Shown piece by piece: positions 1 through 64,000 of a stretch of 64,000 bases of DNA. Position 1 is the stretch's first letter, and every line of letters starts with the position of its first letter. Source of the stretch: Nevskia sp. (GTDB lineage: Bacteria > Pseudomonadota > Gammaproteobacteria > Nevskiales > Nevskiaceae); NCBI RefSeq assembly GCF_021732705.1, contig NZ_JAKFUM010000010.1, positions 310,001 through 374,000 of the forward strand, in the 5' to 3' direction. Below the pieces are notes generated by a model that saw only the letters and a program-made list of their open reading frames with translations, did not search any database and was not told the origin of the DNA. The position numbers and the translations under genes were made by a program.

Positions 1-789
1 GCGCGGGTTCTGCGTCAGCGACACCGGCACGCCGATGCGCTCGCTGATCTCGCTGGCGATCGGCGACACCGGCCCCTTCTGGTGGGCCGGTGTCGGCGCC
101 GGTGGCGGCGGACGCGACCCGGCGGCGACCAGCGCTTCGGTCTGGCGCACGGTCAGACCGCGTTCCACCACCTGCGTCGCCAGTTCCGCCTGCCGGCTCG
201 GCGTTGCGCCGAGCAGCACCTTGGCGTGGCCGAGCGACAGCAGGCCGTTGCGGACCAGCGCCTGCACGCCGGGATCGAGGTCGATCAGGCGCAGCAGGTT
301 CGACACCGCCGCCCGCGACTTGCCGACCGCTTCCGCCGCGGTCTCATGGGTCAGGCCGCATTCGTCGATCAGCCGGCGCAGCGCTTCGGCTTCTTCCAGC
401 GGATTCAGATCGGCACGCTGGATGTTCTCGACCAGCGCCACGGCCATCGCCGTGCGGTCTTCCATCTTGCGGACGACGGCGGGTATGACGGCGAGGCCGG
501 CGAGTTTCGACGCGCGCCAGCGGCGCTCGCCGGCCACGATCTCGTGCTTCCCGTTCGGCAGTTCGCGAACGATGATCGGCTGCACCACGCCCTGCGCCTT
601 GATCGACTCGGCCAGCGCGTCGAGCGCGGCGGAATCGAACTGGCGACGCGGCTGATGCTGGCCGGCGACGAGGCTGTCGAGCGGCAGTTCGCGCAGCTCG
701 TCGCCCGCGGTTTCCACGCCCTGCGCGGCGGAGCTGCTGCCCATCAGGGCATCGAGGCCGCGGCCGAGGCCGCGCTTCTTGACGATCAT
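1..789 (-). CDS. parB: ParB chromosome-partitioning protein, C-terminus cut by window edge
   Basis: DNA-binding CTPase that loads at parS sites near the origin and works with ParA in chromosome segregation. I translated it by hand from the ATG at 789; 263 codons are visible and the frame is still open at base 1. Seen: a short basic N-terminus (MIVKKRGLGRGLDALMG), the CTP-binding box GERRWRA at residues 87-93, ENIQRADLNP at 121-130, and a helix-turn-helix region around 145-175. The dimerisation domain lies outside the window. It follows parA by 46 bases on the same strand, the usual rsmG-parA-parB order. I found no parS sequence in the window. Confidence 0.96.
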   Translation of the reverse strand, partial: MIVKKRGLGRGLDALMGSSSAAQGVETAGDELRELPLDSLVAGQHQPRRQFDSAALDALAESIKAQGVVQPIIVRELPNGKHEIVAGERRWRASKLAGLAVIPAVVRKMEDRTAMAVALVENIQRADLNPLEEAEALRRLIDECGLTHETAAEAVGKSRAAVSNLLRLIDLDPGVQALVRNGLLSLGHAKVLLGATPSRQAELATQVVERGLTVRQTEALVAAGSRPPPPAPTPAHQKGPVSPIASEISERIGVPVSLTQNPR

Positions 790-835
790 CGCTGTTCGGT
801 TCCCGTTCCGGACTTCTTGTTGGAGGGCGCGTGCA

Positions 836-1624
836 TCACGCGCCGAGCCGCAACTGGCCGCCATCGTGGCGGCGCAGCACTTCGCCGGCCAGCGCGAGAT
901 AGGCTTTCGCGCCGGCCGACGTCGGATCGTAGGCCATCACCGGCAGGCCGTGGCTCGGCGCCTCGGCCAGCCGCACGTTGCGCGGCACGATCGTGCGATA
1001 GACCTTGTCGCCGAAATGCTCGACCAGCTGGCCGGAAACATCGTTCGACAGGTTGTTGCGCGGATCGAACATCGTCCGCAGCAGGCCTTCGATCTCCAGC
1101 CGCGGATTGATCACGCGCTTGATCTTCTTGATCGTGTCGACCAGCGCCGTCAGGCCTTCGAGCGCGTAATACTCGCACTGCATCGGGATCAGCACGCCAT
1201 CGGACGCGACGAAGGCGTTGACGGTGAGCTTGGACAGGGCCGGCGGGCAGTCGATCAGGATGTAGTCGTACTCCGCCGCCACCACTTCCAGCGCCAGCTT
1301 CAGCGCGAAGTCACCGGCGGCGACCTCGCGCAGCTTGATCTCGGCCTCGGTCATGTCGGCGTTCGCCGGCAGCACCGAGAAGCCCAAGCCTTCCGGCGAC
1401 ACGATCGCCGCCGCCGGCGCCACCTGCTCCAGCAGCACGTCGCGAGCGCTGTGCACGAGCTGGTACTTGTTGACGCCGCAGCCCATCGTGGCATTGCCCT
1501 GGGCATCGAGATCGACCAGAAGCACCCGGCGCTTGGTCGCTGCCAGCGAGGCCGCGAGGTTGATCGTCGTGGTGGTCTTGCCGACGCCGCCTTTCTGGTT
1601 GGCGATGGCGATGATGCGGGTCAT
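836..1624 (-). CDS. parA: ParA chromosome-partitioning ATPase
   Basis: Walker-type ATPase that drives segregation of the ParB-bound origin region. The 262-residue length is typical of chromosomal ParA (Soj). Seen: deviant Walker A KGGVGKTT at residues 11-18, the switch LLVDLDAQGNAT, and the Walker B-like ILIDCPPAL. The reading frame stays open upstream to 1879, but the ATG at 1624 places MTRIIAIANQKGG at the N-terminus, where the family starts, so I reject the longer form. The upstream extension would translate the hairpin repeat at 1662-1720. It is probably co-transcribed with rsmG upstream and parB downstream. Confidence 0.96.
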   Translation of the reverse strand: MTRIIAIANQKGGVGKTTTTINLAASLAATKRRVLLVDLDAQGNATMGCGVNKYQLVHSARDVLLEQVAPAAAIVSPEGLGFSVLPANADMTEAEIKLREVAAGDFALKLALEVVAAEYDYILIDCPPALSKLTVNAFVASDGVLIPMQCEYYALEGLTALVDTIKKIKRVINPRLEIEGLLRTMFDPRNNLSNDVSGQLVEHFGDKVYRTIVPRNVRLAEAPSHGLPVMAYDPTSAGAKAYLALAGEVLRRHDGGQLRLGA

Positions 1625-1661
1625 GGGCGTGGAGTCTGGCGAGCTGCGATGGCGCGAGTTT

Positions 1662-1720
1662 ACGGAAGTGCCTCGAATGGCACTTCCGTGCGCCATTCCA
1701 GCGGGCGGCAGCCCCGGGGA
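1662..1720 (-). repeat. 59-bp structured repeat, copy 1 (rsmG-parA gap)
   Basis: A perfect 11-bp inverted repeat (1662-1672 with 1679-1689, 6-base loop), a 7-base spacer, and a G+C-rich 24-base segment at 1697-1720. The same 59-base layout occurs at 56137-56195 inside murD. By hand count 49 of 59 bases match, and all 24 bases of the rich segment are identical. It lies between the rsmG stop (1752) and the parA start (1624), so it would be in the parA leader of an rsmG-parA transcript. Whether it acts in regulation is unknown. Confidence 0.8.
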
Positions 1721-1751
1721 GGCTTTTGGCGAATCATGCGACGACAAAAGC

Positions 1752-2417
1752 TTACGCGGCGCGCGCGCCGGGCGCGTAGCCGATGACCAGCAGCTGGCGC
1801 ATCTCGTCGAGCCCCGGCACCAGCAGCCGATGGGTCGACTGCACCAACCAGCGCGCCGGCAACCCGGCCCGCTCGGCATCGTCGACGTGCGCCTTCATCG
1901 CCAGCCAGCGCGTGTCGGCATCGCCCAGATGCTCGGTCACGGTGGTGAAATCGTGCAGGCTGGCGAACGCGCGGCTGATGATCAGCGGATACGGCGCGGC
2001 CGGCGCGTGATCCTCGGCGCGGCCTTCGAAGACCTCGGCATTCTTCAGCGCCAGCGCCCGGATCGCGTGTCGCATGAAACGCGCCTTCTTGCCGGCGGAG
2101 TCGAGCGTGGTCACCTGCAGGTCCGGCCGGACGATCGCGAGGATCAGGCCCGGAATGCCGGCGCCGCTGCCGACATCCAGCATCCGCGTGCCCGGCGGCA
2201 CCGATGGCAGCGCCTGCAGCACCGACAGCGAATCGAAGACATGGCGAGTGACCATCTCGTCGACGAACTTGATGCCGCTGAGGTTGTAGGTCGCGTTCCA
2301 CTTCTCGAGCTCGCCGAGATAGCGCATCAGCGGCTCGGTCAGGTCGAGATCGAGGCCGAAGCGTTCGAGACCGGCGCGCAGGCGCTTCTCGCTGTGCGGA
2401 TGGGCGTGGTCGCTCAT
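1752..2417 (-). CDS. rsmG: RsmG, 16S rRNA m7G527 methyltransferase
   Basis: Transfers a methyl group from S-adenosylmethionine to N7 of G527 in 16S rRNA. The product is 221 residues, the usual size. Seen: the N-terminal helical part with LGELEKWNATYNLSG, the SAM-binding loop MLDVGSGAGIPGLILA, and PLIISRAFASLHDF in the second half. The frame continues upstream without a stop, but the ATG at 2417 gives the normal N-terminus. parA follows after a 127-base gap holding the hairpin repeat. A possible minus-strand -10 (TATACT) lies about 75 bases upstream without a convincing -35 box. Confidence 0.95.
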   Translation of the reverse strand: MSDHAHPHSEKRLRAGLERFGLDLDLTEPLMRYLGELEKWNATYNLSGIKFVDEMVTRHVFDSLSVLQALPSVPPGTRMLDVGSGAGIPGLILAIVRPDLQVTTLDSAGKKARFMRHAIRALALKNAEVFEGRAEDHAPAAPYPLIISRAFASLHDFTTVTEHLGDADTRWLAMKAHVDDAERAGLPARWLVQSTHRLLVPGLDEMRQLLVIGYAPGARAA

Positions 2418-2535
2418 GCGAGGCGAAATCCTGCGGTGGGGCGGCAAAAAGCGGCTGAAATCATGGCGAACCGAGCGAATCGAGCCGCGAAGTATAGGCC
2501 GGGCCGTCGGCGGCGCTGGCAGCAGCGGCGACAAA

Positions 2536-2552
2536 CCCCGGCATACGCCGGG
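2536..2552 (-). terminator. Possible terminator after the CoA-binding gene
   Basis: A hairpin with a 6-bp G+C stem (2537-2542 with 2547-2552, loop ATAC) lies 27 bases beyond the stop of the CoA-binding gene. On the minus strand it is followed by GTTTGT. The stem and T-run are short, so termination may be partial. Confidence 0.35.
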
Positions 2553-2578
2553 CCGGGACGACGCCGATCCTGCCGGAC

Positions 2579-3052
2579 TCAGCCGGGCGCACTCGTCGAC
2601 ACCGCGGCCGGCGGCGTGCCGCGCAGCCGATGCTCGACCATCAGGCAGCGGTCCTGCACGACGGCGATGCCGGCCTGCGCCAGCGTGCTGGCGATGCCGT
2701 CGTGGCGGATGCCGGACTGCAGCCAGACCGCGCGCGGCTTCGCGGCGAGCAGGTCGTCGAGATGCGCCGGCAGCGCCGACGGCAGCCGGAACACGCAGAC
2801 GATGTCGATCGGCCCCGGGACGTCGGCCACCCGCCGGAACACCGGGCGGCCGAGGATTTCGGTCGCGTCCGGGTAGTAGACCGGCACCGGGACGACGTCG
2901 AAGCCGGCGCTCGCCAGATAGTCCGCCACGAAGTACGCCGGCTGATCGGACTGCGCGGCGGTCTTGATGCCGAGCACGGCGATGCGGCGCGTGCCGGCCA
3001 GCAGCGTCGACAGCGCCGCCGGTGTTTCCAACAGGTTCTGCTGCCAGGCCAT
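2579..3052 (-). CDS. CoA-binding domain protein (YccU-like)
   Basis: A 157-residue single-domain protein with a Rossmann-like CoA_binding_2 fold. Seen: RRIAVLGIKT near the N-terminus (first strand and nucleotide loop), VPVPVYYPDATEILGRPVF, IDIVCVFR, and the family signature AVWLQSGIRHDGI followed by a conserved Cys-Leu-Met-Val-Glu-His. The biochemical role of these proteins is not well defined; binding of CoA or an acyl-CoA is inferred from the fold. It stands between the response regulator and rsmG, 63 bases after the regulator stop, with no clear functional link to either. Confidence 0.85.
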   Translation of the reverse strand: MAWQQNLLETPAALSTLLAGTRRIAVLGIKTAAQSDQPAYFVADYLASAGFDVVPVPVYYPDATEILGRPVFRRVADVPGPIDIVCVFRLPSALPAHLDDLLAAKPRAVWLQSGIRHDGIASTLAQAGIAVVQDRCLMVEHRLRGTPPAAVSTSAPG

Positions 3053-3115
3053 GCGGGGCTCGCGCGGGGAATGCCAGTCGCGAGTGTAGGTCTGGTGGGC
3101 GCCCGGCGGCGTCCG

Positions 3116-3883
3116 TCACCGCCCGTAGTTCGGCCCGTCCGACGGCAGGTATTCGTAACCGCCGCCATGGCCGCGCACGGTGCGGATCACGGTGGGATCG
3201 CCGGGCACCGGTTCGATCTTCCGGCGCAGGCGGGTGATGCGCAGGTCGATCGCGCGATCGAACACTTCGCCGGGATCGGTCCCGGACAGTTCCAGCAGCT
3301 TGTCGCGCGACAGGATCACGTTCGGGTGGTCGGCGAACGCGCACAGCAGCCCGAATTCGGCGCCGGTCACCGGCAGCAGTTCGCCGGACGGATCGACCAG
3401 CCGCCGACGCGAGCGATCCAGCCGCCATCGCCCGAACCAGGCCTCGCTGCCTTTCCCCGTCGGTTCCGCCATGGTCATTGGGACCGGGCGCAGTGCCGGC
3501 ACCGCGCTGTGATCGACCGGCGGGCGGCGGCGCAGCACGCTGCGCACGCGCGCCAGCAGTTCCCGCAGGTCGGCAGGCTTGGCGACGTAATCGTCGGCGC
3601 CAAGCTCCAGGCCGACCACGCGATCGGCCGAGGCGTCATTGCTGGTCAGCATGATCACCGGCACATCGGAGCTTGCGCGCAGCCAGCGCAGCACGCTCAG
3701 GCCATCCTCGCCCGGCATCACCAGATCGAGGATGACGCAGTCCGGCACGGTCGAAGTCCACAGTGTTCGCAGCGCCGCCCCGCCCTCGCAGGCCTGCACC
3801 TGCAGGCCGTGGCCGGCCAGATAGTCGACCACGACCTCGCGCAGCAGCGGGTCATCGTCAACGACAGCGATCCTTGCGCTCAT
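3116..3883 (-). CDS. OmpR-family response regulator
   Basis: Two-component transcription regulator of 255 residues. The N-terminal receiver has the acidic pair (AVVDDDP), the phosphorylatable Asp in CVILDLVMPGEDG, the Thr in VIMLTSNDA and the Lys in VAKPAD. A winged-helix output domain follows from about residue 150 and ends in IRTVRGHGGGYEYLP, the conserved wing. The longer open frame to 3997 is rejected because MSARIAVVDDDP at 3883 is the standard start. It lies 123 bases downstream of the hybrid kinase on the same strand and is probably its phosphorelay target. General resemblance is to TorR/ArcA-type regulators; I cannot name the stimulus. Confidence 0.92.
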   Translation of the reverse strand: MSARIAVVDDDPLLREVVVDYLAGHGLQVQACEGGAALRTLWTSTVPDCVILDLVMPGEDGLSVLRWLRASSDVPVIMLTSNDASADRVVGLELGADDYVAKPADLRELLARVRSVLRRRPPVDHSAVPALRPVPMTMAEPTGKGSEAWFGRWRLDRSRRRLVDPSGELLPVTGAEFGLLCAFADHPNVILSRDKLLELSGTDPGEVFDRAIDLRITRLRRKIEPVPGDPTVIRTVRGHGGGYEYLPSDGPNYGR

Positions 3884-4006
3884 GGTCGCTCCGGCACGGC
3901 GTCGGAACCGGCAGTTTCGGTAAACGGGCGGGCCGCAACCCGTGTCATGAACAAAACGTTCATGTTCGAGACTACCGGCACACGCCGACGATGCCAATGA
4001 CGGCGT

Positions 4007-7000
4007 TCATGGCCGCTCCACCTGCGGCCGGATGAACGCGCGCGCGGCCACGTCGGCACCGGCCAGTGGCGCGAGATCCGCAAGCCGTCCCGCTGCCAGC
4101 GCCTGCTCGACGGACGCCGCCTGCGCCGACAGGTTCAGCGCGCCAAGCGTCGCCGCCACGCCTTTCAGGGTGTGCGCCGTTCGCCGGGCGACATCGACTT
4201 CGCCGGCATCGAGCGCCTGCGCGATCTCCTGCGCCGCCGGCGCACTGTCGAGGTAGCGGCGCGCCAGCTTCAGCCACAGCGCCCGCAGGCCGCCGAGGCG
4301 CTCGATCGCCGCCGGCACGTCGAACGCCGCGACCGGCGCTTCGGGCACCGCTTCCGGCGGGCTGAACGCGCTGCGGCCGGCGGCCGGACGGGTCCAGCGC
4401 TCCAGCGCTTCGTGCAGCAGGCGCACATCGACCGGCTTGCCGATGTGGTCGTTCATCCCGGCCGCCAGACAGCGACCGCGATCTTCGGCCATGGCGTTGG
4501 CGGTCATCGCGATGATCGGGATCGCGGCCAGATCGCCGCCGTGCGCGCGCAGCAGGCGCGTGGCCTCGAAGCCGTCCATCACCGGCATCTGCAGGTCCAT
4601 CAGGATCGCGTCGAACGGTTCCGACAGCGCGCGATCGACCGCGATCCGGCCGTTGTTGGCGATGGTGACCTCGATGCCGGCCGCTTCGAGCAGTTCGCGC
4701 GCGACCTGCTGGTTGATGTCGTTGTCTTCCGCCACCAGCACGCGCAGCCCGGCGAGCCGCGGATTGCGCAGTTCCTCGCCGCCCGCATCGTGCGCGCGCT
4801 GCAGGCGGCTGCTGCCGAAGGCCTGCAGGATGGTGTCGAACAGCACCGAGGCATTGACCGGCTTGACCAGGAAGCCGTCGAGCCCGGCATCCCGCGCTTC
4901 GCGCTCGATCTCCTCGCGCCCGAACGCGGTGACCATGATGATCAGCGGCGGCTGCGGCGGCCCGAGCGCGCGGATGCCGCGCGCGGCCTCGATGCCGTTC
5001 ATTCGCGGCATCTGCCAGTCCATCAGCACCAGATCGAACGGCTCGACGCGTGCCGATTGCACGCGGGCGATGGCATCGGCCCCGTCGCTGGCCACGGTCA
5101 CGCGGAATCCGAACGCTTCGAGATGTCCGCGCAGGATGTCGGCAGCGGTGGCGTTGTCGTCGGTCACCAGCACCCGCAGGTTGCGCAGGCGATCCGGCAC
5201 GCTGCGCGATTCCATGCGCGACAGCGCGCCGAGCCGCACATCGAAGCTGAAGCGACTGCCGCGGCCGGGTTCGCTGTCGACCCGGATCTCGCCATCCATC
5301 ATCTCGACCAGCCGCCGACAGATCGCGAGGCCCAGACCGGTGCCGCCGAAGCGGCGGGTGGTCGACGAATCGGCCTGCGAGAAAGCCTGGAACAGCCGCT
5401 GCTGCTCGACCTCGCTCATGCCGATGCCGGTATCGATCACGGTGAACTGCAGCCGGGCGAAATCCGGCCCCCGCTTCTTGACGCCGACGCGCACGACGAT
5501 CTGCCCGGCATCGGTGAACTTGATCGCGTTGCCGGTCAGGTTCATCAGGATCTGGCCGAGGCGCAGCGGATCACCGACCAGCGCGTACGGCACGTCCGGG
5601 GCAACGTCGAACAGCAGTTCCAGTCCCTTTTCCGCGGCACGCACGCTGAGCATGCCGGACAGGTTGTCGAGCACGGCGTGCAGGTCGAACGCGGTCGCTT
5701 CGAGCGTCAGCTTGCCGGCCTCGATCTTCGAGACATCGAGGACGTCGTTGAGAATCTGCAGCAGCGACTGCGCCGAGCCATGGATCTTGTGCAGGTAGTC
5801 GCGCGCCTGCGCCAGATCGCGGGTGCGCGCACCCAGCTGCGACAGGCCCATGATCGCGTTCATCGGCGTGCGGATCTCGTGGCTCATGTTGGCGAGGAAT
5901 TCGCTCTTGGCGCGACTGGCCGACTGCGCCGCGTTCGAGGCCTCGGTCAGCGCGGCTTCGGCACGCAGGCGTTCGCGCTGGTCGGTCATCGTCGCGAAGA
6001 TCATCGGCTCGCCGCCGAGGTCGATCCGGGTCAGCGCGATCTCGCACGGCCGCGGTTCGCCATCGCGGGTCTGGTGCCACCAGTCGAAGCGGTTGTAGCC
6101 GTCGCGGAACGCGGCCCGGATCATCGCCTCGGCCTTCGGCATCGATGGCTGGCCGTCCGGCTGCACCGGCGGCGAGAAGCTCGGGAACTCGCGCGCGAAC
6201 TCCTGCTCGTCGTCGATCTTCAGCAGCTCGCGCAGGCTGGGATTGGCGTTGGTGAAGTTCAGCTGCGTGTCGATCAGCACGAAGCCGACGCGAACGTTGT
6301 CGAAGATCGCGCGCAGCCAGCGCTCAGCGGTTTCGAGCCGCGCCTCGGCTTCCTTGCGATCGGTGATCTCGACCGTGAAGCCGGTCCAGATGATGCTGCC
6401 GTCCGCTTCCCGACGCGGCACGGCCGAGGTCCGTGTCCACGCGATGCGATTGCCGCGCACCGGCTGGCGAATCTCGATGGTGTACGGCTCCAAGGTTTCC
6501 GCCGAGCGTTGGCGCGTGGCGTAGACGCGCTCGCGGTCGGCCTCGAAGTACGCGCTTTGTTCGCGCTCGCGCGGATGTTCGCCGTGCGCGATGTCGGCCT
6601 CGTCGTACAGCTCGCGCACGCCGCGACTGAGGAACGGATACGTCACCACGCCGTCCGGCGCCAGCCGCCGCTGGAAGATCGCGCCGGGAATGTTGTCGGT
6701 GACCTCGCGCACGAAGCGTTCGGCCGCCAGCGCCTGATCGCGCGCCGCGGTCAGCGCCAGCTCCAGTTCCTTGGCGTGGGTCACGTCCTGCCAGACGCCG
6801 GTGAACACGGTACTGCCGTCCTTCTGCCGACGCGGCGTGCCGATGGTGCGCAACCAGCGCAGCTCGCCGGTCTTCAGGTGACGGATGCGGAAATCGCAGC
6901 GCATGACTTGGCCGCTCTCGATCGCCGCGACCGGCGCCGCCAGAAACGCCGGCAGGTCCTCCGGCACGATCGCACGGGCCATCTGGGCGTTGATCGCGTC

Positions 7001-8494
7001 GGAGGTGTCGGACGGCTCGATGCCGGCCAGTTCGCGGATGCCATCGCTGACGAACGTGGTTTCGAACTGGCCGTCGCCGTGCGCGCGGAAGCGATAGACC
7101 ATGCCCGGCACGGCCTTGACGATCTCGCTCAGGCGGCGCTCGGTCGCTTCGAGCTTCTGCCGGGTCTCGACTTCGGCGCTGACATCGAGCGTGAAGCCGC
7201 TCCACGCGACCGAGCCATCGGCCTGCGGCACCGGCTTGGCGAAGGTGCGCAGCCAGGCCTCGCGCCCGCCGGCCACCTTCGAGCGGTACGTCACTTCGAT
7301 GTCGCGGTTTTCCTTGGCGCCCAGAATGAAGCCGCCGATCAGCCGGGCGCGATCGGCGCCGGTGACGAGACTGATCAGCGCCATCGGATTGCCCAGCACC
7401 TGTTCGCGCGTGGCACCGAACAGCTTTTCGCCCTGATCGGAAATCATCGTGTAGCAGCCGACTTCGTTCGGCGCCATGCGGTACTGGTAGACCACGCCAG
7501 GCAGCGAATCGGTGATCTCGCGCAGGCGCGCCTGGGCCGCCTCGCCTTCCTTCAACGCGGTGACGTCGACCGCGATGCCGTCCCAGACCAGCGTGCCGCC
7601 GTCCTCGATCCGCGGCGCGGCGATGGTCCGGATCCAGCGCCGGCTGCCATCGCTGTGGCGGATGCGGGAGATGTTCTCGCGGCCGGTCATTTCCTCGGCC
7701 GAGCCGACCAGATCGCGGATCACGCCGGCCCGGTCCTCGTCGTCGACGATCGCCAGAAAGCGGGTGAAATCCTCGGTCAGTGCCTGTCGACTGATGCCGA
7801 GCAGTTCCTCGGTGGCCTTGGATACATAGTTGACGCCGATGCTGCCGTCGGCGCGGCGCGCCAGCTGGAAGACGATGCCGGGCACGGTGTCGGTGATCGC
7901 GCGCAGTTGGCGCTCGGCGCGTTCCGCGCCTTCCCGCAGTTCGCGCTCGGCCGTCAGCAGGCGCTCGCGCTTCTCGATTTCCTCGGTGACATCGTTCCAC
8001 CAGCCGTTCCAGACATAGCCCTCGGCGGTCTGGCGCGGTGTGGCCGAGGTTCGCATCCAGCGCGGCTGGTCGGTGCCGGCGCGAACGACGCGGACATCGA
8101 CCGAGAACGGTTTCAGATCGACGGCGGCGCGTTGGTAGGCTTCGAACAGGATCGCGGAGTCGGCTGCGATCACGAGGCTCGCCGGCAGCATCGGATCCTC
8201 CAGGATCGCCTCCGGCGTCACCCCGAGCACCTCGCGACAGCGGGCACTGACGTAACGGTAGCGAATCCGGTTGTGGCGATCGCTGACGATCTGGAACACC
8301 GCACCCGGCAGCGATTCCGCCAGATCGGCCATGTTGCGCTGGTGCTCGGCGGCATCGGCCGCTGCCGGCCGCAGCCGACCCAGATCCGCAGGTGCCCGAA
8401 GCGCGATGTCGGACGCGACGTCGACCGGCGGCGGGGCAGTCGCATCGGCCGGCGGCGCGGCCGGCGGGTCGGCCAGCGGATCTGACTGGGTCAT
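4007..8494 (-). CDS. Soluble multi-PAS hybrid sensor histidine kinase with two receivers and HPt
   Basis: A 1,495-residue phosphorelay kinase. In order: a Pro/Ala-rich N-terminus; five similar PAS units at roughly 55-175, 190-315, 320-440, 450-575 and 590-720; a sixth, different PAS at 730-845; HisKA with SEFLANMSHEIRTPMN (His near 871); a HATPase domain with GTGLGLAI; receiver 1 (VLVTDDN, LVLMDWQMP); receiver 2 (VLVAEDN, AILMDLQMP); and a C-terminal HPt with ARRTAHTLKGVAATLGA. I see no hydrophobic segment long enough for a membrane span, so it is likely cytoplasmic and senses an internal or diffusible cue. The adjacent response regulator is the expected end of the His-Asp-His-Asp relay. The complementary strand is also open for about 1,437 codons, a high-G+C artefact. 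Confidence 0.95.
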   Translation of the reverse strand: MTQSDPLADPPAAPPADATAPPPVDVASDIALRAPADLGRLRPAAADAAEHQRNMADLAESLPGAVFQIVSDRHNRIRYRYVSARCREVLGVTPEAILEDPMLPASLVIAADSAILFEAYQRAAVDLKPFSVDVRVVRAGTDQPRWMRTSATPRQTAEGYVWNGWWNDVTEEIEKRERLLTAERELREGAERAERQLRAITDTVPGIVFQLARRADGSIGVNYVSKATEELLGISRQALTEDFTRFLAIVDDEDRAGVIRDLVGSAEEMTGRENISRIRHSDGSRRWIRTIAAPRIEDGGTLVWDGIAVDVTALKEGEAAQARLREITDSLPGVVYQYRMAPNEVGCYTMISDQGEKLFGATREQVLGNPMALISLVTGADRARLIGGFILGAKENRDIEVTYRSKVAGGREAWLRTFAKPVPQADGSVAWSGFTLDVSAEVETRQKLEATERRLSEIVKAVPGMVYRFRAHGDGQFETTFVSDGIRELAGIEPSDTSDAINAQMARAIVPEDLPAFLAAPVAAIESGQVMRCDFRIRHLKTGELRWLRTIGTPRRQKDGSTVFTGVWQDVTHAKELELALTAARDQALAAERFVREVTDNIPGAIFQRRLAPDGVVTYPFLSRGVRELYDEADIAHGEHPREREQSAYFEADRERVYATRQRSAETLEPYTIEIRQPVRGNRIAWTRTSAVPRREADGSIIWTGFTVEITDRKEAEARLETAERWLRAIFDNVRVGFVLIDTQLNFTNANPSLRELLKIDDEQEFAREFPSFSPPVQPDGQPSMPKAEAMIRAAFRDGYNRFDWWHQTRDGEPRPCEIALTRIDLGGEPMIFATMTDQRERLRAEAALTEASNAAQSASRAKSEFLANMSHEIRTPMNAIMGLSQLGARTRDLAQARDYLHKIHGSAQSLLQILNDVLDVSKIEAGKLTLEATAFDLHAVLDNLSGMLSVRAAEKGLELLFDVAPDVPYALVGDPLRLGQILMNLTGNAIKFTDAGQIVVRVGVKKRGPDFARLQFTVIDTGIGMSEVEQQRLFQAFSQADSSTTRRFGGTGLGLAICRRLVEMMDGEIRVDSEPGRGSRFSFDVRLGALSRMESRSVPDRLRNLRVLVTDDNATAADILRGHLEAFGFRVTVASDGADAIARVQSARVEPFDLVLMDWQMPRMNGIEAARGIRALGPPQPPLIIMVTAFGREEIEREARDAGLDGFLVKPVNASVLFDTILQAFGSSRLQRAHDAGGEELRNPRLAGLRVLVAEDNDINQQVARELLEAAGIEVTIANNGRIAVDRALSEPFDAILMDLQMPVMDGFEATRLLRAHGGDLAAIPIIAMTANAMAEDRGRCLAAGMNDHIGKPVDVRLLHEALERWTRPAAGRSAFSPPEAVPEAPVAAFDVPAAIERLGGLRALWLKLARRYLDSAPAAQEIAQALDAGEVDVARRTAHTLKGVAATLGALNLSAQAASVEQALAAGRLADLAPLAGADVAARAFIRPQVERP

Positions 8495-8576
8495 GCGGGC
8501 GCTCCGGAACAGTTGGCAGGATCGTTCAGCAACGGCGGCACTGGCAATGGCCGGCAGCCAGCAGCCGCCGGTCGAG

Positions 8577-9422
8577 TCAATGGCCGGCGCGCGGCGGCGT
8601 GATCACCGGCACCCGCCGCGTGCGGTCGAACAGGCGCGCACCGAGGCGGCGGGCGGCCGCTTCGTCACAGACCGGTGTCGTCGCAAGCCTGGGGCACTGC
8701 CTGAAGATCGCGTCGCGCGTGGCCAGATCGGGCCAGCGCGTGCGGGCCATGCAGGCGGCGCCTCGCGGCGTCCAGCCCGCCTCGAAGGTGAACGCAGGAT
8801 CGTCGCGACTGCCCGGCGTCTGGATCGCGAGATCGTCGTAGATGTCGATCGCCGTGCCGTCCTTGGTATGCGGCTGGTTGTCGCCGCAGTAGTCGGCGCG
8901 AACCATGTGCACGCAGGCCGCATGGAGCGGCGCCAGATCCTCGCCGCGCGGACCCGCTGCCCACGGCCGGTAGCCGAAGCGCGCGCACTTGCCGACGGCG
9001 CCGGACGCGCAGGTGATCGTGATCGGCCCTTCACGACCGGGATGGCCGATCGGCAGCGCCACCGGGAAGCCCCAGGTTTCGCCGTCGATGTTCGGCGTGC
9101 AGGCCGGAACCGGGCGGCCGGCCGGTCCGCGCACAGTGAACTCGTGGCGCAGCAGGTCCGGCTGTTGCGGGTCCGGCGTGACCGAAGCGATCGTCACTTC
9201 AGCCGGCGGCTGGCCGTTCACTGGCAGGAACAAGGTGGCGCCGATCAGCTCGGCGCCGCGCAGCACGCTTCCATCGCCGACTTCGAGGACGAAGGCCGAG
9301 CCTTCGATTGTCAGCCGCCCGGCACTGTCACTGTCATCGGCGCCTGCCAGGGCGACCGATGACAGCGCCAGCAGCGTGGTGCCGAGGCAGACGGCCGTTG
9401 CCATCCGATCAACGAAGCGCAT
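8577..9422 (-). CDS. Exported ADYC-domain protein
   Basis: A 281-residue protein with a signal peptide (ATAVCLGTTLLALSSVALA, cleavage after residue 26 or so). The signature VRADYCGD (ADYC at residues 176-179) is that of the uncharacterised ADYC domain, and several conserved Cys residues suggest disulfides. A short segment near residue 55 (LRGAELIGATLFL) recalls the repeat style of the neighbouring protein. It starts 28 bases after the stop of the LNG-repeat gene, so the two form an operon. Function is unknown; location is inferred as periplasmic or extracellular. Confidence 0.8.
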   Translation of the reverse strand: MRFVDRMATAVCLGTTLLALSSVALAGADDSDSAGRLTIEGSAFVLEVGDGSVLRGAELIGATLFLPVNGQPPAEVTIASVTPDPQQPDLLRHEFTVRGPAGRPVPACTPNIDGETWGFPVALPIGHPGREGPITITCASGAVGKCARFGYRPWAAGPRGEDLAPLHAACVHMVRADYCGDNQPHTKDGTAIDIYDDLAIQTPGSRDDPAFTFEAGWTPRGAACMARTRWPDLATRDAIFRQCPRLATTPVCDEAAARRLGARLFDRTRRVPVITPPRAGH

Positions 9423-9450
9423 CGCGTCGAATCCGCGCTGGCGTCGACGA

Positions 9451-9825
9451 TCAGCGCAGGCGAATGATCTTGCCGCTGGCGAGCTTGATGGCCATCGGCG
9501 CGCTGTCCTGACCGTCGACGAATCCGTTGGCCTGCGGGCCCTGCAGCACGATGCCGGGCCCGTTCAGACGAATGCCGTTGGCGGCCGGCCCCTGCAGGAT
9601 CAGACCGGGGCCGTTCAGGCGGACGCCGTTCGCCGCCACGCCCTGCAGCGTGATGCCGTTCAGGCGGAAACCGTTGACGGTGAATCCGTTCAGCTCGGTG
9701 CCGTTGAAGCCGCAGCGCCAGCGACCGCAGTCGCTCGAACCGGTGCCGGTGGCGTGGGCGGAAAATGCCGCCATCGAGGCCGCGACGACAGCGGTGGTGG
9801 TCAGCAGGGTCTTGATCGTGTTCAT
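9451..9825 (-). CDS. Exported LNG/LQG-repeat protein
   Basis: A 124-residue protein with a signal peptide ending near AFSAHA, then a tract built from short repeats ending in LNG, VNG or LQG. At the DNA level it includes a 51-bp (17-residue) unit present twice: ANGVRLNGPGLILQGPA and ANGIRLNGPGIVLQGPQ. Such regular hydrophobic/NG spacing suggests a pentapeptide-like beta-solenoid. Two Cys precede the repeats. GGAG lies just upstream of the ATG. It is first in a two-gene operon with the ADYC protein. I recognise no enzymatic domain. Confidence 0.75.
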   Translation of the reverse strand: MNTIKTLLTTTAVVAASMAAFSAHATGTGSSDCGRWRCGFNGTELNGFTVNGFRLNGITLQGVAANGVRLNGPGLILQGPAANGIRLNGPGIVLQGPQANGFVDGQDSAPMAIKLASGKIIRLR

Positions 9826-9905
9826 GGTGGCTCTCCAGTGCAGGGGTCGAAGCGGTTGCTTTCGATGAACCCAGACTAGAGCGCGCCGGTATCACGCCGA
9901 TGTTG

Positions 9906-9932
9906 CCGCGCTGACACATGATGTCAGCGCGG
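9906..9932. other. Perfect 11-bp hairpin upstream of the LNG-repeat gene
   Basis: Inverted repeat 9906-9916 with 9922-9932 and a 5-base loop. It lies 36 bases beyond the stop of the alpha/beta hydrolase and about 80 bases before the start of the LNG-repeat gene (both minus strand). There is no T-run after it, so it is either a terminator without a U-tract or an operator. Short direct repeats of the GGTATCA type flank it, which slightly favours a protein-binding site. Confidence 0.45.
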
Positions 9933-9968
9933 TATCAGCCGCTGCCGCCGGTGGTCCCCGATCGCGCC

Positions 9969-11915
9969 TCAGCGGCGCAGGCTGGCCCCCGGGAACGTGC
10001 CGGGAATGATGATCGGCAATTCCACGCCGACGACATTCGCCGTGTACGGATTCGGGGCGGCGAGCAGCGCGCCGTCGAGCGCCGAGCCGATCGGCGGAAT
10101 CGGCACGCCCAGCGCGATGTTCACGACATTGGTCAGGTTCGGGAAGCTCGTGGCGCTCAGGATCGCGGCGTACTGCACCTGCTGCTCGTAGAACAGCAGG
10201 CCGACCTCGTCGCCGTCCTGCAGCTGTTCGCCCACGGCCGGCAGCGCCACCACCGAATTGCCGTGCCCGCGATTGTTCGTGTGCAGGCCCTCGACGAACG
10301 GCGTGGCCTGATCGTCGACCAGGATCAGGCTGCCCGCGCGGCGAATGCCGACGCCGACATAGGCCACCGCCGTGCGCGGCAGGACGCTGGTGCCGCGGAT
10401 CACTTCGATCGACGTCAGCCGCGGAATGCCGGCGAGCACGCGGCCAGTGCCGCTGATGGTGGTGACCGGCAGGAAGGTCGGCGCCGAGCTGAGCACCGCG
10501 CCGACATCGACCGTGCCGCTGGCCAGAGCCGCCGGCACGGCACCGGCGCCGCTCTGCGAGCCGACCGGCATCGTGTTCAGCACCAGCCCGGCCGGCGTGC
10601 CGCCCGGCTGGCCGTCGACGGTATCGGCCACGGTCAGGCAGACCCGCGGAATCGCGTCGAACGCCGCGCTGCGAATGCCCTTCAGATAGCGGTCGTACCA
10701 GCTCAGGATCGTGTTCAGCCCGATCACCGTGCCGCAGTTCGCGGTGCCTTCGACCTGATTGGCGAGCGGATTCATGTGGCCGCCTTCGGTCGACAGCAGA
10801 CGCACGTCGGCGCCTGCCGCGGCAAAGTAGTTCGCGTTCCAGCTCGCTTCGGTCAGATTGAACAGCGTGTCGCGATTGCCCTGCAGGAACAGCGCCGGTA
10901 CCGGCCGCAGACGCGCCCGCGCCTCGCCGAAGCCCCACGGCTGGTTCGCCGCCTGCTGCGTCTCGAAGTAGCGCGTGCTGTGGCTGTAGAAGAATGGATC
11001 GACTTCCGCTTCCGCCACCTGCCGGGGCCGCGCCGTCGGCTGGCCGAGCGCGGCGATCAGATCGGCGCGGGTGCGGATGGTCGATGCCAGCGGATTGCTG
11101 ATGCTGACCTGATTGCACAGTGTCGCCACGACCGGCGTGTTCGCGACACCGCCGGTCGTCGCCAGCAGGCACAGCAGGCCATCGAAGCTCAGCTTCACGC
11201 CTTCGCCGGGCAGCAGGCTGTACAGCAGATTGTTCCAGGTGCCGTTCGGCACGATGGTGTCGATGCGCGGATCGAGCGCGGCCAGGGTCATCTGGAAGCC
11301 GCCGCCGTAGCTGTAGCCGAGCGTGCCGACGCGCAGGTCGTTGGCGATGCCGGTGCCGGATTCGCGCTGGAAGTTGTAGGTCGCGGCGTTGCTGTAGGCC
11401 CAGTCGAGGATCGCGCGCAGGTCCCGGATCTCCAGCGCCGGATCGAGGATGCGGGCGTTGGCGCCGGTCGATTCGCCATGGCCGCGCTCGTCGACGCTGA
11501 TCACGGCGTAGCCATGGAACGGCAGCGCCCGGGCCAGCCCGTCGATCGACGGAAAATGCGGCTGCGTGGTCGGCAGATCGCCGTTCGCCGCAAGCGTGCG
11601 CAAACGCGAGCCGCCGTAGCCGTGGCTCTGCAGCACCACCGGGAAGGCGTCACCGGGGCAGCGCGCCGGCAGCAGCAAGGTGAAGAAGATCGTCGTCGGC
11701 GTCACCGGGTTGGCGGTCGCGTCCGAGTCCGTCGGCAGGTTGACCTGCAGCGTTTGATCGAGCGCCTGCGGCTGGGTTGGATTGGCGCAGGCGGCGGTCG
11801 GTGGCGGTGCCGGAGCGACGACTTCCGACGAATCGCTGCACGCGCCGAGGCCGAGTGCCGCCACCAGCAACGCGCACTGCGTCAGCCGCCTTCTCATCAT
11901 CATCGTCGTCGACAT
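9969..11915 (-). CDS. Alpha/beta-hydrolase lipoprotein (S15/CocE-like)
   Basis: A 648-residue lipoprotein with lipobox LGAC near residue 25. The hydrolase core has an HGYGGSRLR segment (oxyanion side), DERGHGES, and the nucleophile elbow GYSYGG with Ser202. A long C-terminal beta-rich part ends in PIIIPGTFPGASLRR. The layout resembles X-Pro dipeptidyl-peptidase/CocE-type acylases, but the substrate cannot be read. GGGAG eight bases before the ATG at 11915 supports this start, and the open frame further upstream is antisense to the CSLREA gene. A minus-strand TATACT about 30 bases upstream may be its -10. Confidence 0.8.
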   Translation of the reverse strand: MSTTMMMRRRLTQCALLVAALGLGACSDSSEVVAPAPPPTAACANPTQPQALDQTLQVNLPTDSDATANPVTPTTIFFTLLLPARCPGDAFPVVLQSHGYGGSRLRTLAANGDLPTTQPHFPSIDGLARALPFHGYAVISVDERGHGESTGANARILDPALEIRDLRAILDWAYSNAATYNFQRESGTGIANDLRVGTLGYSYGGGFQMTLAALDPRIDTIVPNGTWNNLLYSLLPGEGVKLSFDGLLCLLATTGGVANTPVVATLCNQVSISNPLASTIRTRADLIAALGQPTARPRQVAEAEVDPFFYSHSTRYFETQQAANQPWGFGEARARLRPVPALFLQGNRDTLFNLTEASWNANYFAAAGADVRLLSTEGGHMNPLANQVEGTANCGTVIGLNTILSWYDRYLKGIRSAAFDAIPRVCLTVADTVDGQPGGTPAGLVLNTMPVGSQSGAGAVPAALASGTVDVGAVLSSAPTFLPVTTISGTGRVLAGIPRLTSIEVIRGTSVLPRTAVAYVGVGIRRAGSLILVDDQATPFVEGLHTNNRGHGNSVVALPAVGEQLQDGDEVGLLFYEQQVQYAAILSATSFPNLTNVVNIALGVPIPPIGSALDGALLAAPNPYTANVVGVELPIIIPGTFPGASLRR

Positions 11916-12071
11916 CGCTGTACTCCCGGTTTTCGTGTGCGGCGAGTATAGGGCCACGATCACGGCCGGCTTGCGGCGCGGGAACGCGGGATGCTGCTGC
12001 GTCTGGACCGTCCGCGATTGCCGCGCCGGTGACGGCGCACGACTTCGCGCCTGGGCAACCGGAGACCGCCG

Positions 12072-13427
12072 ATGACGACTCAGACACTGCTGCCGCGGCT
12101 GGCGCAGCTTTCGATGCTTGCTGCGGTCTTCGCGGCCGGCACGCTGCAGGCCAACCAGTACCGCGTCACCAAGACCGCCGACACTTTCGACGGTGCCTGC
12201 GATGCCGACTGCTCGCTGCGCGAAGCGGTGCAGGCGGCGAACCTGCGTCGCGGCTGCGATACCGTCACCGTGCCCGCCGGAACCTACGGGTTGACGCGAC
12301 AGGTCGCGCTCGACTTTCCCGAAGATCAGGTCGATGAAGACGGCAACGAGACCGGCGATCTCGACATCGTCGACACGCTGAATCTGGTCGGCAGCGGCGC
12401 TGGCACGATCATCAGCGGCACGCTGCGCGACCGCGTTTTGCACGTGCTGCCGGGCGCGACGTTGAAGGCCTACCAGCTGACGATCACGCAGGGCGCGAGC
12501 ATCACCTTCGGCGGCGGCCTTTACAACGCCGGCAACGCGGCCTTGCGGGCCGTCGCCATCGTCGGCAATCGCGCGGCGAGCGGCTTCAACCGGAACGGCG
12601 GCGGCGGCATCGCCAACGTCGGCACGCTGAGCCTCGAGAACTGCCCGATCAACTTCAACCGCGTGTCGAACGGTGAAAGTGGCCGCGGCGTCGGCGGAGG
12701 CCTGTACAACGAAGGCACGATGACGATGCGCCGCAGCAGCGTCTCGAACAACAGCGCCACGGATGACAACGACGATGGCGACGGTGCCGGGCTGATCAAT
12801 CTCGGCGTTGCCGTGATCGCGCAGTCGCTGATCGCCGGCAACAGCATCGAAGCCCAGAGTCAGGGCAACCCGGCGATCAGCAACCACGGCGTGCTGACTC
12901 TGATCAACAGCACGGTCTCCGGCAATCTCGGCGGCGAAGCGAACCTCGGGGCGGTCGGCAACGCTGCCGGCGCCAGCCTCGTCCTGCGCTTCGTCACCAT
13001 TGCCGACAACATCGGCGGCGGGCTGCGCAATCTCGGCGAGGCCACGCTGTCTGGCGCGCTGATCGCCGGCAATCCCGGCTATGTCTTCCCGGAAAGCGAG
13101 CGCGACTACGCGTCCGGGCGCAACTGCGTCACCGTCGGCAGCTACCGCGCGCGGAACACCGTGCTGGGACTCGACGGCAACTGCAGCGGCCAGATTCTCG
13201 TCGACAACGGCCGCGTTTTCAACGCCGTGCTGGAACCGCTGCGCCTCGGCGGCGGCGTGACCGCCAGCCACAAGCTGCTGCGGCGAAGCGCGGCGGTGGA
13301 TGCCGTCGTGGCGGACACTCCGGGCGACTGCGAAGCGCTCGACCAGCGCGGCAGCCATCGCCCGCCGGACGACGATGGCCGGCGCGGGCCGGCTTGCGAC
13401 ATCGGCGCCTACGAACTGCGGCAGTAG
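12072..13427 (+). CDS. Exported CSLREA-domain parallel beta-helix protein
   Basis: A 451-residue protein with an N-terminal signal peptide (cleavage after about residue 26). The CSLREA motif appears as DCSLREAVQAAN near residue 45, followed by many short repeats of the LYNAG/GIANVGTLSLEN/SNNSA kind that predict a right-handed beta-helix. It ends in the typical CDIGAYEL motif. Such proteins are exported or surface-associated; some belong to adhesins, but no enzymatic residues can be assigned. It is transcribed divergently from the hydrolase and ends 7 bases from the stop of the convergent DUF885 gene. Confidence 0.85.
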   Translation: MTTQTLLPRLAQLSMLAAVFAAGTLQANQYRVTKTADTFDGACDADCSLREAVQAANLRRGCDTVTVPAGTYGLTRQVALDFPEDQVDEDGNETGDLDIVDTLNLVGSGAGTIISGTLRDRVLHVLPGATLKAYQLTITQGASITFGGGLYNAGNAALRAVAIVGNRAASGFNRNGGGGIANVGTLSLENCPINFNRVSNGESGRGVGGGLYNEGTMTMRRSSVSNNSATDDNDDGDGAGLINLGVAVIAQSLIAGNSIEAQSQGNPAISNHGVLTLINSTVSGNLGGEANLGAVGNAAGASLVLRFVTIADNIGGGLRNLGEATLSGALIAGNPGYVFPESERDYASGRNCVTVGSYRARNTVLGLDGNCSGQILVDNGRVFNAVLEPLRLGGGVTASHKLLRRSAAVDAVVADTPGDCEALDQRGSHRPPDDDGRRGPACDIGAYELRQ

Positions 13428-13434
13428 GCGTGCG

Positions 13435-15249
13435 TCAGCCGGCGGCCTTCTTCGCCAGCCACGCGCTGACCTGCGCTTCCAGCACCGGCAGCGGTAGCGA
13501 GCCGCTGCCGAGCACCACCTGATGGAACTCCTTCAGATCGAAGCGCTCGCCGAGCTGTGCCTTGGCCCGCTCGCGAAGTTCCAGAATCTTGAGCATGCCG
13601 AGCTTGTAGCCGAGCGCCTGACCGGGCCAGACCAGATAGCGTTCGATCTCCGCCGTGGCGTCGATCTCGCCCATGCCGGTCTTGTCGATCAGATAGGCCA
13701 GCGCCTGCTCCCGAGTCCAGCGCTTCTTGTGCATGCCGGTATCGACGACCAGGCGCACGGCGCGGAACATTTCGGCCTGCAGACGGCCGAGGTTGTCGAA
13801 CGGGTCCTTCTCGAAGCCAAGCTCCCAGGCCAGCCGCTCGGAATACAGCGCCCAGCCTTCGGCGTAGGCATTGAACGGCAGCACGTTGCGGAAGATCGGC
13901 ACGCCCTTGATCTCCTGCGCGATGGCGATCTGAAAATGATGTCCCGGTATCGCTTCGTGATACGCGAGCGTGCGCATGCCGAACTTGTCGACTTCATCGA
14001 GCTTGCGCAGATTGACGAAGAACACGCCGGGGCGTGAACCGTCGAGCGCGCCCGGCTCGTAATAGGCACCGGGCGCACTCGCTTCCTTGAACGCCGGAAT
14101 CGCCTGCACCTTCACGCCGAGCTTCGGCCGCACGGCGAAGGTCGGTGCGAGACCCTGATCGATCTCGTCGATGATCTTCTGGAAATCGTCGAGGCACTGC
14201 TGCCGGCCGTCGGCCGTGTCCGGATAGCGAAAGCGCGGCTCCTGCCCGAGCGCGACGACGCGGCTGCCGACGCTGCCGTCCTTGTAACCGTTCTCCGTCA
14301 GCAGCGCGTTCATCTCGGCTTCGATCCGCGCGACTTCGGCGAGGCCGATTTCGTGGATTTCGTTCGGCGTCAGGTTCGACGTGGTCTGCTGCTTCACCGA
14401 CCACGCGTAGAAGGCATCGCCATCGGGCAACGCCCAGACGCCGTTGTTGGCCGTGACCTTCGTCTGCAGTTCCTCGAAGGTTTCGATCAGGCGGCCGAAC
14501 GCCGAATAGACCGTGCCCTGAATGATCGTCTCGGTCCGCGCCAGCAGGGCCGCGCGCTTCGCATCATCCACACCTTCGAGCTTTGCCAGCTTGTCCTTCA
14601 GGCCGGTGTACAGCGGATTCTCGTTCGGCGCCTTGGCGATGAAATCCTGCATCTGCTTCAGCGATTTCTCGACCACGAACTTCGGCGGCAGCAGGCCGCG
14701 CGATTCGCGCAGCTTCTGGCCTTCGATGATCTGTTCGAAACGCGTGCCGAACTGGCTCAGACGGGCGTTGTAGCTGTCGACATCGGCGACGGAGTCCACC
14801 GGATGCTGGCCGAGCATCAGGCTGACCAGTTCGCTCTGCACGCCCGCCGTCGGATTGACCGGGTAGTCGTGAAACTGGAAGGCCTCGCCTTCGACCGTCG
14901 TGTTCAGGAAGAAGTCGAGCACGTCGTACGACAACTGCTGGCCCTCGCTCAGCGCAGCGCGGTCGTACGAGCGCAGCACGTCGCGCTCGCTGCGCACGAA
15001 TGCCGCCTGCCGCAGCTGCGTGGCGACCGAACCATCGGCCAGCCGGCGATCGAAATAGCGGATGCCGAGCGGATGCGGCACCAGGCTCGTCACCAGCTCC
15101 GGGTTCTGGAACAGGAAGCGCACGAACACGCGGTTGAAGAAGAGGTCGATCGAATACGGCTTGTACCAGCCGACGTTGGCGATCCACAGCCCGGCGCCGA
15201 GCACGAGCACCAGCAGCAGGCCGCCGATGATCTTGAGAACTTTCTTCAT
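13435..15249 (-). CDS. DUF885 family metalloprotein, membrane-anchored
   Basis: A 604-residue protein with one N-terminal hydrophobic segment (IIGGLLLVLVLGAGLWIANV) that should anchor it with the bulk in the periplasm. DUF885 proteins resemble M2/M3-type zinc peptidases. The putative metal motif HEAIPGHH is at residues 431-438, followed by AEGWALYSE. The open frame reaches further upstream, but ATG 15249 precedes the signal anchor directly and the extension is antisense or in another frame to the M2 gene. A terminator separates it from the M2 gene, so it probably has its own promoter. A peptidase role is inferred from the motif and from the neighbouring peptidase and transporter. Confidence 0.88.
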   Translation of the reverse strand: MKKVLKIIGGLLLVLVLGAGLWIANVGWYKPYSIDLFFNRVFVRFLFQNPELVTSLVPHPLGIRYFDRRLADGSVATQLRQAAFVRSERDVLRSYDRAALSEGQQLSYDVLDFFLNTTVEGEAFQFHDYPVNPTAGVQSELVSLMLGQHPVDSVADVDSYNARLSQFGTRFEQIIEGQKLRESRGLLPPKFVVEKSLKQMQDFIAKAPNENPLYTGLKDKLAKLEGVDDAKRAALLARTETIIQGTVYSAFGRLIETFEELQTKVTANNGVWALPDGDAFYAWSVKQQTTSNLTPNEIHEIGLAEVARIEAEMNALLTENGYKDGSVGSRVVALGQEPRFRYPDTADGRQQCLDDFQKIIDEIDQGLAPTFAVRPKLGVKVQAIPAFKEASAPGAYYEPGALDGSRPGVFFVNLRKLDEVDKFGMRTLAYHEAIPGHHFQIAIAQEIKGVPIFRNVLPFNAYAEGWALYSERLAWELGFEKDPFDNLGRLQAEMFRAVRLVVDTGMHKKRWTREQALAYLIDKTGMGEIDATAEIERYLVWPGQALGYKLGMLKILELRERAKAQLGERFDLKEFHQVVLGSGSLPLPVLEAQVSAWLAKKAAG

Positions 15250-15282
15250 GTCGTGAGTCCTTTGAGTGCCGACACCGCTGCA

Positions 15283-15316
15283 ACGAAAACGGGGAGCGCC
15301 TCGCGACGCTCCCCGT
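15283..15316 (-). terminator. Rho-independent terminator after the M2 peptidase gene
   Basis: A perfect 10-bp stem (15289-15298 with 15307-15316, 8-base loop). On the minus strand it is followed by a T-rich tract (CGTTTTCGTT). It lies about 50 bases beyond the M2 stop and before the DUF885 start, making these separate transcription units. Confidence 0.75.
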
Positions 15317-15368
15317 GGTGTACCGCGCGTGGCGCTGCCGATCAAGCAGGCACCACGCCGAAAAATCG

Positions 15369-17378
15369 TTACTGCGCCAGCGCCGTCTGAGCCGGGCCGG
15401 CCAGCGGGTCCGCCGGCGGCGTCCAGCCGCAGCTGTGACCTTCGTTCTGCTTCTTGAGGTAGTCGTTCAGCGGCGCGAAGTATTCGAGGATCGCCGAAGC
15501 ATCCATCAGCTTGGTGCCGGTCAGCTTCTCGAAGGTTTCCGGCCACGGCTTGCTCTGGCCTTCCTTCAGCATCGCGAGGAACTTCTCGCCCGCCGCCTTG
15601 TTGCCGTAGATGTCGCACTCGTGCAGCGGGCCCTTGAAGCCGGCCGCTTCGCACAGCGCCTTGTGGAACTGGAACTGGATGACGAAGCTGAGGAAGTAGC
15701 GCGTGTACGGCGTGTTGCCCGGGATGTGGTACTTGGCACCCGGATCGAAGTCTTCCTCGGTCCGCGCCAGCGGCGGCGCCACGCCCTGGTATTCCTCGCG
15801 CAGCTTCCACCAGGCCTTGTTGTAGTCGGCCGGCTGCACTTCGCCGGAGAACACCTTCCAGCGCCACTGGTCGACCAACTTGCCCCACGGCAGGAAGGTG
15901 ATCTTGTCGAGCGCCAGCTTCATCTGCGAATTGATCAGCGCCTTCTCGTCGGTCTTCACGTCCTTGACGAGGCCGATCTTCTTCAGATGCTCCGGCGTCA
16001 GCGACAAGGTCACGGTATCGCCGATCGCTTCGTGGAAGCCGTCATGCGCGCCGCTCTGGAACACCGGCGGCTGGTCCTTGTACGCCAGGTAATAGTAGAT
16101 GTGGCCGAGTTCGTGGTGGATGGTGGTCAGCGACTCTTCGTCCGGCTCGATGCACTGCTTGATGCGGACATCGGTCTCGCCATCCATCGGCCAGGCCGAC
16201 GCGTGGCAGACGACATCGCGATCACGCGGCTTGACCAGCATCGACTTGTCCCAGAACGACGCCGGCAGCGGCTGCATGCCGAGCGAGGTGTAGAAGTCTT
16301 CCGCGGTCTTGGTCATCTTGACCGCGAACTGGGCATCGGCCTTGTGTTCGAGTTCGGCCAGATCGACCGTCGTCGGCTTGCCCTTGAAGCCGGACAGCAA
16401 GGTCTTGTACTCGGCATCGCGCTGGGCCTTGAGCGAGGCGCTGACATCGAGATCGGACACGCCCTTGTACGGCTCGACCAGCGGATAGACGTTGCCCCAC
16501 TGCTGCGCCCACATGTTGCCGAGCAGGTGCGCCGGGATCAGGCCGTCCTTCGACACCACGGCATCGCCGTACTTCTCGTTCAGCTTGGTCCGCACATGGC
16601 AGTGCAGCGCGTCGTACAGCGGCTTCATCTGGCCCCAGAGCCGCTCGGTCTCGGCCGAGAAGTCGGCCGGGCTCATGTCGTAACCGCCGCGCCACCATTC
16701 ACCGGCATCGGCAAAGCCGGATTCCTTCGCCGCGCCGTTGTAGAGCCCGACGAAGTTCTGGTAATCGTCGCGGATCGGCTTGGCAGTGCTGTGCCAGCCC
16801 GCCCAGGCCTCGGCGATCTGCGCCGGGCTGTTCTTGAAGTCGACGTTGTTGACGATCTTCTCGATCTGCGTCAGCGACAGGCATTCCTCGTTGCCGGCGG
16901 CGCTCTTGTGGCACCACTGGCCCTTGCCGTAGTTCGCTTCCATGTCCGACAGCACCTTCGACAGCGCGGTGCGCGCCGCCGGATCGCTCGGCGCGACCGA
17001 GCCGAGCTTGATCAGCTCCAGCGCGCGGCCGGTGACCGGCGACAGATCCTTCAGCACGTAGAACGGCTTGGCCGCCTGACCCTTGTTGTAGCTGAACTCC
17101 AGCACCTGCTCGCCGGCCTTCGACGAGATCAGCTGCGAGTCATCGGTGATGTACGTCGCCTGCAGCCACTGGGCCGACGCGGCGTACTTGCCGAGTTCCT
17201 TGTATTCCTTGTTGAAGGCGGCGACGAACTGGTCGGCATCGGCGGCGGTGACCGCTGCGCCGGCGGCCGGTGCCGTGGTTCCGGTCGGCGCCGGCGTCTT
17301 GCCGCAGGCGGCAAGTCCGAGCGCGACGCTTGCGGCCAGTCCGGCCGGCAGCAGGTGACGCATGGTGCGTGATGTCAT
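15369..17378 (-). CDS. M2 family (angiotensin-converting-enzyme-like) peptidase lipoprotein
   Basis: A zinc dipeptidyl carboxypeptidase homologue of 669 residues. The N-terminus is a lipoprotein signal with lipobox LAAC (Cys25). The zinc motif [10 protein letters not shown] has HELGH at 422-426, with downstream [12 protein letters not shown] supplying the third ligand Glu, and the conserved ACE-type segments [10 protein letters not shown] and [16 protein letters not shown] are present. I chose ATG 17378 because GGGGAG precedes it at proper spacing. It is 103 bases downstream of the peptide transporter on the same strand. It probably releases dipeptides outside the inner membrane for that transporter. 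Confidence 0.93.
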
Positions 17379-17481
17379 TGGATTCTCCCCTGTCATTGTT
17401 CTGGCGGATGCGGACACCCGATCGCTTCGGATGCCCGACCGGCCGCAAAGGTTTGTTTGTCGAGTGCCCGTGGCGTCAGGC

Positions 17482-18981
17482 TCAGCGCACGCCGCCCATC
17501 AGGCGCTTGATCGGCTTGACCATGATCGCCATCAGCAGGCCGAGCACCAGCGCCAGCGCGAAGATCAGCAGGTAGCGGTGCGGCGCGCTGGCGATGTCGT
17601 CGGCACCGAGATGTCCGGCGATCAGGCCCGACAGCAGGTTGCCGAGCGCGGTGCCGGCGAACCAGGTGCCCATCATCTGGCTGACGAAGCGCGGCGGTGC
17701 CAGCTTGGTCACGGCGCTCAAGCCGATCGGCGACAGGCACAGCTCGCCGAAGGTGTGCAGCAGATAGGTCAGCAGCAGCCAGACCGGCAGCACCTTGGTG
17801 CCGTCGCCGCCGGTGACGACGATGTGCGCGGCGTAGGCGATGACGACGAAGCCGAGGCCCATCTGGATCAGGCCGAGCGCGAACTTGGCCGGGATCGACG
17901 GTTCGAGGTTGCGGCGGCCGAGCTGCACCCAGAGTGCCGCGAACACCGGCGAGAACGCGACGACAAACAGCGGGTTCAGCGACTGGTACCAGCTGGCCGG
18001 ATGCTGGCCATCGCTGAAGAAGCTGCCGAAGGCGCTGCGATCGGTGAAATCGCGGGCGAACAGGTTGAAGGTCGAACCGGCCAGCTCGAAGCCCATGAAG
18101 AAGGTCGCGGCGCCGAAGAACAGCACCAGGATCACCGACACCCGCTTGGCCTCGTCCGAGCTCAGCTTGCCGAACAGGAAGACGTAGCCGAAGAAGAAGG
18201 CCGCGATGATGACGATGGCGACGCCGACCTTTTCGGCAATCGCGACTGGCTCCAGATCGAAGGCACCGAACACGGCCGACGCGATCAGCGCGCCGAACAG
18301 GCCAAGGCCGGTGAACAGGGCCGTCCAGGCCTTGCGCCGCTCTTCCGGCGTCTTGGCGCTGGAATCGTCGGCGGTCGGCGGCAGCGTGTTGCGCATCACG
18401 TGGAACTGGATCAGGCCGAGCAGCATCAGCACGCCGGCACCGGCAAAGCCGACCTGCCACGAGATCTTCTCGCCGATGGTGCCGACCAGCAGCGGCGCCA
18501 TCACCGCGCCGACATTGATGCCCATGTAGAAGATCGAGAAGCCGGCATCGCGCTGGCCGGACGGCAGGCCGTCGTACAGCTTGCCGACCATCGCGCTGAT
18601 GTTCGGCTTGAGCAGCCCCACGCCGAGCACGATCACCACGAGACCGAGGAAGAACAGCGTGCGGTCGCCGACCGCCAGCATGAAATTGCCGAGCGCGATG
18701 ATCACGCCGCCGGCAATCACCGCCGTGCGCTGGCCAGTCAGGCGATCGGCAACCCAGCCGCCGGGCAGCGAGAACAGATAGACGCACGACAGGTACAGGC
18801 CGTAGATGGCGTTGGCTTCGCCTTCGGTGAGACCGAGGCCCGGATTGCCGCCGACGACCGAGGCCGTCATGAACAGCACCAGCAGGCTGCGCATGCCGTA
18901 AAACGTGAAGCGTTCCCACATTTCGGTGAAGAACAGGGTCGCGAGGCCACGCGGGTGACCGAAGAAGCTCGAACTGGACAT
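17482..18981 (-). CDS. POT-family proton-coupled peptide transporter
   Basis: Inner-membrane symporter of di- and tripeptides with protons, 499 residues. Seen: the N-terminal FFTEMWERFTFYGMRSLLVLFM, which carries the ExxER-type proton-coupling motif, the PTR signature region GGWVADRLTGQR, and 12 or more hydrophobic segments including a pair near the middle (VAIVIIAAFFFGYVFLFG). The C-terminus is basic (KPIKRLMGGVR). First gene of a likely unit with the M2 peptidase. A plausible promoter is at 19014-19043. Confidence 0.95.
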   Translation of the reverse strand: MSSSSFFGHPRGLATLFFTEMWERFTFYGMRSLLVLFMTASVVGGNPGLGLTEGEANAIYGLYLSCVYLFSLPGGWVADRLTGQRTAVIAGGVIIALGNFMLAVGDRTLFFLGLVVIVLGVGLLKPNISAMVGKLYDGLPSGQRDAGFSIFYMGINVGAVMAPLLVGTIGEKISWQVGFAGAGVLMLLGLIQFHVMRNTLPPTADDSSAKTPEERRKAWTALFTGLGLFGALIASAVFGAFDLEPVAIAEKVGVAIVIIAAFFFGYVFLFGKLSSDEAKRVSVILVLFFGAATFFMGFELAGSTFNLFARDFTDRSAFGSFFSDGQHPASWYQSLNPLFVVAFSPVFAALWVQLGRRNLEPSIPAKFALGLIQMGLGFVVIAYAAHIVVTGGDGTKVLPVWLLLTYLLHTFGELCLSPIGLSAVTKLAPPRFVSQMMGTWFAGTALGNLLSGLIAGHLGADDIASAPHRYLLIFALALVLGLLMAIMVKPIKRLMGGVR

Positions 18982-19013
18982 TGGAAAGGATCGGGTTAAG
19001 CGGATCAGCGCCG

Positions 19014-19043
19014 ACTATGGCGGCGGGCTCGGAACAAGGTCAA
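19014..19043 (-). promoter_or_regulatory. Probable sigma-70 promoter of the peptide transporter
   Basis: On the minus strand: -35 TTGACC (19038-19043), 18-base spacer, -10 CATAGT (19014-19019). The start point would be about 25-30 bases upstream of the transporter ATG at 18981. Confidence 0.45.
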
Positions 19044-19293
19044 TCGTGCAGCGCAAAAAGCATGCACGGCGGGCCTTCGGGCGGCCGATGTGCTTGAAAT
19101 GTCCGCAGCTTTGCGAACTTCGACAGCGGCGCGCCCTCGCGAAAACCTGCGAAAGCACGACGATTCCGGTTCGACTCGCCGGATTGCCTCATTTTTGGTC
19201 GTTTTCGCGCCGCGTCCGTGCCGCGCCACGGGCAGCGCAGCGCGCCGCGCCGTCAGGCGGCGCTCCGGAACCGGCGGAATCCGCCCCGGCTTC

Positions 19294-19299
19294 TATAAT
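19294..19299 (+). promoter_or_regulatory. Possible -10 box for plsB
   Basis: A perfect TATAAT 130 bases before the plsB ATG. No sequence resembling a -35 box lies 16-18 bases upstream, so the promoter may need an activator or be an alternative type. Confidence 0.35.
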
Positions 19300-19428
19300 C
19301 GACGAAAAAATCAGCGACGCAGCCGCCGTCGCCCGCTCCGGAACCTGTCCCCTGCCCGTGATCCACGCCCACCGCCGCCGTCCCGCTGCCGCCCGAATCT
19401 GGCGCGCAGCCCAGCCCGGAGCGCCGCG

Positions 19429-22149
19429 ATGAGCGCCGCGCTGATCGCGCTGAGCTTCGTCATCGCCCGGCTGTTCTCGCGGCCGCTGATCCGCTGGATG
19501 AAGTACCGCGTCGCGCCGGACGCCGTGCCCGGCTCGCTCGGGCTGGATCCCCTGAAGCCGATCGTGTTCGTGCTGCCGCAGCGCAGTTGGATCGACCTGT
19601 TCGCACTGGAGCGCATCTGCCGCGATCTCGGCCTGCCGCGGCCGCAGCGCATGGTCAACGCCTTGCCGACGACCGAACGCGCCGGGCTGGTCTACCTGCC
19701 GGCGCTGCTCGAAACCTTCGCGCCGGGCCGCACGGTCAGCAGCGATCTGGCGCGGATGATGAAGGCCGCCGCCGGGCAGGACGGCTACGACGTGCAGATC
19801 GTGCCGGTGTCGATCTTCTGGGGCCGCGATCCGGGCAAGGAAACCTCGCTGTTCAAGCTGATCTTCGCCGACAGCGTGCAGGCCGGCCGCGTGCGCAAGC
19901 TGTTCATCCTGATCGCCAACGGCCGCAACGTGCTGGCGAACTTCGGCAAGCCGCTCGGTTACCGCGACTATCTGGTCTCCGCCGGCGTCTCGACCGAAGT
20001 CGTCGCCACCGCCGCCAATGCCGGCACCGTGGCCGAGCAGGATGCGCAGGCCGTGCAGAAGCTGGCGCGGGCGCTGCCCCGTGCGCTGCACTTCCACTTT
20101 CTGCGCGCCCGTACCGCCGCCCTCGGCCCCACACTCCTGCGCCGCAGCGTGGTGCTGAAGGGGCTGCTCGAATCCGACGCGGTGCGCGAAGCGATCGAGG
20201 CCCGCGCCAAGGCCGACAAGATCACGCTGGAGAAAGCCGAGGCGCATGCGCGCAAGTGCGCCGAGGAAATCGCCGCCGACTACTCGTCGGCCACGATCCG
20301 CGTGCTGGAACTGGTGCTGACGGCGATCTGGAACCGCGTGTTCAAGGGCGTCGAGGTGCAGGGAATGGAACGCCTGCGCACGCTCGCGCAGTCGCACGAA
20401 ATCGTGTTCATGCCGTCGCACCGCAGCCATGCCGATTACCTGCTGCTGAGCTACGTGCTGTACACCGCCGGCCTCGTTGTGCCGCACATCGCGGCGGGCA
20501 TCAACCTGAATTTCTGGCCGGTCGGCGGCCTGCTGCGCAAGGGCGGCGCGTTCTACATGCGCCGCAAGTTCACCGGCGATCCGCTGTACACGGCCGTGTT
20601 CCGTGCTTACGTCGACAGCCTGATCCGCCGCGGCTACTCGATCGAGTTCTTCCCGGAGGGCACGCGCTCGCGCACCGGCCGCCTGCTGCCGCCGAAGACC
20701 GGCTTGCTGGCGATGGTGGCCGAATCCGGCCTGCGCTCGAAGGCGCGCAAGGTGGCGCTGGTGCCGGTGTTCATCGGCTACGACAAGGTGTTCGAGGTCG
20801 GCAGCTACTTCAAGGAACTGCGTGGCGGCCAGAAGCAGCGCGAATCGGCCGAAGGCCTGCTGAAGGCCACGAAGATTCTCGGCAAGAGCTACGGCCGCGC
20901 CTACGTCAATTTCGGCGAGGCGACGATCCTGCAGGACCACGCCGACGCCCACCTGCCCGGCTGGCGCGAGGCGATGGCGGCGAACCCGAACGCGCGGCCG
21001 GAAGGCTTTCCGAAGTGGGTGCGGTCGCTGGCGTTCGCGCACATGCGCCGGATCAGCGCGGCGTCGATCGCGAGCCCGGTCGGCCTCGCCGCCTGCGCAC
21101 TGCTCGCCGCCCCGCGCCGGGCGGCGACCGAAGACGAACTGGTCGACCAGATCGCGCATTTCGTCGATCTGCTGGAACCGTGGCCGGGCGGCGCCGAGCT
21201 GATGCTGCCGACGGCCGATCCGAAGGCGATCCTCGCGTGGGCCGCGCCGATTGCCCGCATCCAGCGCGTCGCGCACCCGTGGGGCGATCTGCTGGTCGCC
21301 GCCGGCAAGGACGCCGTGCTGATGACCTACAACCGCAACAACATCCAGCACCTGTTCGCCGTTCCGGCGCTGATCGCGGCGTTCTTCCGCACCCGTGGCG
21401 TGCTGAGCGAGGAAATCGTGCTGACCGGCGTGCGCGCGCTGTACCCGTTCCTGCGCAACGAGTTCTTCCTGCCGTGGGACGTGGCGGATTGCGAGCCGGT
21501 GTCGCGCCGCTACCTCGATCGCATGCTGGCGGCGGGCCTGCTGATCCGCGATGTCGACGGTCGTCTGCGCCGGCCGGAAGTCGGCAGCCCGTCGTACGCA
21601 GGCTTCGCCGCGCTGGGTCGCGTGCTCGGCGAAACGCTGGAACGCCAGGCGATGGCGGTGCTGCTGCTGACCGAGGAAAAGAAGCTCGGGCAGGAGCTGA
21701 AGCGCGAGCGCTTCGAGAACGACTGCCGACTGCTGGCCGAACGCATGGCCGTGCTCACCGGCCGCGATGCCCCGGAATTCTTCGACAAGGCGCTGTTCTC
21801 GGCCTATCTCGACACGCTCGTCGAGATCGGGCTGGTCTCGGTCGGCGCCGGTGGCGCGCTGACCGTCGATGCGCGCTGCGACCGGATTGCCGAGCGCTCG
21901 GTCGAACTGCTCAGCGACGAGACCCGGCAGATGCTGCTGCAGCTGCTGGCTCGACGGCGGACCCCGGCGACGACGGCGGCGGAACCGGCAGCCGACCGCG
22001 ACCCGCACGACGGCGATTCGGCCGCGGCCACAGGGACCGATTCGGCCGCACCCGTGTCGCCAGCCGAGGGCGATCGGCCGGCGGCGATGCCATCGACCAG
22101 CGCCGTCGAGACCGCCGACAGCGGCGAAAGGCGCGGAACCGAAGGCTGA
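19429..22149 (+). CDS. plsB: Glycerol-3-phosphate O-acyltransferase PlsB
   Basis: Acylates the sn-1 position of glycerol 3-phosphate, the first step of phospholipid synthesis at the inner membrane. The acyltransferase motifs are clear: HRSHADYLLLSY (His331, Asp336) and FPEGTRSRTGR (from residue 408). At 906 residues it is longer than the roughly 800 usual for the family. Most of the excess is a disordered Ala/Thr/Asp/Pro tail of about 60 residues after TRQMLLQLLARRR. The start MSAALIALSFVIARLF is the first reasonable one; the frame is open upstream, but that part has no PlsB features. Confidence 0.93.
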   Translation: MSAALIALSFVIARLFSRPLIRWMKYRVAPDAVPGSLGLDPLKPIVFVLPQRSWIDLFALERICRDLGLPRPQRMVNALPTTERAGLVYLPALLETFAPGRTVSSDLARMMKAAAGQDGYDVQIVPVSIFWGRDPGKETSLFKLIFADSVQAGRVRKLFILIANGRNVLANFGKPLGYRDYLVSAGVSTEVVATAANAGTVAEQDAQAVQKLARALPRALHFHFLRARTAALGPTLLRRSVVLKGLLESDAVREAIEARAKADKITLEKAEAHARKCAEEIAADYSSATIRVLELVLTAIWNRVFKGVEVQGMERLRTLAQSHEIVFMPSHRSHADYLLLSYVLYTAGLVVPHIAAGINLNFWPVGGLLRKGGAFYMRRKFTGDPLYTAVFRAYVDSLIRRGYSIEFFPEGTRSRTGRLLPPKTGLLAMVAESGLRSKARKVALVPVFIGYDKVFEVGSYFKELRGGQKQRESAEGLLKATKILGKSYGRAYVNFGEATILQDHADAHLPGWREAMAANPNARPEGFPKWVRSLAFAHMRRISAASIASPVGLAACALLAAPRRAATEDELVDQIAHFVDLLEPWPGGAELMLPTADPKAILAWAAPIARIQRVAHPWGDLLVAAGKDAVLMTYNRNNIQHLFAVPALIAAFFRTRGVLSEEIVLTGVRALYPFLRNEFFLPWDVADCEPVSRRYLDRMLAAGLLIRDVDGRLRRPEVGSPSYAGFAALGRVLGETLERQAMAVLLLTEEKKLGQELKRERFENDCRLLAERMAVLTGRDAPEFFDKALFSAYLDTLVEIGLVSVGAGGALTVDARCDRIAERSVELLSDETRQMLLQLLARRRTPATTAAEPAADRDPHDGDSAAATGTDSAAPVSPAEGDRPAAMPSTSAVETADSGERRGTEG

Positions 22150-22192
22150 AAACCGTGGTCTTTGGCGGGCTTCGGTGTCCGATTGACGTCAA

Positions 22193-22221
22193 GATGACGG
22201 CAACCGGGCGTTCGTTATAAT
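22193..22221 (+). promoter_or_regulatory. Probable promoter of the FKBP isomerase gene
   Basis: Perfect -10 TATAAT at 22216-22221 with ATGACG (4 of 6 to consensus) at 22193-22198 and a 17-base spacer. This predicts a leader of about 65 bases before the GTG start at 22294. Confidence 0.6.
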
Positions 22222-22293
22222 CCGCGCGCGGCGACGGCGGGCCACTGCATACGTCCGCCGTCCACATCATTTCCCCTCACAGGATTCCAAAAA

Positions 22294-23049
22294 GTGCTCA
22301 AGCACAACCGTGCGCTGCTGCTGGCTGTCAGCGCCGTCTTTTTCGTCGCCTGCTCGAAGCCGGCCACCGACACCGCCGCCCCGGCGGCCGATGGTTCGGA
22401 CCTCGCGACCGATTCGCAGAAGTTCGGCTACGCCATCGGTGTCGACCTGGCCCGCTCGCTGGCGACGGTCAAGGATGAAGTCGACGTCGCCGCGCTGAAG
22501 AAGGGCCTCGACGAAGTCAGCGCCGGCAAGGAGCCGCGCCTGAACGACCAGGCTCGCGAAGACATCAAGAACGCGGTGTCGAAGAAGATCCAGGAAAAGC
22601 AGGTCGCCGATCGCGCCAAGCAGGCCGAGGAAGCGAAGACCAAGGGTGAAACCTTCCTCGCCGAGAACGGCAAGAAGGAAGGCGTGAAGACCACCGCGTC
22701 GGGCCTGCAGTACGAAACCCTGACCGAAGGCACCGGCGCCTCGCCGACGCCGTCGGACAAGGTCGAAGTGAACTACAAGGGCACGCTGCTGAACGGCGAA
22801 ACCTTCGACAGCTCGTACGATCGCGGCCAGTCGGTCACGTTCCCGCTCGCCAATGTCATCCCGGGCTGGACCGAAGGCCTGCAGCTGATGAAGGTCGGCG
22901 GCAAGACCAAGTTCTACATCCCGGCCGCGCTGGCCTATGGCGATCGTGGTGCCGGCGGCAAGATCGGCCCGAACGAGACGCTGATCTTCGAAGTCGAGCT
23001 GATCAAGGTCGAGAAGGGCGACGCCCCGGCGGAACCGAAGAAGAAGTAA
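22294..23049 (+). CDS. FKBP-type peptidyl-prolyl isomerase lipoprotein (FkpA/Mip-like)
   Basis: Catalyses cis-trans isomerisation of prolyl bonds and acts as a periplasmic folding helper. 251 residues from a GTG start. Seen: a lipoprotein signal (lipobox FVAC near residue 20), an FKBP N-terminal dimerisation segment (SQKFGYAIGVDLARSL), a long charged helix (KKIQEKQVADRAKQAEEAKTK), and a C-terminal FKBP domain with VEVNYKGTLLNGETFDSSY, VIPGWTEGLQLMKVGGK and IPAALAYGDRGAGG. It has its own promoter and a strong terminator, so it is monocistronic. Confidence 0.93.
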   Translation: MLKHNRALLLAVSAVFFVACSKPATDTAAPAADGSDLATDSQKFGYAIGVDLARSLATVKDEVDVAALKKGLDEVSAGKEPRLNDQAREDIKNAVSKKIQEKQVADRAKQAEEAKTKGETFLAENGKKEGVKTTASGLQYETLTEGTGASPTPSDKVEVNYKGTLLNGETFDSSYDRGQSVTFPLANVIPGWTEGLQLMKVGGKTKFYIPAALAYGDRGAGGKIGPNETLIFEVELIKVEKGDAPAEPKKK

Positions 23050-23094
23050 GCCGACGGGCGCTTCCGGCGCCGTCGCCTTCCTCTCAGATGCACG

Positions 23095-23120
23095 AAAAGC
23101 CCGGCACTGCCGGGCTTTTT
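23095..23120 (+). terminator. Strong rho-independent terminator after the FKBP gene
   Basis: An 11-bp perfect stem (23095-23105 with 23109-23119, loop ACT) running into TTTTT, 45 bases after the stop codon. Confidence 0.9.
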
Positions 23121-23234
23121 CGTGGGCGCGGCAAAAATTTTCGCGGCCTTGAATCCAGAACCGTTGCCGGAATCATCCAAGCATGCACAGCCGGACGCGC
23201 CTTTCGCGTCGGCGCCCATTCAGGAGCAGGGACC

Positions 23235-23477
23235 ATGACCAGCAACCATCGGCTTTGGCGTTCGCAGGACCATCGGATGATCGCCGGCGTCTGCGGCGGC
23301 ATCGCCGAGTTCTTCGGCTGGACGCCGACTGCCGTGCGGGTGCTGTACGTGCTGGTGTCGATCTGCTCGGCGGCGTTTCCCGGGATCCTGGCCTACGTGA
23401 TCCTGTGGTTCGTGATGCCGAAGCAGTTGCCGGCGCCGATTGCGTCGACCCGCAACGGCGATCCGGCCATCAGCTGA
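23235..23477 (+). CDS. PspC domain membrane protein
   Basis: An 80-residue protein that is almost entirely a PspC domain. It has the charged start NHRLWRSQDHRMIAGVCGGI, AEFFGWTPTAVRVLYVLVSI, and one hydrophobic helix SAAFPGILAYVILWFVMP. PspC-type proteins act at the inner membrane, often with the phage-shock response. No other psp genes are nearby, so that role cannot be assumed. Start at 23235 with AGGAG/AGGG purines just upstream. Confidence 0.85.
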   Translation: MTSNHRLWRSQDHRMIAGVCGGIAEFFGWTPTAVRVLYVLVSICSAAFPGILAYVILWFVMPKQLPAPIASTRNGDPAIS

Positions 23478-23495
23478 CGGCGCCGTGATCGGCTG

Positions 23496-23518
23496 GCCGC
23501 AGGGCCGACCTGCGGCCG
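23496..23518. terminator. Hairpin between convergent PspC and DUF4124 genes
   Basis: A perfect 8-bp G+C stem (23496-23503 with 23511-23518, 7-base loop) between the two stops. No T-run on either strand, so intrinsic termination is uncertain. Confidence 0.35.
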
Positions 23519-23519
23519 A

Positions 23520-23963
23520 TCAGACGCAGTTCGCCGACTCCTGCGCGCGCGCCTGATTCAGCTCCGCGGCGAATTCTTCGTCGGTATAACGCGCCGGCTG
23601 GCCGTCCGGACCGGTCCGGAACAGGCGGCGAGCGGTCTTTTCTTCGAGAAAGCTGATCCGCTCGCGGGCCTTGGCGCAACGCTCCAGCGTTTCGGCCTTC
23701 AGCCGCAGCCCGGCTTCGCGGGTCTTGGCACCGCCGGTCAGCGCGGTTTCGCGCGCCTGCTGGCTCTTTTTCAGGCTATCGATCGCCGGTGCCGGATTCG
23801 GTGCCGCCGCGTCCGGCTTGATCCGGGTGTACGGCGTGCCGCGCGGCGGCGCGTCCTGGGTGAAATGCTTGACGTTATTGGCGTCGACCCAGCTGTAGAT
23901 GTCGGCGTGCGCGGCCAGCAGGGGCAGCGACAGCAGCAGCAGCGGCAGGAGTGTTCGCGTCAT
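23520..23963 (-). CDS. DUF4124 domain exported protein
   Basis: A 147-residue protein with signal peptide MTRTLLPLLLLSLPLLAAHA, then the DUF4124 core DIYSWVDANNVKHFTQDAPP. This core is a short beta module common in gammaproteobacterial periplasmic proteins and of unknown function. The rest is a charged helical segment (AKARERISFLEEKTARRLF) that may form a coiled coil. It is convergent with the PspC gene and divergent from the TetR gene at 24155. Confidence 0.85.
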   Translation of the reverse strand: MTRTLLPLLLLSLPLLAAHADIYSWVDANNVKHFTQDAPPRGTPYTRIKPDAAAPNPAPAIDSLKKSQQARETALTGGAKTREAGLRLKAETLERCAKARERISFLEEKTARRLFRTGPDGQPARYTDEEFAAELNQARAQESANCV

Positions 23964-24106
23964 AGCGCGAGTCTAGGCAAGGGCACCGGTCGCGACAATG
24001 GCGCATCGGCCGCCGCCGCCGTGATCGGCACGAAACGCCGGATTCGCGGCCTGCGGTGCGACCCGCATCGCCTTTCGCGTCTCGGCCTCGCTTGCCCCAT
24101 ACCGGG

Positions 24107-24120
24107 CCGTACGGTACCGT
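24107..24120. promoter_or_regulatory. Overlapping palindromes upstream of the TetR gene
   Basis: CCGTACGG (24107-24114) overlaps ACGGTACCGT (24111-24120), both perfectly palindromic, 35-48 bases before the ATG at 24155. This is a natural place for an autoregulatory operator of the TetR-type regulator. Function is inferred from position only. Confidence 0.4.
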
Positions 24121-24154
24121 CCGGATTCGACCTCACGCTGGACGCTGCCTCGAC

Positions 24155-24823
24155 ATGACTGCCGCCGCACCTTCGACCCGCCGCAGCGCCCGCGCTGCCG
24201 ACGCTGCGAAATCGAGCATGAGCGTGGAAGCCTGGGCCGAGGCGGCACTGGAGGCACTGGCCGCCGGTGGCCTCAAGGCAGTGGCGGTGGAGCCGCTGGC
24301 GCGGCGGCTGGGCGTGACCAAGGGCAGTTTCTACTGGCATTTCCCGAGCCGCGAGGCGCTGCTGCGCGAAGCGCTGGCGCTGTGGGAAAAGCGCGAAACC
24401 ATCGATGCCCGCGCCGGTGTCGACGACATCAGCGATCCGTACGAGCGCATCGTCCGCCTGTTCAAGCAGGCCAATTCCAGCTACAAGGCCGGCCGTCTGT
24501 ATCTGGCGCTGGCCGCGGCGAGCGACGATCCGGCCGTCGGCGAGACGGTGAAGCGGGTGTCGGCAAACCGGCTGGACTACCTGCACAAGTGCTACCTCGA
24601 TCTCGGCCTCGAAGCGCTCGATGCCCGCCTGTGGTCGACGTTTGCCTACGCCACGTTCATCGGCAACCAGCAGGTGCACCGCGATACGCCGGAACAGTTT
24701 CCGGATGGCGAGGATTTTCGCGCCTACTTCAAGCTGATGCTGAAGACGCTGGTGCCGCGCCCCGGACATCTGCCGGAACCGGTGTCGAGCTACGCGACGT
24801 CGTCCGAGACGGCACGGCAGTAG
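24155..24823 (+). CDS. TetR-family transcription regulator
   Basis: A 222-residue regulator with the TetR helix-turn-helix in the first third: VEPLARRLGVTKGSFYWHFPSREALL. The ligand-binding part has the pattern SDDPAVGETVKRVSANRLDYL, as in regulators of the GntR/TetR_C-like subgroup. The frame is open upstream; I prefer ATG 24155, which leaves a 30-residue basic leader before the DNA-binding domain. MSVEAW at 24218 is an alternative. Downstream 169 bases lies the exported beta-propeller gene on the same strand, a possible target. Confidence 0.88.
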   Translation: MTAAAPSTRRSARAADAAKSSMSVEAWAEAALEALAAGGLKAVAVEPLARRLGVTKGSFYWHFPSREALLREALALWEKRETIDARAGVDDISDPYERIVRLFKQANSSYKAGRLYLALAAASDDPAVGETVKRVSANRLDYLHKCYLDLGLEALDARLWSTFAYATFIGNQQVHRDTPEQFPDGEDFRAYFKLMLKTLVPRPGHLPEPVSSYATSSETARQ

Positions 24824-24992
24824 CGGTCTCCACGCGTCGAGGCATCGCGCGCCTGCCGCCGCGTCCGCCGGCATCGCCCGACGCCACTTTCACCATGGCC
24901 CGACCGGCGCGCACACTGCCGCGGTCGGTGCGCCGAATCCGAACGACGACACGGCCGAGCCGACTCCGCATCCACCTACCCGGAGCGCTGCC

Positions 24993-26078
24993 ATGATCCA
25001 TCGTCTTGCCGCCGTGCTGGTTCCCGCCGTTGCTGCCGTTCTCGCGCTTGCCGCCTCGCCCGGCAGCCGCGCCGCCGAATACGGCGAGGTTTCGGTGCTG
25101 GCCCAGGTGCCGATTCCGAATGGCTTTCCCGAAGGCATCGCCGTCCGCGGCGATCGCTTCTATGTCGCCGGACCGGCGACGCTCGGCACGGCGCTGAACG
25201 GCCGGCCGTCGCGCGTGTTCGAGTACGACGTGAGCAGCGGCGCGCTGCTGCGCACGCTCGTCACCGAAGGCGAAACGGTGTTCGGTGCCGAACACGCGAA
25301 TTCCTGCCTGACGTTCGACGGCGGCGGCCGGCTGTACGTGCTGAACAACCAGCTCGGCACGTTCCGGCTCGATCTGCAGACCGCCGTGCAGCAGGCGTAC
25401 ACGCCGCCGTACCCGAACCTGCGCGCCTGCGGCATCCTGAGCGGCCCGCCGTGCTCGCCGACACCGGTCAACCTGCCGGCGCTGCCGAACGATCTGGCGT
25501 TTGATGACGCCGGCAATCTCTATGTCAGCGACAGCCTGCAGGCGACGATCTGGCGAGTGCCGGCCGGCGGCGGCGCGCCGCAGGTGTGGTTCCAGGATTC
25601 GCGGCTGGCGTCGCCGTACGTCGGCGTCAACGGCCTGCGGATCTCGCCGGATCGCAGCCGCATCTACTTCACCGTGACCGTTGATCTGCTCGGCATCGGG
25701 CATGTCTACAGCCTGCCGCTGGTGCCGTCGCCGCAGCGGGCCGATCTGGTCGAGTTCCACCGCTATTACGCGGGTGGGCCGGACGGCATCGCGTTCGGAG
25801 CCAGCGGCCGGCTGTACGTGGTGCTGGCCTTGCCGGGTTCGAACGGGCTGTCGGTGCTGAACCCGGATGGCAGCGAGTTCGCCCGCATCGGCAATCCCGG
25901 CCTGAACCTGTTCGCGCCGTTCGATTCACCGGCCAATCTGGCATTCGACGGTGCCGGCAACGCGCTGGTCACCAATCACGCGTTCGCGACCGGCCTGCTG
26001 CTGCCGAACCATTTCCAGGTGCTGAAAGTGTTTGTCGACGATGTGGCCTCGCCGCTGGCGGCTCCGATCGTGCCCTGA
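24993..26078 (+). CDS. Exported SMP-30/gluconolactonase-like beta-propeller
   Basis: A 361-residue protein with a signal peptide (AAVLALAASPGSRA). Repeated strand blades of the kind DLAFDDAGNLYVSD, GIAFGASGRLYVV and NLAFDGAGNALVTN are typical of the SMP-30/NHL six-bladed propeller superfamily. Some members are lactonases, but the metal ligands cannot be assigned confidently from the sequence. CGGAG precedes the ATG. A terminator ends the unit at about 26150. Confidence 0.7.
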   Translation: MIHRLAAVLVPAVAAVLALAASPGSRAAEYGEVSVLAQVPIPNGFPEGIAVRGDRFYVAGPATLGTALNGRPSRVFEYDVSSGALLRTLVTEGETVFGAEHANSCLTFDGGGRLYVLNNQLGTFRLDLQTAVQQAYTPPYPNLRACGILSGPPCSPTPVNLPALPNDLAFDDAGNLYVSDSLQATIWRVPAGGGAPQVWFQDSRLASPYVGVNGLRISPDRSRIYFTVTVDLLGIGHVYSLPLVPSPQRADLVEFHRYYAGGPDGIAFGASGRLYVVLALPGSNGLSVLNPDGSEFARIGNPGLNLFAPFDSPANLAFDGAGNALVTNHAFATGLLLPNHFQVLKVFVDDVASPLAAPIVP

Positions 26079-26121
26079 GCAAGACCCTTGCGGATCAGGC
26101 AAAGGCGCCCGGCCTTTGCCG

Positions 26122-26156
26122 AAGCCGGTGTGGCATGGCCGCACCGGCTTTTTTGT
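26122..26156 (+). terminator. Rho-independent terminator after the beta-propeller gene
   Basis: A 13-bp stem with one G-T pair (26122-26134 with 26138-26150, loop ATG) followed by a run of T. Confidence 0.88.
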
Positions 26157-26160
26157 TGCT

Positions 26161-26573
26161 GTCAGCGGGCGGAAGCCGTGCCGGTGCAGACCCGCGTCTC
26201 ATCATCAACAATCATGAATTTATAATGCTTTCTGAAGATATAAAATAAAAAAGCTTTAATTCCAGAAGATATCGTTAGTCTTTGTTGGCATTGAAACTGG
26301 ACAGCTGGAAGCATGAGCTTAGAGACCAGTGCCGGCAGGGTCATGTCGAAAAATCGAATCATTGAAATTTAATTTCGCTTTTTCAATGGTTTGATCAGAT
26401 CGGGAACGCCGAATCCCGCTTGAATCCGGCCGTCTGCACGACGCTCGACGAGGGCGGATCGGAAACAGTCGCTTTCTGGATCGGACCACGACGATATCCA
26501 TAGTTTTTATTCGTATACGCGCGGTTTCGGCCGATCAGTATCGTTCCTGCACCCATTCAACGCAGGAGCACCC
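26161..26573. other. A+T-rich non-coding patch
   Basis: Bases 26201-26300 contain 28 G or C by my count and 26301-26400 about 41, against roughly two-thirds in the surroundings. It holds a TATAAT at 26221-26226 without a good -35, and a hairpin with 11-bp arms (26357-26367 with 26381-26391, one G-T pair). Two short minus-strand open frames (66 codons at 26162-26362 and 60 codons at 26319-26501) resemble nothing I know and lack ribosome-binding sites. No gene is claimed. Confidence 0.7.
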
Positions 26574-27893
26574 GTGTCGACCTTCCGTGTTTCAAGATTC
26601 TCGCTGGCAACGGCTTTCGTGGCCTCGCTGCTGTCATTGACGACAGTCAAGATTTCCGCTCAGGACGAGCTGCCGCGTGCCACGCCGGAAGCGTCGATCC
26701 AGCCGCGCAACGGCAGCAATGCCTGTTCGTGGATCGAACCGGACGGCAATACGGCTTACCCGGAAACGCATGCCCGGTATTTCCGGCTGACGATTCCGCG
26801 GGCGCGGCCGGACGGCGTGCGGCTGCGGATTTCCGGTGACTACCTCGCGGTGCGCTACTTCTCGTTCCAGCTGTACGGCCCGGCATTCAATGCGGTCGAC
26901 GTGCTGGCTGATCACGAGATCCGGCCGGATCCGGGCAGCCAGTCGCCGTTCGCCGACATCACGCGGATCGATCCCGCGGTTCGCCCCGGCGGTCGCTACA
27001 CCGTGTTCGTCGAATTCACCGATCCGCCGGCCCAGCGCGCACCGAACACGCTGTATGCCGGCCGATCGCTGCTGCCGGCCGTGCGCAACTACCTGTTCCT
27101 GCGGGCCTATCTGTCGGTCGGCTCGGTGCCGCTGCCGGCCATCCGCTACGAGCGTCACGACGGCAGTCCCAGCGCGGATGCGCCGATCGACGTCGTGGCC
27201 TGCGGCGACGGCCCGGACCTGCCGCTGCTCGGCAGCGCGGACGTGCTGTTGCCGGAGAGCGCGGTCAGCAGCCTGCTGCTGCCGACCGTGCCGATCGATG
27301 CGATCCGCAGCGGCGGCGGCTCGCGCGACGTGCCGTTCGAGGTCTATCGCGGCCTCGGCGGCGGTCTCGGCACCGGTGTGGTCTACAACCAGAACGCCGG
27401 CTTCATGTCGGCCCGGATCGACAACCGCGACGATCTGGTGCTGGTCCGGTTCCGCGCGCCGAGCTACCCGGCGTTCGGCGGCGCGGCACTGCCCGATGTC
27501 CGTTACTGGTCGCTGTGCCAGAACCGGCAGGCGCTGCAGACCGTGCTGGCCTGCGTCGCCGACCGCGAAGCCACGATCGACGGCGACGGCTTCTTCCACG
27601 CCGTGATCGGCAGCATCCACGGCCGGCCACTCGGCGCCGACGCGCGCAACGGCTTCGCCTTCCTGCCGAATGCCGGGTTGATCGACAACGGCTTCCTGAT
27701 CTATCGCCAGATCCTGAGCCGCCCGGATTTCGCCGGCGCGATCACCCGCGTGCCGGCCGACCGGGCGCCGATCGACGTGCTGGGCGACTACACGCCGCAG
27801 GGCACCACCTGCCCGCCGGCGCTGTTCGTCGCCCGCACGCTGGCCGGCGACAGCCCGGCGCAGGTGTTCGCCGCCTGTCGCGCCGCGCGCTGA
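26574..27893 (+). CDS. Exported protein of unknown function
   Basis: A 439-residue product from GTG 26574, supported by AGGAG just upstream. The signal peptide ends near VKISA-QDE. The mature part opens with a Cys-Ser-Trp segment and reads as beta-sandwich-like (YFRLTIPRARPDGVRLRISG, DYLAVRYFSFQLYG). A second half contains DVRYWSLCQN and an FVAR near the end. Paired Cys residues suggest disulfides. I do not recognise a family with certainty. It follows the A+T-rich patch and precedes the cytochrome fusion gene by 211 bases on the same strand. Confidence 0.75.
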   Translation: MSTFRVSRFSLATAFVASLLSLTTVKISAQDELPRATPEASIQPRNGSNACSWIEPDGNTAYPETHARYFRLTIPRARPDGVRLRISGDYLAVRYFSFQLYGPAFNAVDVLADHEIRPDPGSQSPFADITRIDPAVRPGGRYTVFVEFTDPPAQRAPNTLYAGRSLLPAVRNYLFLRAYLSVGSVPLPAIRYERHDGSPSADAPIDVVACGDGPDLPLLGSADVLLPESAVSSLLLPTVPIDAIRSGGGSRDVPFEVYRGLGGGLGTGVVYNQNAGFMSARIDNRDDLVLVRFRAPSYPAFGGAALPDVRYWSLCQNRQALQTVLACVADREATIDGDGFFHAVIGSIHGRPLGADARNGFAFLPNAGLIDNGFLIYRQILSRPDFAGAITRVPADRAPIDVLGDYTPQGTTCPPALFVARTLAGDSPAQVFAACRAAR

Positions 27894-28104
27894 GCCGGCA
27901 GCACCCGGTCATCGCGCAAGCGAGGACTTCGAGCGGCTGACAACGACGCGACGGCGGGAACGGCACCGCCGTCCGTCGCGTGCTGCGCCCTGCAAGCGCC
28001 GCACGGGACGGATTTACCATTGGGCACGGCGGCGCTTCGGGCGACGATCGACGGACACCACGACAAGGCGGCCCGACCGAGGCCGCCGCCGAAGGGAGAT
28101 CCGC

Positions 28105-31020
28105 ATGACCCAGACCGCTCGGGGGCCGCTGCGCGCGAGCCCGTTCGCCCGCCTGACCGCCACACTGACGCTGGTCGCCGCCGTGCTTGCCGGCTGCGGT
28201 CGCGGTGCCCCGGATGCGGCGCTGACCCCCGCGGCAACACCCGCGGCGACGTCGGCCGCCACAGTCATCGGCGGCAGCGGCGCCGGAACCGGCGCCGGAA
28301 CTGGCGCTGCTGGCGTCACTGGCACCGGCGGTGCCAGTGCCGTCCAGACGCCGCGCACCTACACGATCTGCCCCGGCCCGAACGCGACGCGCGACACGCT
28401 GGTGGCGTTCTTCGATGCCCGCGAAGGCGACACCATCGCTTTCTGTGCCGGGCGCTTCGAGCTGAGCACCGGGCTGATCCTGAACAACAAGCGCGGCATC
28501 ACGATCAAGGGTGCGGGTCGTGACCGGACGATCCTGAACTTCAGCGGCTCCGATGCCGCCGAAGGCCTGAATGTCAGCCATGCCGATGGCATCGTCATGC
28601 AGGGCTTCACCGTCGAGGACACGCCGGGCAATTCGATCCGCGTGTTCCGCAGCCGCTTCGTCACCTTCCGCGACGTGCGTGCGCGCTGGTCCGACTACGC
28701 CACCTGCTCGACCCGGCTCGACGCCCCGAATTCCTGCAGCCGCCACGGCGCCTACGGGCTCTATCCGGTGCTGTGCCAGCACGTGCTGATCGAGGATTCC
28801 GAAGCGTTCGGCGCCAGCGATGCCGGCATTTACGTCGGCCAGACCTCGGATGTCATCGTCCGCCGCACGCGAGCCGAGTACAACGTGGCCGGCTTCGAGT
28901 TCGAGAACACCTACCGCGCGGAATTCGTCGACAACATCGCGACCAACAACACTGGCGGCTTCTTGATCTTCGATCTGCCGGGCCTCGCGCAATACGGCGA
29001 GAAGAACCTGGTGCACGGCAATCGCGCGTTCAACAACAACTTCCCGAACTTCGCGCCGGCCGGCAACATCGTCGGCAACGTGCCGAAAGGCACCGGCATG
29101 CTGGTGCTGGCCTCCGACCAGCTCGAGATCTACGACAACGAGATCAGCGATCACGACACGCTCGGCCTCGGCATCGTCAACTACGGGCTGATCGATCCGA
29201 ACGAGCCCGACCTGCGCTACGACTTCTATCCGGAAGGCATCGCCGTGCACGGCAACCGCTTCCGCGACAACGGCGGCACCATCCAGCTGCCCAGCCCGCA
29301 GCGCGGCGCGGCGTCGCTGCTGCCACTGCTGCTGAAGCTGAAGAACGGCGGCCGCTCCGCCCACATCGTCTGGGATGGCGGCATCGACAGCGCCAACGGC
29401 TGTACCGAAGTGCCGCGCGATGCCTCCGGCGTGCCGCTGAACCAGCCGAATCCGAACGAGACTGGTCGCGTCGAATCGCGCACCGACGAGCGCGGCCGAC
29501 CGAACTACGGCCCGACCGATCCCGGCCCGAACTGCAATGGCGCGCGCTACAACGCGTGGAAGTTCGATGCCGCCGGCGCGCTGAAGCTGCCGGAAAACGG
29601 CCTGTGCATCACCGACGACAACCAGTTCAGCAACACCCGGCTGCTGACCGCGTTCGCCACTCCATTCGTCAACGCCCGACTGACTTCAAGCGATCCCGCC
29701 GTGCTCGCGCGCGACCTGCTGCGCCCGGCGACCACCAGCCTGGCGCCGCATCGCTGCACGCTGCCGGCGCGTCCGGCGCCGACCTTGCAGCTGCCGTTCG
29801 TGCCCGATCTGGCCAACGGCGACCGGCGCCCGAGCGACGCCGAAGTGCTCGCGGCCTGCAATGGCGGCGCGCCGGGTGCGATCAACCGCGCCGCGCTCGC
29901 CTACAACTGCCCGCGACTCGACCAGTACGGCCTGTTCGCCAACGCCGCCGATCCCCGCAGCAACCCGGTGCAGGGTGTCGAATACGAGCTGAACACGACC
30001 CTGTTCAGCGATTACTCGAGCAAGTACCGCTTCCTGTTCATTCCGGACGGCCAGCCGGCGCGCTACCGCGACCGCGCCAGCAGCGGCGTCGTGGCGACGC
30101 TCGATTTCCCGGTCGGCACGGTCATCGCGAAGAGCTTCTCGTTCAAGAACGGCAGTGCGGAGAACGTGGTCGAGACCCGGCTGCTGATCCGCCGACAGAC
30201 CGCGACCGGCGCCACCTGGGTCGGCCTGCCGTACATCTGGCGCACGCTCGACAACGGCCAGCGCGTGGCGGAGCTGCATGTCGAAGGCGGCTCGGCGAGC
30301 GTCAGCTACGACTATGTCGACCCGGATCCGGAAGTGGTCGGCGCCAACGGCCAGCGCCTGCGCTACACCGGCAGCGTGCCGCGCTACGCGATCCCGGCGG
30401 CGCTGAACTGCGTCACCTGCCACGGCAATGACGACCGCGAAGCCGGTGCCGCACCGATCGGCCCGAAGGCGCGCAACCTGAACAAGAGCCACCGCTATCC
30501 GGACGGCACCACGCAGAACCAGTTGCAGTACCTCAGCCAGCGCGGCCTGCTGACCGGGCTGCCGGCCGATCTCGCCCGGATCGAACGGCTGCCGCGCTTC
30601 AATGTGCGGGGCGATGCCGGCGACCTGCCGGGCTCCGATGCCGACGTCCACCACCGCGTGCGCGCCTATCTCGAAGTGAACTGCGCGCACTGCCATTCCG
30701 GCGGCGGCTCGGCGGCGAATTCCGGGCTGTTCCTCGATTCGTTCCGCGCCGTCAACGTGCGCTACGGCATCTGCAAGCGGCCGATCGCCGCCGGCCGCGG
30801 CTCCGGCGAAGGCCGGCGCTACGACATCGTGCCGCGCGATGCCGGGACCTCGATCCTGCCGTTCCGCGTGGCGTCGAGCGAGGCCGGCGTGCGGATGCCG
30901 CCGGTCGCGCGCAGCGTCACCCATGGCGAGGCCGCGTCGCTGATCACGCAGTGGATCGAGACCGTGCTGCCGACCGTCGATACCAGCGACGACAGCTGCG
31001 CCGGGCCGCTCGGCCGCTGA
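28105..31020 (+). CDS. Fused parallel beta-helix / diheme cytochrome c lipoprotein
   Basis: A 971-residue lipoprotein (lipobox LAGC near residue 31) preceded by GAAGGGAG. The N-terminal half (about 90-530) is a parallel beta-helix (GITIKGAGRDRTILNFSG, DNIATNNTGGFLIFDLPG). The C-terminal half (about 590-965) matches the SO2930/HNE_0200-type family: YGLFANAAD, YELNTTLFSDYSSKYRF, and two c-type heme sites CVTCH (769-773) and CAHCH (860-864). These two families usually occur as neighbouring genes; here they are one chain. Likely periplasmic or surface-exposed electron transfer, substrate unknown. Confidence 0.88.
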   Translation: MTQTARGPLRASPFARLTATLTLVAAVLAGCGRGAPDAALTPAATPAATSAATVIGGSGAGTGAGTGAAGVTGTGGASAVQTPRTYTICPGPNATRDTLVAFFDAREGDTIAFCAGRFELSTGLILNNKRGITIKGAGRDRTILNFSGSDAAEGLNVSHADGIVMQGFTVEDTPGNSIRVFRSRFVTFRDVRARWSDYATCSTRLDAPNSCSRHGAYGLYPVLCQHVLIEDSEAFGASDAGIYVGQTSDVIVRRTRAEYNVAGFEFENTYRAEFVDNIATNNTGGFLIFDLPGLAQYGEKNLVHGNRAFNNNFPNFAPAGNIVGNVPKGTGMLVLASDQLEIYDNEISDHDTLGLGIVNYGLIDPNEPDLRYDFYPEGIAVHGNRFRDNGGTIQLPSPQRGAASLLPLLLKLKNGGRSAHIVWDGGIDSANGCTEVPRDASGVPLNQPNPNETGRVESRTDERGRPNYGPTDPGPNCNGARYNAWKFDAAGALKLPENGLCITDDNQFSNTRLLTAFATPFVNARLTSSDPAVLARDLLRPATTSLAPHRCTLPARPAPTLQLPFVPDLANGDRRPSDAEVLAACNGGAPGAINRAALAYNCPRLDQYGLFANAADPRSNPVQGVEYELNTTLFSDYSSKYRFLFIPDGQPARYRDRASSGVVATLDFPVGTVIAKSFSFKNGSAENVVETRLLIRRQTATGATWVGLPYIWRTLDNGQRVAELHVEGGSASVSYDYVDPDPEVVGANGQRLRYTGSVPRYAIPAALNCVTCHGNDDREAGAAPIGPKARNLNKSHRYPDGTTQNQLQYLSQRGLLTGLPADLARIERLPRFNVRGDAGDLPGSDADVHHRVRAYLEVNCAHCHSGGGSAANSGLFLDSFRAVNVRYGICKRPIAAGRGSGEGRRYDIVPRDAGTSILPFRVASSEAGVRMPPVARSVTHGEAASLITQWIETVLPTVDTSDDSCAGPLGR

Positions 31021-31107
31021 CCGCGCACGGCGGGCCGGGGGTGTTTGCCATCGTGGCCGGCACCCCCGAAGCTATGGCTCCCGCCCCCGACCGTCGCCCG
31101 CAAACGC

Positions 31108-32655
31108 ATGGAAAACAACGTTCTCATCGGCAAAGGAGCCGCCGCCGACAGCCCCCAGCAGTGGCTGCTCGCGAAGTACGGCAACCGCCACGGTCTGGTC
31201 GCCGGCGCCACCGGTACCGGCAAGACGGTGACGCTGCAGGGGCTGTGCGAAGGCTTTGCCGATCTCGGCGTGCCGGTGTTCGCGGCGGACATCAAGGGCG
31301 ATCTGTCCGGCCTGTCGATGGCCGGGGAAGCGAAGCCGAAGCTGGTCGAACGCGCGGCCGCCATTGGTCTCGCGAATTTCCAGCCGACGATCTACCCGGT
31401 GGTGTTCTGGGATGTGTTCGGCGAGCAGGGCCACCCGCTGCGCGGCACGATTTCCGACATGGGGCCGCTGCTGCTGTCGCGCCTGCTGAACCTGTCGGAC
31501 GTGCAGGAAGCGGTGCTGCAACTGGTGTTCAAGTTCTGCGATGACAGCGGCCTGCTGCTGCTCGATCTGAAGGATCTGAAGGCGGCGCTGAATCACGTCT
31601 CCGAGAACGCCAAGACCCTCGGCCCGGACTACGGCCTGATCTCGAAAGCCTCGATCGGCGCGATCCAGCGCGGGCTGATCGCACTCGAAGCGGATGGCGC
31701 CGAAGACTTCTTCGGCGAGCCGGCGCTCGACCTGACCGACCTGATGCGGCAGGACATGATGGGCCGCGGCGTCATCAACATCCTCGCCGCCGACAAGCTG
31801 TACCAGAAGCCGGCGCTGTACTCGACGTTCCTGCTGTGGCTGCTGGCCGAGCTGTTCGAACGCCTGCCGGAAGCCGGCGACCTCGACAAGCCGAAGCTGG
31901 TGTTCTTCTTCGATGAGGCGCATCTGCTGTTCAAGGACGCGCCGAAAGCGCTGGTCGACAAGGTCGAGCAGGTCGTGCGCCTGATCCGCTCGAAGGGTGT
32001 GGGCGTCTATTTCGTCACGCAGAACCCGCTGGATCTTCCGGACACCGTGCTCGGCCAGCTCGGCAACCGCGTGCAGCACGCGCTGCGGGCATTCACGCCG
32101 CGCGACCAGAAGGCGGTGAAGGCCGCGGCCGAAACCTTCCGCGCGAACCCGACGCTCGATGTCGCGGACGTCATCCAGCAGCTCGGGGTTGGCGAAGCGC
32201 TGGTGTCCTGCCTCGGCGAAGGCGGCGTGCCGGGTGTGGTCGAGCGCACGCTGATCCGGCCGCCGCGCTCGCGCATAGGCGCGATCAGCCCGGACGAGCG
32301 CAAGACCGTCCGCAGCCGCAGCCCGGTCGGCAGCAAGTACGACACGGCGGTGGATCGCGAATCGGCATACGAGAAGCTGTCGGCACGCGCAGCCCCTGCG
32401 GCCGAGGCGGAAGCGCCTGCTGCCGCGCCGCCGGTCGCCGGTGGCAACTGGTGGGATTCGGGCAGCGCCCAGCCACCGGCCGCGACGCCGGCCCCGGCGG
32501 GCCGCAAGCCGGCGGCACCGAAGACTTCAAATCGCGAGACGGTGTTCGAAGCCGCGGCCAAGAGCGTGGTCCGCAGCGTCGGTTCGCAGGTTGGCCGCGA
32601 GGTCGGACGGCAACTGCTGCGCGGCCTGCTCGGCTCGCTGACCAAGCGCCGCTGA
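31108..32655 (+). CDS. HerA-like ATPase (DUF853, YjgR-like)
   Basis: A 515-residue P-loop ATPase of the FtsK/HerA group. Walker A GATGTGKT is at residues 33-40, the Walker B region is [12 protein letters not shown], and [19 protein letters not shown] is the sensor segment. After the core comes an Ala/Pro-rich linker (about 430-480) and a C-terminal helix [20 protein letters not shown]. The role of YjgR-type proteins is unsettled; DNA translocation is inferred from the fold. The start at [10 protein letters not shown] is typical. pilD follows after 48 bases. Confidence 0.9.
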
Positions 32656-32703
32656 TCTCCGACCCCGCACCGCGGCCCCGACAACCGACCCGACCCTTTT
32701 CCG

Positions 32704-33564
32704 ATGCCCGAACTGATCCACGCGCTGGCCAGCGATCCGCTGCTGCTGGGCGTTGCCACCACCCTGCTCGGCCTGCTGGTCGGCAGTTTCCTGAACGTGG
32801 TGATCCTGCGCCTGCCGCGGATGCTCGAAAACGAGTGGAAGGCGGAAGCGCGCGAACTGCTGGACCTGCCGGCCGTCGAAACGCCGCGTCTGTCGCTGAT
32901 GCGCCCGGCCTCGTGCTGCCCGGGCTGCGGCGCGGCGATCCGGCCGTGGCAGAACATTCCGGTGGTCAGCTGGCTGGCACTTCGCGGCCGCTGTGCGAAG
33001 TGCCGCACCGGCATTTCGGTGCAGTACCCGCTGGTCGAACTGGCGTCCGGCGTGGCGTCGGCGGTCTGCGTCTGGCGCTTCGGCTGGTCCCCGCAACTGG
33101 CCGCGGCACTGGTGCTGACCTGGGCGCTGATCGCGCTGACCGTGATCGACCTGCGCGAGATGATCCTGCCGGATGACCTGACCGCGCCGCTGGTCTGGAT
33201 CGGCCTCGGCATGAGCACGCTGCCGGTGTTCGTCGGCATGCCCGAGAGCATCTGGGGGGCGGTCGCCGGCTACCTGAGCCTGTGGTCGATCTACTGGCTG
33301 TTCAAGCTCGCCACCGGCCGCGAAGGCATGGGCTATGGCGATTTCAAGCTGATGGCGGCACTCGGCGCCTGGTTCGGCTGGGCGGCGCTGCCGCTGATGC
33401 TGCTGCTGTCGTCGGCGGTGGGTGCGGTCATCGGCATCGGCCTGATCGTGTTCAAGGGCCGCGACAAGACCCAGCCGATCCCGTTCGGGCCGTACATCGC
33501 CGGCGCCGGCTGGCTGATGCTGATCTGGGGCGACGCGCTCGGCGGCGCGGTGGCGGGCCGCTGA
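32704..33564 (+). CDS. pilD: Prepilin leader peptidase/N-methyltransferase PilD
   Basis: Bifunctional inner-membrane aspartyl protease that cleaves and N-methylates type IV prepilins and type II secretion pseudopilins. 286 residues, several membrane spans. Seen: the GSFLNVVILRLP N-terminal signature, the tetracysteine zinc site (CCPGCG and CAKC), and the catalytic aspartates in VIDLREMILPDD (Asp149) and GYGDFKLM (Asp213). pilB and pilC are not adjacent, unlike in Pseudomonas. Its TGA shares a base with the coaE ATG. Confidence 0.96.
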   Translation: MPELIHALASDPLLLGVATTLLGLLVGSFLNVVILRLPRMLENEWKAEARELLDLPAVETPRLSLMRPASCCPGCGAAIRPWQNIPVVSWLALRGRCAKCRTGISVQYPLVELASGVASAVCVWRFGWSPQLAAALVLTWALIALTVIDLREMILPDDLTAPLVWIGLGMSTLPVFVGMPESIWGAVAGYLSLWSIYWLFKLATGREGMGYGDFKLMAALGAWFGWAALPLMLLLSSAVGAVIGIGLIVFKGRDKTQPIPFGPYIAGAGWLMLIWGDALGGAVAGR

Positions 33565-34181
33565 TGGCCTGCCTGACGATCGGCCTGACCGGCGGCATCG
33601 CCAGCGGCAAGAGCCATGTCGCCAGCGCCTTCATCGCGCTCGGCGTGCCGCTGCTCGAAGCCGACGACGTGGCCCGCGAAGTCGTGCAGCCGGAATCCCC
33701 GGCGCTGGCCGAGATCGCCGCAAGCTTCGGCCAGGACCTGCTGCAGGCCGATGGCAGTCTGAACCGACGCGCACTGCGCGAGATCGTGTTCGCCGATCCG
33801 GCCGCGCTGAAGCGGCTGGAGGCGATCACCCATCCGGCGATCCGGGCGCGGGTCAACGCCTGGCGCGCGGCACGCACCGAGCCGTACTGCATCTACTCGG
33901 CGGCGATCCTGATCGAAGCCGGCATGGCCAGCCTGGTCGACCGGGTGCTGGTGATCGACGCACCGGAAGCCGTGCAGCTGCGCCGGCTCGCAGCCCGCGA
34001 CGGCGGCTCGGAAACGCTGGCGCGGCAGATGCTCGCGGCGCAGGCGAGTCGCGACACGCGCCTGGCGCGTGCCGACGACGTGATCGACAACGCCGACGAA
34101 GCGCGCACGGTGGCGGCGCAGGTGCAGCGGCTGGATCGCCTGTATCGATGGCTCGCGGCGAACGCTGCGCCGGTCGCCTGA
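33564..34181 (+). CDS. coaE: Dephospho-CoA kinase
   Basis: Phosphorylates dephospho-CoA at the 3'-hydroxyl, the last step of CoA synthesis. 205 residues. P-loop GGIASGKS at 10-17, DDVAREVVQP after the second strand, HPAIRARV, and the lid region RLAARDGGS. The ATG overlaps the pilD stop (TGATG), which sets the start; the longer open frame upstream is out of frame with pilD. Part of pilD-coaE-zapD-yacG, a conserved gammaproteobacterial order. Confidence 0.96.
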   Translation: MACLTIGLTGGIASGKSHVASAFIALGVPLLEADDVAREVVQPESPALAEIAASFGQDLLQADGSLNRRALREIVFADPAALKRLEAITHPAIRARVNAWRAARTEPYCIYSAAILIEAGMASLVDRVLVIDAPEAVQLRRLAARDGGSETLARQMLAAQASRDTRLARADDVIDNADEARTVAAQVQRLDRLYRWLAANAAPVA

Positions 34182-34281
34182 TCGAGTGCTGCCGCCGGGC
34201 TGTCCGGCCTTGACCTGCGTTGTTTGCCCCCCTGTGTGCGGCAGTTCACAATGGATGATCTGTGTCCGCGCCTGAGATTCG

Positions 34282-35070
34282 ATGGACCGCACTGCCGAAT
34301 GGGTGAGCTTCGAGCAGCCGCTGAACGAGCGGACGCGGTCGCTGCTGCGTCTCGAATTCCTGTTTGCCGAATACGCGCACCACGCCGCCGACAGCACGGT
34401 CTGGGGCGTTCGGGCCGGCGTGCAGACCCTGCTCGACATCCTGTCGGTCATCGGTCGAACCGACCTGCGGACCGAACTGATCCGTGATCTGACCGAGCAG
34501 CGCAGCAGCCTGAACCGCCTGCGCACGCGCCCGGAACTCGATCGCGCGAAGCTCGATGCCGTGCTCGCCGAGATCACCGGCGTGCTGACCACCTTGCATG
34601 CTTCCGGCGCGCATCCGTCGAGCGTGCTGCGCGACAACGAGTTCCTGTTCTCGGTGCTGAACCGCAGCAGCATTCCGGGCGGCACCTGCATGTTCGACCT
34701 GCCGGCGTTCAACCGCTGGCTGATGCGGCCGTACGCGAACATCGAGCGCGACCTGTCGCGCTGGTTCTCGATGCTGCGGCCGTATCAGGCGGCCATCGGT
34801 CTGTACCTGCGGCTGCTGCGCGATTCCACGGCCAGCAGCGAGCATGTCGCGTCGAGCGGCGTCTATCTGCATGTACCGCAGGGTGCCTACCCGCTGCTGC
34901 GCGTGCACATGCCGCCGGAAAGCGATGTCTATCCGGAAATCAGCGCCGGCAAGCACCGCTTCTCGTTCCGCTTCATGCGGCTGGGCGACGTCAACCAGCG
35001 CAATGTCCAGACCGCCGACGATGTCGTGTTCCACCTGCAGTGCTGCACGCTGAATTCCGCCGACGCATGA
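34282..35070 (+). CDS. zapD: Cell division protein ZapD
   Basis: Cross-links FtsZ protofilaments and helps Z-ring assembly; cytoplasmic. 262 residues, close to the family norm. Seen: FEQPLNERTRSLLRLEFLF at the N-terminus, LRDNEFLFSVLNRSSIPGGTC, FDLPAFNRWL and the C-terminal beta domain ISAGKHRFSFRFM. It overlaps yacG by four bases (ATGA). Confidence 0.94.
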   Translation: MDRTAEWVSFEQPLNERTRSLLRLEFLFAEYAHHAADSTVWGVRAGVQTLLDILSVIGRTDLRTELIRDLTEQRSSLNRLRTRPELDRAKLDAVLAEITGVLTTLHASGAHPSSVLRDNEFLFSVLNRSSIPGGTCMFDLPAFNRWLMRPYANIERDLSRWFSMLRPYQAAIGLYLRLLRDSTASSEHVASSGVYLHVPQGAYPLLRVHMPPESDVYPEISAGKHRFSFRFMRLGDVNQRNVQTADDVVFHLQCCTLNSADA

Positions 35071-35258
35071 CCGCCACGCCCGCCGTCCGCATCGCCCGCT
35101 GCCCGCAGTGCGGCGCCAGCAGCCGTCTTGACGAGCGCAACGCCTTCCGGCCGTTCTGCAGCGAGCGCTGCAAGCTCTTGGATCTCGGCGCCTGGTTCGA
35201 TGGTCGCCATGCGATTCCGGTGGTCGAATCGGAACCGGACGGCGACGACGAATCCTGA
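35067..35258 (+). CDS. yacG: YacG, zinc-binding DNA gyrase inhibitor
   Basis: A 63-residue zinc-ribbon protein; YacG of E. coli binds GyrB and inhibits gyrase. The four Cys are visible: CPQC in RCPQCGASS and the second pair in FCSERCKLLDLGAWFDG. The acidic tail ESEPDGDDES is typical. The ATG overlaps the zapD stop. Confidence 0.94.
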   Translation: MTATPAVRIARCPQCGASSRLDERNAFRPFCSERCKLLDLGAWFDGRHAIPVVESEPDGDDES

Positions 35259-35272
35259 GTGCTGCGTGCCGC

Positions 35273-36505
35273 TCAGTGCGGCGCGGCCAGAGACGCGCCG
35301 ACCGCGACGGCCGGCTGCATCACCATCTGCTGCACATTGGCTTCCTGCTCGGCCCGTCCGCGCGCCGCCGCCCGCCGTCGGCCACCGGGGACGACGCGGC
35401 TCAGCGTGTGTCGCGCCAGATTGCGCGGAATCGCCAGCATCGGATACCACGGCCAGGTTCCGGCCGGCACGCCGAGGCGGCGCAGCGCGTCGGCGCCGAG
35501 AAACGCCCGGCTGATCGACAGGTTCTTCGAGCGCTCGTAGCGCCCGCGCAGCCACGCGAGGTTCGGATAGCGGCGGGTCAGCGGCTCGTCGACCAGTGGC
35601 TGCGCCATCATCACGCTGGTTTCGTCCGGGTTGCTGAGGCTCAGCAGGAACTGCAGCAGCTGCGCGGTCGCCCCGGCTTCGGTATCGGCCAGCCAGCGCT
35701 CGTCGACGCCGATCAGCCAGCCGACATAGCGCACCAGATGTGCCGCGTCGTCACGCTCGCGCCGGGTCTGCGGCATGCCGAGCAGGCGGCTGCCGACCAC
35801 CGGCACGGTCAGCGAGCCGTACAGGGTTGCGCCCATGTCGGCCTGATTGATCGGCAGGCCCCAGTCTTCCAGCTGCCAGTCCGGCCGCGCGGCGACCGAG
35901 CGCCGCACCAGCGCGTGAATGAAGCGCACCATCAGGGTCGAGCGCCAGCCGATCGCGTGCGGGACCAGCCCGCCGGCGACGGTGCAGTCGAGCTTCCACT
36001 GCACGGTTTCGGCGAGGCGGCGGGTCGGGCCTTTCTGCAGCGCGCCGGTCAGGATCAAGGTGCGGTTGAACGCCGAGGCCTGATAGCCGCCGAGCAGCGC
36101 AACATTGCGGCCGATGTGCAGCGCAGCGCGGCCGCAGCGGCGGAACAGCTCTGCGCCGCGCTCGATCCGGCCGCGATCAAGCCAGTCCGGCGGGGTCGAC
36201 ATCTGCTCGATGAAGCCGCGCAATTCCGGCAGCGGGTTCGCCACGGCGTCGATGCCGTGTTCCAGCGCCCGCTCGAACTGCGCGCGGGCATCGCGCATGC
36301 CGTGGCGACTCATCGCGGTCAGCAGCGCGTCCATCGCCGGATCGCCTTCCATCAGCGCCAGCCCGATCTGCTGCCAGCGGTCATCGCTTGGGGTCTCGAT
36401 CGCCGGCATCACGCGGCTGAGCTGGCCGAGCACCACGTCGATGTGTTCGCTGCGGCGGTGGCGGGTCGGAATGAAATCGGCGGCGAGTTCGCGCATGGGC
36501 AGCAT
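35273..36505 (-). CDS. MpaB/DUF2236-family oxygenase-like protein
   Basis: Likely a heme-dependent oxygenase of the group that includes mycophenolic-acid MpaB and latex-clearing protein; about 410 residues. Seen: the R-x-x-E/x-x-F helices around ERGAELFRRCGRAALHIGRN, the conserved GGYQASAFNRTLILTG, TVQWKLD, QADMGATLYG, and VRYVGWLIGVDERWLADT. The frame extends to 36559, but that part would translate the operator at 36541-36558, so I use ATG 36505; neither start has a clear ribosome-binding site. It is divergent from a TetR gene that probably controls it. Substrate unknown. Confidence 0.83.
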   Translation of the reverse strand: MLPMRELAADFIPTRHRRSEHIDVVLGQLSRVMPAIETPSDDRWQQIGLALMEGDPAMDALLTAMSRHGMRDARAQFERALEHGIDAVANPLPELRGFIEQMSTPPDWLDRGRIERGAELFRRCGRAALHIGRNVALLGGYQASAFNRTLILTGALQKGPTRRLAETVQWKLDCTVAGGLVPHAIGWRSTLMVRFIHALVRRSVAARPDWQLEDWGLPINQADMGATLYGSLTVPVVGSRLLGMPQTRRERDDAAHLVRYVGWLIGVDERWLADTEAGATAQLLQFLLSLSNPDETSVMMAQPLVDEPLTRRYPNLAWLRGRYERSKNLSISRAFLGADALRRLGVPAGTWPWYPMLAIPRNLARHTLSRVVPGGRRRAAARGRAEQEANVQQMVMQPAVAVGASLAAPH

Positions 36506-36524
36506 CGGTGGCAAGCGGGAGGGC

Positions 36525-36554
36525 TTGACGCGCACCCTATTGCGAATGTTTATT
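36525..36554 (+). promoter_or_regulatory. Probable promoter of the second TetR gene
   Basis: -35 TTGACG (36525-36530), 18-base spacer, -10 TTTATT (36549-36554). The -10 lies inside the palindrome at 36541-36558, so a bound repressor would block it. Confidence 0.5.
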
Positions 36555-36558
36555 CGCA
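36541..36558. promoter_or_regulatory. TetR-type operator between MpaB-like and TetR genes
   Basis: A perfect inverted repeat with 7-base arms (TGCGAAT and ATTCGCA) around GTTT. A further ATTCGC-type half follows at about 36563-36569. The placement between divergent genes, over the regulator's own -10, is classic for TetR autorepression and control of the neighbour. Confidence 0.7.
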
Positions 36559-36633
36559 TTCAATTCGCAAACGGTTCGCGAGCGTTTCGCGTCCCGACCC
36601 GTTCGCCCCACGGATTCCACGCCCCCTTCGCCG

Positions 36634-37236
36634 ATGCGCAAGAAACCGACCCAGCAACGCGCCCGCATCCTTGTCGACAGCCTGATCGACGCCGCCGGCG
36701 AAGTCGTCGCCCGCGACGGCCTGGAAGCGCTGACCACGGTTCGGGTCGCGGCACGCGCCGGGGTCAGCGTCGGCTCGCTGTACCAGTACTTCGACAACAA
36801 GAACACGCTGGTCGCAGCACTCATGGACCGGGTCAACGGCGATCTGATCGCGGCGGTCAACCGTGTGGCGCCGCAGAACATCGGCACCGATCCGCAGGCC
36901 TTCGCACGGGCCCTGCTCGAAGCGGCGTTCGAAGTGTTCGAAGCACGACAGGGGCTGGCGCGCGAACTGATGCGGCACTGGCACCGGCTCGACATCGCGC
37001 GGGGCCTGCATCGCTTCGAGCAGCACATGCTCGACCTGCTGCGCGGCTATGCGCTGGCGCAGCTGCGCGAGCACCCTGTCGACCCGTCGCCGGCGCGCGC
37101 CTTCATCCTGATCAACAGCGTCGTGTTCACGCTGCTGCGCTACCTGAGCCAGCCGACACCGCCGCTGTTCACGCGCGAGCAGCTGATCGACGAACTGGCG
37201 GCGATGGCGGCACGGCTGATCACGGCACCGCGCTGA
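36634..37236 (+). CDS. TetR/AcrR-family regulator
   Basis: A 200-residue repressor-type protein with a basic start (MRKKPTQQRARILVDSLIDA) and the helix-turn-helix TTVRVAARAGVSVGSLYQYF at about residues 31-50. A helical ligand domain follows. It is divergent from the MpaB-like gene across a palindromic operator. The stop is 22 bases from the stop of the convergent mutT gene. Confidence 0.92.
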   Translation: MRKKPTQQRARILVDSLIDAAGEVVARDGLEALTTVRVAARAGVSVGSLYQYFDNKNTLVAALMDRVNGDLIAAVNRVAPQNIGTDPQAFARALLEAAFEVFEARQGLARELMRHWHRLDIARGLHRFEQHMLDLLRGYALAQLREHPVDPSPARAFILINSVVFTLLRYLSQPTPPLFTREQLIDELAAMAARLITAPR

Positions 37237-37258
37237 CCCGCCACACCCGCGGCCGCGA

Positions 37259-38200
37259 TCAGCGCGGCCAGTACGCGCTGATCGCCGCGATGCCCTGCGC
37301 GCCGTGGCGACGCGCTTCGAACAGATCGCCCTGCGCCAGCCCGCCGAGCGCGTAGACCGGCAGCCCGATGACGCCGCGCCGCTCGGAAAACCCGGACCAG
37401 CCGAGGCCCGGCGCGCCCGGATGCGTCTTCGTCTCGAACACCGGACCGAGCACGGCGAAATCGGCACCGACGATCTGCGCTGCGCGCAGCTGCGCGGCAT
37501 CGTGCACCGATGCCCCGAACCAGCGCGCCGGATCGACCGGCCGGGCGCCGTAGCGCGCCAGCGCGGCACTGGTGGCGTGCCAGCCATCGGCGCCGATCGC
37601 GTCGACCATCGCCGGCTCGCGATCGAGGATCAGCTTGAGCCCGGCGGCGTGCGCGGCCGGCAGCAGGTGGGTGGCGAGGGCTAAGTATTCGCGGCTCGAC
37701 AGCGTCGGCAGCCGCAGGCGCAGCAGCGCACCACGCGGCAGTGCGGTCAGCCGCATCAGCAGGTCGACGAGGGTCGCCTCGGGCGGCGTGAAGACATAGT
37801 GCTGCGGCAGGCGCAGCGCGGTGACGATCGGCGCGACCGTCGGCAGCACGTCCAGCGTCGCGAGATCGTCGGCCGGCAGCCAGGCGAAGTCCTGGCCTTC
37901 GCGCGACACCGGCTCGCCGTTCCAGTCGTCGACGCACCAGGTATCGAGCAGCACGTGGCGATCGCGATAGTCGTGGCGGAAGCGCAGCAGCGGCCGCGCG
38001 CGACGCACGGTGATGCCCAGCTCCTCGTTCAGTTCGCGGGTCAGCGCCTGCAGCACGGTTTCACCCGGTTCGATCTTGCCGCCGGGGAACTCCCACTTGC
38101 CCGCGGCGATCTTTCCGACGGGGCGCTGCGCGATCAGCAGGCGGCCATCGCCATCGATCAGCACGCCGCAGGCGACATCGATCAGTGGAACGTCGGTCAT
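37259..38200 (-). CDS. mutT: Nudix hydrolase MutT fused to a ThiE-like domain
   Basis: 313 residues. The N-terminal Nudix domain has a perfect Nudix box at residues 41-63 (GKIEPGETVLQALTRELNEE onward) and should hydrolyse oxidised dGTP, preventing mutation. The C-terminal part (about 145-313) resembles thiamine-phosphate synthase, with RLPTLSSREYLALA, GASVHDAAQL and AVLGPVFETKTHPG. The same two-domain protein lies near argJ in Pseudomonas. Whether the ThiE-like part is active cannot be told. Convergent with tetR. Confidence 0.92.
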   Translation of the reverse strand: MTDVPLIDVACGVLIDGDGRLLIAQRPVGKIAAGKWEFPGGKIEPGETVLQALTRELNEELGITVRRARPLLRFRHDYRDRHVLLDTWCVDDWNGEPVSREGQDFAWLPADDLATLDVLPTVAPIVTALRLPQHYVFTPPEATLVDLLMRLTALPRGALLRLRLPTLSSREYLALATHLLPAAHAAGLKLILDREPAMVDAIGADGWHATSAALARYGARPVDPARWFGASVHDAAQLRAAQIVGADFAVLGPVFETKTHPGAPGLGWSGFSERRGVIGLPVYALGGLAQGDLFEARRHGAQGIAAISAYWPR

Positions 38201-38317
38201 CGTGCGAAACCTGCTGCCGGGGCTGCGATCGCGTCGCCATCGCCGTCACAATGTCGCCCTGTCGTCACCCACGTCTTCACGCGCTGCTTCTCCCTCTCAT
38301 CACCACAGGAAAACCTC

Positions 38318-39034
38318 ATGGCAATCGTCAATCGGCTGGTCGACTACACGGAACAGGGCACGGCACTGCAGGGCCGCGTCTACTTCGACGATAGCGTTTC
38401 CGGGCCGCGCCCGGTGGTGCTCGTGGCGCACCAGTGGGGCGGTCGCGATGCCTTCGTCGACGGCCACGCCGAAACCCTCGCCAAGCTCGGCTATGTCGGC
38501 TTCGCGATCGACATGTACGGCGTCGGCGTGCGCGGCAGCACGGTCGAGGAATGCAGCGCGCTGCTGACCCCGTTCATGCAGGACCGCGGCCTGCTCGCCC
38601 GTCGCGTCACCGCCGGCCTCGCCGCCGCCCGCGCGCTGCCGGAAGCGGACACCACGCGCATCGCCGCGATCGGCTTCTGCTTCGGCGGCATCACCGTGCT
38701 CGACCTGGCCCGCACCGGTGCCGACATCCGTGGCGTCGTCAGCTTCCACGGCATCCTGAAGGGGCATGATCTGCCGAAGCAGCCGATCAAGGCCAAGGTG
38801 CTGGTGCTGCACGGCGACAAGGACCCGCTGGCGCCGATCGAGGACTACCTCGCGCTGCGCGAAGAGCTGACCGCGGCCGGCGTCGACTGGCAGGCGCACG
38901 TCTACGGCAACACGCTGCATGCGTTTTCGGACCCGGGCGCGAACCTGCCGGAACTCGGCATCCTGCACAACGTCGTCGCTGAATGCCGCTCGAATCAGGC
39001 GATGCACAACTTCCTCGCCGAAGTGCTGATCTAG
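38318..39034 (+). CDS. Dienelactone hydrolase family protein
   Basis: A 238-residue alpha/beta hydrolase with a Cys nucleophile: GFCFGG at about 119-124 (Cys121), the Asp in VLHGDKDPLAP and the His in YGNTLHAFSDP. Family members open the ring of dienelactones in aromatic degradation, but many, including isolated ones like this, have other substrates. ACAGGAAA lies upstream of the ATG at 38318; the long open frame before it is antisense to mutT. A strong terminator follows. Confidence 0.9.
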   Translation: MAIVNRLVDYTEQGTALQGRVYFDDSVSGPRPVVLVAHQWGGRDAFVDGHAETLAKLGYVGFAIDMYGVGVRGSTVEECSALLTPFMQDRGLLARRVTAGLAAARALPEADTTRIAAIGFCFGGITVLDLARTGADIRGVVSFHGILKGHDLPKQPIKAKVLVLHGDKDPLAPIEDYLALREELTAAGVDWQAHVYGNTLHAFSDPGANLPELGILHNVVAECRSNQAMHNFLAEVLI

Positions 39035-39049
39035 CGCTTGCCGATGCAA

Positions 39050-39087
39050 GAAAGCCCGGCCGTGCGGTGTGCGCGGCCGGGCTTTTT
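39050..39087 (+). terminator. Terminator between convergent dienelactone hydrolase and argJ
   Basis: A perfect 12-bp stem (39051-39062 with 39074-39085, 11-base loop) followed by T's on the plus strand. A weaker T-rich tract follows on the minus strand, so it may serve argJ as well. Confidence 0.85.
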
Positions 39088-39105
39088 CGTGCTCGATGAC
39101 CGGGA

Positions 39106-40326
39106 TCAGGTCCGGTATTCGGCGTTGATCTTGACGTAGTCGTAGCTGAAATCGCAGGTCCAGACGCGGGTCTTCGCGGTGCCGCGGCCCAGTCCCACGC
39201 GAATCGTGAACTCCGGCTTGGCGACGACGGCCGAACCGAGTTCCTCGCGGTAGTCGGGATGCGGTTCGCCGCCTTCGAGCAGGCGCACCGCATCGAGCCA
39301 CAGATCGACCCTGGCCGGATCGAGCCCCGGCACGCCGGCCTTGCCGATCGCCATCGCCAGACGGCCCCAGTTGGCGTCGCCGGCAAACATCGCGGTCTTG
39401 ACCAGCGGCGAGTGGGCGATCGAGTACGCAACCTGCCGTGCCTCGTCGACCGTCGTGGCGCCTTCGACGTCGATGGTGATGAAGCGCGTCGCACCTTCGC
39501 CATCGCGGACGATGGCCTGCGCCAGTTCGATGCAGACCGCGGTCACGGCATCGGCGATCAGCGGGTAGTCGGCGTCTGCGGCATCGACATCGCGGCTTCC
39601 GATCTGCGCGGTCGCGAACAGCACGCAGGAGTCGTTGGTCGAGGTGTCACCGTCGACCGTGGCGCTGTTGAACGAGGCGGCGACCGCATGGTTCAGCAGG
39701 TCCTTCGTCGCGTCCGCCGTCAGCCGGGCATCGGTGCCGATGAAGGCGAGCAGCGTCGCCATGTTCGGGTAGATCATGCCGACGCCCTTGGCGATGCCGG
39801 TGACCGTCACCGGCCCCTGCGACGTCGACACGGTGCGCGTCGCGCCCTTCGGAATCGTGTCCGTGGTCATGATCGCGCGGGCCGCGGCGTTCCAGGCATC
39901 GGCCTGCAGGCCGGCCACCGCCTTCGGGATCGCGTCGATCATTCGCGCCACCGGCAGCTGCTGGCCGATGACACCGGTCGAGAATGGCAGCACCTGCGAC
40001 GGCTCGCAGCCGATCGCCGCAGCCACGGCCGCGCTGGTCTCGCGGGCATTGGCCAGACCCTGCGCGCCGGTGGCGGCATTGGCGTTGCCGGCATTGATCA
40101 GCAGCGCGCGGATGGCGCTGCTGGCGCCCAGCCGTTCGCGGCAGACCTGCACGGGTGCCGCGCAGAACGCGTTCTGGGTGAACACGCCGGCGGCGCGGGT
40201 GCCGGCGGCGAGTTCGATCACCAGCAGGTCCTGACGGCCCGGCTTCTTGATCGCCGCTTCCGCGGACCCGAGACGGACACCGGCGACCGGCGCCAGCGGG
40301 CCGGGAGCTTCGAGATTGACGGGCAT
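39106..40326 (-). CDS. argJ: Bifunctional ornithine acetyltransferase / N-acetylglutamate synthase
   Basis: Transfers acetyl from N-acetylornithine to glutamate, recycling the acetyl group in arginine synthesis. 406 residues. The autocleavage site is seen in GVGMIYPNMATLLAFI, where Thr191 becomes the nucleophile of the beta chain. Other family segments are INAGNANAATG near 78 and the C-terminal GDANWGRLAMAIGKA. Start at 40326, 28 bases after the secA stop, suggesting co-transcription with secA. Confidence 0.96.
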   Translation of the reverse strand: MPVNLEAPGPLAPVAGVRLGSAEAAIKKPGRQDLLVIELAAGTRAAGVFTQNAFCAAPVQVCRERLGASSAIRALLINAGNANAATGAQGLANARETSAAVAAAIGCEPSQVLPFSTGVIGQQLPVARMIDAIPKAVAGLQADAWNAAARAIMTTDTIPKGATRTVSTSQGPVTVTGIAKGVGMIYPNMATLLAFIGTDARLTADATKDLLNHAVAASFNSATVDGDTSTNDSCVLFATAQIGSRDVDAADADYPLIADAVTAVCIELAQAIVRDGEGATRFITIDVEGATTVDEARQVAYSIAHSPLVKTAMFAGDANWGRLAMAIGKAGVPGLDPARVDLWLDAVRLLEGGEPHPDYREELGSAVVAKPEFTIRVGLGRGTAKTRVWTCDFSYDYVKINAEYRT

Positions 40327-40354
40327 CGGAAAACTCGCGGTCAGGCGCTCGGGG

Positions 40355-43120
<2,766 letters not shown>

Positions 43121-43324
43121 GAGTTCCGAGTGCTGGGAAGCGGCACGAGCAAGGCCCGACCGGGCGGACAGGCCGCCGATTATGCCTTAGACGTAGGGAG
43201 CGACTGCGGCAGTTTCAATACCGAGGTCAAAGACCGGTCAACGGCCCTTGACCCGAATCAGTCGACGGATGGCGTGCGCGTGCGAGCGGGCGAAAGCGGC
43301 CGGAATCCCGGCCGGCCGCCGCAG

Positions 43325-44254
43325 TCAGCGCGCGGCGTCGAGATACTGCGCCGGGTTGATGATGCTGCCGTTCAGCACCAGTTCGAAGTGAACGTGCGGG
43401 CCGGTCGAGCGACCGGTCGAGCCCATCAGCGCGATCGGCTGACCCTTGATCACGCGGTCGCCCGGCTTCACCAGCAGCTTCGAATTGTGACCGTAGCGGG
43501 TCACGTAGCCGTTGCCGTGATTGATCTCGATCAGTTCGCCGTATCCGCTCTTTTCCTCGGCCGAGACGACGATGCCGCTGGCGACCGCCAGCACGTCCGC
43601 ACCCTCGGATGACGCGAAGTCGATGCCCGGGTGATAGCTGCGCAGGCCGGTGAACGGATCGGTGCGATTGCCGAAGCCGGACGTCATGTAGCCGCCATCG
43701 ACCGGCCAGCCGGAAGGCTTGATCTCGTGCTGCAGCTTCGACGCCAGCAACAGGTCTTCGAGCACGCGCATCTGGCGCTCGCGATTGCCGAGTTCCTTCT
43801 GCAGCCGGTCCAGCGAGCCGATCACGTCCTCGAGCACGGCGGGGGCGCCGAGATTCGCGAACTCCGGGCCACCGACCGGCGGCGGGCGATCGAAGTTGAA
43901 TTCCGACGGGTCGATCTTGGCGATCTGGGTCATGCGCGCGCCGGCGGCGTCGAGACGCATCACGTAAGCCTGCAACTGGGCAATGCGACGGGCCAGCGCC
44001 TTGGCGTCTTCCTCGGCTTTCGCCTTGACCTGCGCCAGTTCACCCTTCTGCTGCGTGAATTCCTGACCCCAGGTGCCGATCAGGCCCTTCGGCAGAAGCC
44101 CGCGATCGGCGCGGAAGTTCATGCCGGCGACGAACGTCAGACCGAGCACGAACACCAGCGCCGACGCCCATGGCAGCCAGCCGAGCACGCGGCGCGCCTC
44201 GAGGCGCACTCGCCAGGTTCGGCCCCGGCCATGACTAACGACGATAATATCCAT
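43325..44254 (-). CDS. M23-family peptidase, membrane-anchored
   Basis: A 309-residue LytM-type endopeptidase-like protein. One N-terminal membrane span (WLPWASALVFVLGLTFVAGM), a periplasmic coiled coil (about 70-110, KGELAQVKAKAEEDAKALAR), then the M23 domain with HPGIDFAS (His208, Asp212) and GPHVHFEL (His287, His289), a full zinc set, so it may be catalytically active on peptidoglycan cross-links. Frame open upstream to 44716, but ATG 44254 gives the proper cytoplasmic head. It is divergent from dciA by only 36 bases. Confidence 0.93.
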   Translation of the reverse strand: MDIIVVSHGRGRTWRVRLEARRVLGWLPWASALVFVLGLTFVAGMNFRADRGLLPKGLIGTWGQEFTQQKGELAQVKAKAEEDAKALARRIAQLQAYVMRLDAAGARMTQIAKIDPSEFNFDRPPPVGGPEFANLGAPAVLEDVIGSLDRLQKELGNRERQMRVLEDLLLASKLQHEIKPSGWPVDGGYMTSGFGNRTDPFTGLRSYHPGIDFASSEGADVLAVASGIVVSAEEKSGYGELIEINHGNGYVTRYGHNSKLLVKPGDRVIKGQPIALMGSTGRSTGPHVHFELVLNGSIINPAQYLDAAR

Positions 44255-44290
44255 GCAGCACTTCACCCACGAATACAGCGACGAATCCCC

Positions 44291-44614
44291 ATGCACGCGG
44301 ACGATGATCACGTCGGCGCACACCTTTCGCTTCCCGGTTCTCCGGTTCAGGCGCTCCTGCGTCAGGCCAACCGCCTCGAATCCATCCAGCGGATGATTCG
44401 GGACTGGGCCCGTGAACCGCTCGCAAACTCCCTGCGCGTGGCGCATGAGCGTGACCAGACCCTGGTCATCTACGCCGACTCGGCGGCTGCGTTCACGCAA
44501 ATTCGATACCGTCAGCCGGAATTGCAGCAATTCCTGAGCGTTCGTCTCGAAAATCCAGCGCTGAAACTCGACATCAAAATGCGACCTGCCGCACAGATGG
44601 GCGGGTCGAGTTGA
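44291..44614 (+). CDS. dciA: DciA, helicase-associated replication factor (DUF721)
   Basis: DciA assists DnaB helicase loading in bacteria that lack DnaC. 107 residues, with the DUF721 core LLRQANRLESIQRMIRDW and LVIYADSAAAFTQIRYRQPE. The position next to lpxC and secA is as in Pseudomonas. I picked the ATG at 44291; no strong ribosome-binding site is visible. Convergent with lpxC. Confidence 0.87.
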   Translation: MHADDDHVGAHLSLPGSPVQALLRQANRLESIQRMIRDWAREPLANSLRVAHERDQTLVIYADSAAAFTQIRYRQPELQQFLSVRLENPALKLDIKMRPAAQMGGSS

Positions 44615-44628
44615 GTCTAAGCGCGGTT

Positions 44629-44656
44629 TTGACGGCGGCGCAACCCGCGCCGTCAA
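44629..44656. terminator. Hairpin between convergent dciA and lpxC
   Basis: A 9-bp perfect stem (44629-44637 with 44648-44656, 10-base loop) centred in the 49 bases between stops. No T-run follows on either strand; it may still act as a shared terminator. Confidence 0.45.
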
Positions 44657-44663
44657 CCAGTCG

Positions 44664-45581
44664 TCAGGCCGGCAACGGGCTCGAACTGGCGTAAAAAGAC
44701 GTCGCCTTGCTGCCAACGTCGTCGAAAACGGCGATTTCCCACGCGCCCGGATCGGCCAGCAGCGCCCGCGCCAGCTTGTTGTTCAGCGCATGTCCGGACT
44801 TGAACGCCGTGTACGCGCCGAGCAGCGGGTGACCCAGCAGGTAGAGGTCGCCGACGGCATCGAGAATCTTGTGGCGGACGAACTCGTCGTCGTAACGCAG
44901 GCCGTCGTGGTTCAGCACGCGAAACTCGTCGACCGCCACCGCGTTCTCGAGGCTGGCGCCGAGCGCCAGACGGCGCGAGCGCAGGAACTCGAATTCCCGC
45001 ATGAAGCCGAACGTGCGGGCGCGGCTGACTTCGCGGATGTAGGCCTGCGTCGAAAACTCCACCGACGCGCTCTGCGCCGTGGAATTGATCAGCGGATGGT
45101 CGAACTCGATGTTGAAGGTCAGGCGGAAGCCGTCGTAAGGCTCGAGCCGCGCCCACTTGTCGCCGTCGTTGACCTGCACCGGCGCCTTCAAGCGGATGAA
45201 GCGCTTCGGCGCGTCCTGCTCGACGATGCCGGCGGACTGCATCAGGAATACGAACGGGCTCGCGCTGCCGTCCATGATCGGCACTTCGGCGGCCGACAGT
45301 TCGACCAGGCAGTTGTCGATGCCCAGACCGGCGAGCGACGACATCAGGTGCTCGACGGTGGCGACCTTGACGCCTTCCTCGATCAGGTTCGACGACAGCG
45401 TGGTTTCGCCGATGCCTTCGGCGCGGGCGCGCACCTCCCGGGGCGGGTTCAGATCGGTACGGCGGAAGACGATGCCAGTGTCCGGGGCGGCCGGCAGCAG
45501 CGCCATGTAGACCTTCTGACCGCTATGCAGGCCGATGCCGCTGACGCGGACCGGAGTGCGGAGGGTTCGTTGGCGGATCAT
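44664..45581 (-). CDS. lpxC: UDP-3-O-acyl-N-acetylglucosamine deacetylase LpxC
   Basis: Zinc enzyme for the committed step of lipid A synthesis. 305 residues. Zinc ligands are visible: His78 in [13 protein letters not shown], His237 and Asp241 in [12 protein letters not shown]; the catalytic His264 is in KSGHALNN. It follows ftsZ by 244 bases and has its own promoter, so it can be expressed apart from the dcw operon. Confidence 0.98.
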
Positions 45582-45648
45582 CGGGCTTCTTCCGGCGAGG
45601 CTGTCCGCTTGGCTGCGGATCGGCGTGGTTTGTAGCGATCAGACCGGG

Positions 45649-45676
45649 ATTTTAGCACCGAGTTCCGGGCTTCCAA
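45649..45676 (-). promoter_or_regulatory. Probable promoter of lpxC
   Basis: On the minus strand -35 TTGGAA (45671-45676), 16-base spacer, -10 TAAAAT (45649-45654). The leader to the lpxC ATG would be about 60 bases. Confidence 0.6.
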
Positions 45677-45728
45677 TCGCAGTGCAGCATTTCGGTCACC
45701 CCGAGCGGGAAGACAGCGGCCATGAAGC

Positions 45729-45761
45729 GCGGCGCGCGACTGGGCGAAGGTCGCGCGCCGC
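45729..45761. other. 12-bp perfect hairpin between ftsZ and lpxC
   Basis: Arms 45729-45740 and 45750-45761 match perfectly around a 9-base loop. It lies between the ftsZ stop and the lpxC promoter, without a T-run on either strand. Candidate roles are a terminator of the dcw transcript or protection of the mRNA 3' end. Confidence 0.5.
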
Positions 45762-45825
45762 CCACAGCTTGCAAGGTTTCGACGATGCGGGTGCCGCGTG
45801 CAGGGTCGACTTTTCAGTCGGCCGC

Positions 45826-47088
45826 TTAATCGGCTTGCGCGCGCAGGAACGCCGGGATGTCGAGCATTTCCTCGTTGTATTCCAGTGCCGCAAACGCCGG
45901 CGCCACGGCCGGGCGGGCATTGCGCACCGGCATCGCGCTCGGCTCGTGGTCGTGCAGACGCGCCGGCCAGGCCGCCGGTGACGGCTGACGCAGCGAGGTC
46001 ACGACACCGCCGCCGCCGAGACCGGCGGTGCCGAGCGGCGCCGAACCGATGCCGCGCAGGCGCGGGTTGATCGCTTCCGGCTGCGGCATCTTGGCCGCCG
46101 CGCGCGAGCCATCGAGACCGGTGGCGACGACCGTGACGCGCAGTTCGCCACCCAGGGTCGGGTCGAACGAGGTGCCGCACTTGATGTCGGCTTCGTGCGA
46201 GCCGATCTCGCCGATGCGCTCGTTGATCAGTTCCAGTTCGTCCAGCGTCAGCGACTCGTCGCTGGTGATGTTGACCAGGATGCCGCGGGCGCCGATCAGT
46301 TCCAGATCGTCGAGCAGCGGGCTGGACAGCGCCGCTTCGACCGCCTTGCGGGCGCGATCTTCGCCGCTGGCCGAGCCGAGGCCCATCATCGCCATGCCGC
46401 GATTGGTCATCACCGTCTTCACGTCGGCGAAGTCGACATTCATCATGCCCGGACGGGTGATCAGGTCGGAAATGCCCTGCACCGCATTCTGCAGCACATC
46501 GTTCGCGGCCTTGAAGCCGTTCAGCAAGGTGACCGCGCCGCCGAGCACGAGACGCAGCTTCTCGTTCGGAATCATGATCAGCGAGTCGACATGCTGCTGC
46601 AGCTCGCGAATGCCTTCCTGCGCAATCGCCATGCGCTTCTTGCCTTCATGCGGGAACGGCTTGGTGACCACGGCCACGGTCAGGATGCCGAGTTCGCGCG
46701 CGATCTCGGCGATCACCGGCGCCGCACCGGTTCCCGTGCCACCGCCCATGCCGGCGGTGATGAACAGCAGGTCGGTGCCTTCGAGCATCTCGCGGATGCG
46801 GTCGCGATCTTCCTCGGCGGCTTCGCGGCCAACCTTCGGATTCGAGCCGGCACCGAGGCCGCGCGTCACTTCCGCGCCGATCTGCAGCTGCAGCGTCGGC
46901 AGGCACTTCTCGAGGTGGTCGCGATCGGTGTTCGCGACGATGAACTCGACGCCGCCGATGCCGGCTGCCGCCATCTGGTTGACCGTGTTGCAGCCGCCGC
47001 CGCCGACACCGATCACGCGGATCACCGCGCGCGGCGTGACGCCGTCGACCAGTTCATACAGCTCGTTGGATTGCTTGTTTCCGCCCAT
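45826..47088 (-). CDS. ftsZ: Cell division GTPase FtsZ
   Basis: Tubulin-like GTPase forming the Z-ring. 420 residues. N-terminal GVGGGGCNTVNQM, the tubulin signature GMGGGTGTGAAPV, NVDFADVKTVM, and the conserved C-terminal tail EMLDIPAFLRAQAD that binds FtsA and ZapD. The start at MGGNKQSNELYEL is supported by GGAG nine bases upstream. Separated from ftsA by 95 bases, more than other dcw gaps, so an extra promoter there is possible. Confidence 0.98.
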   Translation of the reverse strand: MGGNKQSNELYELVDGVTPRAVIRVIGVGGGGCNTVNQMAAAGIGGVEFIVANTDRDHLEKCLPTLQLQIGAEVTRGLGAGSNPKVGREAAEEDRDRIREMLEGTDLLFITAGMGGGTGTGAAPVIAEIARELGILTVAVVTKPFPHEGKKRMAIAQEGIRELQQHVDSLIMIPNEKLRLVLGGAVTLLNGFKAANDVLQNAVQGISDLITRPGMMNVDFADVKTVMTNRGMAMMGLGSASGEDRARKAVEAALSSPLLDDLELIGARGILVNITSDESLTLDELELINERIGEIGSHEADIKCGTSFDPTLGGELRVTVVATGLDGSRAAAKMPQPEAINPRLRGIGSAPLGTAGLGGGGVVTSLRQPSPAAWPARLHDHEPSAMPVRNARPAVAPAFAALEYNEEMLDIPAFLRAQAD

Positions 47089-47183
47089 TGTCTTCTCCGT
47101 CACTCGTCGAATGCCCAAACCGCCAGACCGCCCGTTGCTACAGGTACCGCCGCCCAAAACGCTGTTGAATCGCTACCGCTGGC

Positions 47184-48434
47184 TCACAGGTTTCCCTTGA
47201 ACCAGCCCTTCATTCGTGTGAACAACTGCCCGGCCTCGCTGTTGCCGAGACGGCGCATGCCCATGCCCATGCCGCCGGCCATCGGGCGCTGCTGGCGCGC
47301 GAACAGCAGCAGGCCGACGCCGGTCGCGTAGGCCGGCGAGCGTGAGACTTCGTCGATGCCGGTCACGTCCTGCGGCAGCCCGAGGCGCACGCCGACTTCC
47401 AGCACTTCTTCCGCCAGTTCGAGGATGCCCGGCGTCTGCGCGACACCGCCGGTGAGCACGACGCCGCCGGCGATCAGCTCGTACAGGTCGGCGCGATGCA
47501 GTTCCTTGCGGACATAGCGGAACAATTCCTCGAACCGTGGCCGCATCACTTCGGCCAGCATCTGGCGCGACAGATGCCGCGTCGGCGTTTCGCCGACACC
47601 GGGCACGTCGATCGGCGCGTCGTGCGCCACCAGTTCCGGCAGCGCGCAGCCATAGCGGATCTTGATCTGCTCGGCGTACTGCGCCGGCGTGCGGAAAGCC
47701 ACGGCGATATCGCTGGTGACCAGATCGCCGGCGATCGGGATGACCGCCGTGTGCCGGATCGAGCCGCCCTTGTAGACCGCGATGTCGCAGGTGCCGCCGC
47801 CGATGTCGACGACGCAGATGCCGAGGTCGCGCTCGTCCTGCGACAGCACGGCATCGGCCGAGGCCAGATGCTGCAGCACCAGCTTCTCGACCGTCAGCCC
47901 GCAGCGCTCCACGCACTTGTAGAGGTTCTGCGCTGCGCTCAAGGTACCGGTGACCATGTGGACCTTGGCTTCCAGCCGCACGCCGGACATGCCGATCGGG
48001 TCCTGGATGCCTTCCTGACCATCGACCACGTACTCCTGCGGCACCACATGCAGGATCTGCTGATCGGCCGGAATCGCCATCGCGCTCGCGGCCTCGATCA
48101 CGGCATCGACATCGCGCGCGGTGATCTCGCGATGCCGGATCGGCACCACGCCGACCGAATTCAGGCTGCGGATGTGGGTGCCGGTGATGCCGACATGCGC
48201 GGCACGCACGCGGCAGTTCGCCATCAGCTCGGCCGCTTCGACGGCGCGGCGGATCGACTCCACCGTGTTGTCGATGTTGATCACCACGCCCTTCTTCAGG
48301 CCGCGCGTCGGCGCCGTGCCGAGCCCGACGACCTGCACGACGCCGTTGGCGCCGATCTCGCCGATCATCGCGGCCACCTTCGACGTGCCGACGTCGAGGC
48401 TGACCAGATACTCGGGCTTCTTGTTCTTGCTCAT
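47184..48434 (-). CDS. ftsA: Cell division protein FtsA
   Basis: Actin-like ATPase that tethers FtsZ to the membrane. 416 residues. Start MSKNKKPEYLVSLDVGTSKVA, nucleotide motif GICVVDIGGGTCDIAVY, VVLTGGVAQTPGILEL, and a C-terminal amphipathic helix (FTRMKGWFKGNL) for membrane binding. The ATG overlaps the ftsQ stop. Confidence 0.98.
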   Translation of the reverse strand: MSKNKKPEYLVSLDVGTSKVAAMIGEIGANGVVQVVGLGTAPTRGLKKGVVINIDNTVESIRRAVEAAELMANCRVRAAHVGITGTHIRSLNSVGVVPIRHREITARDVDAVIEAASAMAIPADQQILHVVPQEYVVDGQEGIQDPIGMSGVRLEAKVHMVTGTLSAAQNLYKCVERCGLTVEKLVLQHLASADAVLSQDERDLGICVVDIGGGTCDIAVYKGGSIRHTAVIPIAGDLVTSDIAVAFRTPAQYAEQIKIRYGCALPELVAHDAPIDVPGVGETPTRHLSRQMLAEVMRPRFEELFRYVRKELHRADLYELIAGGVVLTGGVAQTPGILELAEEVLEVGVRLGLPQDVTGIDEVSRSPAYATGVGLLLFARQQRPMAGGMGMGMRRLGNSEAGQLFTRMKGWFKGNL

Positions 48435-49282
48435 CAGTGTGAAATCTCGGGATTGGCGTCGTTGTTCGGGCCATCGGCCACGCCCTGGCTCAAACCCCGA
48501 GCGGCCGACTTGCCGCTCGCGATCGACGGCGGAACGCCGTTCTTCCAGCCCACGGAAAATCCGTTCGGATAGCGCAGGTCGACATAGGCGACCTGGTCCA
48601 GCATCGGCAGCAGGGTGCTGCTCACGGCGCCGAGCACCAGCGCCACGCGCGAGCGCGGATCGTCCTGACCGAAGCGCAGCTCGATGCCGGCCCCGGTGCC
48701 GGCCGTGGCGGCCACCGTCATCCGCCACTCGCCGCGGGCATCGAGCGACAGACCGCCCGGCACGAATGCACTGCTGGCCAGCGCCATGCGCAGCGTCTCG
48801 AACACGGCGGCGGCTTCGGCTTCGTGGCCGGGCGGTGCCGACAGCAGCGGCAGGTCCTGCGGAATCTGGTCGAACGGCGGCGTGAACAGGCGGCTGTCGG
48901 TATCGATCATCCGCGCCTCGCCCCAGCGCGCGTACGGCACGCGCTCGGTCACGCGCACGTTCAGCGTGTCCGGCCACTGGCGGCTGACGCGGGCATGGCT
49001 GACCCAGGCCAGCGCCTCGATGCGTTCACGCATCGCGTCGAGATCGGCATCGAACAGATGCAGGCCGATGCCGGCATCGGTCGCGCGCACGATCTCCACC
49101 GCCTGCAGGCGATTCAGCTGGCCATCCACCGTCACCGCCGCCACCGGCTGATTGACCACCGGAGCGAGCACCGACTTCAGCACCAGCAGCGCCGCCACCA
49201 GCAGCGCCAGCGACAGCGCCGGAATCGCGAAGGGCGGCAAGCTCGGCGCATCGTCCCGCATGGTCAGGGCTCCGGTGTTCAT
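48434..49282 (-). CDS. ftsQ: Cell division protein FtsQ
   Basis: Bitopic septal protein linking early and late divisome proteins. 282 residues, one membrane span near 19-40 (IPALSLALLVAALLVLKSVL), then a POTRA domain (VAAVTVDGQLNRLQAVEIV) and a beta domain (ALAWVSHARVSRQWPDTLNV). It overlaps ddlB (ATGA) upstream and ftsA downstream. Confidence 0.95.
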   Translation of the reverse strand: MNTGALTMRDDAPSLPPFAIPALSLALLVAALLVLKSVLAPVVNQPVAAVTVDGQLNRLQAVEIVRATDAGIGLHLFDADLDAMRERIEALAWVSHARVSRQWPDTLNVRVTERVPYARWGEARMIDTDSRLFTPPFDQIPQDLPLLSAPPGHEAEAAAVFETLRMALASSAFVPGGLSLDARGEWRMTVAATAGTGAGIELRFGQDDPRSRVALVLGAVSSTLLPMLDQVAYVDLRYPNGFSVGWKNGVPPSIASGKSAARGLSQGVADGPNNDANPEISH

Positions 49283-50232
49283 GGCGTCGGGGTCCCGCCG
49301 GGGGCCAGCGTCGTCTCGAGGATGGCCCAGCACAGCGCGTCGTAATCCATCCCGACGGCGCGGGCGGCCATCGGCACCAGGCTGTGCGATGTCATGCCTG
49401 GCAGCGTGTTCACTTCGAGCAGCCACGGCTTGCCCTGCGCATCCATCATGAAGTCGACGCGGCCCCAGCCGCGGCCGCCGATGGCGTCGAAGGCTCTGGC
49501 GCAGATCGCCTGCAGCTCCGCCTCGTGCGTCGGTACCAGATCGGTCGGGCAGATGTAGCGGGTGTCGTTCGAGATGTACTTCGAGTGGTAGTCGTAGAAC
49601 TCGCCGGCCGGCTCGATCCGGATCACCGGCAGCGGCTGGCCATCGAGCATCGCGCAGGTGTACTCGCCGCCGGCCACGAAGGCTTCCGCCATCACCACAC
49701 GGCCGTTGTCGCCGAGCGCCAGCGCGAACGCGGCATCGATCTGATCGACGTTCTTGACCTTCGACACGCCGACGCTCGAACCATCGGCCGCCGGCTTGAT
49801 GATGAACGGGTAGCCGAAGACATCGGCGGCGCTGTGCGCGTCGGCCGCGCTCTCGAGAATCCGCCAGTCCGGCGTCGGCAGACGCTCGGCCTTCCAGATG
49901 CGCTTGGTGCGCAGCTTGTCCATCGCGAGTGCGGAGGCCAGCACGCCGGAACCCGGGTACGGGATGCCGTGCAGGTCGAGTACCGCCTGCACCGTCCCGT
50001 CCTCGCCGCCGGTGCCGTGCAGCACGCTGAACACACGGTCCAGCCCGCGCTTCGGCAGCGTCAGGATCGCGTCGCGATCGGCATCGATGCCAACGGCGTC
50101 GATGCCGAGCCGCTGCAGTGCCGCCAGCACGCCTTCGCCCGACCACAGCGAAACCTGCCGTTCGGCCGACCAGCCGCCGAGCAGCACGCCCACTTTTCCG
50201 AACGCCTTTGGATCGGACACGCGCTTACGCAT
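49279..50232 (-). CDS. ddlB: D-alanine-D-alanine ligase
   Basis: Makes the D-Ala-D-Ala dipeptide for UDP-MurNAc-pentapeptide. 317 residues, an ATP-grasp enzyme. Seen: VGVLLGGWSAERQVSL, VFSVLHGTGGEDGTVQ, PFIIKPAADGSSVGVSKV in sense though not every residue is spelled here, and LLEVNTLPGMTSHSL. Overlaps murB by eight bases. Confidence 0.97.
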   Translation of the reverse strand: MRKRVSDPKAFGKVGVLLGGWSAERQVSLWSGEGVLAALQRLGIDAVGIDADRDAILTLPKRGLDRVFSVLHGTGGEDGTVQAVLDLHGIPYPGSGVLASALAMDKLRTKRIWKAERLPTPDWRILESAADAHSAADVFGYPFIIKPAADGSSVGVSKVKNVDQIDAAFALALGDNGRVVMAEAFVAGGEYTCAMLDGQPLPVIRIEPAGEFYDYHSKYISNDTRYICPTDLVPTHEAELQAICARAFDAIGGRGWGRVDFMMDAQGKPWLLEVNTLPGMTSHSLVPMAARAVGMDYDALCWAILETTLAPGGTPTP

Positions 50233-51130
50233 CGGCCTTCTCCCCGACCATCTTTACTTCAGGATGCAAATCGACTCCGGACTTCTGCTTCACGACGTTG
50301 CGGACGTGCTCGATCAGGGTTTCGACGTCGGCGGCAGTGGCGCCGTCCTCGGTCAGGATGAAGTTCGCGTGCTGCTGCGAGACATGCGCGCCGCCGATGC
50401 GGTGGTTCTTCAGCCCGCAGGACTCGATCAGACGCGCGGCGTGATCGCCGGGCGGATTGCGGAACGTGCTGCCTGCGCTCGGCTTGCCGACCGGCTGCGT
50501 GGCCTTGCGCTGCGCCAGCGACGTCCGCGTGGCGGCGGCGTGGCGGCCATCGACATCCGCGCTGACCTTGAAGCGCGCCGCGAGATAGCCGAGGACATCC
50601 GCCGGCGGCACGACGGTGCGATAGCTCGTCGCGAATGCCGATGGCTTCAGCCAAACCGTCGAACCGTCGCGCAGCAGCACTTCGACTTCGGCGACCGTCG
50701 GCCAGGTCTCGCCGCCCCAGGCACCGGCATTCATCGCCAACGCGCCGCCGACCGTGCCCGGAATGCCGGCCATGTAGCCGAGACCGGCGAGTTGCTGACG
50801 CTCGGCGAACTTGGCCAGCCGTGCGCAGTGCAGTCCGGCTTCGGCGTACAGCGTGTCGGGGCTTTCGCTCCGCAGCGCATCGAGCGCGCCGTGCAGCGCG
50901 ATCACCGTGCCGCGGAAGCCGCCATCGCGCACCAGCAGGTTCGAACCGAGGCCGAGCCACAACACTGGCTCGTCGGCCGGCAACCGACGCACGAAGGCGA
51001 TCAGATCGTCGCGGTCGGCCGGCTCGAAGTAGCGATCGGCAGGTCCGCCGACTCTCCAGCTGGTGTGGCGGGACAGCGGTTCGTCAACACGGACGACGCC
51101 GCGAACGGCGATCAGGGCAGGCTCGCGCAT
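50225..51130 (-). CDS. murB: UDP-N-acetylenolpyruvoylglucosamine reductase
   Basis: FAD-dependent reductase that forms UDP-MurNAc. 301 residues from ATG 51130; a GTG three bases earlier is possible. FAD-binding segments LGLGSNLLVRDGGFRG and GYMAGIPGTVGGALAMNAG, catalytic Ser in AGSTFRNPPGDHAARLIE, and a C-terminal HANFI. Short form without the E. coli-type extra C-terminal part being obvious. One-base overlap with murC. Confidence 0.96.
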   Translation of the reverse strand: MREPALIAVRGVVRVDEPLSRHTSWRVGGPADRYFEPADRDDLIAFVRRLPADEPVLWLGLGSNLLVRDGGFRGTVIALHGALDALRSESPDTLYAEAGLHCARLAKFAERQQLAGLGYMAGIPGTVGGALAMNAGAWGGETWPTVAEVEVLLRDGSTVWLKPSAFATSYRTVVPPADVLGYLAARFKVSADVDGRHAAATRTSLAQRKATQPVGKPSAGSTFRNPPGDHAARLIESCGLKNHRIGGAHVSQQHANFILTEDGATAADVETLIEHVRNVVKQKSGVDLHPEVKMVGEKADA

Positions 51131-52599
51131 CACGCGACACCTCCCTGCTGTTCCGCCTCACGGCGCACGCCCGACGCCTCGCGGGCAGCCGTCAGCAGAC
51201 CGGCCAGGCTGCCAATGTCGCCGGCACCGACCGTCAGCAGCACATCGCCATCGCGCACGATCGACGCCAGCGCTTCGGGTGCGTCGGCCACGGTCTTGAC
51301 GAACACCGGCTCGACCTTGCCGCGGGCGCGGATGCCGCGGGCCAGCGCGCGGCCGTCGGCATCGACCATTGGCGCTTCGCCGGCGGCGTAGACCTCGGTC
51401 AGCACCAGCGCATCGGTCTCACTCAGCACGGCGCAGAAGTCGTCGAACAGGTCGCGCGTGCGGCTGTAGCGGTGCGGCTGGAACGCAACGACCAGACGGC
51501 GGCCCGGATAGGCGCCGCGGATCGCGTCGAAGGTCACTTTCAGCTCGCGCGGATGATGGCCGTAGTCGTCGACGATGCGCACCGTGGCCTCGCCGACTCG
51601 CCAGTCGCCATGCGATTCGCAGCGACGACCCACGCCCTGGAATTCCGAAAAGGCCTTGCGCATCGCATCGAAGCCGACACCGAGCTCGCGCGCCACGGCA
51701 ATCGCGGCGAGCGCGTTCAGCACGTTGTGCCGGCCCGGCAGGTTCAAGTGCATCGGCTCGACCGCGCCATCGGCAGTCAACACGTCGAAACGCGCGCCGT
51801 CGGACTCGAAGCGGATATTGGCCGCACGCAGGTCGGCCGGCTCGTCGATGCCGTAGGTCAGCACCGGGCGGCCGATGTCCTCGATGATGCCGCGCACTTC
51901 GGCATCGTCCGCGCACAGCACGGCGAGGCCGTAGAACGGCAGGCGCTGCAGGAACTCGATGAAGGTGGCGCGCAGGCGGCGGAAATCGCCGCCGTAGGTT
52001 TCGAGATGGTCGGCGTCGATGTTGGTGACGATCGCGACCATCGGCGTCAGATGCAGGAAGCTGGCGTCGCTCTCGTCGGCCTCGGCCACGAGGAACGAGC
52101 CGCCCCCGAGACGGGCGTTGGTGCCGGCGCTCTTGAGCTTGCCGCCGATGACATAGGTCGGATCCAGACCGCCTTCGCCGAGCACGCTGGCCACGAGGCT
52201 GGTGGTCGTGGTCTTGCCGTGGGTGCCGGCCACGGCGACGCCATAGCGGAAGCGCATCAGCTCCGCGAGCATCTCGGCGCGGCGCACGATCGGAATGCGT
52301 GCCGCCTTGGCGGCCGCCAGTTCCGGGTTCTCGGCCTTGATCGCGGTCGAGACGACCACGACATCGACACCGGCAATGCGCTCGGCATCATGGCCATACG
52401 CGATCGAGGCCCCGAGCGAGATCAGGCGCCGCGTCGCCGCACTCTCCTTCAGGTCGGAACCGGACACGCCGTAGCCGAGGTTCAGCAGCACCTCGGCAAT
52501 GCCGGCCATGCCGGAACCGCCGATGCCGAGCAGATGGATGCGCTTCACGCGCCGCATCGGCTGCTGGGACAACGGCAACTGCGCTGCCAGGGTGCTCAT
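51130..52599 (-). CDS. murC: UDP-N-acetylmuramate-L-alanine ligase
   Basis: Adds L-Ala to UDP-MurNAc. 489 residues. N-terminal Rossmann loop [21 protein letters not shown] loop [32 protein letters not shown] and [12 protein letters not shown], all ligase hallmarks. I set the start at ATG 52599, which overlaps the murG stop by four bases. Confidence 0.97.
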
Positions 52600-53654
52600 G
52601 CTGCGGCCTCCAGGCACAGGTCGGCGATGCGTTCGTCGGCGGCAGTCCAGGCCGCCGTGCGGGCGGCCGTGGCCATCATCGACAGCTGGCTGCGATTGGC
52701 GAACAGCTCGATCAGCGTGTCGGCGAGGCGACGCGGCGTCAGGTCACGCTCGGCAATCAGCAGCGCCGCGCCAGCCTTGACCAGATACTCGCCATTGCGG
52801 GTCTGGTGGTCGTCGACCGCGTGCGGGAACGGCACCAGCAGCGAGGCGCAGCCGGCTGCGGCCAGCTCGGCAACGGTGGAAGCGCCGGAGCGGCAGACGA
52901 CGAGGTCGGCCCAGTCATAGGCGGCCGGCATGTCGTCGATGAAGGCAGTCACCTCGCCATCGATACCGGCACGGGCATAGGCCGTCTGTGCGATGTCCAG
53001 CGTCCGACCGGCCTGATGGCGAACCTGCGGCCGGACCTCAGCCGGGACCAGCGCCAATGCTGCCGGCACGATCTCGTTCAACGCACGGGCCCCCTGACTG
53101 CCGCCGAGCACCAGCACTCGCGGCACGCTGCCGTGTGCCGCCAGTCGCTGCGCCGGCGCGGCGAGCTCGGCAAATCCGGCGCGAACCGGATTGCCGACCG
53201 TCGTCGCGCGGCGAAAGGTCTTCGGGAATGCTTCCAGCACGCGCGACGCGATCGTCGCCAGCAGGCGATTGGTCAGCCCCGCGGCCGCATTCTGTTCGTG
53301 GATCACCAGCGGACGGCCGGACAGCCGCGCCGCGAGCCCGCCCGGACCGGCCGCGAAGCCGCCCATGCCGAGCACGAGGTTCGGCTGTTCACGGCCGAGG
53401 ACGGCGAAGGCATCGAGCATCGCGCGCGCCAGCACCAGCGGCGCAGTGAGCAGCTTCATCACGCCCTTCCCGCGCAGGCCCTTGACCCGCACGAGCTCGA
53501 TCGCGATGCCGTGCTGCGGCACCACGCGCGATTCGAAGCTGTCCGGCGTCCCCATCCAGACCACGGTATGGCCGCGCCGCATCAGCACCTTGGCAACGGC
53601 AAGCGCGGGATACACGTGGCCGCCGGTGCCGCCGGCCGCGATCATGATTTTCAT
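52596..53654 (-). CDS. murG: Lipid II synthase MurG
   Basis: Glycosyltransferase that adds GlcNAc to lipid I at the inner membrane. 352 residues. Seen: [77 protein letters not shown]. Its ATG overlaps the stop of the short frame at 53651-53809 (ATGA). The first 23 bases recur at 53787-53809. Confidence 0.97.
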
Positions 53655-53809
53655 CGGCTGGCCTCGCACTCGATGGCACGGCCATCCATGGCCTCGCGGC
53701 GCGCGACCGACAGGCACCGGCCCGACCGTCCCTGGTCGTGCGCGCCTGACGACTGCGAGCAGTGCTCGCACAGCGTCATCAGACGCCCAGCCGCGATCAT
53801 GATCTTCAT
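53632..53809 (-). repeat. Near-identical 23-bp direct repeats flanking the ftsW-murG insert
   Basis: 53632-53654 (murG start) and 53787-53809 match at 21 of 23 bases. They are separated so that the repeat unit is 155 bases. Bases just upstream of each copy are also partly alike. Compatible with a tandem duplication or with an insertion that duplicated its target. Confidence 0.75.
53651..53809 (-). CDS. Short reading frame between ftsW and murG, unknown
   Basis: 52 codons. The ATG overlaps the ftsW stop and the TGA overlaps the murG ATG, so the operon's coupling is kept. It starts [11 protein letters not shown], a near-copy of the MurG N-terminus (MKIMIAAGG), then diverges to a Cys-containing tail ending [10 protein letters not shown]. 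No domain is recognised. Internally the DNA has inverted repeats (GCGAGCA/TGCTCGC and GATGGC/GCCATC). It may be translated only to pass ribosomes on to murG, or be a decayed insertion. Confidence 0.4.
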   Translation of the reverse strand: MKIMIAAGRLMTLCEHCSQSSGAHDQGRSGRCLSVARREAMDGRAIECEASR

Positions 53810-55107
53810 GAGCGGGCCCCGCGGCGGCGGAAGAACGCGAACAGCCCGGTGCCGTCCTGCTCGCGGCGCGAGCCACCACCGGCCGGCGTGCGCCGCAAGG
53901 GCGTCGGCTCGATTTTGGTCGTGCGCCGCGCGGACGGATGACCGGCCTGCAGGAAGCGATTCTCGTAGTCGACGCGCAGGATCAACGCGACCATCACGCA
54001 GACCGTGATCAAGCTCGAGCCGCCGTAGCTGATGAAGGGCAGGGCCAGACCCTTGGTCGGTACCGCGCCCATGTTCACCGCCATGTTGATCAGCGACTGC
54101 AGGCCGAACCAGCTCGACAGGCCGTAGCAGACATAGGCGTTGAAGCGGCAATTCAGCTGTTCCGCAGCCTGACCGATGACGAAGCCGCGCCAGACCAGCA
54201 ACCCGAACAGGCCGATCAGGATCAGCACGCCGAACAGGCCGAACTCCTCGGCGAGGATCGCGAAGATGAAGTCGGTGTGCATTTCCGGCAGGTACAGCAG
54301 CTTCTGCAGGCTGTTGCCGAGGCCGACGCCGAACCATTCGCCACGGCCAACGGCGATCAGCGCCTGACCGAGCTGGTCGATGTTGCCGTCCGAATCGCGG
54401 CCCGGCGTGTCGAAGAAGCGCATCAGACGGTTGACGCGGTACGGCGCCCAGATCGCGATCACGCCGAGGGCGGCGATCAGGCTGCCGCCGATGATCGCCA
54501 GATCGCGCAGCCGGGCACCGGCCATGAACAGCATCAGCATCGAGATCGCGAGCAGGATCGCGGTGGCGCCGAAGTCCGGCTCCTTCAGCAGGAAACCGCT
54601 GACGAAGGCCAGCGGGATGAATGGCGCGAGCAGGCCCATGGTCTTCGTCTGCAGCGCCAGCTGGCGGCGCACGATATAGCCGGCGAGGTACAGCACCACG
54701 GCCAGCCGCGCCGGCTCCGAGGCCTGCATCTGGAACAGGCCGAAGTCGATCCAGCGCCGTGCCTTGTTGCGATCCAGCCCGACACCCGGAATCAGCACCA
54801 GCACCAGCAGGAACAGCGCGAGCATCAGCAGCAGCGGGCCGGCCGATTCCCACGATCGCATCGGCACCGTGAACGCCAGCGCGCCACAGCCGAGCCCCAG
54901 CACGACGAACGCCAGCTGGCGCTTGACGAAGTAGGCGGTCGACACGCCGGTGATCTTCTCGCTGATCGCGACCGATGCCGAGGCGACCATCACAAGACCC
55001 CAGGCAAGCAGGATCGCGACGACCAGGCACAGGATCGGATCGAGGCCGTAGCGCGTCGGCGACAGGCCGAAGCTCAGGCTCTGCTGGCGGCCAATCTGCG
55101 CGCTCAC
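53806..55107 (-). CDS. ftsW: Septal peptidoglycan polymerase FtsW
   Basis: SEDS-family glycosyltransferase that polymerises lipid II with FtsI at the septum. 433 residues, about ten membrane spans. Seen: the catalytic loop region GLDRNKARRWIDFGLFQMQASEPARL (in part), KEPDFGATAILL, and FISYGGSSLI near the end. The first codon is GTG at 55107, overlapping the murD stop (GTGA). The C-terminal tail is Arg-rich. Confidence 0.96.
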   Translation of the reverse strand: MSAQIGRQQSLSFGLSPTRYGLDPILCLVVAILLAWGLVMVASASVAISEKITGVSTAYFVKRQLAFVVLGLGCGALAFTVPMRSWESAGPLLLMLALFLLVLVLIPGVGLDRNKARRWIDFGLFQMQASEPARLAVVLYLAGYIVRRQLALQTKTMGLLAPFIPLAFVSGFLLKEPDFGATAILLAISMLMLFMAGARLRDLAIIGGSLIAALGVIAIWAPYRVNRLMRFFDTPGRDSDGNIDQLGQALIAVGRGEWFGVGLGNSLQKLLYLPEMHTDFIFAILAEEFGLFGVLILIGLFGLLVWRGFVIGQAAEQLNCRFNAYVCYGLSSWFGLQSLINMAVNMGAVPTKGLALPFISYGGSSLITVCVMVALILRVDYENRFLQAGHPSARRTTKIEPTPLRRTPAGGGSRREQDGTGLFAFFRRRGARS

Positions 55108-56564
55108 GCCGCGATCCCCTTCACCAGTTCGCGGAAGTGCGCGCCGCGGGCCTCGTAGTTCTTGTACTGGTCAAGGCTGGCACAGGCCGGCGACAGCAGC
55201 ACGCGGTCGCCGTGCTGCGCGGCCGCGCGCGCTTCGGCCACGGCCGCCGCGAGGTCCGGCACGCGCTTGATCGCGACCGACTTGCCGAGATCGCGCTCGA
55301 TCGCCGCCGCGTCCTGCCCGAACACGATGGCGAGGCGCGCCTTGGCGGCCAGCGGTGCCCGCAGCGCCGTGAAATCCTGACCCTTGCCCTGCCCGCCACC
55401 GATCCAGACCAGCGGTCCCTGCAGGCCGTGCAGCGCGGCCATCGTGGCGCCGACATTGGTGCCCTTGGAATCGTTGATCCACGACACGCCGTCGAGATCG
55501 GCCACCCATTCGCAGCGATGGGCGAGCCCCGGGAAGCTGAACAGCGCCTTGAAGATGCCGGCTTCATTGAGACCCGCGGCCTCGGCCAGCGCGAACGCGG
55601 CCAGCGCATTCGCGGCGTTGTGCAGGCCTTCGATCTTCAGGCTCGCGATCGGGAACAGCGGCGTCTCGCCTCGCGCGGCCCAGGTCTGTTCGTCATGCTC
55701 GATCAGGCCGAAGTGCCCCTTGGCCGGTGCATCGAGACCGAAGCTGACGACCCGCCGCGCGGTATGCGCGCCGGTATGCGTCGAGCGGTCATCGCGGTTG
55801 ACCACGGCGACCTGCGCGTGTGCGTAGATGCGCGCCTTCGCCGCCGTGTAGCGCTCCAGCGAGCCATGGCGATCGAGATGATCCGGCGAGATGTTCAGCA
55901 CCGTCGCCGCCACCAGATTCAACGATTCGGTGGTTTCGAGCTGGAAGCTCGACAGCTCCAGCACGTAGAGCTGGACCGCCGGATCGATCAGGTCCAGCGC
56001 CGGCGTGCCAAGGTTGCCGCCGACACCGGCGACGACACCGGCTTCGCGCGCCATCGCGCCGACCAGCTCGGTGACCGTGCTCTTGCCGTTGGAACCGGTG
56101 ATGCCGATCACGGTTGGGCTGGTCGCGCGTGTGCCTTCGAAACTGCCTTGAAGGGCACTTTCGAGCGCGGATCCAGCGGGCGGCAGCCCCGGGGAAGCGG
56201 GCGGCAGCGCTGAGTCAGCGGGAGGCGTCGCGAGATGACGGGCAAACAGCTCGATATCGCCGAGCAGTTCCAGTTGCGCCGCGCGCAGCGTCTCGATGAA
56301 CGGATCATCGAGCGGCACGCCGGGCGAGACCACCGCGAACGCGAACTGCGACAGCGGTGCCGGTGCGGCAAAGGCGCCGACGTGAATGCCGTCGACACCC
56401 GCCAGCGCCCGCAGTTCGTCGAGGCCAGCAGGGGCTGCGCGCGAGTCGGTCAGCACCATCCGCGCGCCTTCGCGCGACAGGTAGCGCGCGGTCGATGCGC
56501 CGCTCTTGCCGAGGCCGACGACGAGCACGGAACGTCCGCGATAACGCTTCACGGCGCTTTCCAT
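55104..56564 (-). CDS. murD: UDP-MurNAc-L-Ala-D-Glu ligase MurD with in-frame insert
   Basis: Adds D-Glu to UDP-MurNAc-L-Ala. 486 residues, against roughly 440-460 usual. N-terminal VLVVGLGKSGASTARYL, ATP loop GITGSNGKSTVTELVG (Lys161), NISPDHLDRHGS, WINDSKGTNVGATMAAL. Between the first domain and the ATP loop, about residues 112-149 form a Pro/Ala/Ser-rich insert (PPASPGLPPAG in its middle) that normal MurD lacks; it is encoded by the repeat at 56137-56195 plus flanks. The start at MESAVKRYRGR overlaps the short frame upstream (TGATG). All catalytic motifs remain, so it is probably active. Confidence 0.95.
   Translation of the reverse strand: MESAVKRYRGRSVLVVGLGKSGASTARYLSREGARMVLTDSRAAPAGLDELRALAGVDGIHVGAFAAPAPLSQFAFAVVSPGVPLDDPFIETLRAAQLELLGDIELFARHLATPPADSALPPASPGLPPAGSALESALQGSFEGTRATSPTVIGITGSNGKSTVTELVGAMAREAGVVAGVGGNLGTPALDLIDPAVQLYVLELSSFQLETTESLNLVAATVLNISPDHLDRHGSLERYTAAKARIYAHAQVAVVNRDDRSTHTGAHTARRVVSFGLDAPAKGHFGLIEHDEQTWAARGETPLFPIASLKIEGLHNAANALAAFALAEAAGLNEAGIFKALFSFPGLAHRCEWVADLDGVSWINDSKGTNVGATMAALHGLQGPLVWIGGGQGKGQDFTALRAPLAAKARLAIVFGQDAAAIERDLGKSVAIKRVPDLAAAVAEARAAAQHGDRVLLSPACASLDQYKNYEARGAHFRELVKGIAA
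56137..56195 (-). repeat. 59-bp structured repeat, copy 2 (inside murD)
   Basis: Inverted repeat 56137-56147 with 56154-56164 (one mismatch, 6-base loop), 7-base spacer, and the 24-base segment 56172-56195 identical to 1697-1720. Compared with copy 1, stem pairs 1-28 and 4-25 changed on both sides and stay paired. A shortened second copy of the rich segment appears to begin at 56196. Confidence 0.8.
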
Positions 56565-56659
56565 CAGCACGCCTCCGGGAGCGTCGAATCGCATTCGACG
56601 GCCACGCGGTCGGTGCCTTGCGCTGATTCCCGCACCGACGCTTCGCGAGACCGTGTCAT
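56564..56659 (-). CDS. Short reading frame between mraY and murD, unknown
   Basis: 31 codons from an ATG that overlaps the mraY stop to a TGA that overlaps the murD ATG. The product begins [12 protein letters not shown] and ends DRVAVECDSTLPEAC. The end resembles that of the ftsW-murG short frame (GRAIECE). A perfect 7-bp inverted repeat (GTCGAAT/ATTCGAC) lies in its DNA. Most genomes have mraY and murD next to each other without this. Might be a decayed element kept in frame for coupling. Confidence 0.35.
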   Translation of the reverse strand: MTRSREASVRESAQGTDRVAVECDSTLPEAC

Positions 56660-57744
56660 CAGCGCACCTTCAACGTCGACAGCCCGATCAGCACCAGAAT
56701 CAGCGTGATGATCCAGAAGCGCACGATGATCTTCGGCTCGGGCCAGCCCTTCAGTTCGTAGTGGTGATGCAGCGGCGCCATCCGGAAGATGCGCTTGCCG
56801 CCGGAGTACTTGAAGTACGTCACCTGGATCGCCACCGACAGCGTTTCGGCCACGAACACGCCGCCCATGATCGCCAGCACGATTTCCTGCCGGACGAGCA
56901 CCGCGACCACGCCGAGCGCGGCACCGAGCGCCAGGGCGCCGACATCGCCCATGAACACTTCGGCCGGGTACGCGTTGAACCACAGGAAGCCCAGACCGGC
57001 ACCGGCGATCGCGGTGCAGAACACCGCCAGCTCGCCGACACCCTGGATGTACGGAATGCCGAGGTACGTGGCGATCTTCACGTTGCCGGTGGCGTAGGCA
57101 AAGATCGCCAGTGCCGAGGCCACCAGTACGGTCGGCATGATCGCGAGACCGTCGAGACCGTCGGTCAGGTTCACGGCATTGGAGCTGCCGACGATGACCA
57201 GATAGGTCCACGGGATGAAGAAGATTCCGAGCGGAATCGTCACGTCCTTCAGGAACGGCACGATCAGCGCGGTCTCGATCGGCGTCTTCGCCGTGCTCCA
57301 GATCGCCACCGCGGTGCCGAAGCCGGCCAGCGACAGCCAGAAGTACTTCTTGCGGGCGACGAGGCCCTTGGTGTTCTTCTTGGTGATCTTGAGGTAGTCG
57401 TCGACGAAGCCGACGACGCCGAAGGCCAGCGTCACGATCAGCGCGAACCAGACGAAGCGGTTGGTCAGATCCGCCCACAGCAGGGTCGCGATGGCGATGC
57501 CGGCGATGATCATCGAGCCGCCCATCGTCGGCGTGCCGGTCTTCTTCAGGTGCGACTGCGGGCCGTCGGTGCGGATCACCTGACCGAACTTCAGCACCTG
57601 CAGGCGGCGGATGATCGCCGGGCCGAACACGAAGCAGAACAGCAGCGAGGTCAGCACGCCGAGGATCGCCCGGAACGTCAGATAGCCGAACAGGTTGAAG
57701 CCGCTGATGTAGTGCCGGAGGTATTCGGCGAGTGCGTACAGCAT
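56659..57744 (-). CDS. mraY: Phospho-MurNAc-pentapeptide transferase MraY
   Basis: Transfers phospho-MurNAc-pentapeptide to undecaprenyl phosphate, giving lipid I. 361 residues, ten spans. Seen: [29 protein letters not shown] (Asp pair), [14 protein letters not shown], and the [15 protein letters not shown]-terminal segment. Overlaps murF (ATGA). Confidence 0.98.
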
Positions 57745-59111
57745 CAGTGCGCACCCTCGGCTGCCGAGCCGGTCAGCGCCGCCACGACCCGTTCCATCCG
57801 CGCGCCGCGCGAGCCCTTGACCAGCACCGTCACTCCTTCGTTCAAGTCATCGCGCAGCGCGGCCACCAGATCGTCGATCTGCTCGAAGCCGCGCGCCTGC
57901 GCGCCAAAGCCATCGGCCGCGTGCTGCGCCATCGCACCGAGGGTGTAGAGCCGTTCGATGCCGAGCGCGCGCGCGTCGCGCCCGGCGTCTTCGTGAATCG
58001 TCGCGGCATCCGGACCGAGTTCGCGCATCTCGCCAAGCACCAGCACGCGCTGGCCGGGCAGGCTCGCGAGCAGGTTCATTGCGGCGCGCAAGCTCGTCGG
58101 ATTGGCGTTGTAGCTGTCGTCCAGCAGCCGTGCGCCTTCGCGCGTCGTCTTCCAGTTCAGCCGTCCGGCGACCGGCGCCACGCAGGCAAGACCGGCCGCG
58201 ATCTGCTCGATCGTCAGCCCCATCGCGAGGCCCGCCGCGGCGGCACTCAGCGCATTCGACACGTTGTGGGCACCCGGCAGCGCGATCTCGACGCGGATCG
58301 AGCCGCTCGGCGCGATCAGGGTGAACGCGGTCGCGGTCGGCGCATGCTCGGGCACGCCGGTCACCGCTTCGGCGCGCACGTCGGCTTCCGGCGACAGGCC
58401 GAAGCTCAGCACCGAGGCCTTCGCCGCAAGCCGCCGCCACAGCGGTGCATACGGATCGTCGGCATTGATCACGGCGACCCCGCCATCGAGCGCCTCGAAC
58501 AGCTCGCCCTTGGCGTGGGCCACGCCTTCGCGCGAGCCGAAGCCTTCGAGATGGGCATCACCGGCCTGCGTGACGATGCCGATCTGCGGCAGCGCGAAGC
58601 TCGCCAGCTGCGCGATCTCGCGATGATGGTTGGCGCCCATCTCGATCACCGCCGTGCGGTGCTCGCGGCGCAGCTTCAGCAGGGTCAGCGGCACGCCGAT
58701 GTGATTGTTGAGGTTGCCCTCGGTGGCCAGCACCGGGCCGCGTTCGGCCGCCACCGCGGCCATGATCTGCTTGGTCGTGGTCTTGCCGCTGGAACCGGTG
58801 ATGCCGATCACCGGAATGTCGAAATCCTGCCGCCAGCTGCGCGCATAGCGCTGCAGGCCATCGAGCGTGTCCGGCACCAGAATCTGCGAGCCGCCGGCAT
58901 CGACGAGGCGCGACACCAGCGCGCCGACCGCGCCGAGCGCCAATGCCCGCTGCACGTAGTCGTGGCCATCGAAGCGCTCGCCGACCAGGGCCACGAACAG
59001 ATCGCCCGGCTGCAGCTGCCGGGTATCGGTGACAACTCTCGCGAATGCGGCATCCGCGCCATGCAGGCTCGCGTCGAGCCGGCGCGCGACGTCGCTCAGG
59101 TTCTCCATCAT
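57744..59111 (-). CDS. murF: UDP-MurNAc-tripeptide-D-Ala-D-Ala ligase MurF
   Basis: Adds D-Ala-D-Ala to complete the pentapeptide. 455 residues. ATP loop [46 protein letters not shown], and [13 protein letters not shown]. Two Met codons at the start (59111 and 59108); either overlaps the murE stop. Confidence 0.97.
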
Positions 59112-60607
59112 GGTCGCACCGGCAGGCCGAGCAGACCGGCGACGAAGGCGCGGTCCGAAAAGTCGCGCCGTTCGGCGCCATACAGCTGGTAGTCCTCGTG
59201 ACCCTTGCCGGCGACGAGCACGACATCGCCGTCATCCGCCGCGTCCACGGCCGCGCGAATCGCGGTGGCGCGGTCATGGATGACGCGGGCGGCACGGCCT
59301 TCCGGCAAGCCTGCGCGCACGGCGTCGGTGATCGCGATCGGATCTTCGCTGCGCGGGTTGTCGTCGGTGATGATCAGCCGGTCGGCGCGCGCAGCGGCGG
59401 CTGCCGCCATCAGCGGACGCTTGCCGCGATCGCGATCGCCACCGCAGCCGAATACGGCCGTCAGGCGGCCGGTGGTGTGCGCGCGCAGCGCGATCAGTAC
59501 CTGCTCCAGCGCCTGCGGCGTATGCGCGTAGTCGACGACGACCAGCGGGCCGTGCGCGCCCCGGAAGCCTTCGATGCGTCCCGGCACCGTGGTCGACTGC
59601 TGCAGCGCCGCCGTCGCATCGGCCAGCGATACGCCTTTCGCCAGCAACACCGACAGCGCGGCCAGCAGGTTGAAGGCATTGAAGCGGCCGAACAGCGCGC
59701 AGTCGAGCCGGCCGTTGCCCCATGCCGTGCGCAGTGCCAGACGCAGGCCACCGGCATGCAGTTCCAGGTCATCGCCGAGCACGTATTCGCCAGCGGACGG
59801 AACATCGCCGCCGAGACCGTAGGCGATGACGCGCCGGCCCTGCCGCTGAAGTTCATCCGCCCAGCGCGCGCCGTGCGCGTCGTCACGGTTCAGCACCGCT
59901 GCACCGAGGCCGGGCCAGTCGAACAGCCGACGCTTGGCTGCGGCGTAGGCCTCGACCGTGCCGTGATAGTCGAGATGATCGCGGCCGACGTTGGTCAGCA
60001 CCGCGACATCGAACGCGACACCACCGACGCGCGCCTGATCCAGCGCGTGCGAAGACACTTCCATCGCGCAGGACGTGGCACCGGCGTCGCGGGCCTCGGC
60101 CAGCAGCGCCTGCAGACGGATCGGGTCCGGCGTCGTGTGCGAGGCCTCGACCAGTGCGCCAAGGCGGCCGTAGCCAAGCGTGCCGAAGTACGCGCAAGGC
60201 TGATCCAGCCGCTCCAGCGCCTGCGCGATCAGATGCGCGGTGGAGGTCTTGCCGTCGGTACCGGTGATGCCGGCGGTGAACAGGGTGCGGCTCGGCTCGC
60301 GATACCAGCGCGCGGCGATGTCGCCGACCTTGCGGGCCAGGCTTTCGATCGCGATCACCGGCACGCCGAGTGTCGATTCCGCGATGCCCGGAGCCGGCTC
60401 CCACAGCACGACCGCCGCGCCGCGCTCGAGCGCTTGGCCGACATGCGACAGCCCGTGCGCTGCCGAGCCGCGAACCGCGAGAAACGCAGCTCCCGGGACG
60501 ACGCGACGGCTGTCGAGTTCCAGCGCGGTGACGGCGATGTCCGGCACGCCGTTGGCGATGCCGTCCAGCAGGCTGCGCAGGTTGCGCGTGGCGAGGGCGG
60601 CGCTCAC
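59108..60607 (-). CDS. murE: UDP-MurNAc-L-Ala-D-Glu-2,6-diaminopimelate ligase MurE
   Basis: Adds the third residue of the stem peptide. 499 residues. ATP loop GITGTDGKTSTAHL, TTPDPIRLQ, EVSSHALDQARV, and the DNPR motif (416-419) that selects meso-diaminopimelate. First codon GTG at 60607, overlapping the ftsI stop (GTGA). The longer open frame into ftsI is rejected. Confidence 0.97.
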   Translation of the reverse strand: MSAALATRNLRSLLDGIANGVPDIAVTALELDSRRVVPGAAFLAVRGSAAHGLSHVGQALERGAAVVLWEPAPGIAESTLGVPVIAIESLARKVGDIAARWYREPSRTLFTAGITGTDGKTSTAHLIAQALERLDQPCAYFGTLGYGRLGALVEASHTTPDPIRLQALLAEARDAGATSCAMEVSSHALDQARVGGVAFDVAVLTNVGRDHLDYHGTVEAYAAAKRRLFDWPGLGAAVLNRDDAHGARWADELQRQGRRVIAYGLGGDVPSAGEYVLGDDLELHAGGLRLALRTAWGNGRLDCALFGRFNAFNLLAALSVLLAKGVSLADATAALQQSTTVPGRIEGFRGAHGPLVVVDYAHTPQALEQVLIALRAHTTGRLTAVFGCGGDRDRGKRPLMAAAAAARADRLIITDDNPRSEDPIAITDAVRAGLPEGRAARVIHDRATAIRAAVDAADDGDVVLVAGKGHEDYQLYGAERRDFSDRAFVAGLLGLPVRP

Positions 60608-62361
60608 GGACGCGACCTCGCGATCTGCGGCGCCGCCGTGGCATCGACGACCTGCTGCGATTTCGGCAGCGCCGGCGGCATCTCGTCCGGCTTGATCTGC
60701 AGCAGGCGCGCGGCACCCGCCATCACGCGGCCGAAGACCGGCGCGGACACGGCACCGCCGTAGTACTCGCCATTGCCCGGCTCGTCGATCATCACCAGCG
60801 CGACCAGTTCCGGATGCTCGGCCGGCATCATGCCGATGAAGGCCGACTGGTGAACGCCTTCGAGATAGCGGCCGTTCTCGTTCTTCTTGACCGTGCCGGT
60901 CTTGCCGGCAACGCGGTAGCCCGGCACCGCGGCCTTGGTGCCGGTGCCGCCGGTCGTGGTCACGCCTTCCATCATGCGGCGGACCAGCTGCGCGGTGTGC
61001 GCCGAGACCACGCGCTGCGGCGGCACGGCCGATGGCCGGGCAATGACCGACAGCGCCGGCATCAGGCCATCGTTGGCCAGCGCGCAGTAGGCGCGCACCA
61101 ACTGCAGCGCGTTGACCGTCATCGAATAGCCGTACGACGCGGTCACCGTGTCCGACGGCCGCCACTGGTGGAAGTCGCGCAGCACGGTCGGCGATTCGGC
61201 CGGCAGGCCGGCGCGCACCGGGTCACCGAAGCCGAAGCGGCTGTAGCCGGTCCACATCGTTTCCGCGCCCATCAGCCAGCCGATGTGCGCGGCGCCGACG
61301 TTCGACGACTTCGCCAGCAGCTTGGTCAGATCGACATCGCCGGCCGGATGGACATCGCGCACGGTGACGTCGGCGATCTTGTAGGTGCCGTTGCCGGTAT
61401 CGACGTGATAATCCGGGCTGATCACGCGCGCTTCGAGGGCCTCGGCAACCATCAGCGGCTTGATCGTCGAGCCGGGCTCGAAGGTCATGGTCACGGCGCG
61501 GTTGCGCAGCGCTTCCGGCTCGCGCAGGTCGGAGCGGTTCGGATTGAAGCCGGGCTGGCTGGCGAGCGCGAGGATGTCGCCGCTGCGGGCATCGGCCAGC
61601 ACGATCAGGCCGCCAACCGCCTTGTTGCTCTCCACGGCCGCCTTCAGCTCGCGGTACGCGAGGTACTGCAGCCGCAGATCGAGCGTCAGCTGAACGTCGG
61701 TGCCCGGCGTGGCCGGCTTCAGTTCCTCCGGATCCTCGACCACGCGGCGGCGCTTGTCGCGCACCACGCGACGCTTGCCGGGCGCACCGCTCAATGCAGT
61801 ATCGGCCGTGCGTTCGACGCCGGCCATCGCCTTGCCTTCGAAATCGAGGAAGCCGACCACGTGCGCGGCGACTTCGCCGGCCGGGTAGTAGCGCCGGTAG
61901 TCCGGCTCGATCTCGACCCCTGGCGCCTTCAGCGCGGCCAGCCGCTGGGCGTCGTCCGGGTTCATCCAGCGCCGCAGGTAGACCTGCTGCAGCCCCTGGG
62001 CATCGCGTTCCTTCAGGTAGCTGGTCAGCTCGCCCGGCCGCTCCTGCAGCACCTTTTCGGCGGCGGCGATGTAGCGCGGCTCGGCCAGCAATTTCTTCGG
62101 GTTGGCGGTGATCGACATCACTGGCGCCGACAGCGCCAGCGGCTCGCCATGGCGGTCGCGCACGGCACCGCGATGAGCGCGCAGCTCCTGGGTCTTGATG
62201 TGCTGGCGATCGCCCTGGCGGTTGTAGTCGCTCGGTGCCACCACCTGCATCATGAAAGCCTTGCCGACGATGACGATGGCAAACACGCCGAACAGGCCGA
62301 GCACGGCCTTGCGGCGCCAGGCTTCCGGGGCATCGGGCTGGCTGCGGAACGCGGCGGTCAC
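60604..62361 (-). CDS. ftsI: Septal peptidoglycan transpeptidase FtsI (PBP3)
   Basis: Cross-links septal peptidoglycan together with FtsW. 585 residues. One N-terminal span (VLGLFGVFAIVIVGKAFMM), a dimerisation domain, and penicillin-binding motifs STIKP (Ser298), SSN (Ser352) and KTGT (Lys487). The first codon is GTG at 62361, overlapping the ftsL stop. Confidence 0.97.
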   Translation of the reverse strand: MTAAFRSQPDAPEAWRRKAVLGLFGVFAIVIVGKAFMMQVVAPSDYNRQGDRQHIKTQELRAHRGAVRDRHGEPLALSAPVMSITANPKKLLAEPRYIAAAEKVLQERPGELTSYLKERDAQGLQQVYLRRWMNPDDAQRLAALKAPGVEIEPDYRRYYPAGEVAAHVVGFLDFEGKAMAGVERTADTALSGAPGKRRVVRDKRRRVVEDPEELKPATPGTDVQLTLDLRLQYLAYRELKAAVESNKAVGGLIVLADARSGDILALASQPGFNPNRSDLREPEALRNRAVTMTFEPGSTIKPLMVAEALEARVISPDYHVDTGNGTYKIADVTVRDVHPAGDVDLTKLLAKSSNVGAAHIGWLMGAETMWTGYSRFGFGDPVRAGLPAESPTVLRDFHQWRPSDTVTASYGYSMTVNALQLVRAYCALANDGLMPALSVIARPSAVPPQRVVSAHTAQLVRRMMEGVTTTGGTGTKAAVPGYRVAGKTGTVKKNENGRYLEGVHQSAFIGMMPAEHPELVALVMIDEPGNGEYYGGAVSAPVFGRVMAGAARLLQIKPDEMPPALPKSQQVVDATAAPQIARSRP

Positions 62362-62696
62362 GGCTGTGCTCCCGTCGAGTCGGCCGCGCTTGCGGCGCCA
62401 CCGGCTTCGACGATCTGGAACGCGCCCGGCTCCACCAGACCGAACTGCGCGCGGGCAATCGGCTCGATGCGGGCGGCCTGCGCCAGGGTCGCTTCCTCGA
62501 GCTGCAGCTGTGCCCATTCCAGCTCCAGCCGCTCGTGCTCGACGCGCAGCGCTTCGGACTGGGTGGCCAGCCGGCGATGCTCGTTCTTGATCTGGACCAC
62601 CGCCAGCGCAGAAATCACGACGAACAGCGCGAGGGTGAACGGCAGCAGCGTGCCGCCACCGGTCGATGCGACGTCCTTGCGCGACGTGGCGCTCAT
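62358..62696 (-). CDS. ftsL: Cell division protein FtsL
   Basis: Small bitopic divisome protein acting with FtsB and FtsQ. 112 residues: a short cytoplasmic head, span LLPFTLALFVVISALAVVQI, then a leucine-rich coiled coil (SEALRVEHERLELEWAQLQL) and a C-terminal tail. Identified by topology and position between rsmH and ftsI. Confidence 0.93.
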   Translation of the reverse strand: MSATSRKDVASTGGGTLLPFTLALFVVISALAVVQIKNEHRRLATQSEALRVEHERLELEWAQLQLEEATLAQAARIEPIARAQFGLVEPGAFQIVEAGGAASAADSTGAQP

Positions 62697-63637
62697 GACG
62701 GCAGCCGCTCGGCGACGCGCAGCACGGCGGAGCGGGCGCGCGGATTGGCGCTCGCTTCCTCGTCGGTCGGGAACTGACGACCGACCGGCTCCAGCGTGGC
62801 CCGGACGAAATCGGTGTCACGGGCGTGGTCGCGAATGAAACGCTTGACGATGCGATCTTCCAGCGAATGGAAGCTGATCACGGCAAGGCGCCCGCCCGGC
62901 GCCAGCAGGCCGATCGAGGCTTCCAGCGCGGTTTCCAGCGCCGACAGCTCGCCGTTCACGTGGATGCGGATCGCCTGAAAGCTGCGCGTGGCCGGATGGA
63001 TCTTGAAGCTGCGCGGGCCCGGCACCGACGCGATCAGGCTGGCGAGCTGGGCCGTGGTGCGGATCGGCTCGACGCTGCGCGCCTCGACGATCTTGCGGGC
63101 GATGCGGCGGCTGTTGCGCTCTTCGCCGAACTCGTACAGGACGTCGGCGATGGCAGCGTCCGACGCGCGCGCCAGCCATTCGGCCGCGGATTCGCCGGAC
63201 GACGGATCCATCCGCATGTCGAGCGGACCATCGTGCGAGAAGCTGAAACCGCGCGCGGCATCGTCGAACTGCGGGCTGGACACGCCGAGATCGAGCAGCA
63301 GGCCGTCGACCTTGCCGGCCATGCCGATCTCGGCAGCCACGCGACCGACATCGGCGAAGTTGCGGTTGTGGAAATGGAAGTTCGGCAGCGCGCCGAACTC
63401 GGCTGCGGCATGGCGGGCGGCTTCGGGATCGCGATCGAAGCCGTGCAGTGCGCCGGTACCTTCGAGCGCGGCGAGAATCGCGCCGCTGTGACCGCCGCGG
63501 CCAAAGGTGCCATCCACATAGATTCCGCCCGGGCGGACGGCAAGTCCGGCCAGGGCTTCATCGAGCAGGACTGGCCGATGCGCAAACATCCGGCTAGCGG
63601 CCCCGATCGAAGACTGCGCGGGCGATGAGGGCAGCAC
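62693..63637 (-). CDS. rsmH: 16S rRNA m4C1402 methyltransferase RsmH
   Basis: Methylates N4 of C1402 in 16S rRNA. 314 residues from GTG 63637, or about 298 from the ATG at 63589 (MFAHRPVLLDEAL), which is the commoner N-terminus. SAM-binding YVDGTFGRGGHSGAIL, GLLLDLGVSSPQFDD, RGFSFSHDGPLDMRMD, and VISFHSLEDRIVKRF. Nine bases after the mraZ stop; overlaps ftsL. Confidence 0.96.
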   Translation of the reverse strand: MLPSSPAQSSIGAASRMFAHRPVLLDEALAGLAVRPGGIYVDGTFGRGGHSGAILAALEGTGALHGFDRDPEAARHAAAEFGALPNFHFHNRNFADVGRVAAEIGMAGKVDGLLLDLGVSSPQFDDAARGFSFSHDGPLDMRMDPSSGESAAEWLARASDAAIADVLYEFGEERNSRRIARKIVEARSVEPIRTTAQLASLIASVPGPRSFKIHPATRSFQAIRIHVNGELSALETALEASIGLLAPGGRLAVISFHSLEDRIVKRFIRDHARDTDFVRATLEPVGRQFPTDEEASANPRARSAVLRVAERLPS

Positions 63638-63646
63638 GGGGCGGCC

Positions 63647-64000
63647 TCATGGCACAGCCAGCGCCGCGAAGGCGTCGGCGTAGTGGGTCTGGCCTTCGGT
63701 GTTGTTGGCCTGCCACTGGGCATACGACCACAGTTCGAAATGATCGTAGGCGCCGACCAGCACGACATCGGTGCCCAGCGCCTTCATGTCGCGCAGCAGC
63801 GGCGGCACGCCGATCCGGCCCTGTCCGTCGATCTCGGATTCAACTGCGTTGCCGAGGAACAGGCGCTGCACCAGCACGCGCTTGGCGCGGTCGGCGATCT
63901 TCGGAATCTGCTGCGCCATCGTCCGGAACACCGGCGCGGGATAGATCTCGATGCACTCCGGGCCGAGGGTCACGGCCAGTTCCTTGCCGTACTCGTCCGC
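63647..64000 (-). CDS. mraZ: MraZ, dcw-cluster regulator, N-terminus outside the window
   Basis: AbrB-like DNA-binding regulator of the dcw cluster. 117 codons plus the stop are visible; the frame is open to the last base (ADEYGKELAVTLGPECIEIY at the cut end). Seen: the second MraZ repeat VESEIDGQGRIGVPPLLRDM and VVLVGAYDHFELWSYAQWQ. The GTG at 63973 is inside the gene and not the start. The promoter of the cluster should lie beyond 64000. Confidence 0.93.
   Translation of the reverse strand, partial: ADEYGKELAVTLGPECIEIYPAPVFRTMAQQIPKIADRAKRVLVQRLFLGNAVESEIDGQGRIGVPPLLRDMKALGTDVVLVGAYDHFELWSYAQWQANNTEGQTHYADAFAALAVP

Follow-up and report, generated by a model that had tools for sequence, protein, structure and literature searches.

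A dispersed hairpin repeat family of Nevskiaceae, with filled and empty sites and arms that vary in sequence but still pair

The window, by which we mean the whole 64,000-nucleotide stretch of the Nevskia sp. contig, holds two copies of a hairpin element, one in the spacer between rsmG and a parA-like gene and one inside murD. Both were matched by R1, a covariance model built from nine copies that include these two. The genes and the parts of the element are as follows.

836..1624, minus strand: parA-like gene, downstream of copy 1 (Pfam AAA_31)
1641..1726, minus strand: copy 1, full model match in the rsmG/parA spacer (R1, 96.6 bits, E 1.1e-16)
1643..1655, minus strand: copy 1, outer stem 3' arm (sequence and pairing counts)
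1656..1661, minus strand: copy 1, 6-nt bulge, AAACTC on the minus strand, 3' side only (sequence)
1662..1672, minus strand: copy 1, inner stem 3' arm (sequence)
1673..1678, minus strand: copy 1, hexaloop, ATTCGA on the minus strand (sequence)
1679..1689, minus strand: copy 1, inner stem 5' arm, 11 bp (sequence)
1690..1702, minus strand: copy 1, outer stem 5' arm (sequence and pairing counts)
1703..1719, minus strand: copy 1, GC-rich mini-hairpin segment, GGGGCTGCCGCCC on the minus strand (sequence)
1752..2417, minus strand: rsmG (gidB), upstream of copy 1 (Pfam GidB)
55104..56570, minus strand: murD, host of copy 2 (Pfam MurD-like_N, Mur_ligase_M, Mur_ligase_C)
56112..56237, minus strand: 42 murD codons where the seven relatives compared have 6, a net in-frame gain of 36 codons that contains copy 2 (sequence comparison)
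56116..56201, minus strand: copy 2, full model match inside murD (R1, 82.7 bits, E 1.0e-13)

We recounted the similarity between 1662-1720 and 56137-56195 that an earlier note had pointed out. The segments align without gaps, with 49 of 59 bases identical and one identical run of 24, compared with only 32 of 59 for the next best 59-mer in the window on either strand. A blastn search with copy 1 against its own genome returned the murD copy at E = 6.4e-12. At about 75 nt, the unit is larger than the 59 bp reported and consists of a GC-rich mini-hairpin followed by a long hairpin. In the latter, an inner stem of 11 bp carries a hexaloop near ATTCAA and is enclosed, across a 6-nt bulge on one side only, by an outer stem of 13 bp. 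The 11-bp stem and 6-base loop described earlier stand, except that the murD stem is not fully paired (one C.C mismatch), and the supposed 7-base spacer forms, with the bases that follow it, one arm of the outer stem. Stem pairs 1-28 and 4-25 have changed on both sides, as read from the sequence.

Compared with shuffled sequences, the rsmG-parA copy folds well (z -4.5 and -3.9 on the two strands). The murD copy taken alone folds no better than its shuffles (z -1.0 and -1.4), so the case for a structure comes from comparison rather than from these two copies by themselves. Among the 35 best Nevskia rows of the alignment, the mini-hairpin segment is near-invariant, and the one-sided bulge is found in all 35, in an alignment that was itself fitted to the model.

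A covariance-model search of the kind proposed in the earlier note recovered nine strong copies in the Nevskia genome itself and more in its relatives. R1 matched 22 of 61 genomes at E<=0.1, this genome included, and none of 24 genomes from other families of the same order. Of 58 Nevskiaceae genomes, 33 contain the exact tip TGCCATTCAAGGCA, with 117 matches against a single one for the reversed pattern, and none of 27 genomes from five other families of the order does. Copy number is low, at one to eight exact tips per tip-bearing genome. Among R1-found rows of the wider family, to which no tip filter was applied, 35 of 41 carry the exact tip; it is present in 15 of the 35 best Nevskia rows, of which 27 fit GCCATYCRAGGC. 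The architecture that recurs is a long hairpin whose tip is conserved and GCCATYCRAGGC-like. In front of this hairpin stands GGGCTGCCGCCC in Nevskia and, in many copies from other genera, hairpins with GCCATCCATGGC-type tips. Rfam returned no match at gathering score for the window and eight loci.

Sites of this dispersed Nevskiaceae family are found both filled and empty, and genome searches bear out the proposal that genic and intergenic copies belong to one family. The murD site is occupied in one of 18 genus genomes, that of the window. The insert lies between the MurD-like_N and Mur_ligase_M domains and is absent from all 17 genus-mates, in 16 of 16 by sequence and in the seventeenth (G001) by match coordinates. 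The segment is not, then, the ordinary diverged protein sequence that the earlier note had considered as the alternative. A second murD insert was seen in a protein alignment that is used for this point only, as it had the wrong reading frame for many genomes. The rsmG-parA site is filled in three genomes (G000, G002 and G009) and empty in two (G005 and G010), a pirin site is filled in one of six genomes, and the RibD linker is found both with and without the element. In-frame copies occur in housekeeping genes, and the genes that hold a copy include murD, ribD and genes of the aceF, purL and phhA types. One protein linker, that of RibD, has been hit by several unrelated palindromes.

Many copies lie close to, and often end on, the stop codon of a neighbouring gene. 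Among 26 stop-side strong copies, 14 have a stop codon at most 11 nt away, and in the wider family a stop codon follows the tip by 11-18 nt in 15 of 23 copies; both counts include orthologous sites. Genes were called with a custom codon-usage script rather than a standard gene caller, and the strong-copy count used 45 of 51 model matches, leaving out the last six, which were weak or reverse. Being short palindromes with a common motif whose dispersed copies are mainly extragenic and at gene ends, these elements resemble REPs, with the exceptions of their low copy number and a unit longer than 14-40 nt.

Compensating changes serve as the standard proof that an RNA fold is under selection, and in this family they are found both between copies and at shared sites in different species. 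We analyzed 80 distinct copies chosen by their exact tip, which is therefore constant by construction. The pair next to the tip is Watson-Crick in 98% of them, with all four pairs in use (GC 28, TA 19, AT 18, CG 13), and there are 57 distinct 7-nt 5' arms. The arms pair almost perfectly while varying widely in sequence. Column information upstream (0.51 bits) does not clearly exceed that of the inner arms (0.45 and 0.40), a point against our preferred explanation, although indels blur this comparison.

At 20 sites common to two species, hand-picked from a BLAST list with one pair per site and without pairs that composite repeats within or between genomes explain, 22 of 140 inner-stem pairs had changed on both sides, 19 of them remaining Watson-Crick, and eight had changed on one side only. 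A slid-register control at these sites gave four to eight both-side changes, none Watson-Crick. Both flanks are shared at 12 sites and only one at the other eight, some of which may have arisen by separate insertion at a favoured site. The 12 both-flank sites show 13 both-side changes, 11 still Watson-Crick, and five one-sided ones; inner-stem compensation is confined to four of these sites, and five of the 11 pairs come from one aceF-type site. At one aceF-type site, five of the eight tip-adjacent pairs are swapped between two genera, all still paired. In the outer stem of copy 1, three pairs are compensated relative to the G002 orthologue and three others are paired in one species only.

The earlier note had taken such changes to suggest that the fold is kept by selection or was recently copied from a folded family. 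A dispersed folded family is what we find; compensation alone does not prove selection, since template switching can also produce it (PMC8794818, in the part consulted). Selection would act if the element were a functional hairpin under purifying selection, for instance one that forms by the stop codon in the 3' end of the mRNA and controls stability or translation as E. coli REPs do. We regard this as possible, if not our first choice. It fits the docking at stop codons, the conserved tip and bulge and the compensation at shared sites, and in E. coli, ribosomes stall at REPs that lie within 15 nt of a stop codon (PMC12306157, in the part consulted). The 35 best Nevskia rows of the model-fitted alignment also show strand-biased mismatches (18 A.C versus 5 G.T events in 13 stem clusters, p 0.01). 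This suggests selection on one folded strand and speaks against upkeep by template switching, as does the bulge in all 35 rows, since arm-wide switching should erase it. The wider family, however, has no such strand bias (13 G.T versus 14 A.C) and few wobbles, in-gene copies show the same pairing pattern as the others, and site occupancy is patchy. For both window copies, the host genes lie on the strand with A.C, not G.U, mismatches. Arm decay is seen in two ribD copies (5 of 8 pairs left in G025 and 3 of 8 in G069), which counts against selection and also indicates that upkeep is not universal.

We also asked what might have spread the copies. A classical REP moved by a RAYT, a Y1 HUH transposase, would account for the pattern within the genus, where all nine genomes with strong copies (over 60 bits) have a Y1_Tnp match (E 2.3e-11 to 1.3e-13) and the other nine have a weaker match or none. 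Counted over the whole family at E<=1e-8, Y1_Tnp occurs in 20 of the 33 genomes with the tip and in 7 of the 25 without it (p 0.018, kinship ignored). Conversely, G066 and G069, with eight and seven tips and both at least 98% complete, lack Y1_Tnp at E<=0.001, as do the tip-bearing G004 and G061. The RAYT gene of a REPtron is flanked by the repeat, but none of the 47 Y1_Tnp loci compared (best matches only, including 11 from the order's other families) had a tip-like hairpin, and R1 gave nothing credible on the first 30 of these loci (best E 0.99). The tails of the 80 copies do not as a rule carry a GTAG tag: they read CTCACC in 36, CTCAC in six, CTAC (GTAG on the other strand) in four, and something else or nothing in 34. 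Nor is CGTC the tag, since it or GACG was counted in only two of 80 tails; motifs were tried in order, each copy being scored for the first that matched. We consider that the counter-examples across the family and the Y1_Tnp loci without the repeat outweigh the nine-versus-nine split, which makes RAYT mobilization improbable and leaves the repeat not clearly tied to these enzymes.

A MITE of a DDE transposon, bounded by terminal inverted repeats, would likewise be short, dispersed and non-coding, with filled and empty sites. We think this very unlikely, because two G016 copies (L070 and L076) that are identical over the 86-nt match show, by eye, neither terminal inverted repeats nor a clean target duplication. 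Direct repeats flanking copies in G016 and G019, heptamers or CTCAC, were considered as target duplications and rejected, as no clean duplication could be defined. None of these searches found a mobile parent or an enzyme for the repeat.

Our best, still tentative, explanation is a REP-like, non-coding and non-autonomous palindromic DNA repeat that is rarely copied and whose arms are kept up mainly by template switching at the DNA level. Copies would arise rarely through some factor that recognizes the tip and flanking motifs, and insertions would be retained chiefly at the ends of genes or in permissive linkers. The hairpin might then provoke template switches during replication in which one arm serves as template for its partner; a mutation in one arm would then be either spread to both or erased. 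The resulting copies would be extra protein loops or, at the 3' ends of mRNAs, passive hairpins like those of REPs. For the upkeep itself, arm correction by template switching is the likeliest process, and selection on structure is its main rival. This dispersed DNA repeat carries an RNA-fold signature that uses all four Watson-Crick pairs, which makes the family a natural test case for selection versus template-switch repair; the signature is seen at shared sites across genera, including sites in protein genes, and without strand preference in the wider family.

A rather doubtful extension is that stem arms are rewritten in place, templated by the other arm and, at coding sites, by adjoining host codons. 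It is just as doubtful that the element would thereby restore a perfect hairpin around any host sequence it encounters. In RibD, the outer arm on the 5' side is complementary to CTCCGGCAG. Of 14 RibD genes without an intact element, 13 have the last two codons of this sequence (RQ), and only one (G036), which may keep a remnant of the element, has all nine bases. If rewriting in place does occur, the family offers a natural system for watching whole-stem replacement at fixed sites, and perhaps shows how a repeat fits itself to new targets. Capture of an arm from the target at insertion was rejected as a general rule: G016 arms are identical at three sites (L070, L076 and L077), and in the wider family, by eye, a variable inner arm often sits inside a commoner outer stem. 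Attractive as arm capture looked for stop-codon copies, we retain it solely as an idea for coding sites.

A literature search for Nevskia with "repetitive extragenic palindromic" returned only a Xanthomonas diagnostics review, judged by title, and among the matches listed for GCCATTCAAGGC no title concerned bacterial repeats. The main text of PMC12306157, in the part consulted, does not mention Nevskia.

Perfect inverted repeats of up to 284 bp are reportedly found in protein-coding genes of Nematomorpha mitochondria. Those palindromes likewise lie inside protein-coding genes, although they are mitochondrial. REPs are defined in general as short palindromes with a common motif and several dispersed, mainly extragenic copies (PMC12306157, in part). 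They are mostly intergenic at gene 3' ends, with some inside ORFs and termini that often supply the stop codon (PMC3733652, in part), so in-gene elements outside Rickettsia, the only example named in the earlier note, had already been published. Like GTAG/CGTC REPs, the Nevskiaceae repeat is short, palindromic and located at gene ends, near stop codons and in some ORFs. Unlike REPs of 20-40 nt, it has two or three hairpins over a length of about 75 nt or more, lacks the GTAG/CGTC tag as a rule and any clear RAYT link, and combines a conserved loop with a variable stem and a one-sided bulge.

Compensating multi-base changes in RNA genes have been put down to one arm being copied from its partner (Monttinen and Loytynoja 2022, PMC8794818, in part). 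The Nevskiaceae repeat shows such changes too but, unlike RNA-gene hairpins, is dispersed and includes copies in protein genes. Rickettsia palindromic elements, of 105-146 bp, are both intergenic and in frame in conserved protein genes (PMC2229807, in part). The comparison with them drawn earlier is apt: the Nevskia unit is a palindrome too, with copies between genes and in frame inside conserved protein genes (murD, ribD, aceF and purL types, and others). It differs in its host group and its size of about 75 nt, and the likeness drawn here is one of form and placement. For the Nevskia unit, frequent docking at stop codons and stem turnover at shared sites were seen as well. The repeat adds one bacterial family to those with in-frame palindrome inserts in housekeeping proteins.

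Two stretches of the window, set side by side in the earlier note, are copies of a REP-like palindromic DNA repeat. Its unit of about 75 nt consists of a GC-rich mini-hairpin and a long hairpin with a one-sided bulge between outer and inner stems. The features in the window are:

Window 1641..1726, minus strand: copy 1, between rsmG and parA.
Window 56116..56201, minus strand: copy 2, inside murD.
Window 56197-56208, adjoining the murD copy: an additional GCGGGCGGCAGC, perhaps left over from a tandem copy.

The likeness of the two copies was confirmed: without gaps, 49/59 bases are identical, including a 24-base run, while the runner-up 59-mer in the whole window (both strands) reaches 32/59. 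The 11-bp stem claimed for each copy is present in both, with one mismatch in the murD copy. Folding z-scores for the two strands are -4.5 and -3.9 in copy 1 but -1.0 and -1.4 in copy 2, so folding alone backs only the former.

More copies were found in the same genome (G000), where blastn with copy 1 gave nine matches at E < 1e-5. These comprise the window copies, a single copy between the DoxX and pirin genes, a tandem row of four (steps of about 75 nt) next to a LuxR-type gene, and a tandem pair separating an ABC-transporter ATPase gene from that of its permease (neighbours identified by Pfam). A covariance model trained on these nine recovered the same nine at 75-105 bits, the next match scoring 38 bits. 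Each has a sequence resembling GGGGCTGCCGCCC, outer and inner stems of 13 and 11 bp, a loop close to ATTCAA and, on the 3' side only, a bulge of six bases. In their alignment 84% of cells pair versus 68% in shuffles and 30-39% in slid registers, and 13/24 pairs have changed on both sides.

At E<=0.1, the covariance model matched 22/61 genomes, G000 counted, and none of 24 from other families of Nevskiales. An exact-pattern search of 84,980 species genomes returned 11 stretches, every one titled Nevskia. In 51 gathered matches, whose alignment was fitted to structure, 91% of cells are paired versus 68% in shuffles, with both-side changes in 21/24 pairs. Most weak matches in other genera look like genuine relatives, since in many a hairpin with a GCCATCCATGGC-type tip precedes a long hairpin whose tip is TGCCATTCAAGGCA. 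This exact tip is present in 35/41 other-genus rows chosen without regard to it. It occurs 117 times in 33/58 Nevskiaceae genomes and not in 27 genomes from five other families of Nevskiales; the reversed tip, as a control, occurs once in total. The best 35 Nevskia rows have a looser tip (exact in 15/35, GCCATYCRAGGC in 27/35).

Neighbouring repeats were also seen. By eye, GC-rich hairpins of CTTCCCCCGC..GCGGGGGAAG or CCCTCCCCCGC type flank copies on both sides in G013, G015 and G016 (loci L074, L075, L078, L079, L081-L084, L086, L091), forming a composite repeat. In G019 (L100-L107) the copies have a shorter loop, and about 5/8 are followed by CCGATTC-like heptamers, also by eye. The transposase domain Y1_Tnp had no match in G019. 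In G000, three tandem 155-nt repeats adjoin the Y1_Tnp gene (L123:1909-2373), between genes that we take to be gltB- and dgt-like. Another tandem repeat of about 155 nt (L279, C4:287900-288600) has the tip hairpin and an upstream GCCTGACCGC..GCGGTCAGGC-type hairpin in each unit.

Filled and empty sites were then compared among relatives. The G000 murD has an in-frame 36-residue expansion between GDIELFAR and VIGITG, directly before the Mur ligase middle domain. It is missing in 16/16 genus-mates with sequence inspected and, by match coordinates, in G001. The outcome that would have told against the earlier note, the same segment as ordinary diverged protein in relatives, was therefore not seen. 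G010 and G015 murD (L176, L177) share another in-frame insert of about 30 residues at a different place. At the rsmG-parA site G000, G002 and G009 carry the element and G005 and G010 have an empty site; six further genus-mates inspected lack the element there. Among six genomes, G000 alone is filled at the pirin site. G000 carries the element at the LuxR site; by eye, G002, G003, G008, G009, G010 and G011 show none there, and in G005 a terminator-like hairpin has a similar core.

Besides murD, the element lies within a purL-type gene (G015), a molybdopterin oxidoreductase gene (G016), fecR (G019), an aceF-type acyltransferase gene (G066, G076) and ribD (G076, G023, G002). In same-orientation copies the tip region translates as A-(I or L)-Q-G, except in fecR, which has a different reading. 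A phhA-type gene of G000 (L278, C7:189200-190000) holds it repeatedly in opposite orientation, as in-frame repeats in a row whose tip, exact or nearly so, is read from the other strand. The RibD linker (L347, L349, L342-L346) is 9-25 residues long without the element (15 genomes inspected) and contains it in five genomes, with two of these copies decayed; in G061 and G035 it has palindromic repeats of other kinds. It is a hotspot at which several families of repeats insert in frame.

Relative to genes positioned with a home-made caller, 4/45 strong copies lie within genes. For 26, the nearest gene end on the 3' side is a stop codon, at <=11 nt in 14/26. Of 45 wider-family copies, five are in called genes; the rest have on their 3' side a stop (23), a start (14) or no call (3), counts that include some orthologous, non-independent copies. 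In 15/23 the stop codon follows the tip by 11-18 nt, usually as the TCA within a tail resembling CTCAC; two of these copies adjoin genes ending in TAG or TAA, with CTAC or CTTAC as the tail.

The stems vary while remaining paired. Among 80 distinct copies selected by exact tip, there are 57 distinct 7-nt 5' arms, and the pair adjoining the tip is 98% Watson-Crick with all four types used. G.T and A.C mismatches are equally rare (13 and 14). GCCRTYCNNGGC lies upstream in 38/80 copies and a CRTCCNTGGCG-like motif farther upstream in 49/80. Mean column information is close upstream (0.51 bits) and in the inner arms (0.45, 0.40), with indels blurring the columns, so the distinction between fixed and free parts was drawn by inspection.

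Flank BLAST of 131 copies identified sites shared by two species, from which 20 pairs were hand-picked, one per site (12 with both flanks common, eight with one). Of 140 inner pairs, 22 changed on both sides, 19 being Watson-Crick in both species, and eight on one side; slid registers gave 4-8 both-side differences, none Watson-Crick. The both-flank sites contributed 13 both-side differences (11 Watson-Crick) and five one-sided. The 11 compensated pairs come from four sites, the aceF-type site supplying five. The one-flank sites contributed nine (eight Watson-Crick) and three, with compensation at seven sites. Several shared sites show no change or change on one side. At rsmG-parA, G000 and G002 have the same inner stem; three outer-stem pairs are compensated and three others form in only one species. 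The ribD copies of G025 and G069 have decayed arms.

Template switching, correcting one arm from the other, may keep the arms complementary at the DNA level. This would fit the strand symmetry of the wider family, the near-perfect arms, the exchange of several pairs at one fixed site and the decay elsewhere; such switching is argued for RNA genes in PMC8794818. Selection on structure is a strong rival: in the 35 best Nevskia rows the bulge is retained and mismatches favour one strand (18 versus 5 events, p 0.01). That a RAYT, a transposase with the Y1_Tnp domain, moves the element is not established.

The element behaves like a REP and, within genes, like the Rickettsia palindromic elements. 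Its membership in the tagged REP superfamilies is not established. Like the GTAG REPs, which provide stop codons according to PMC3733652, it often supplies its neighbour's stop codon in its tail.
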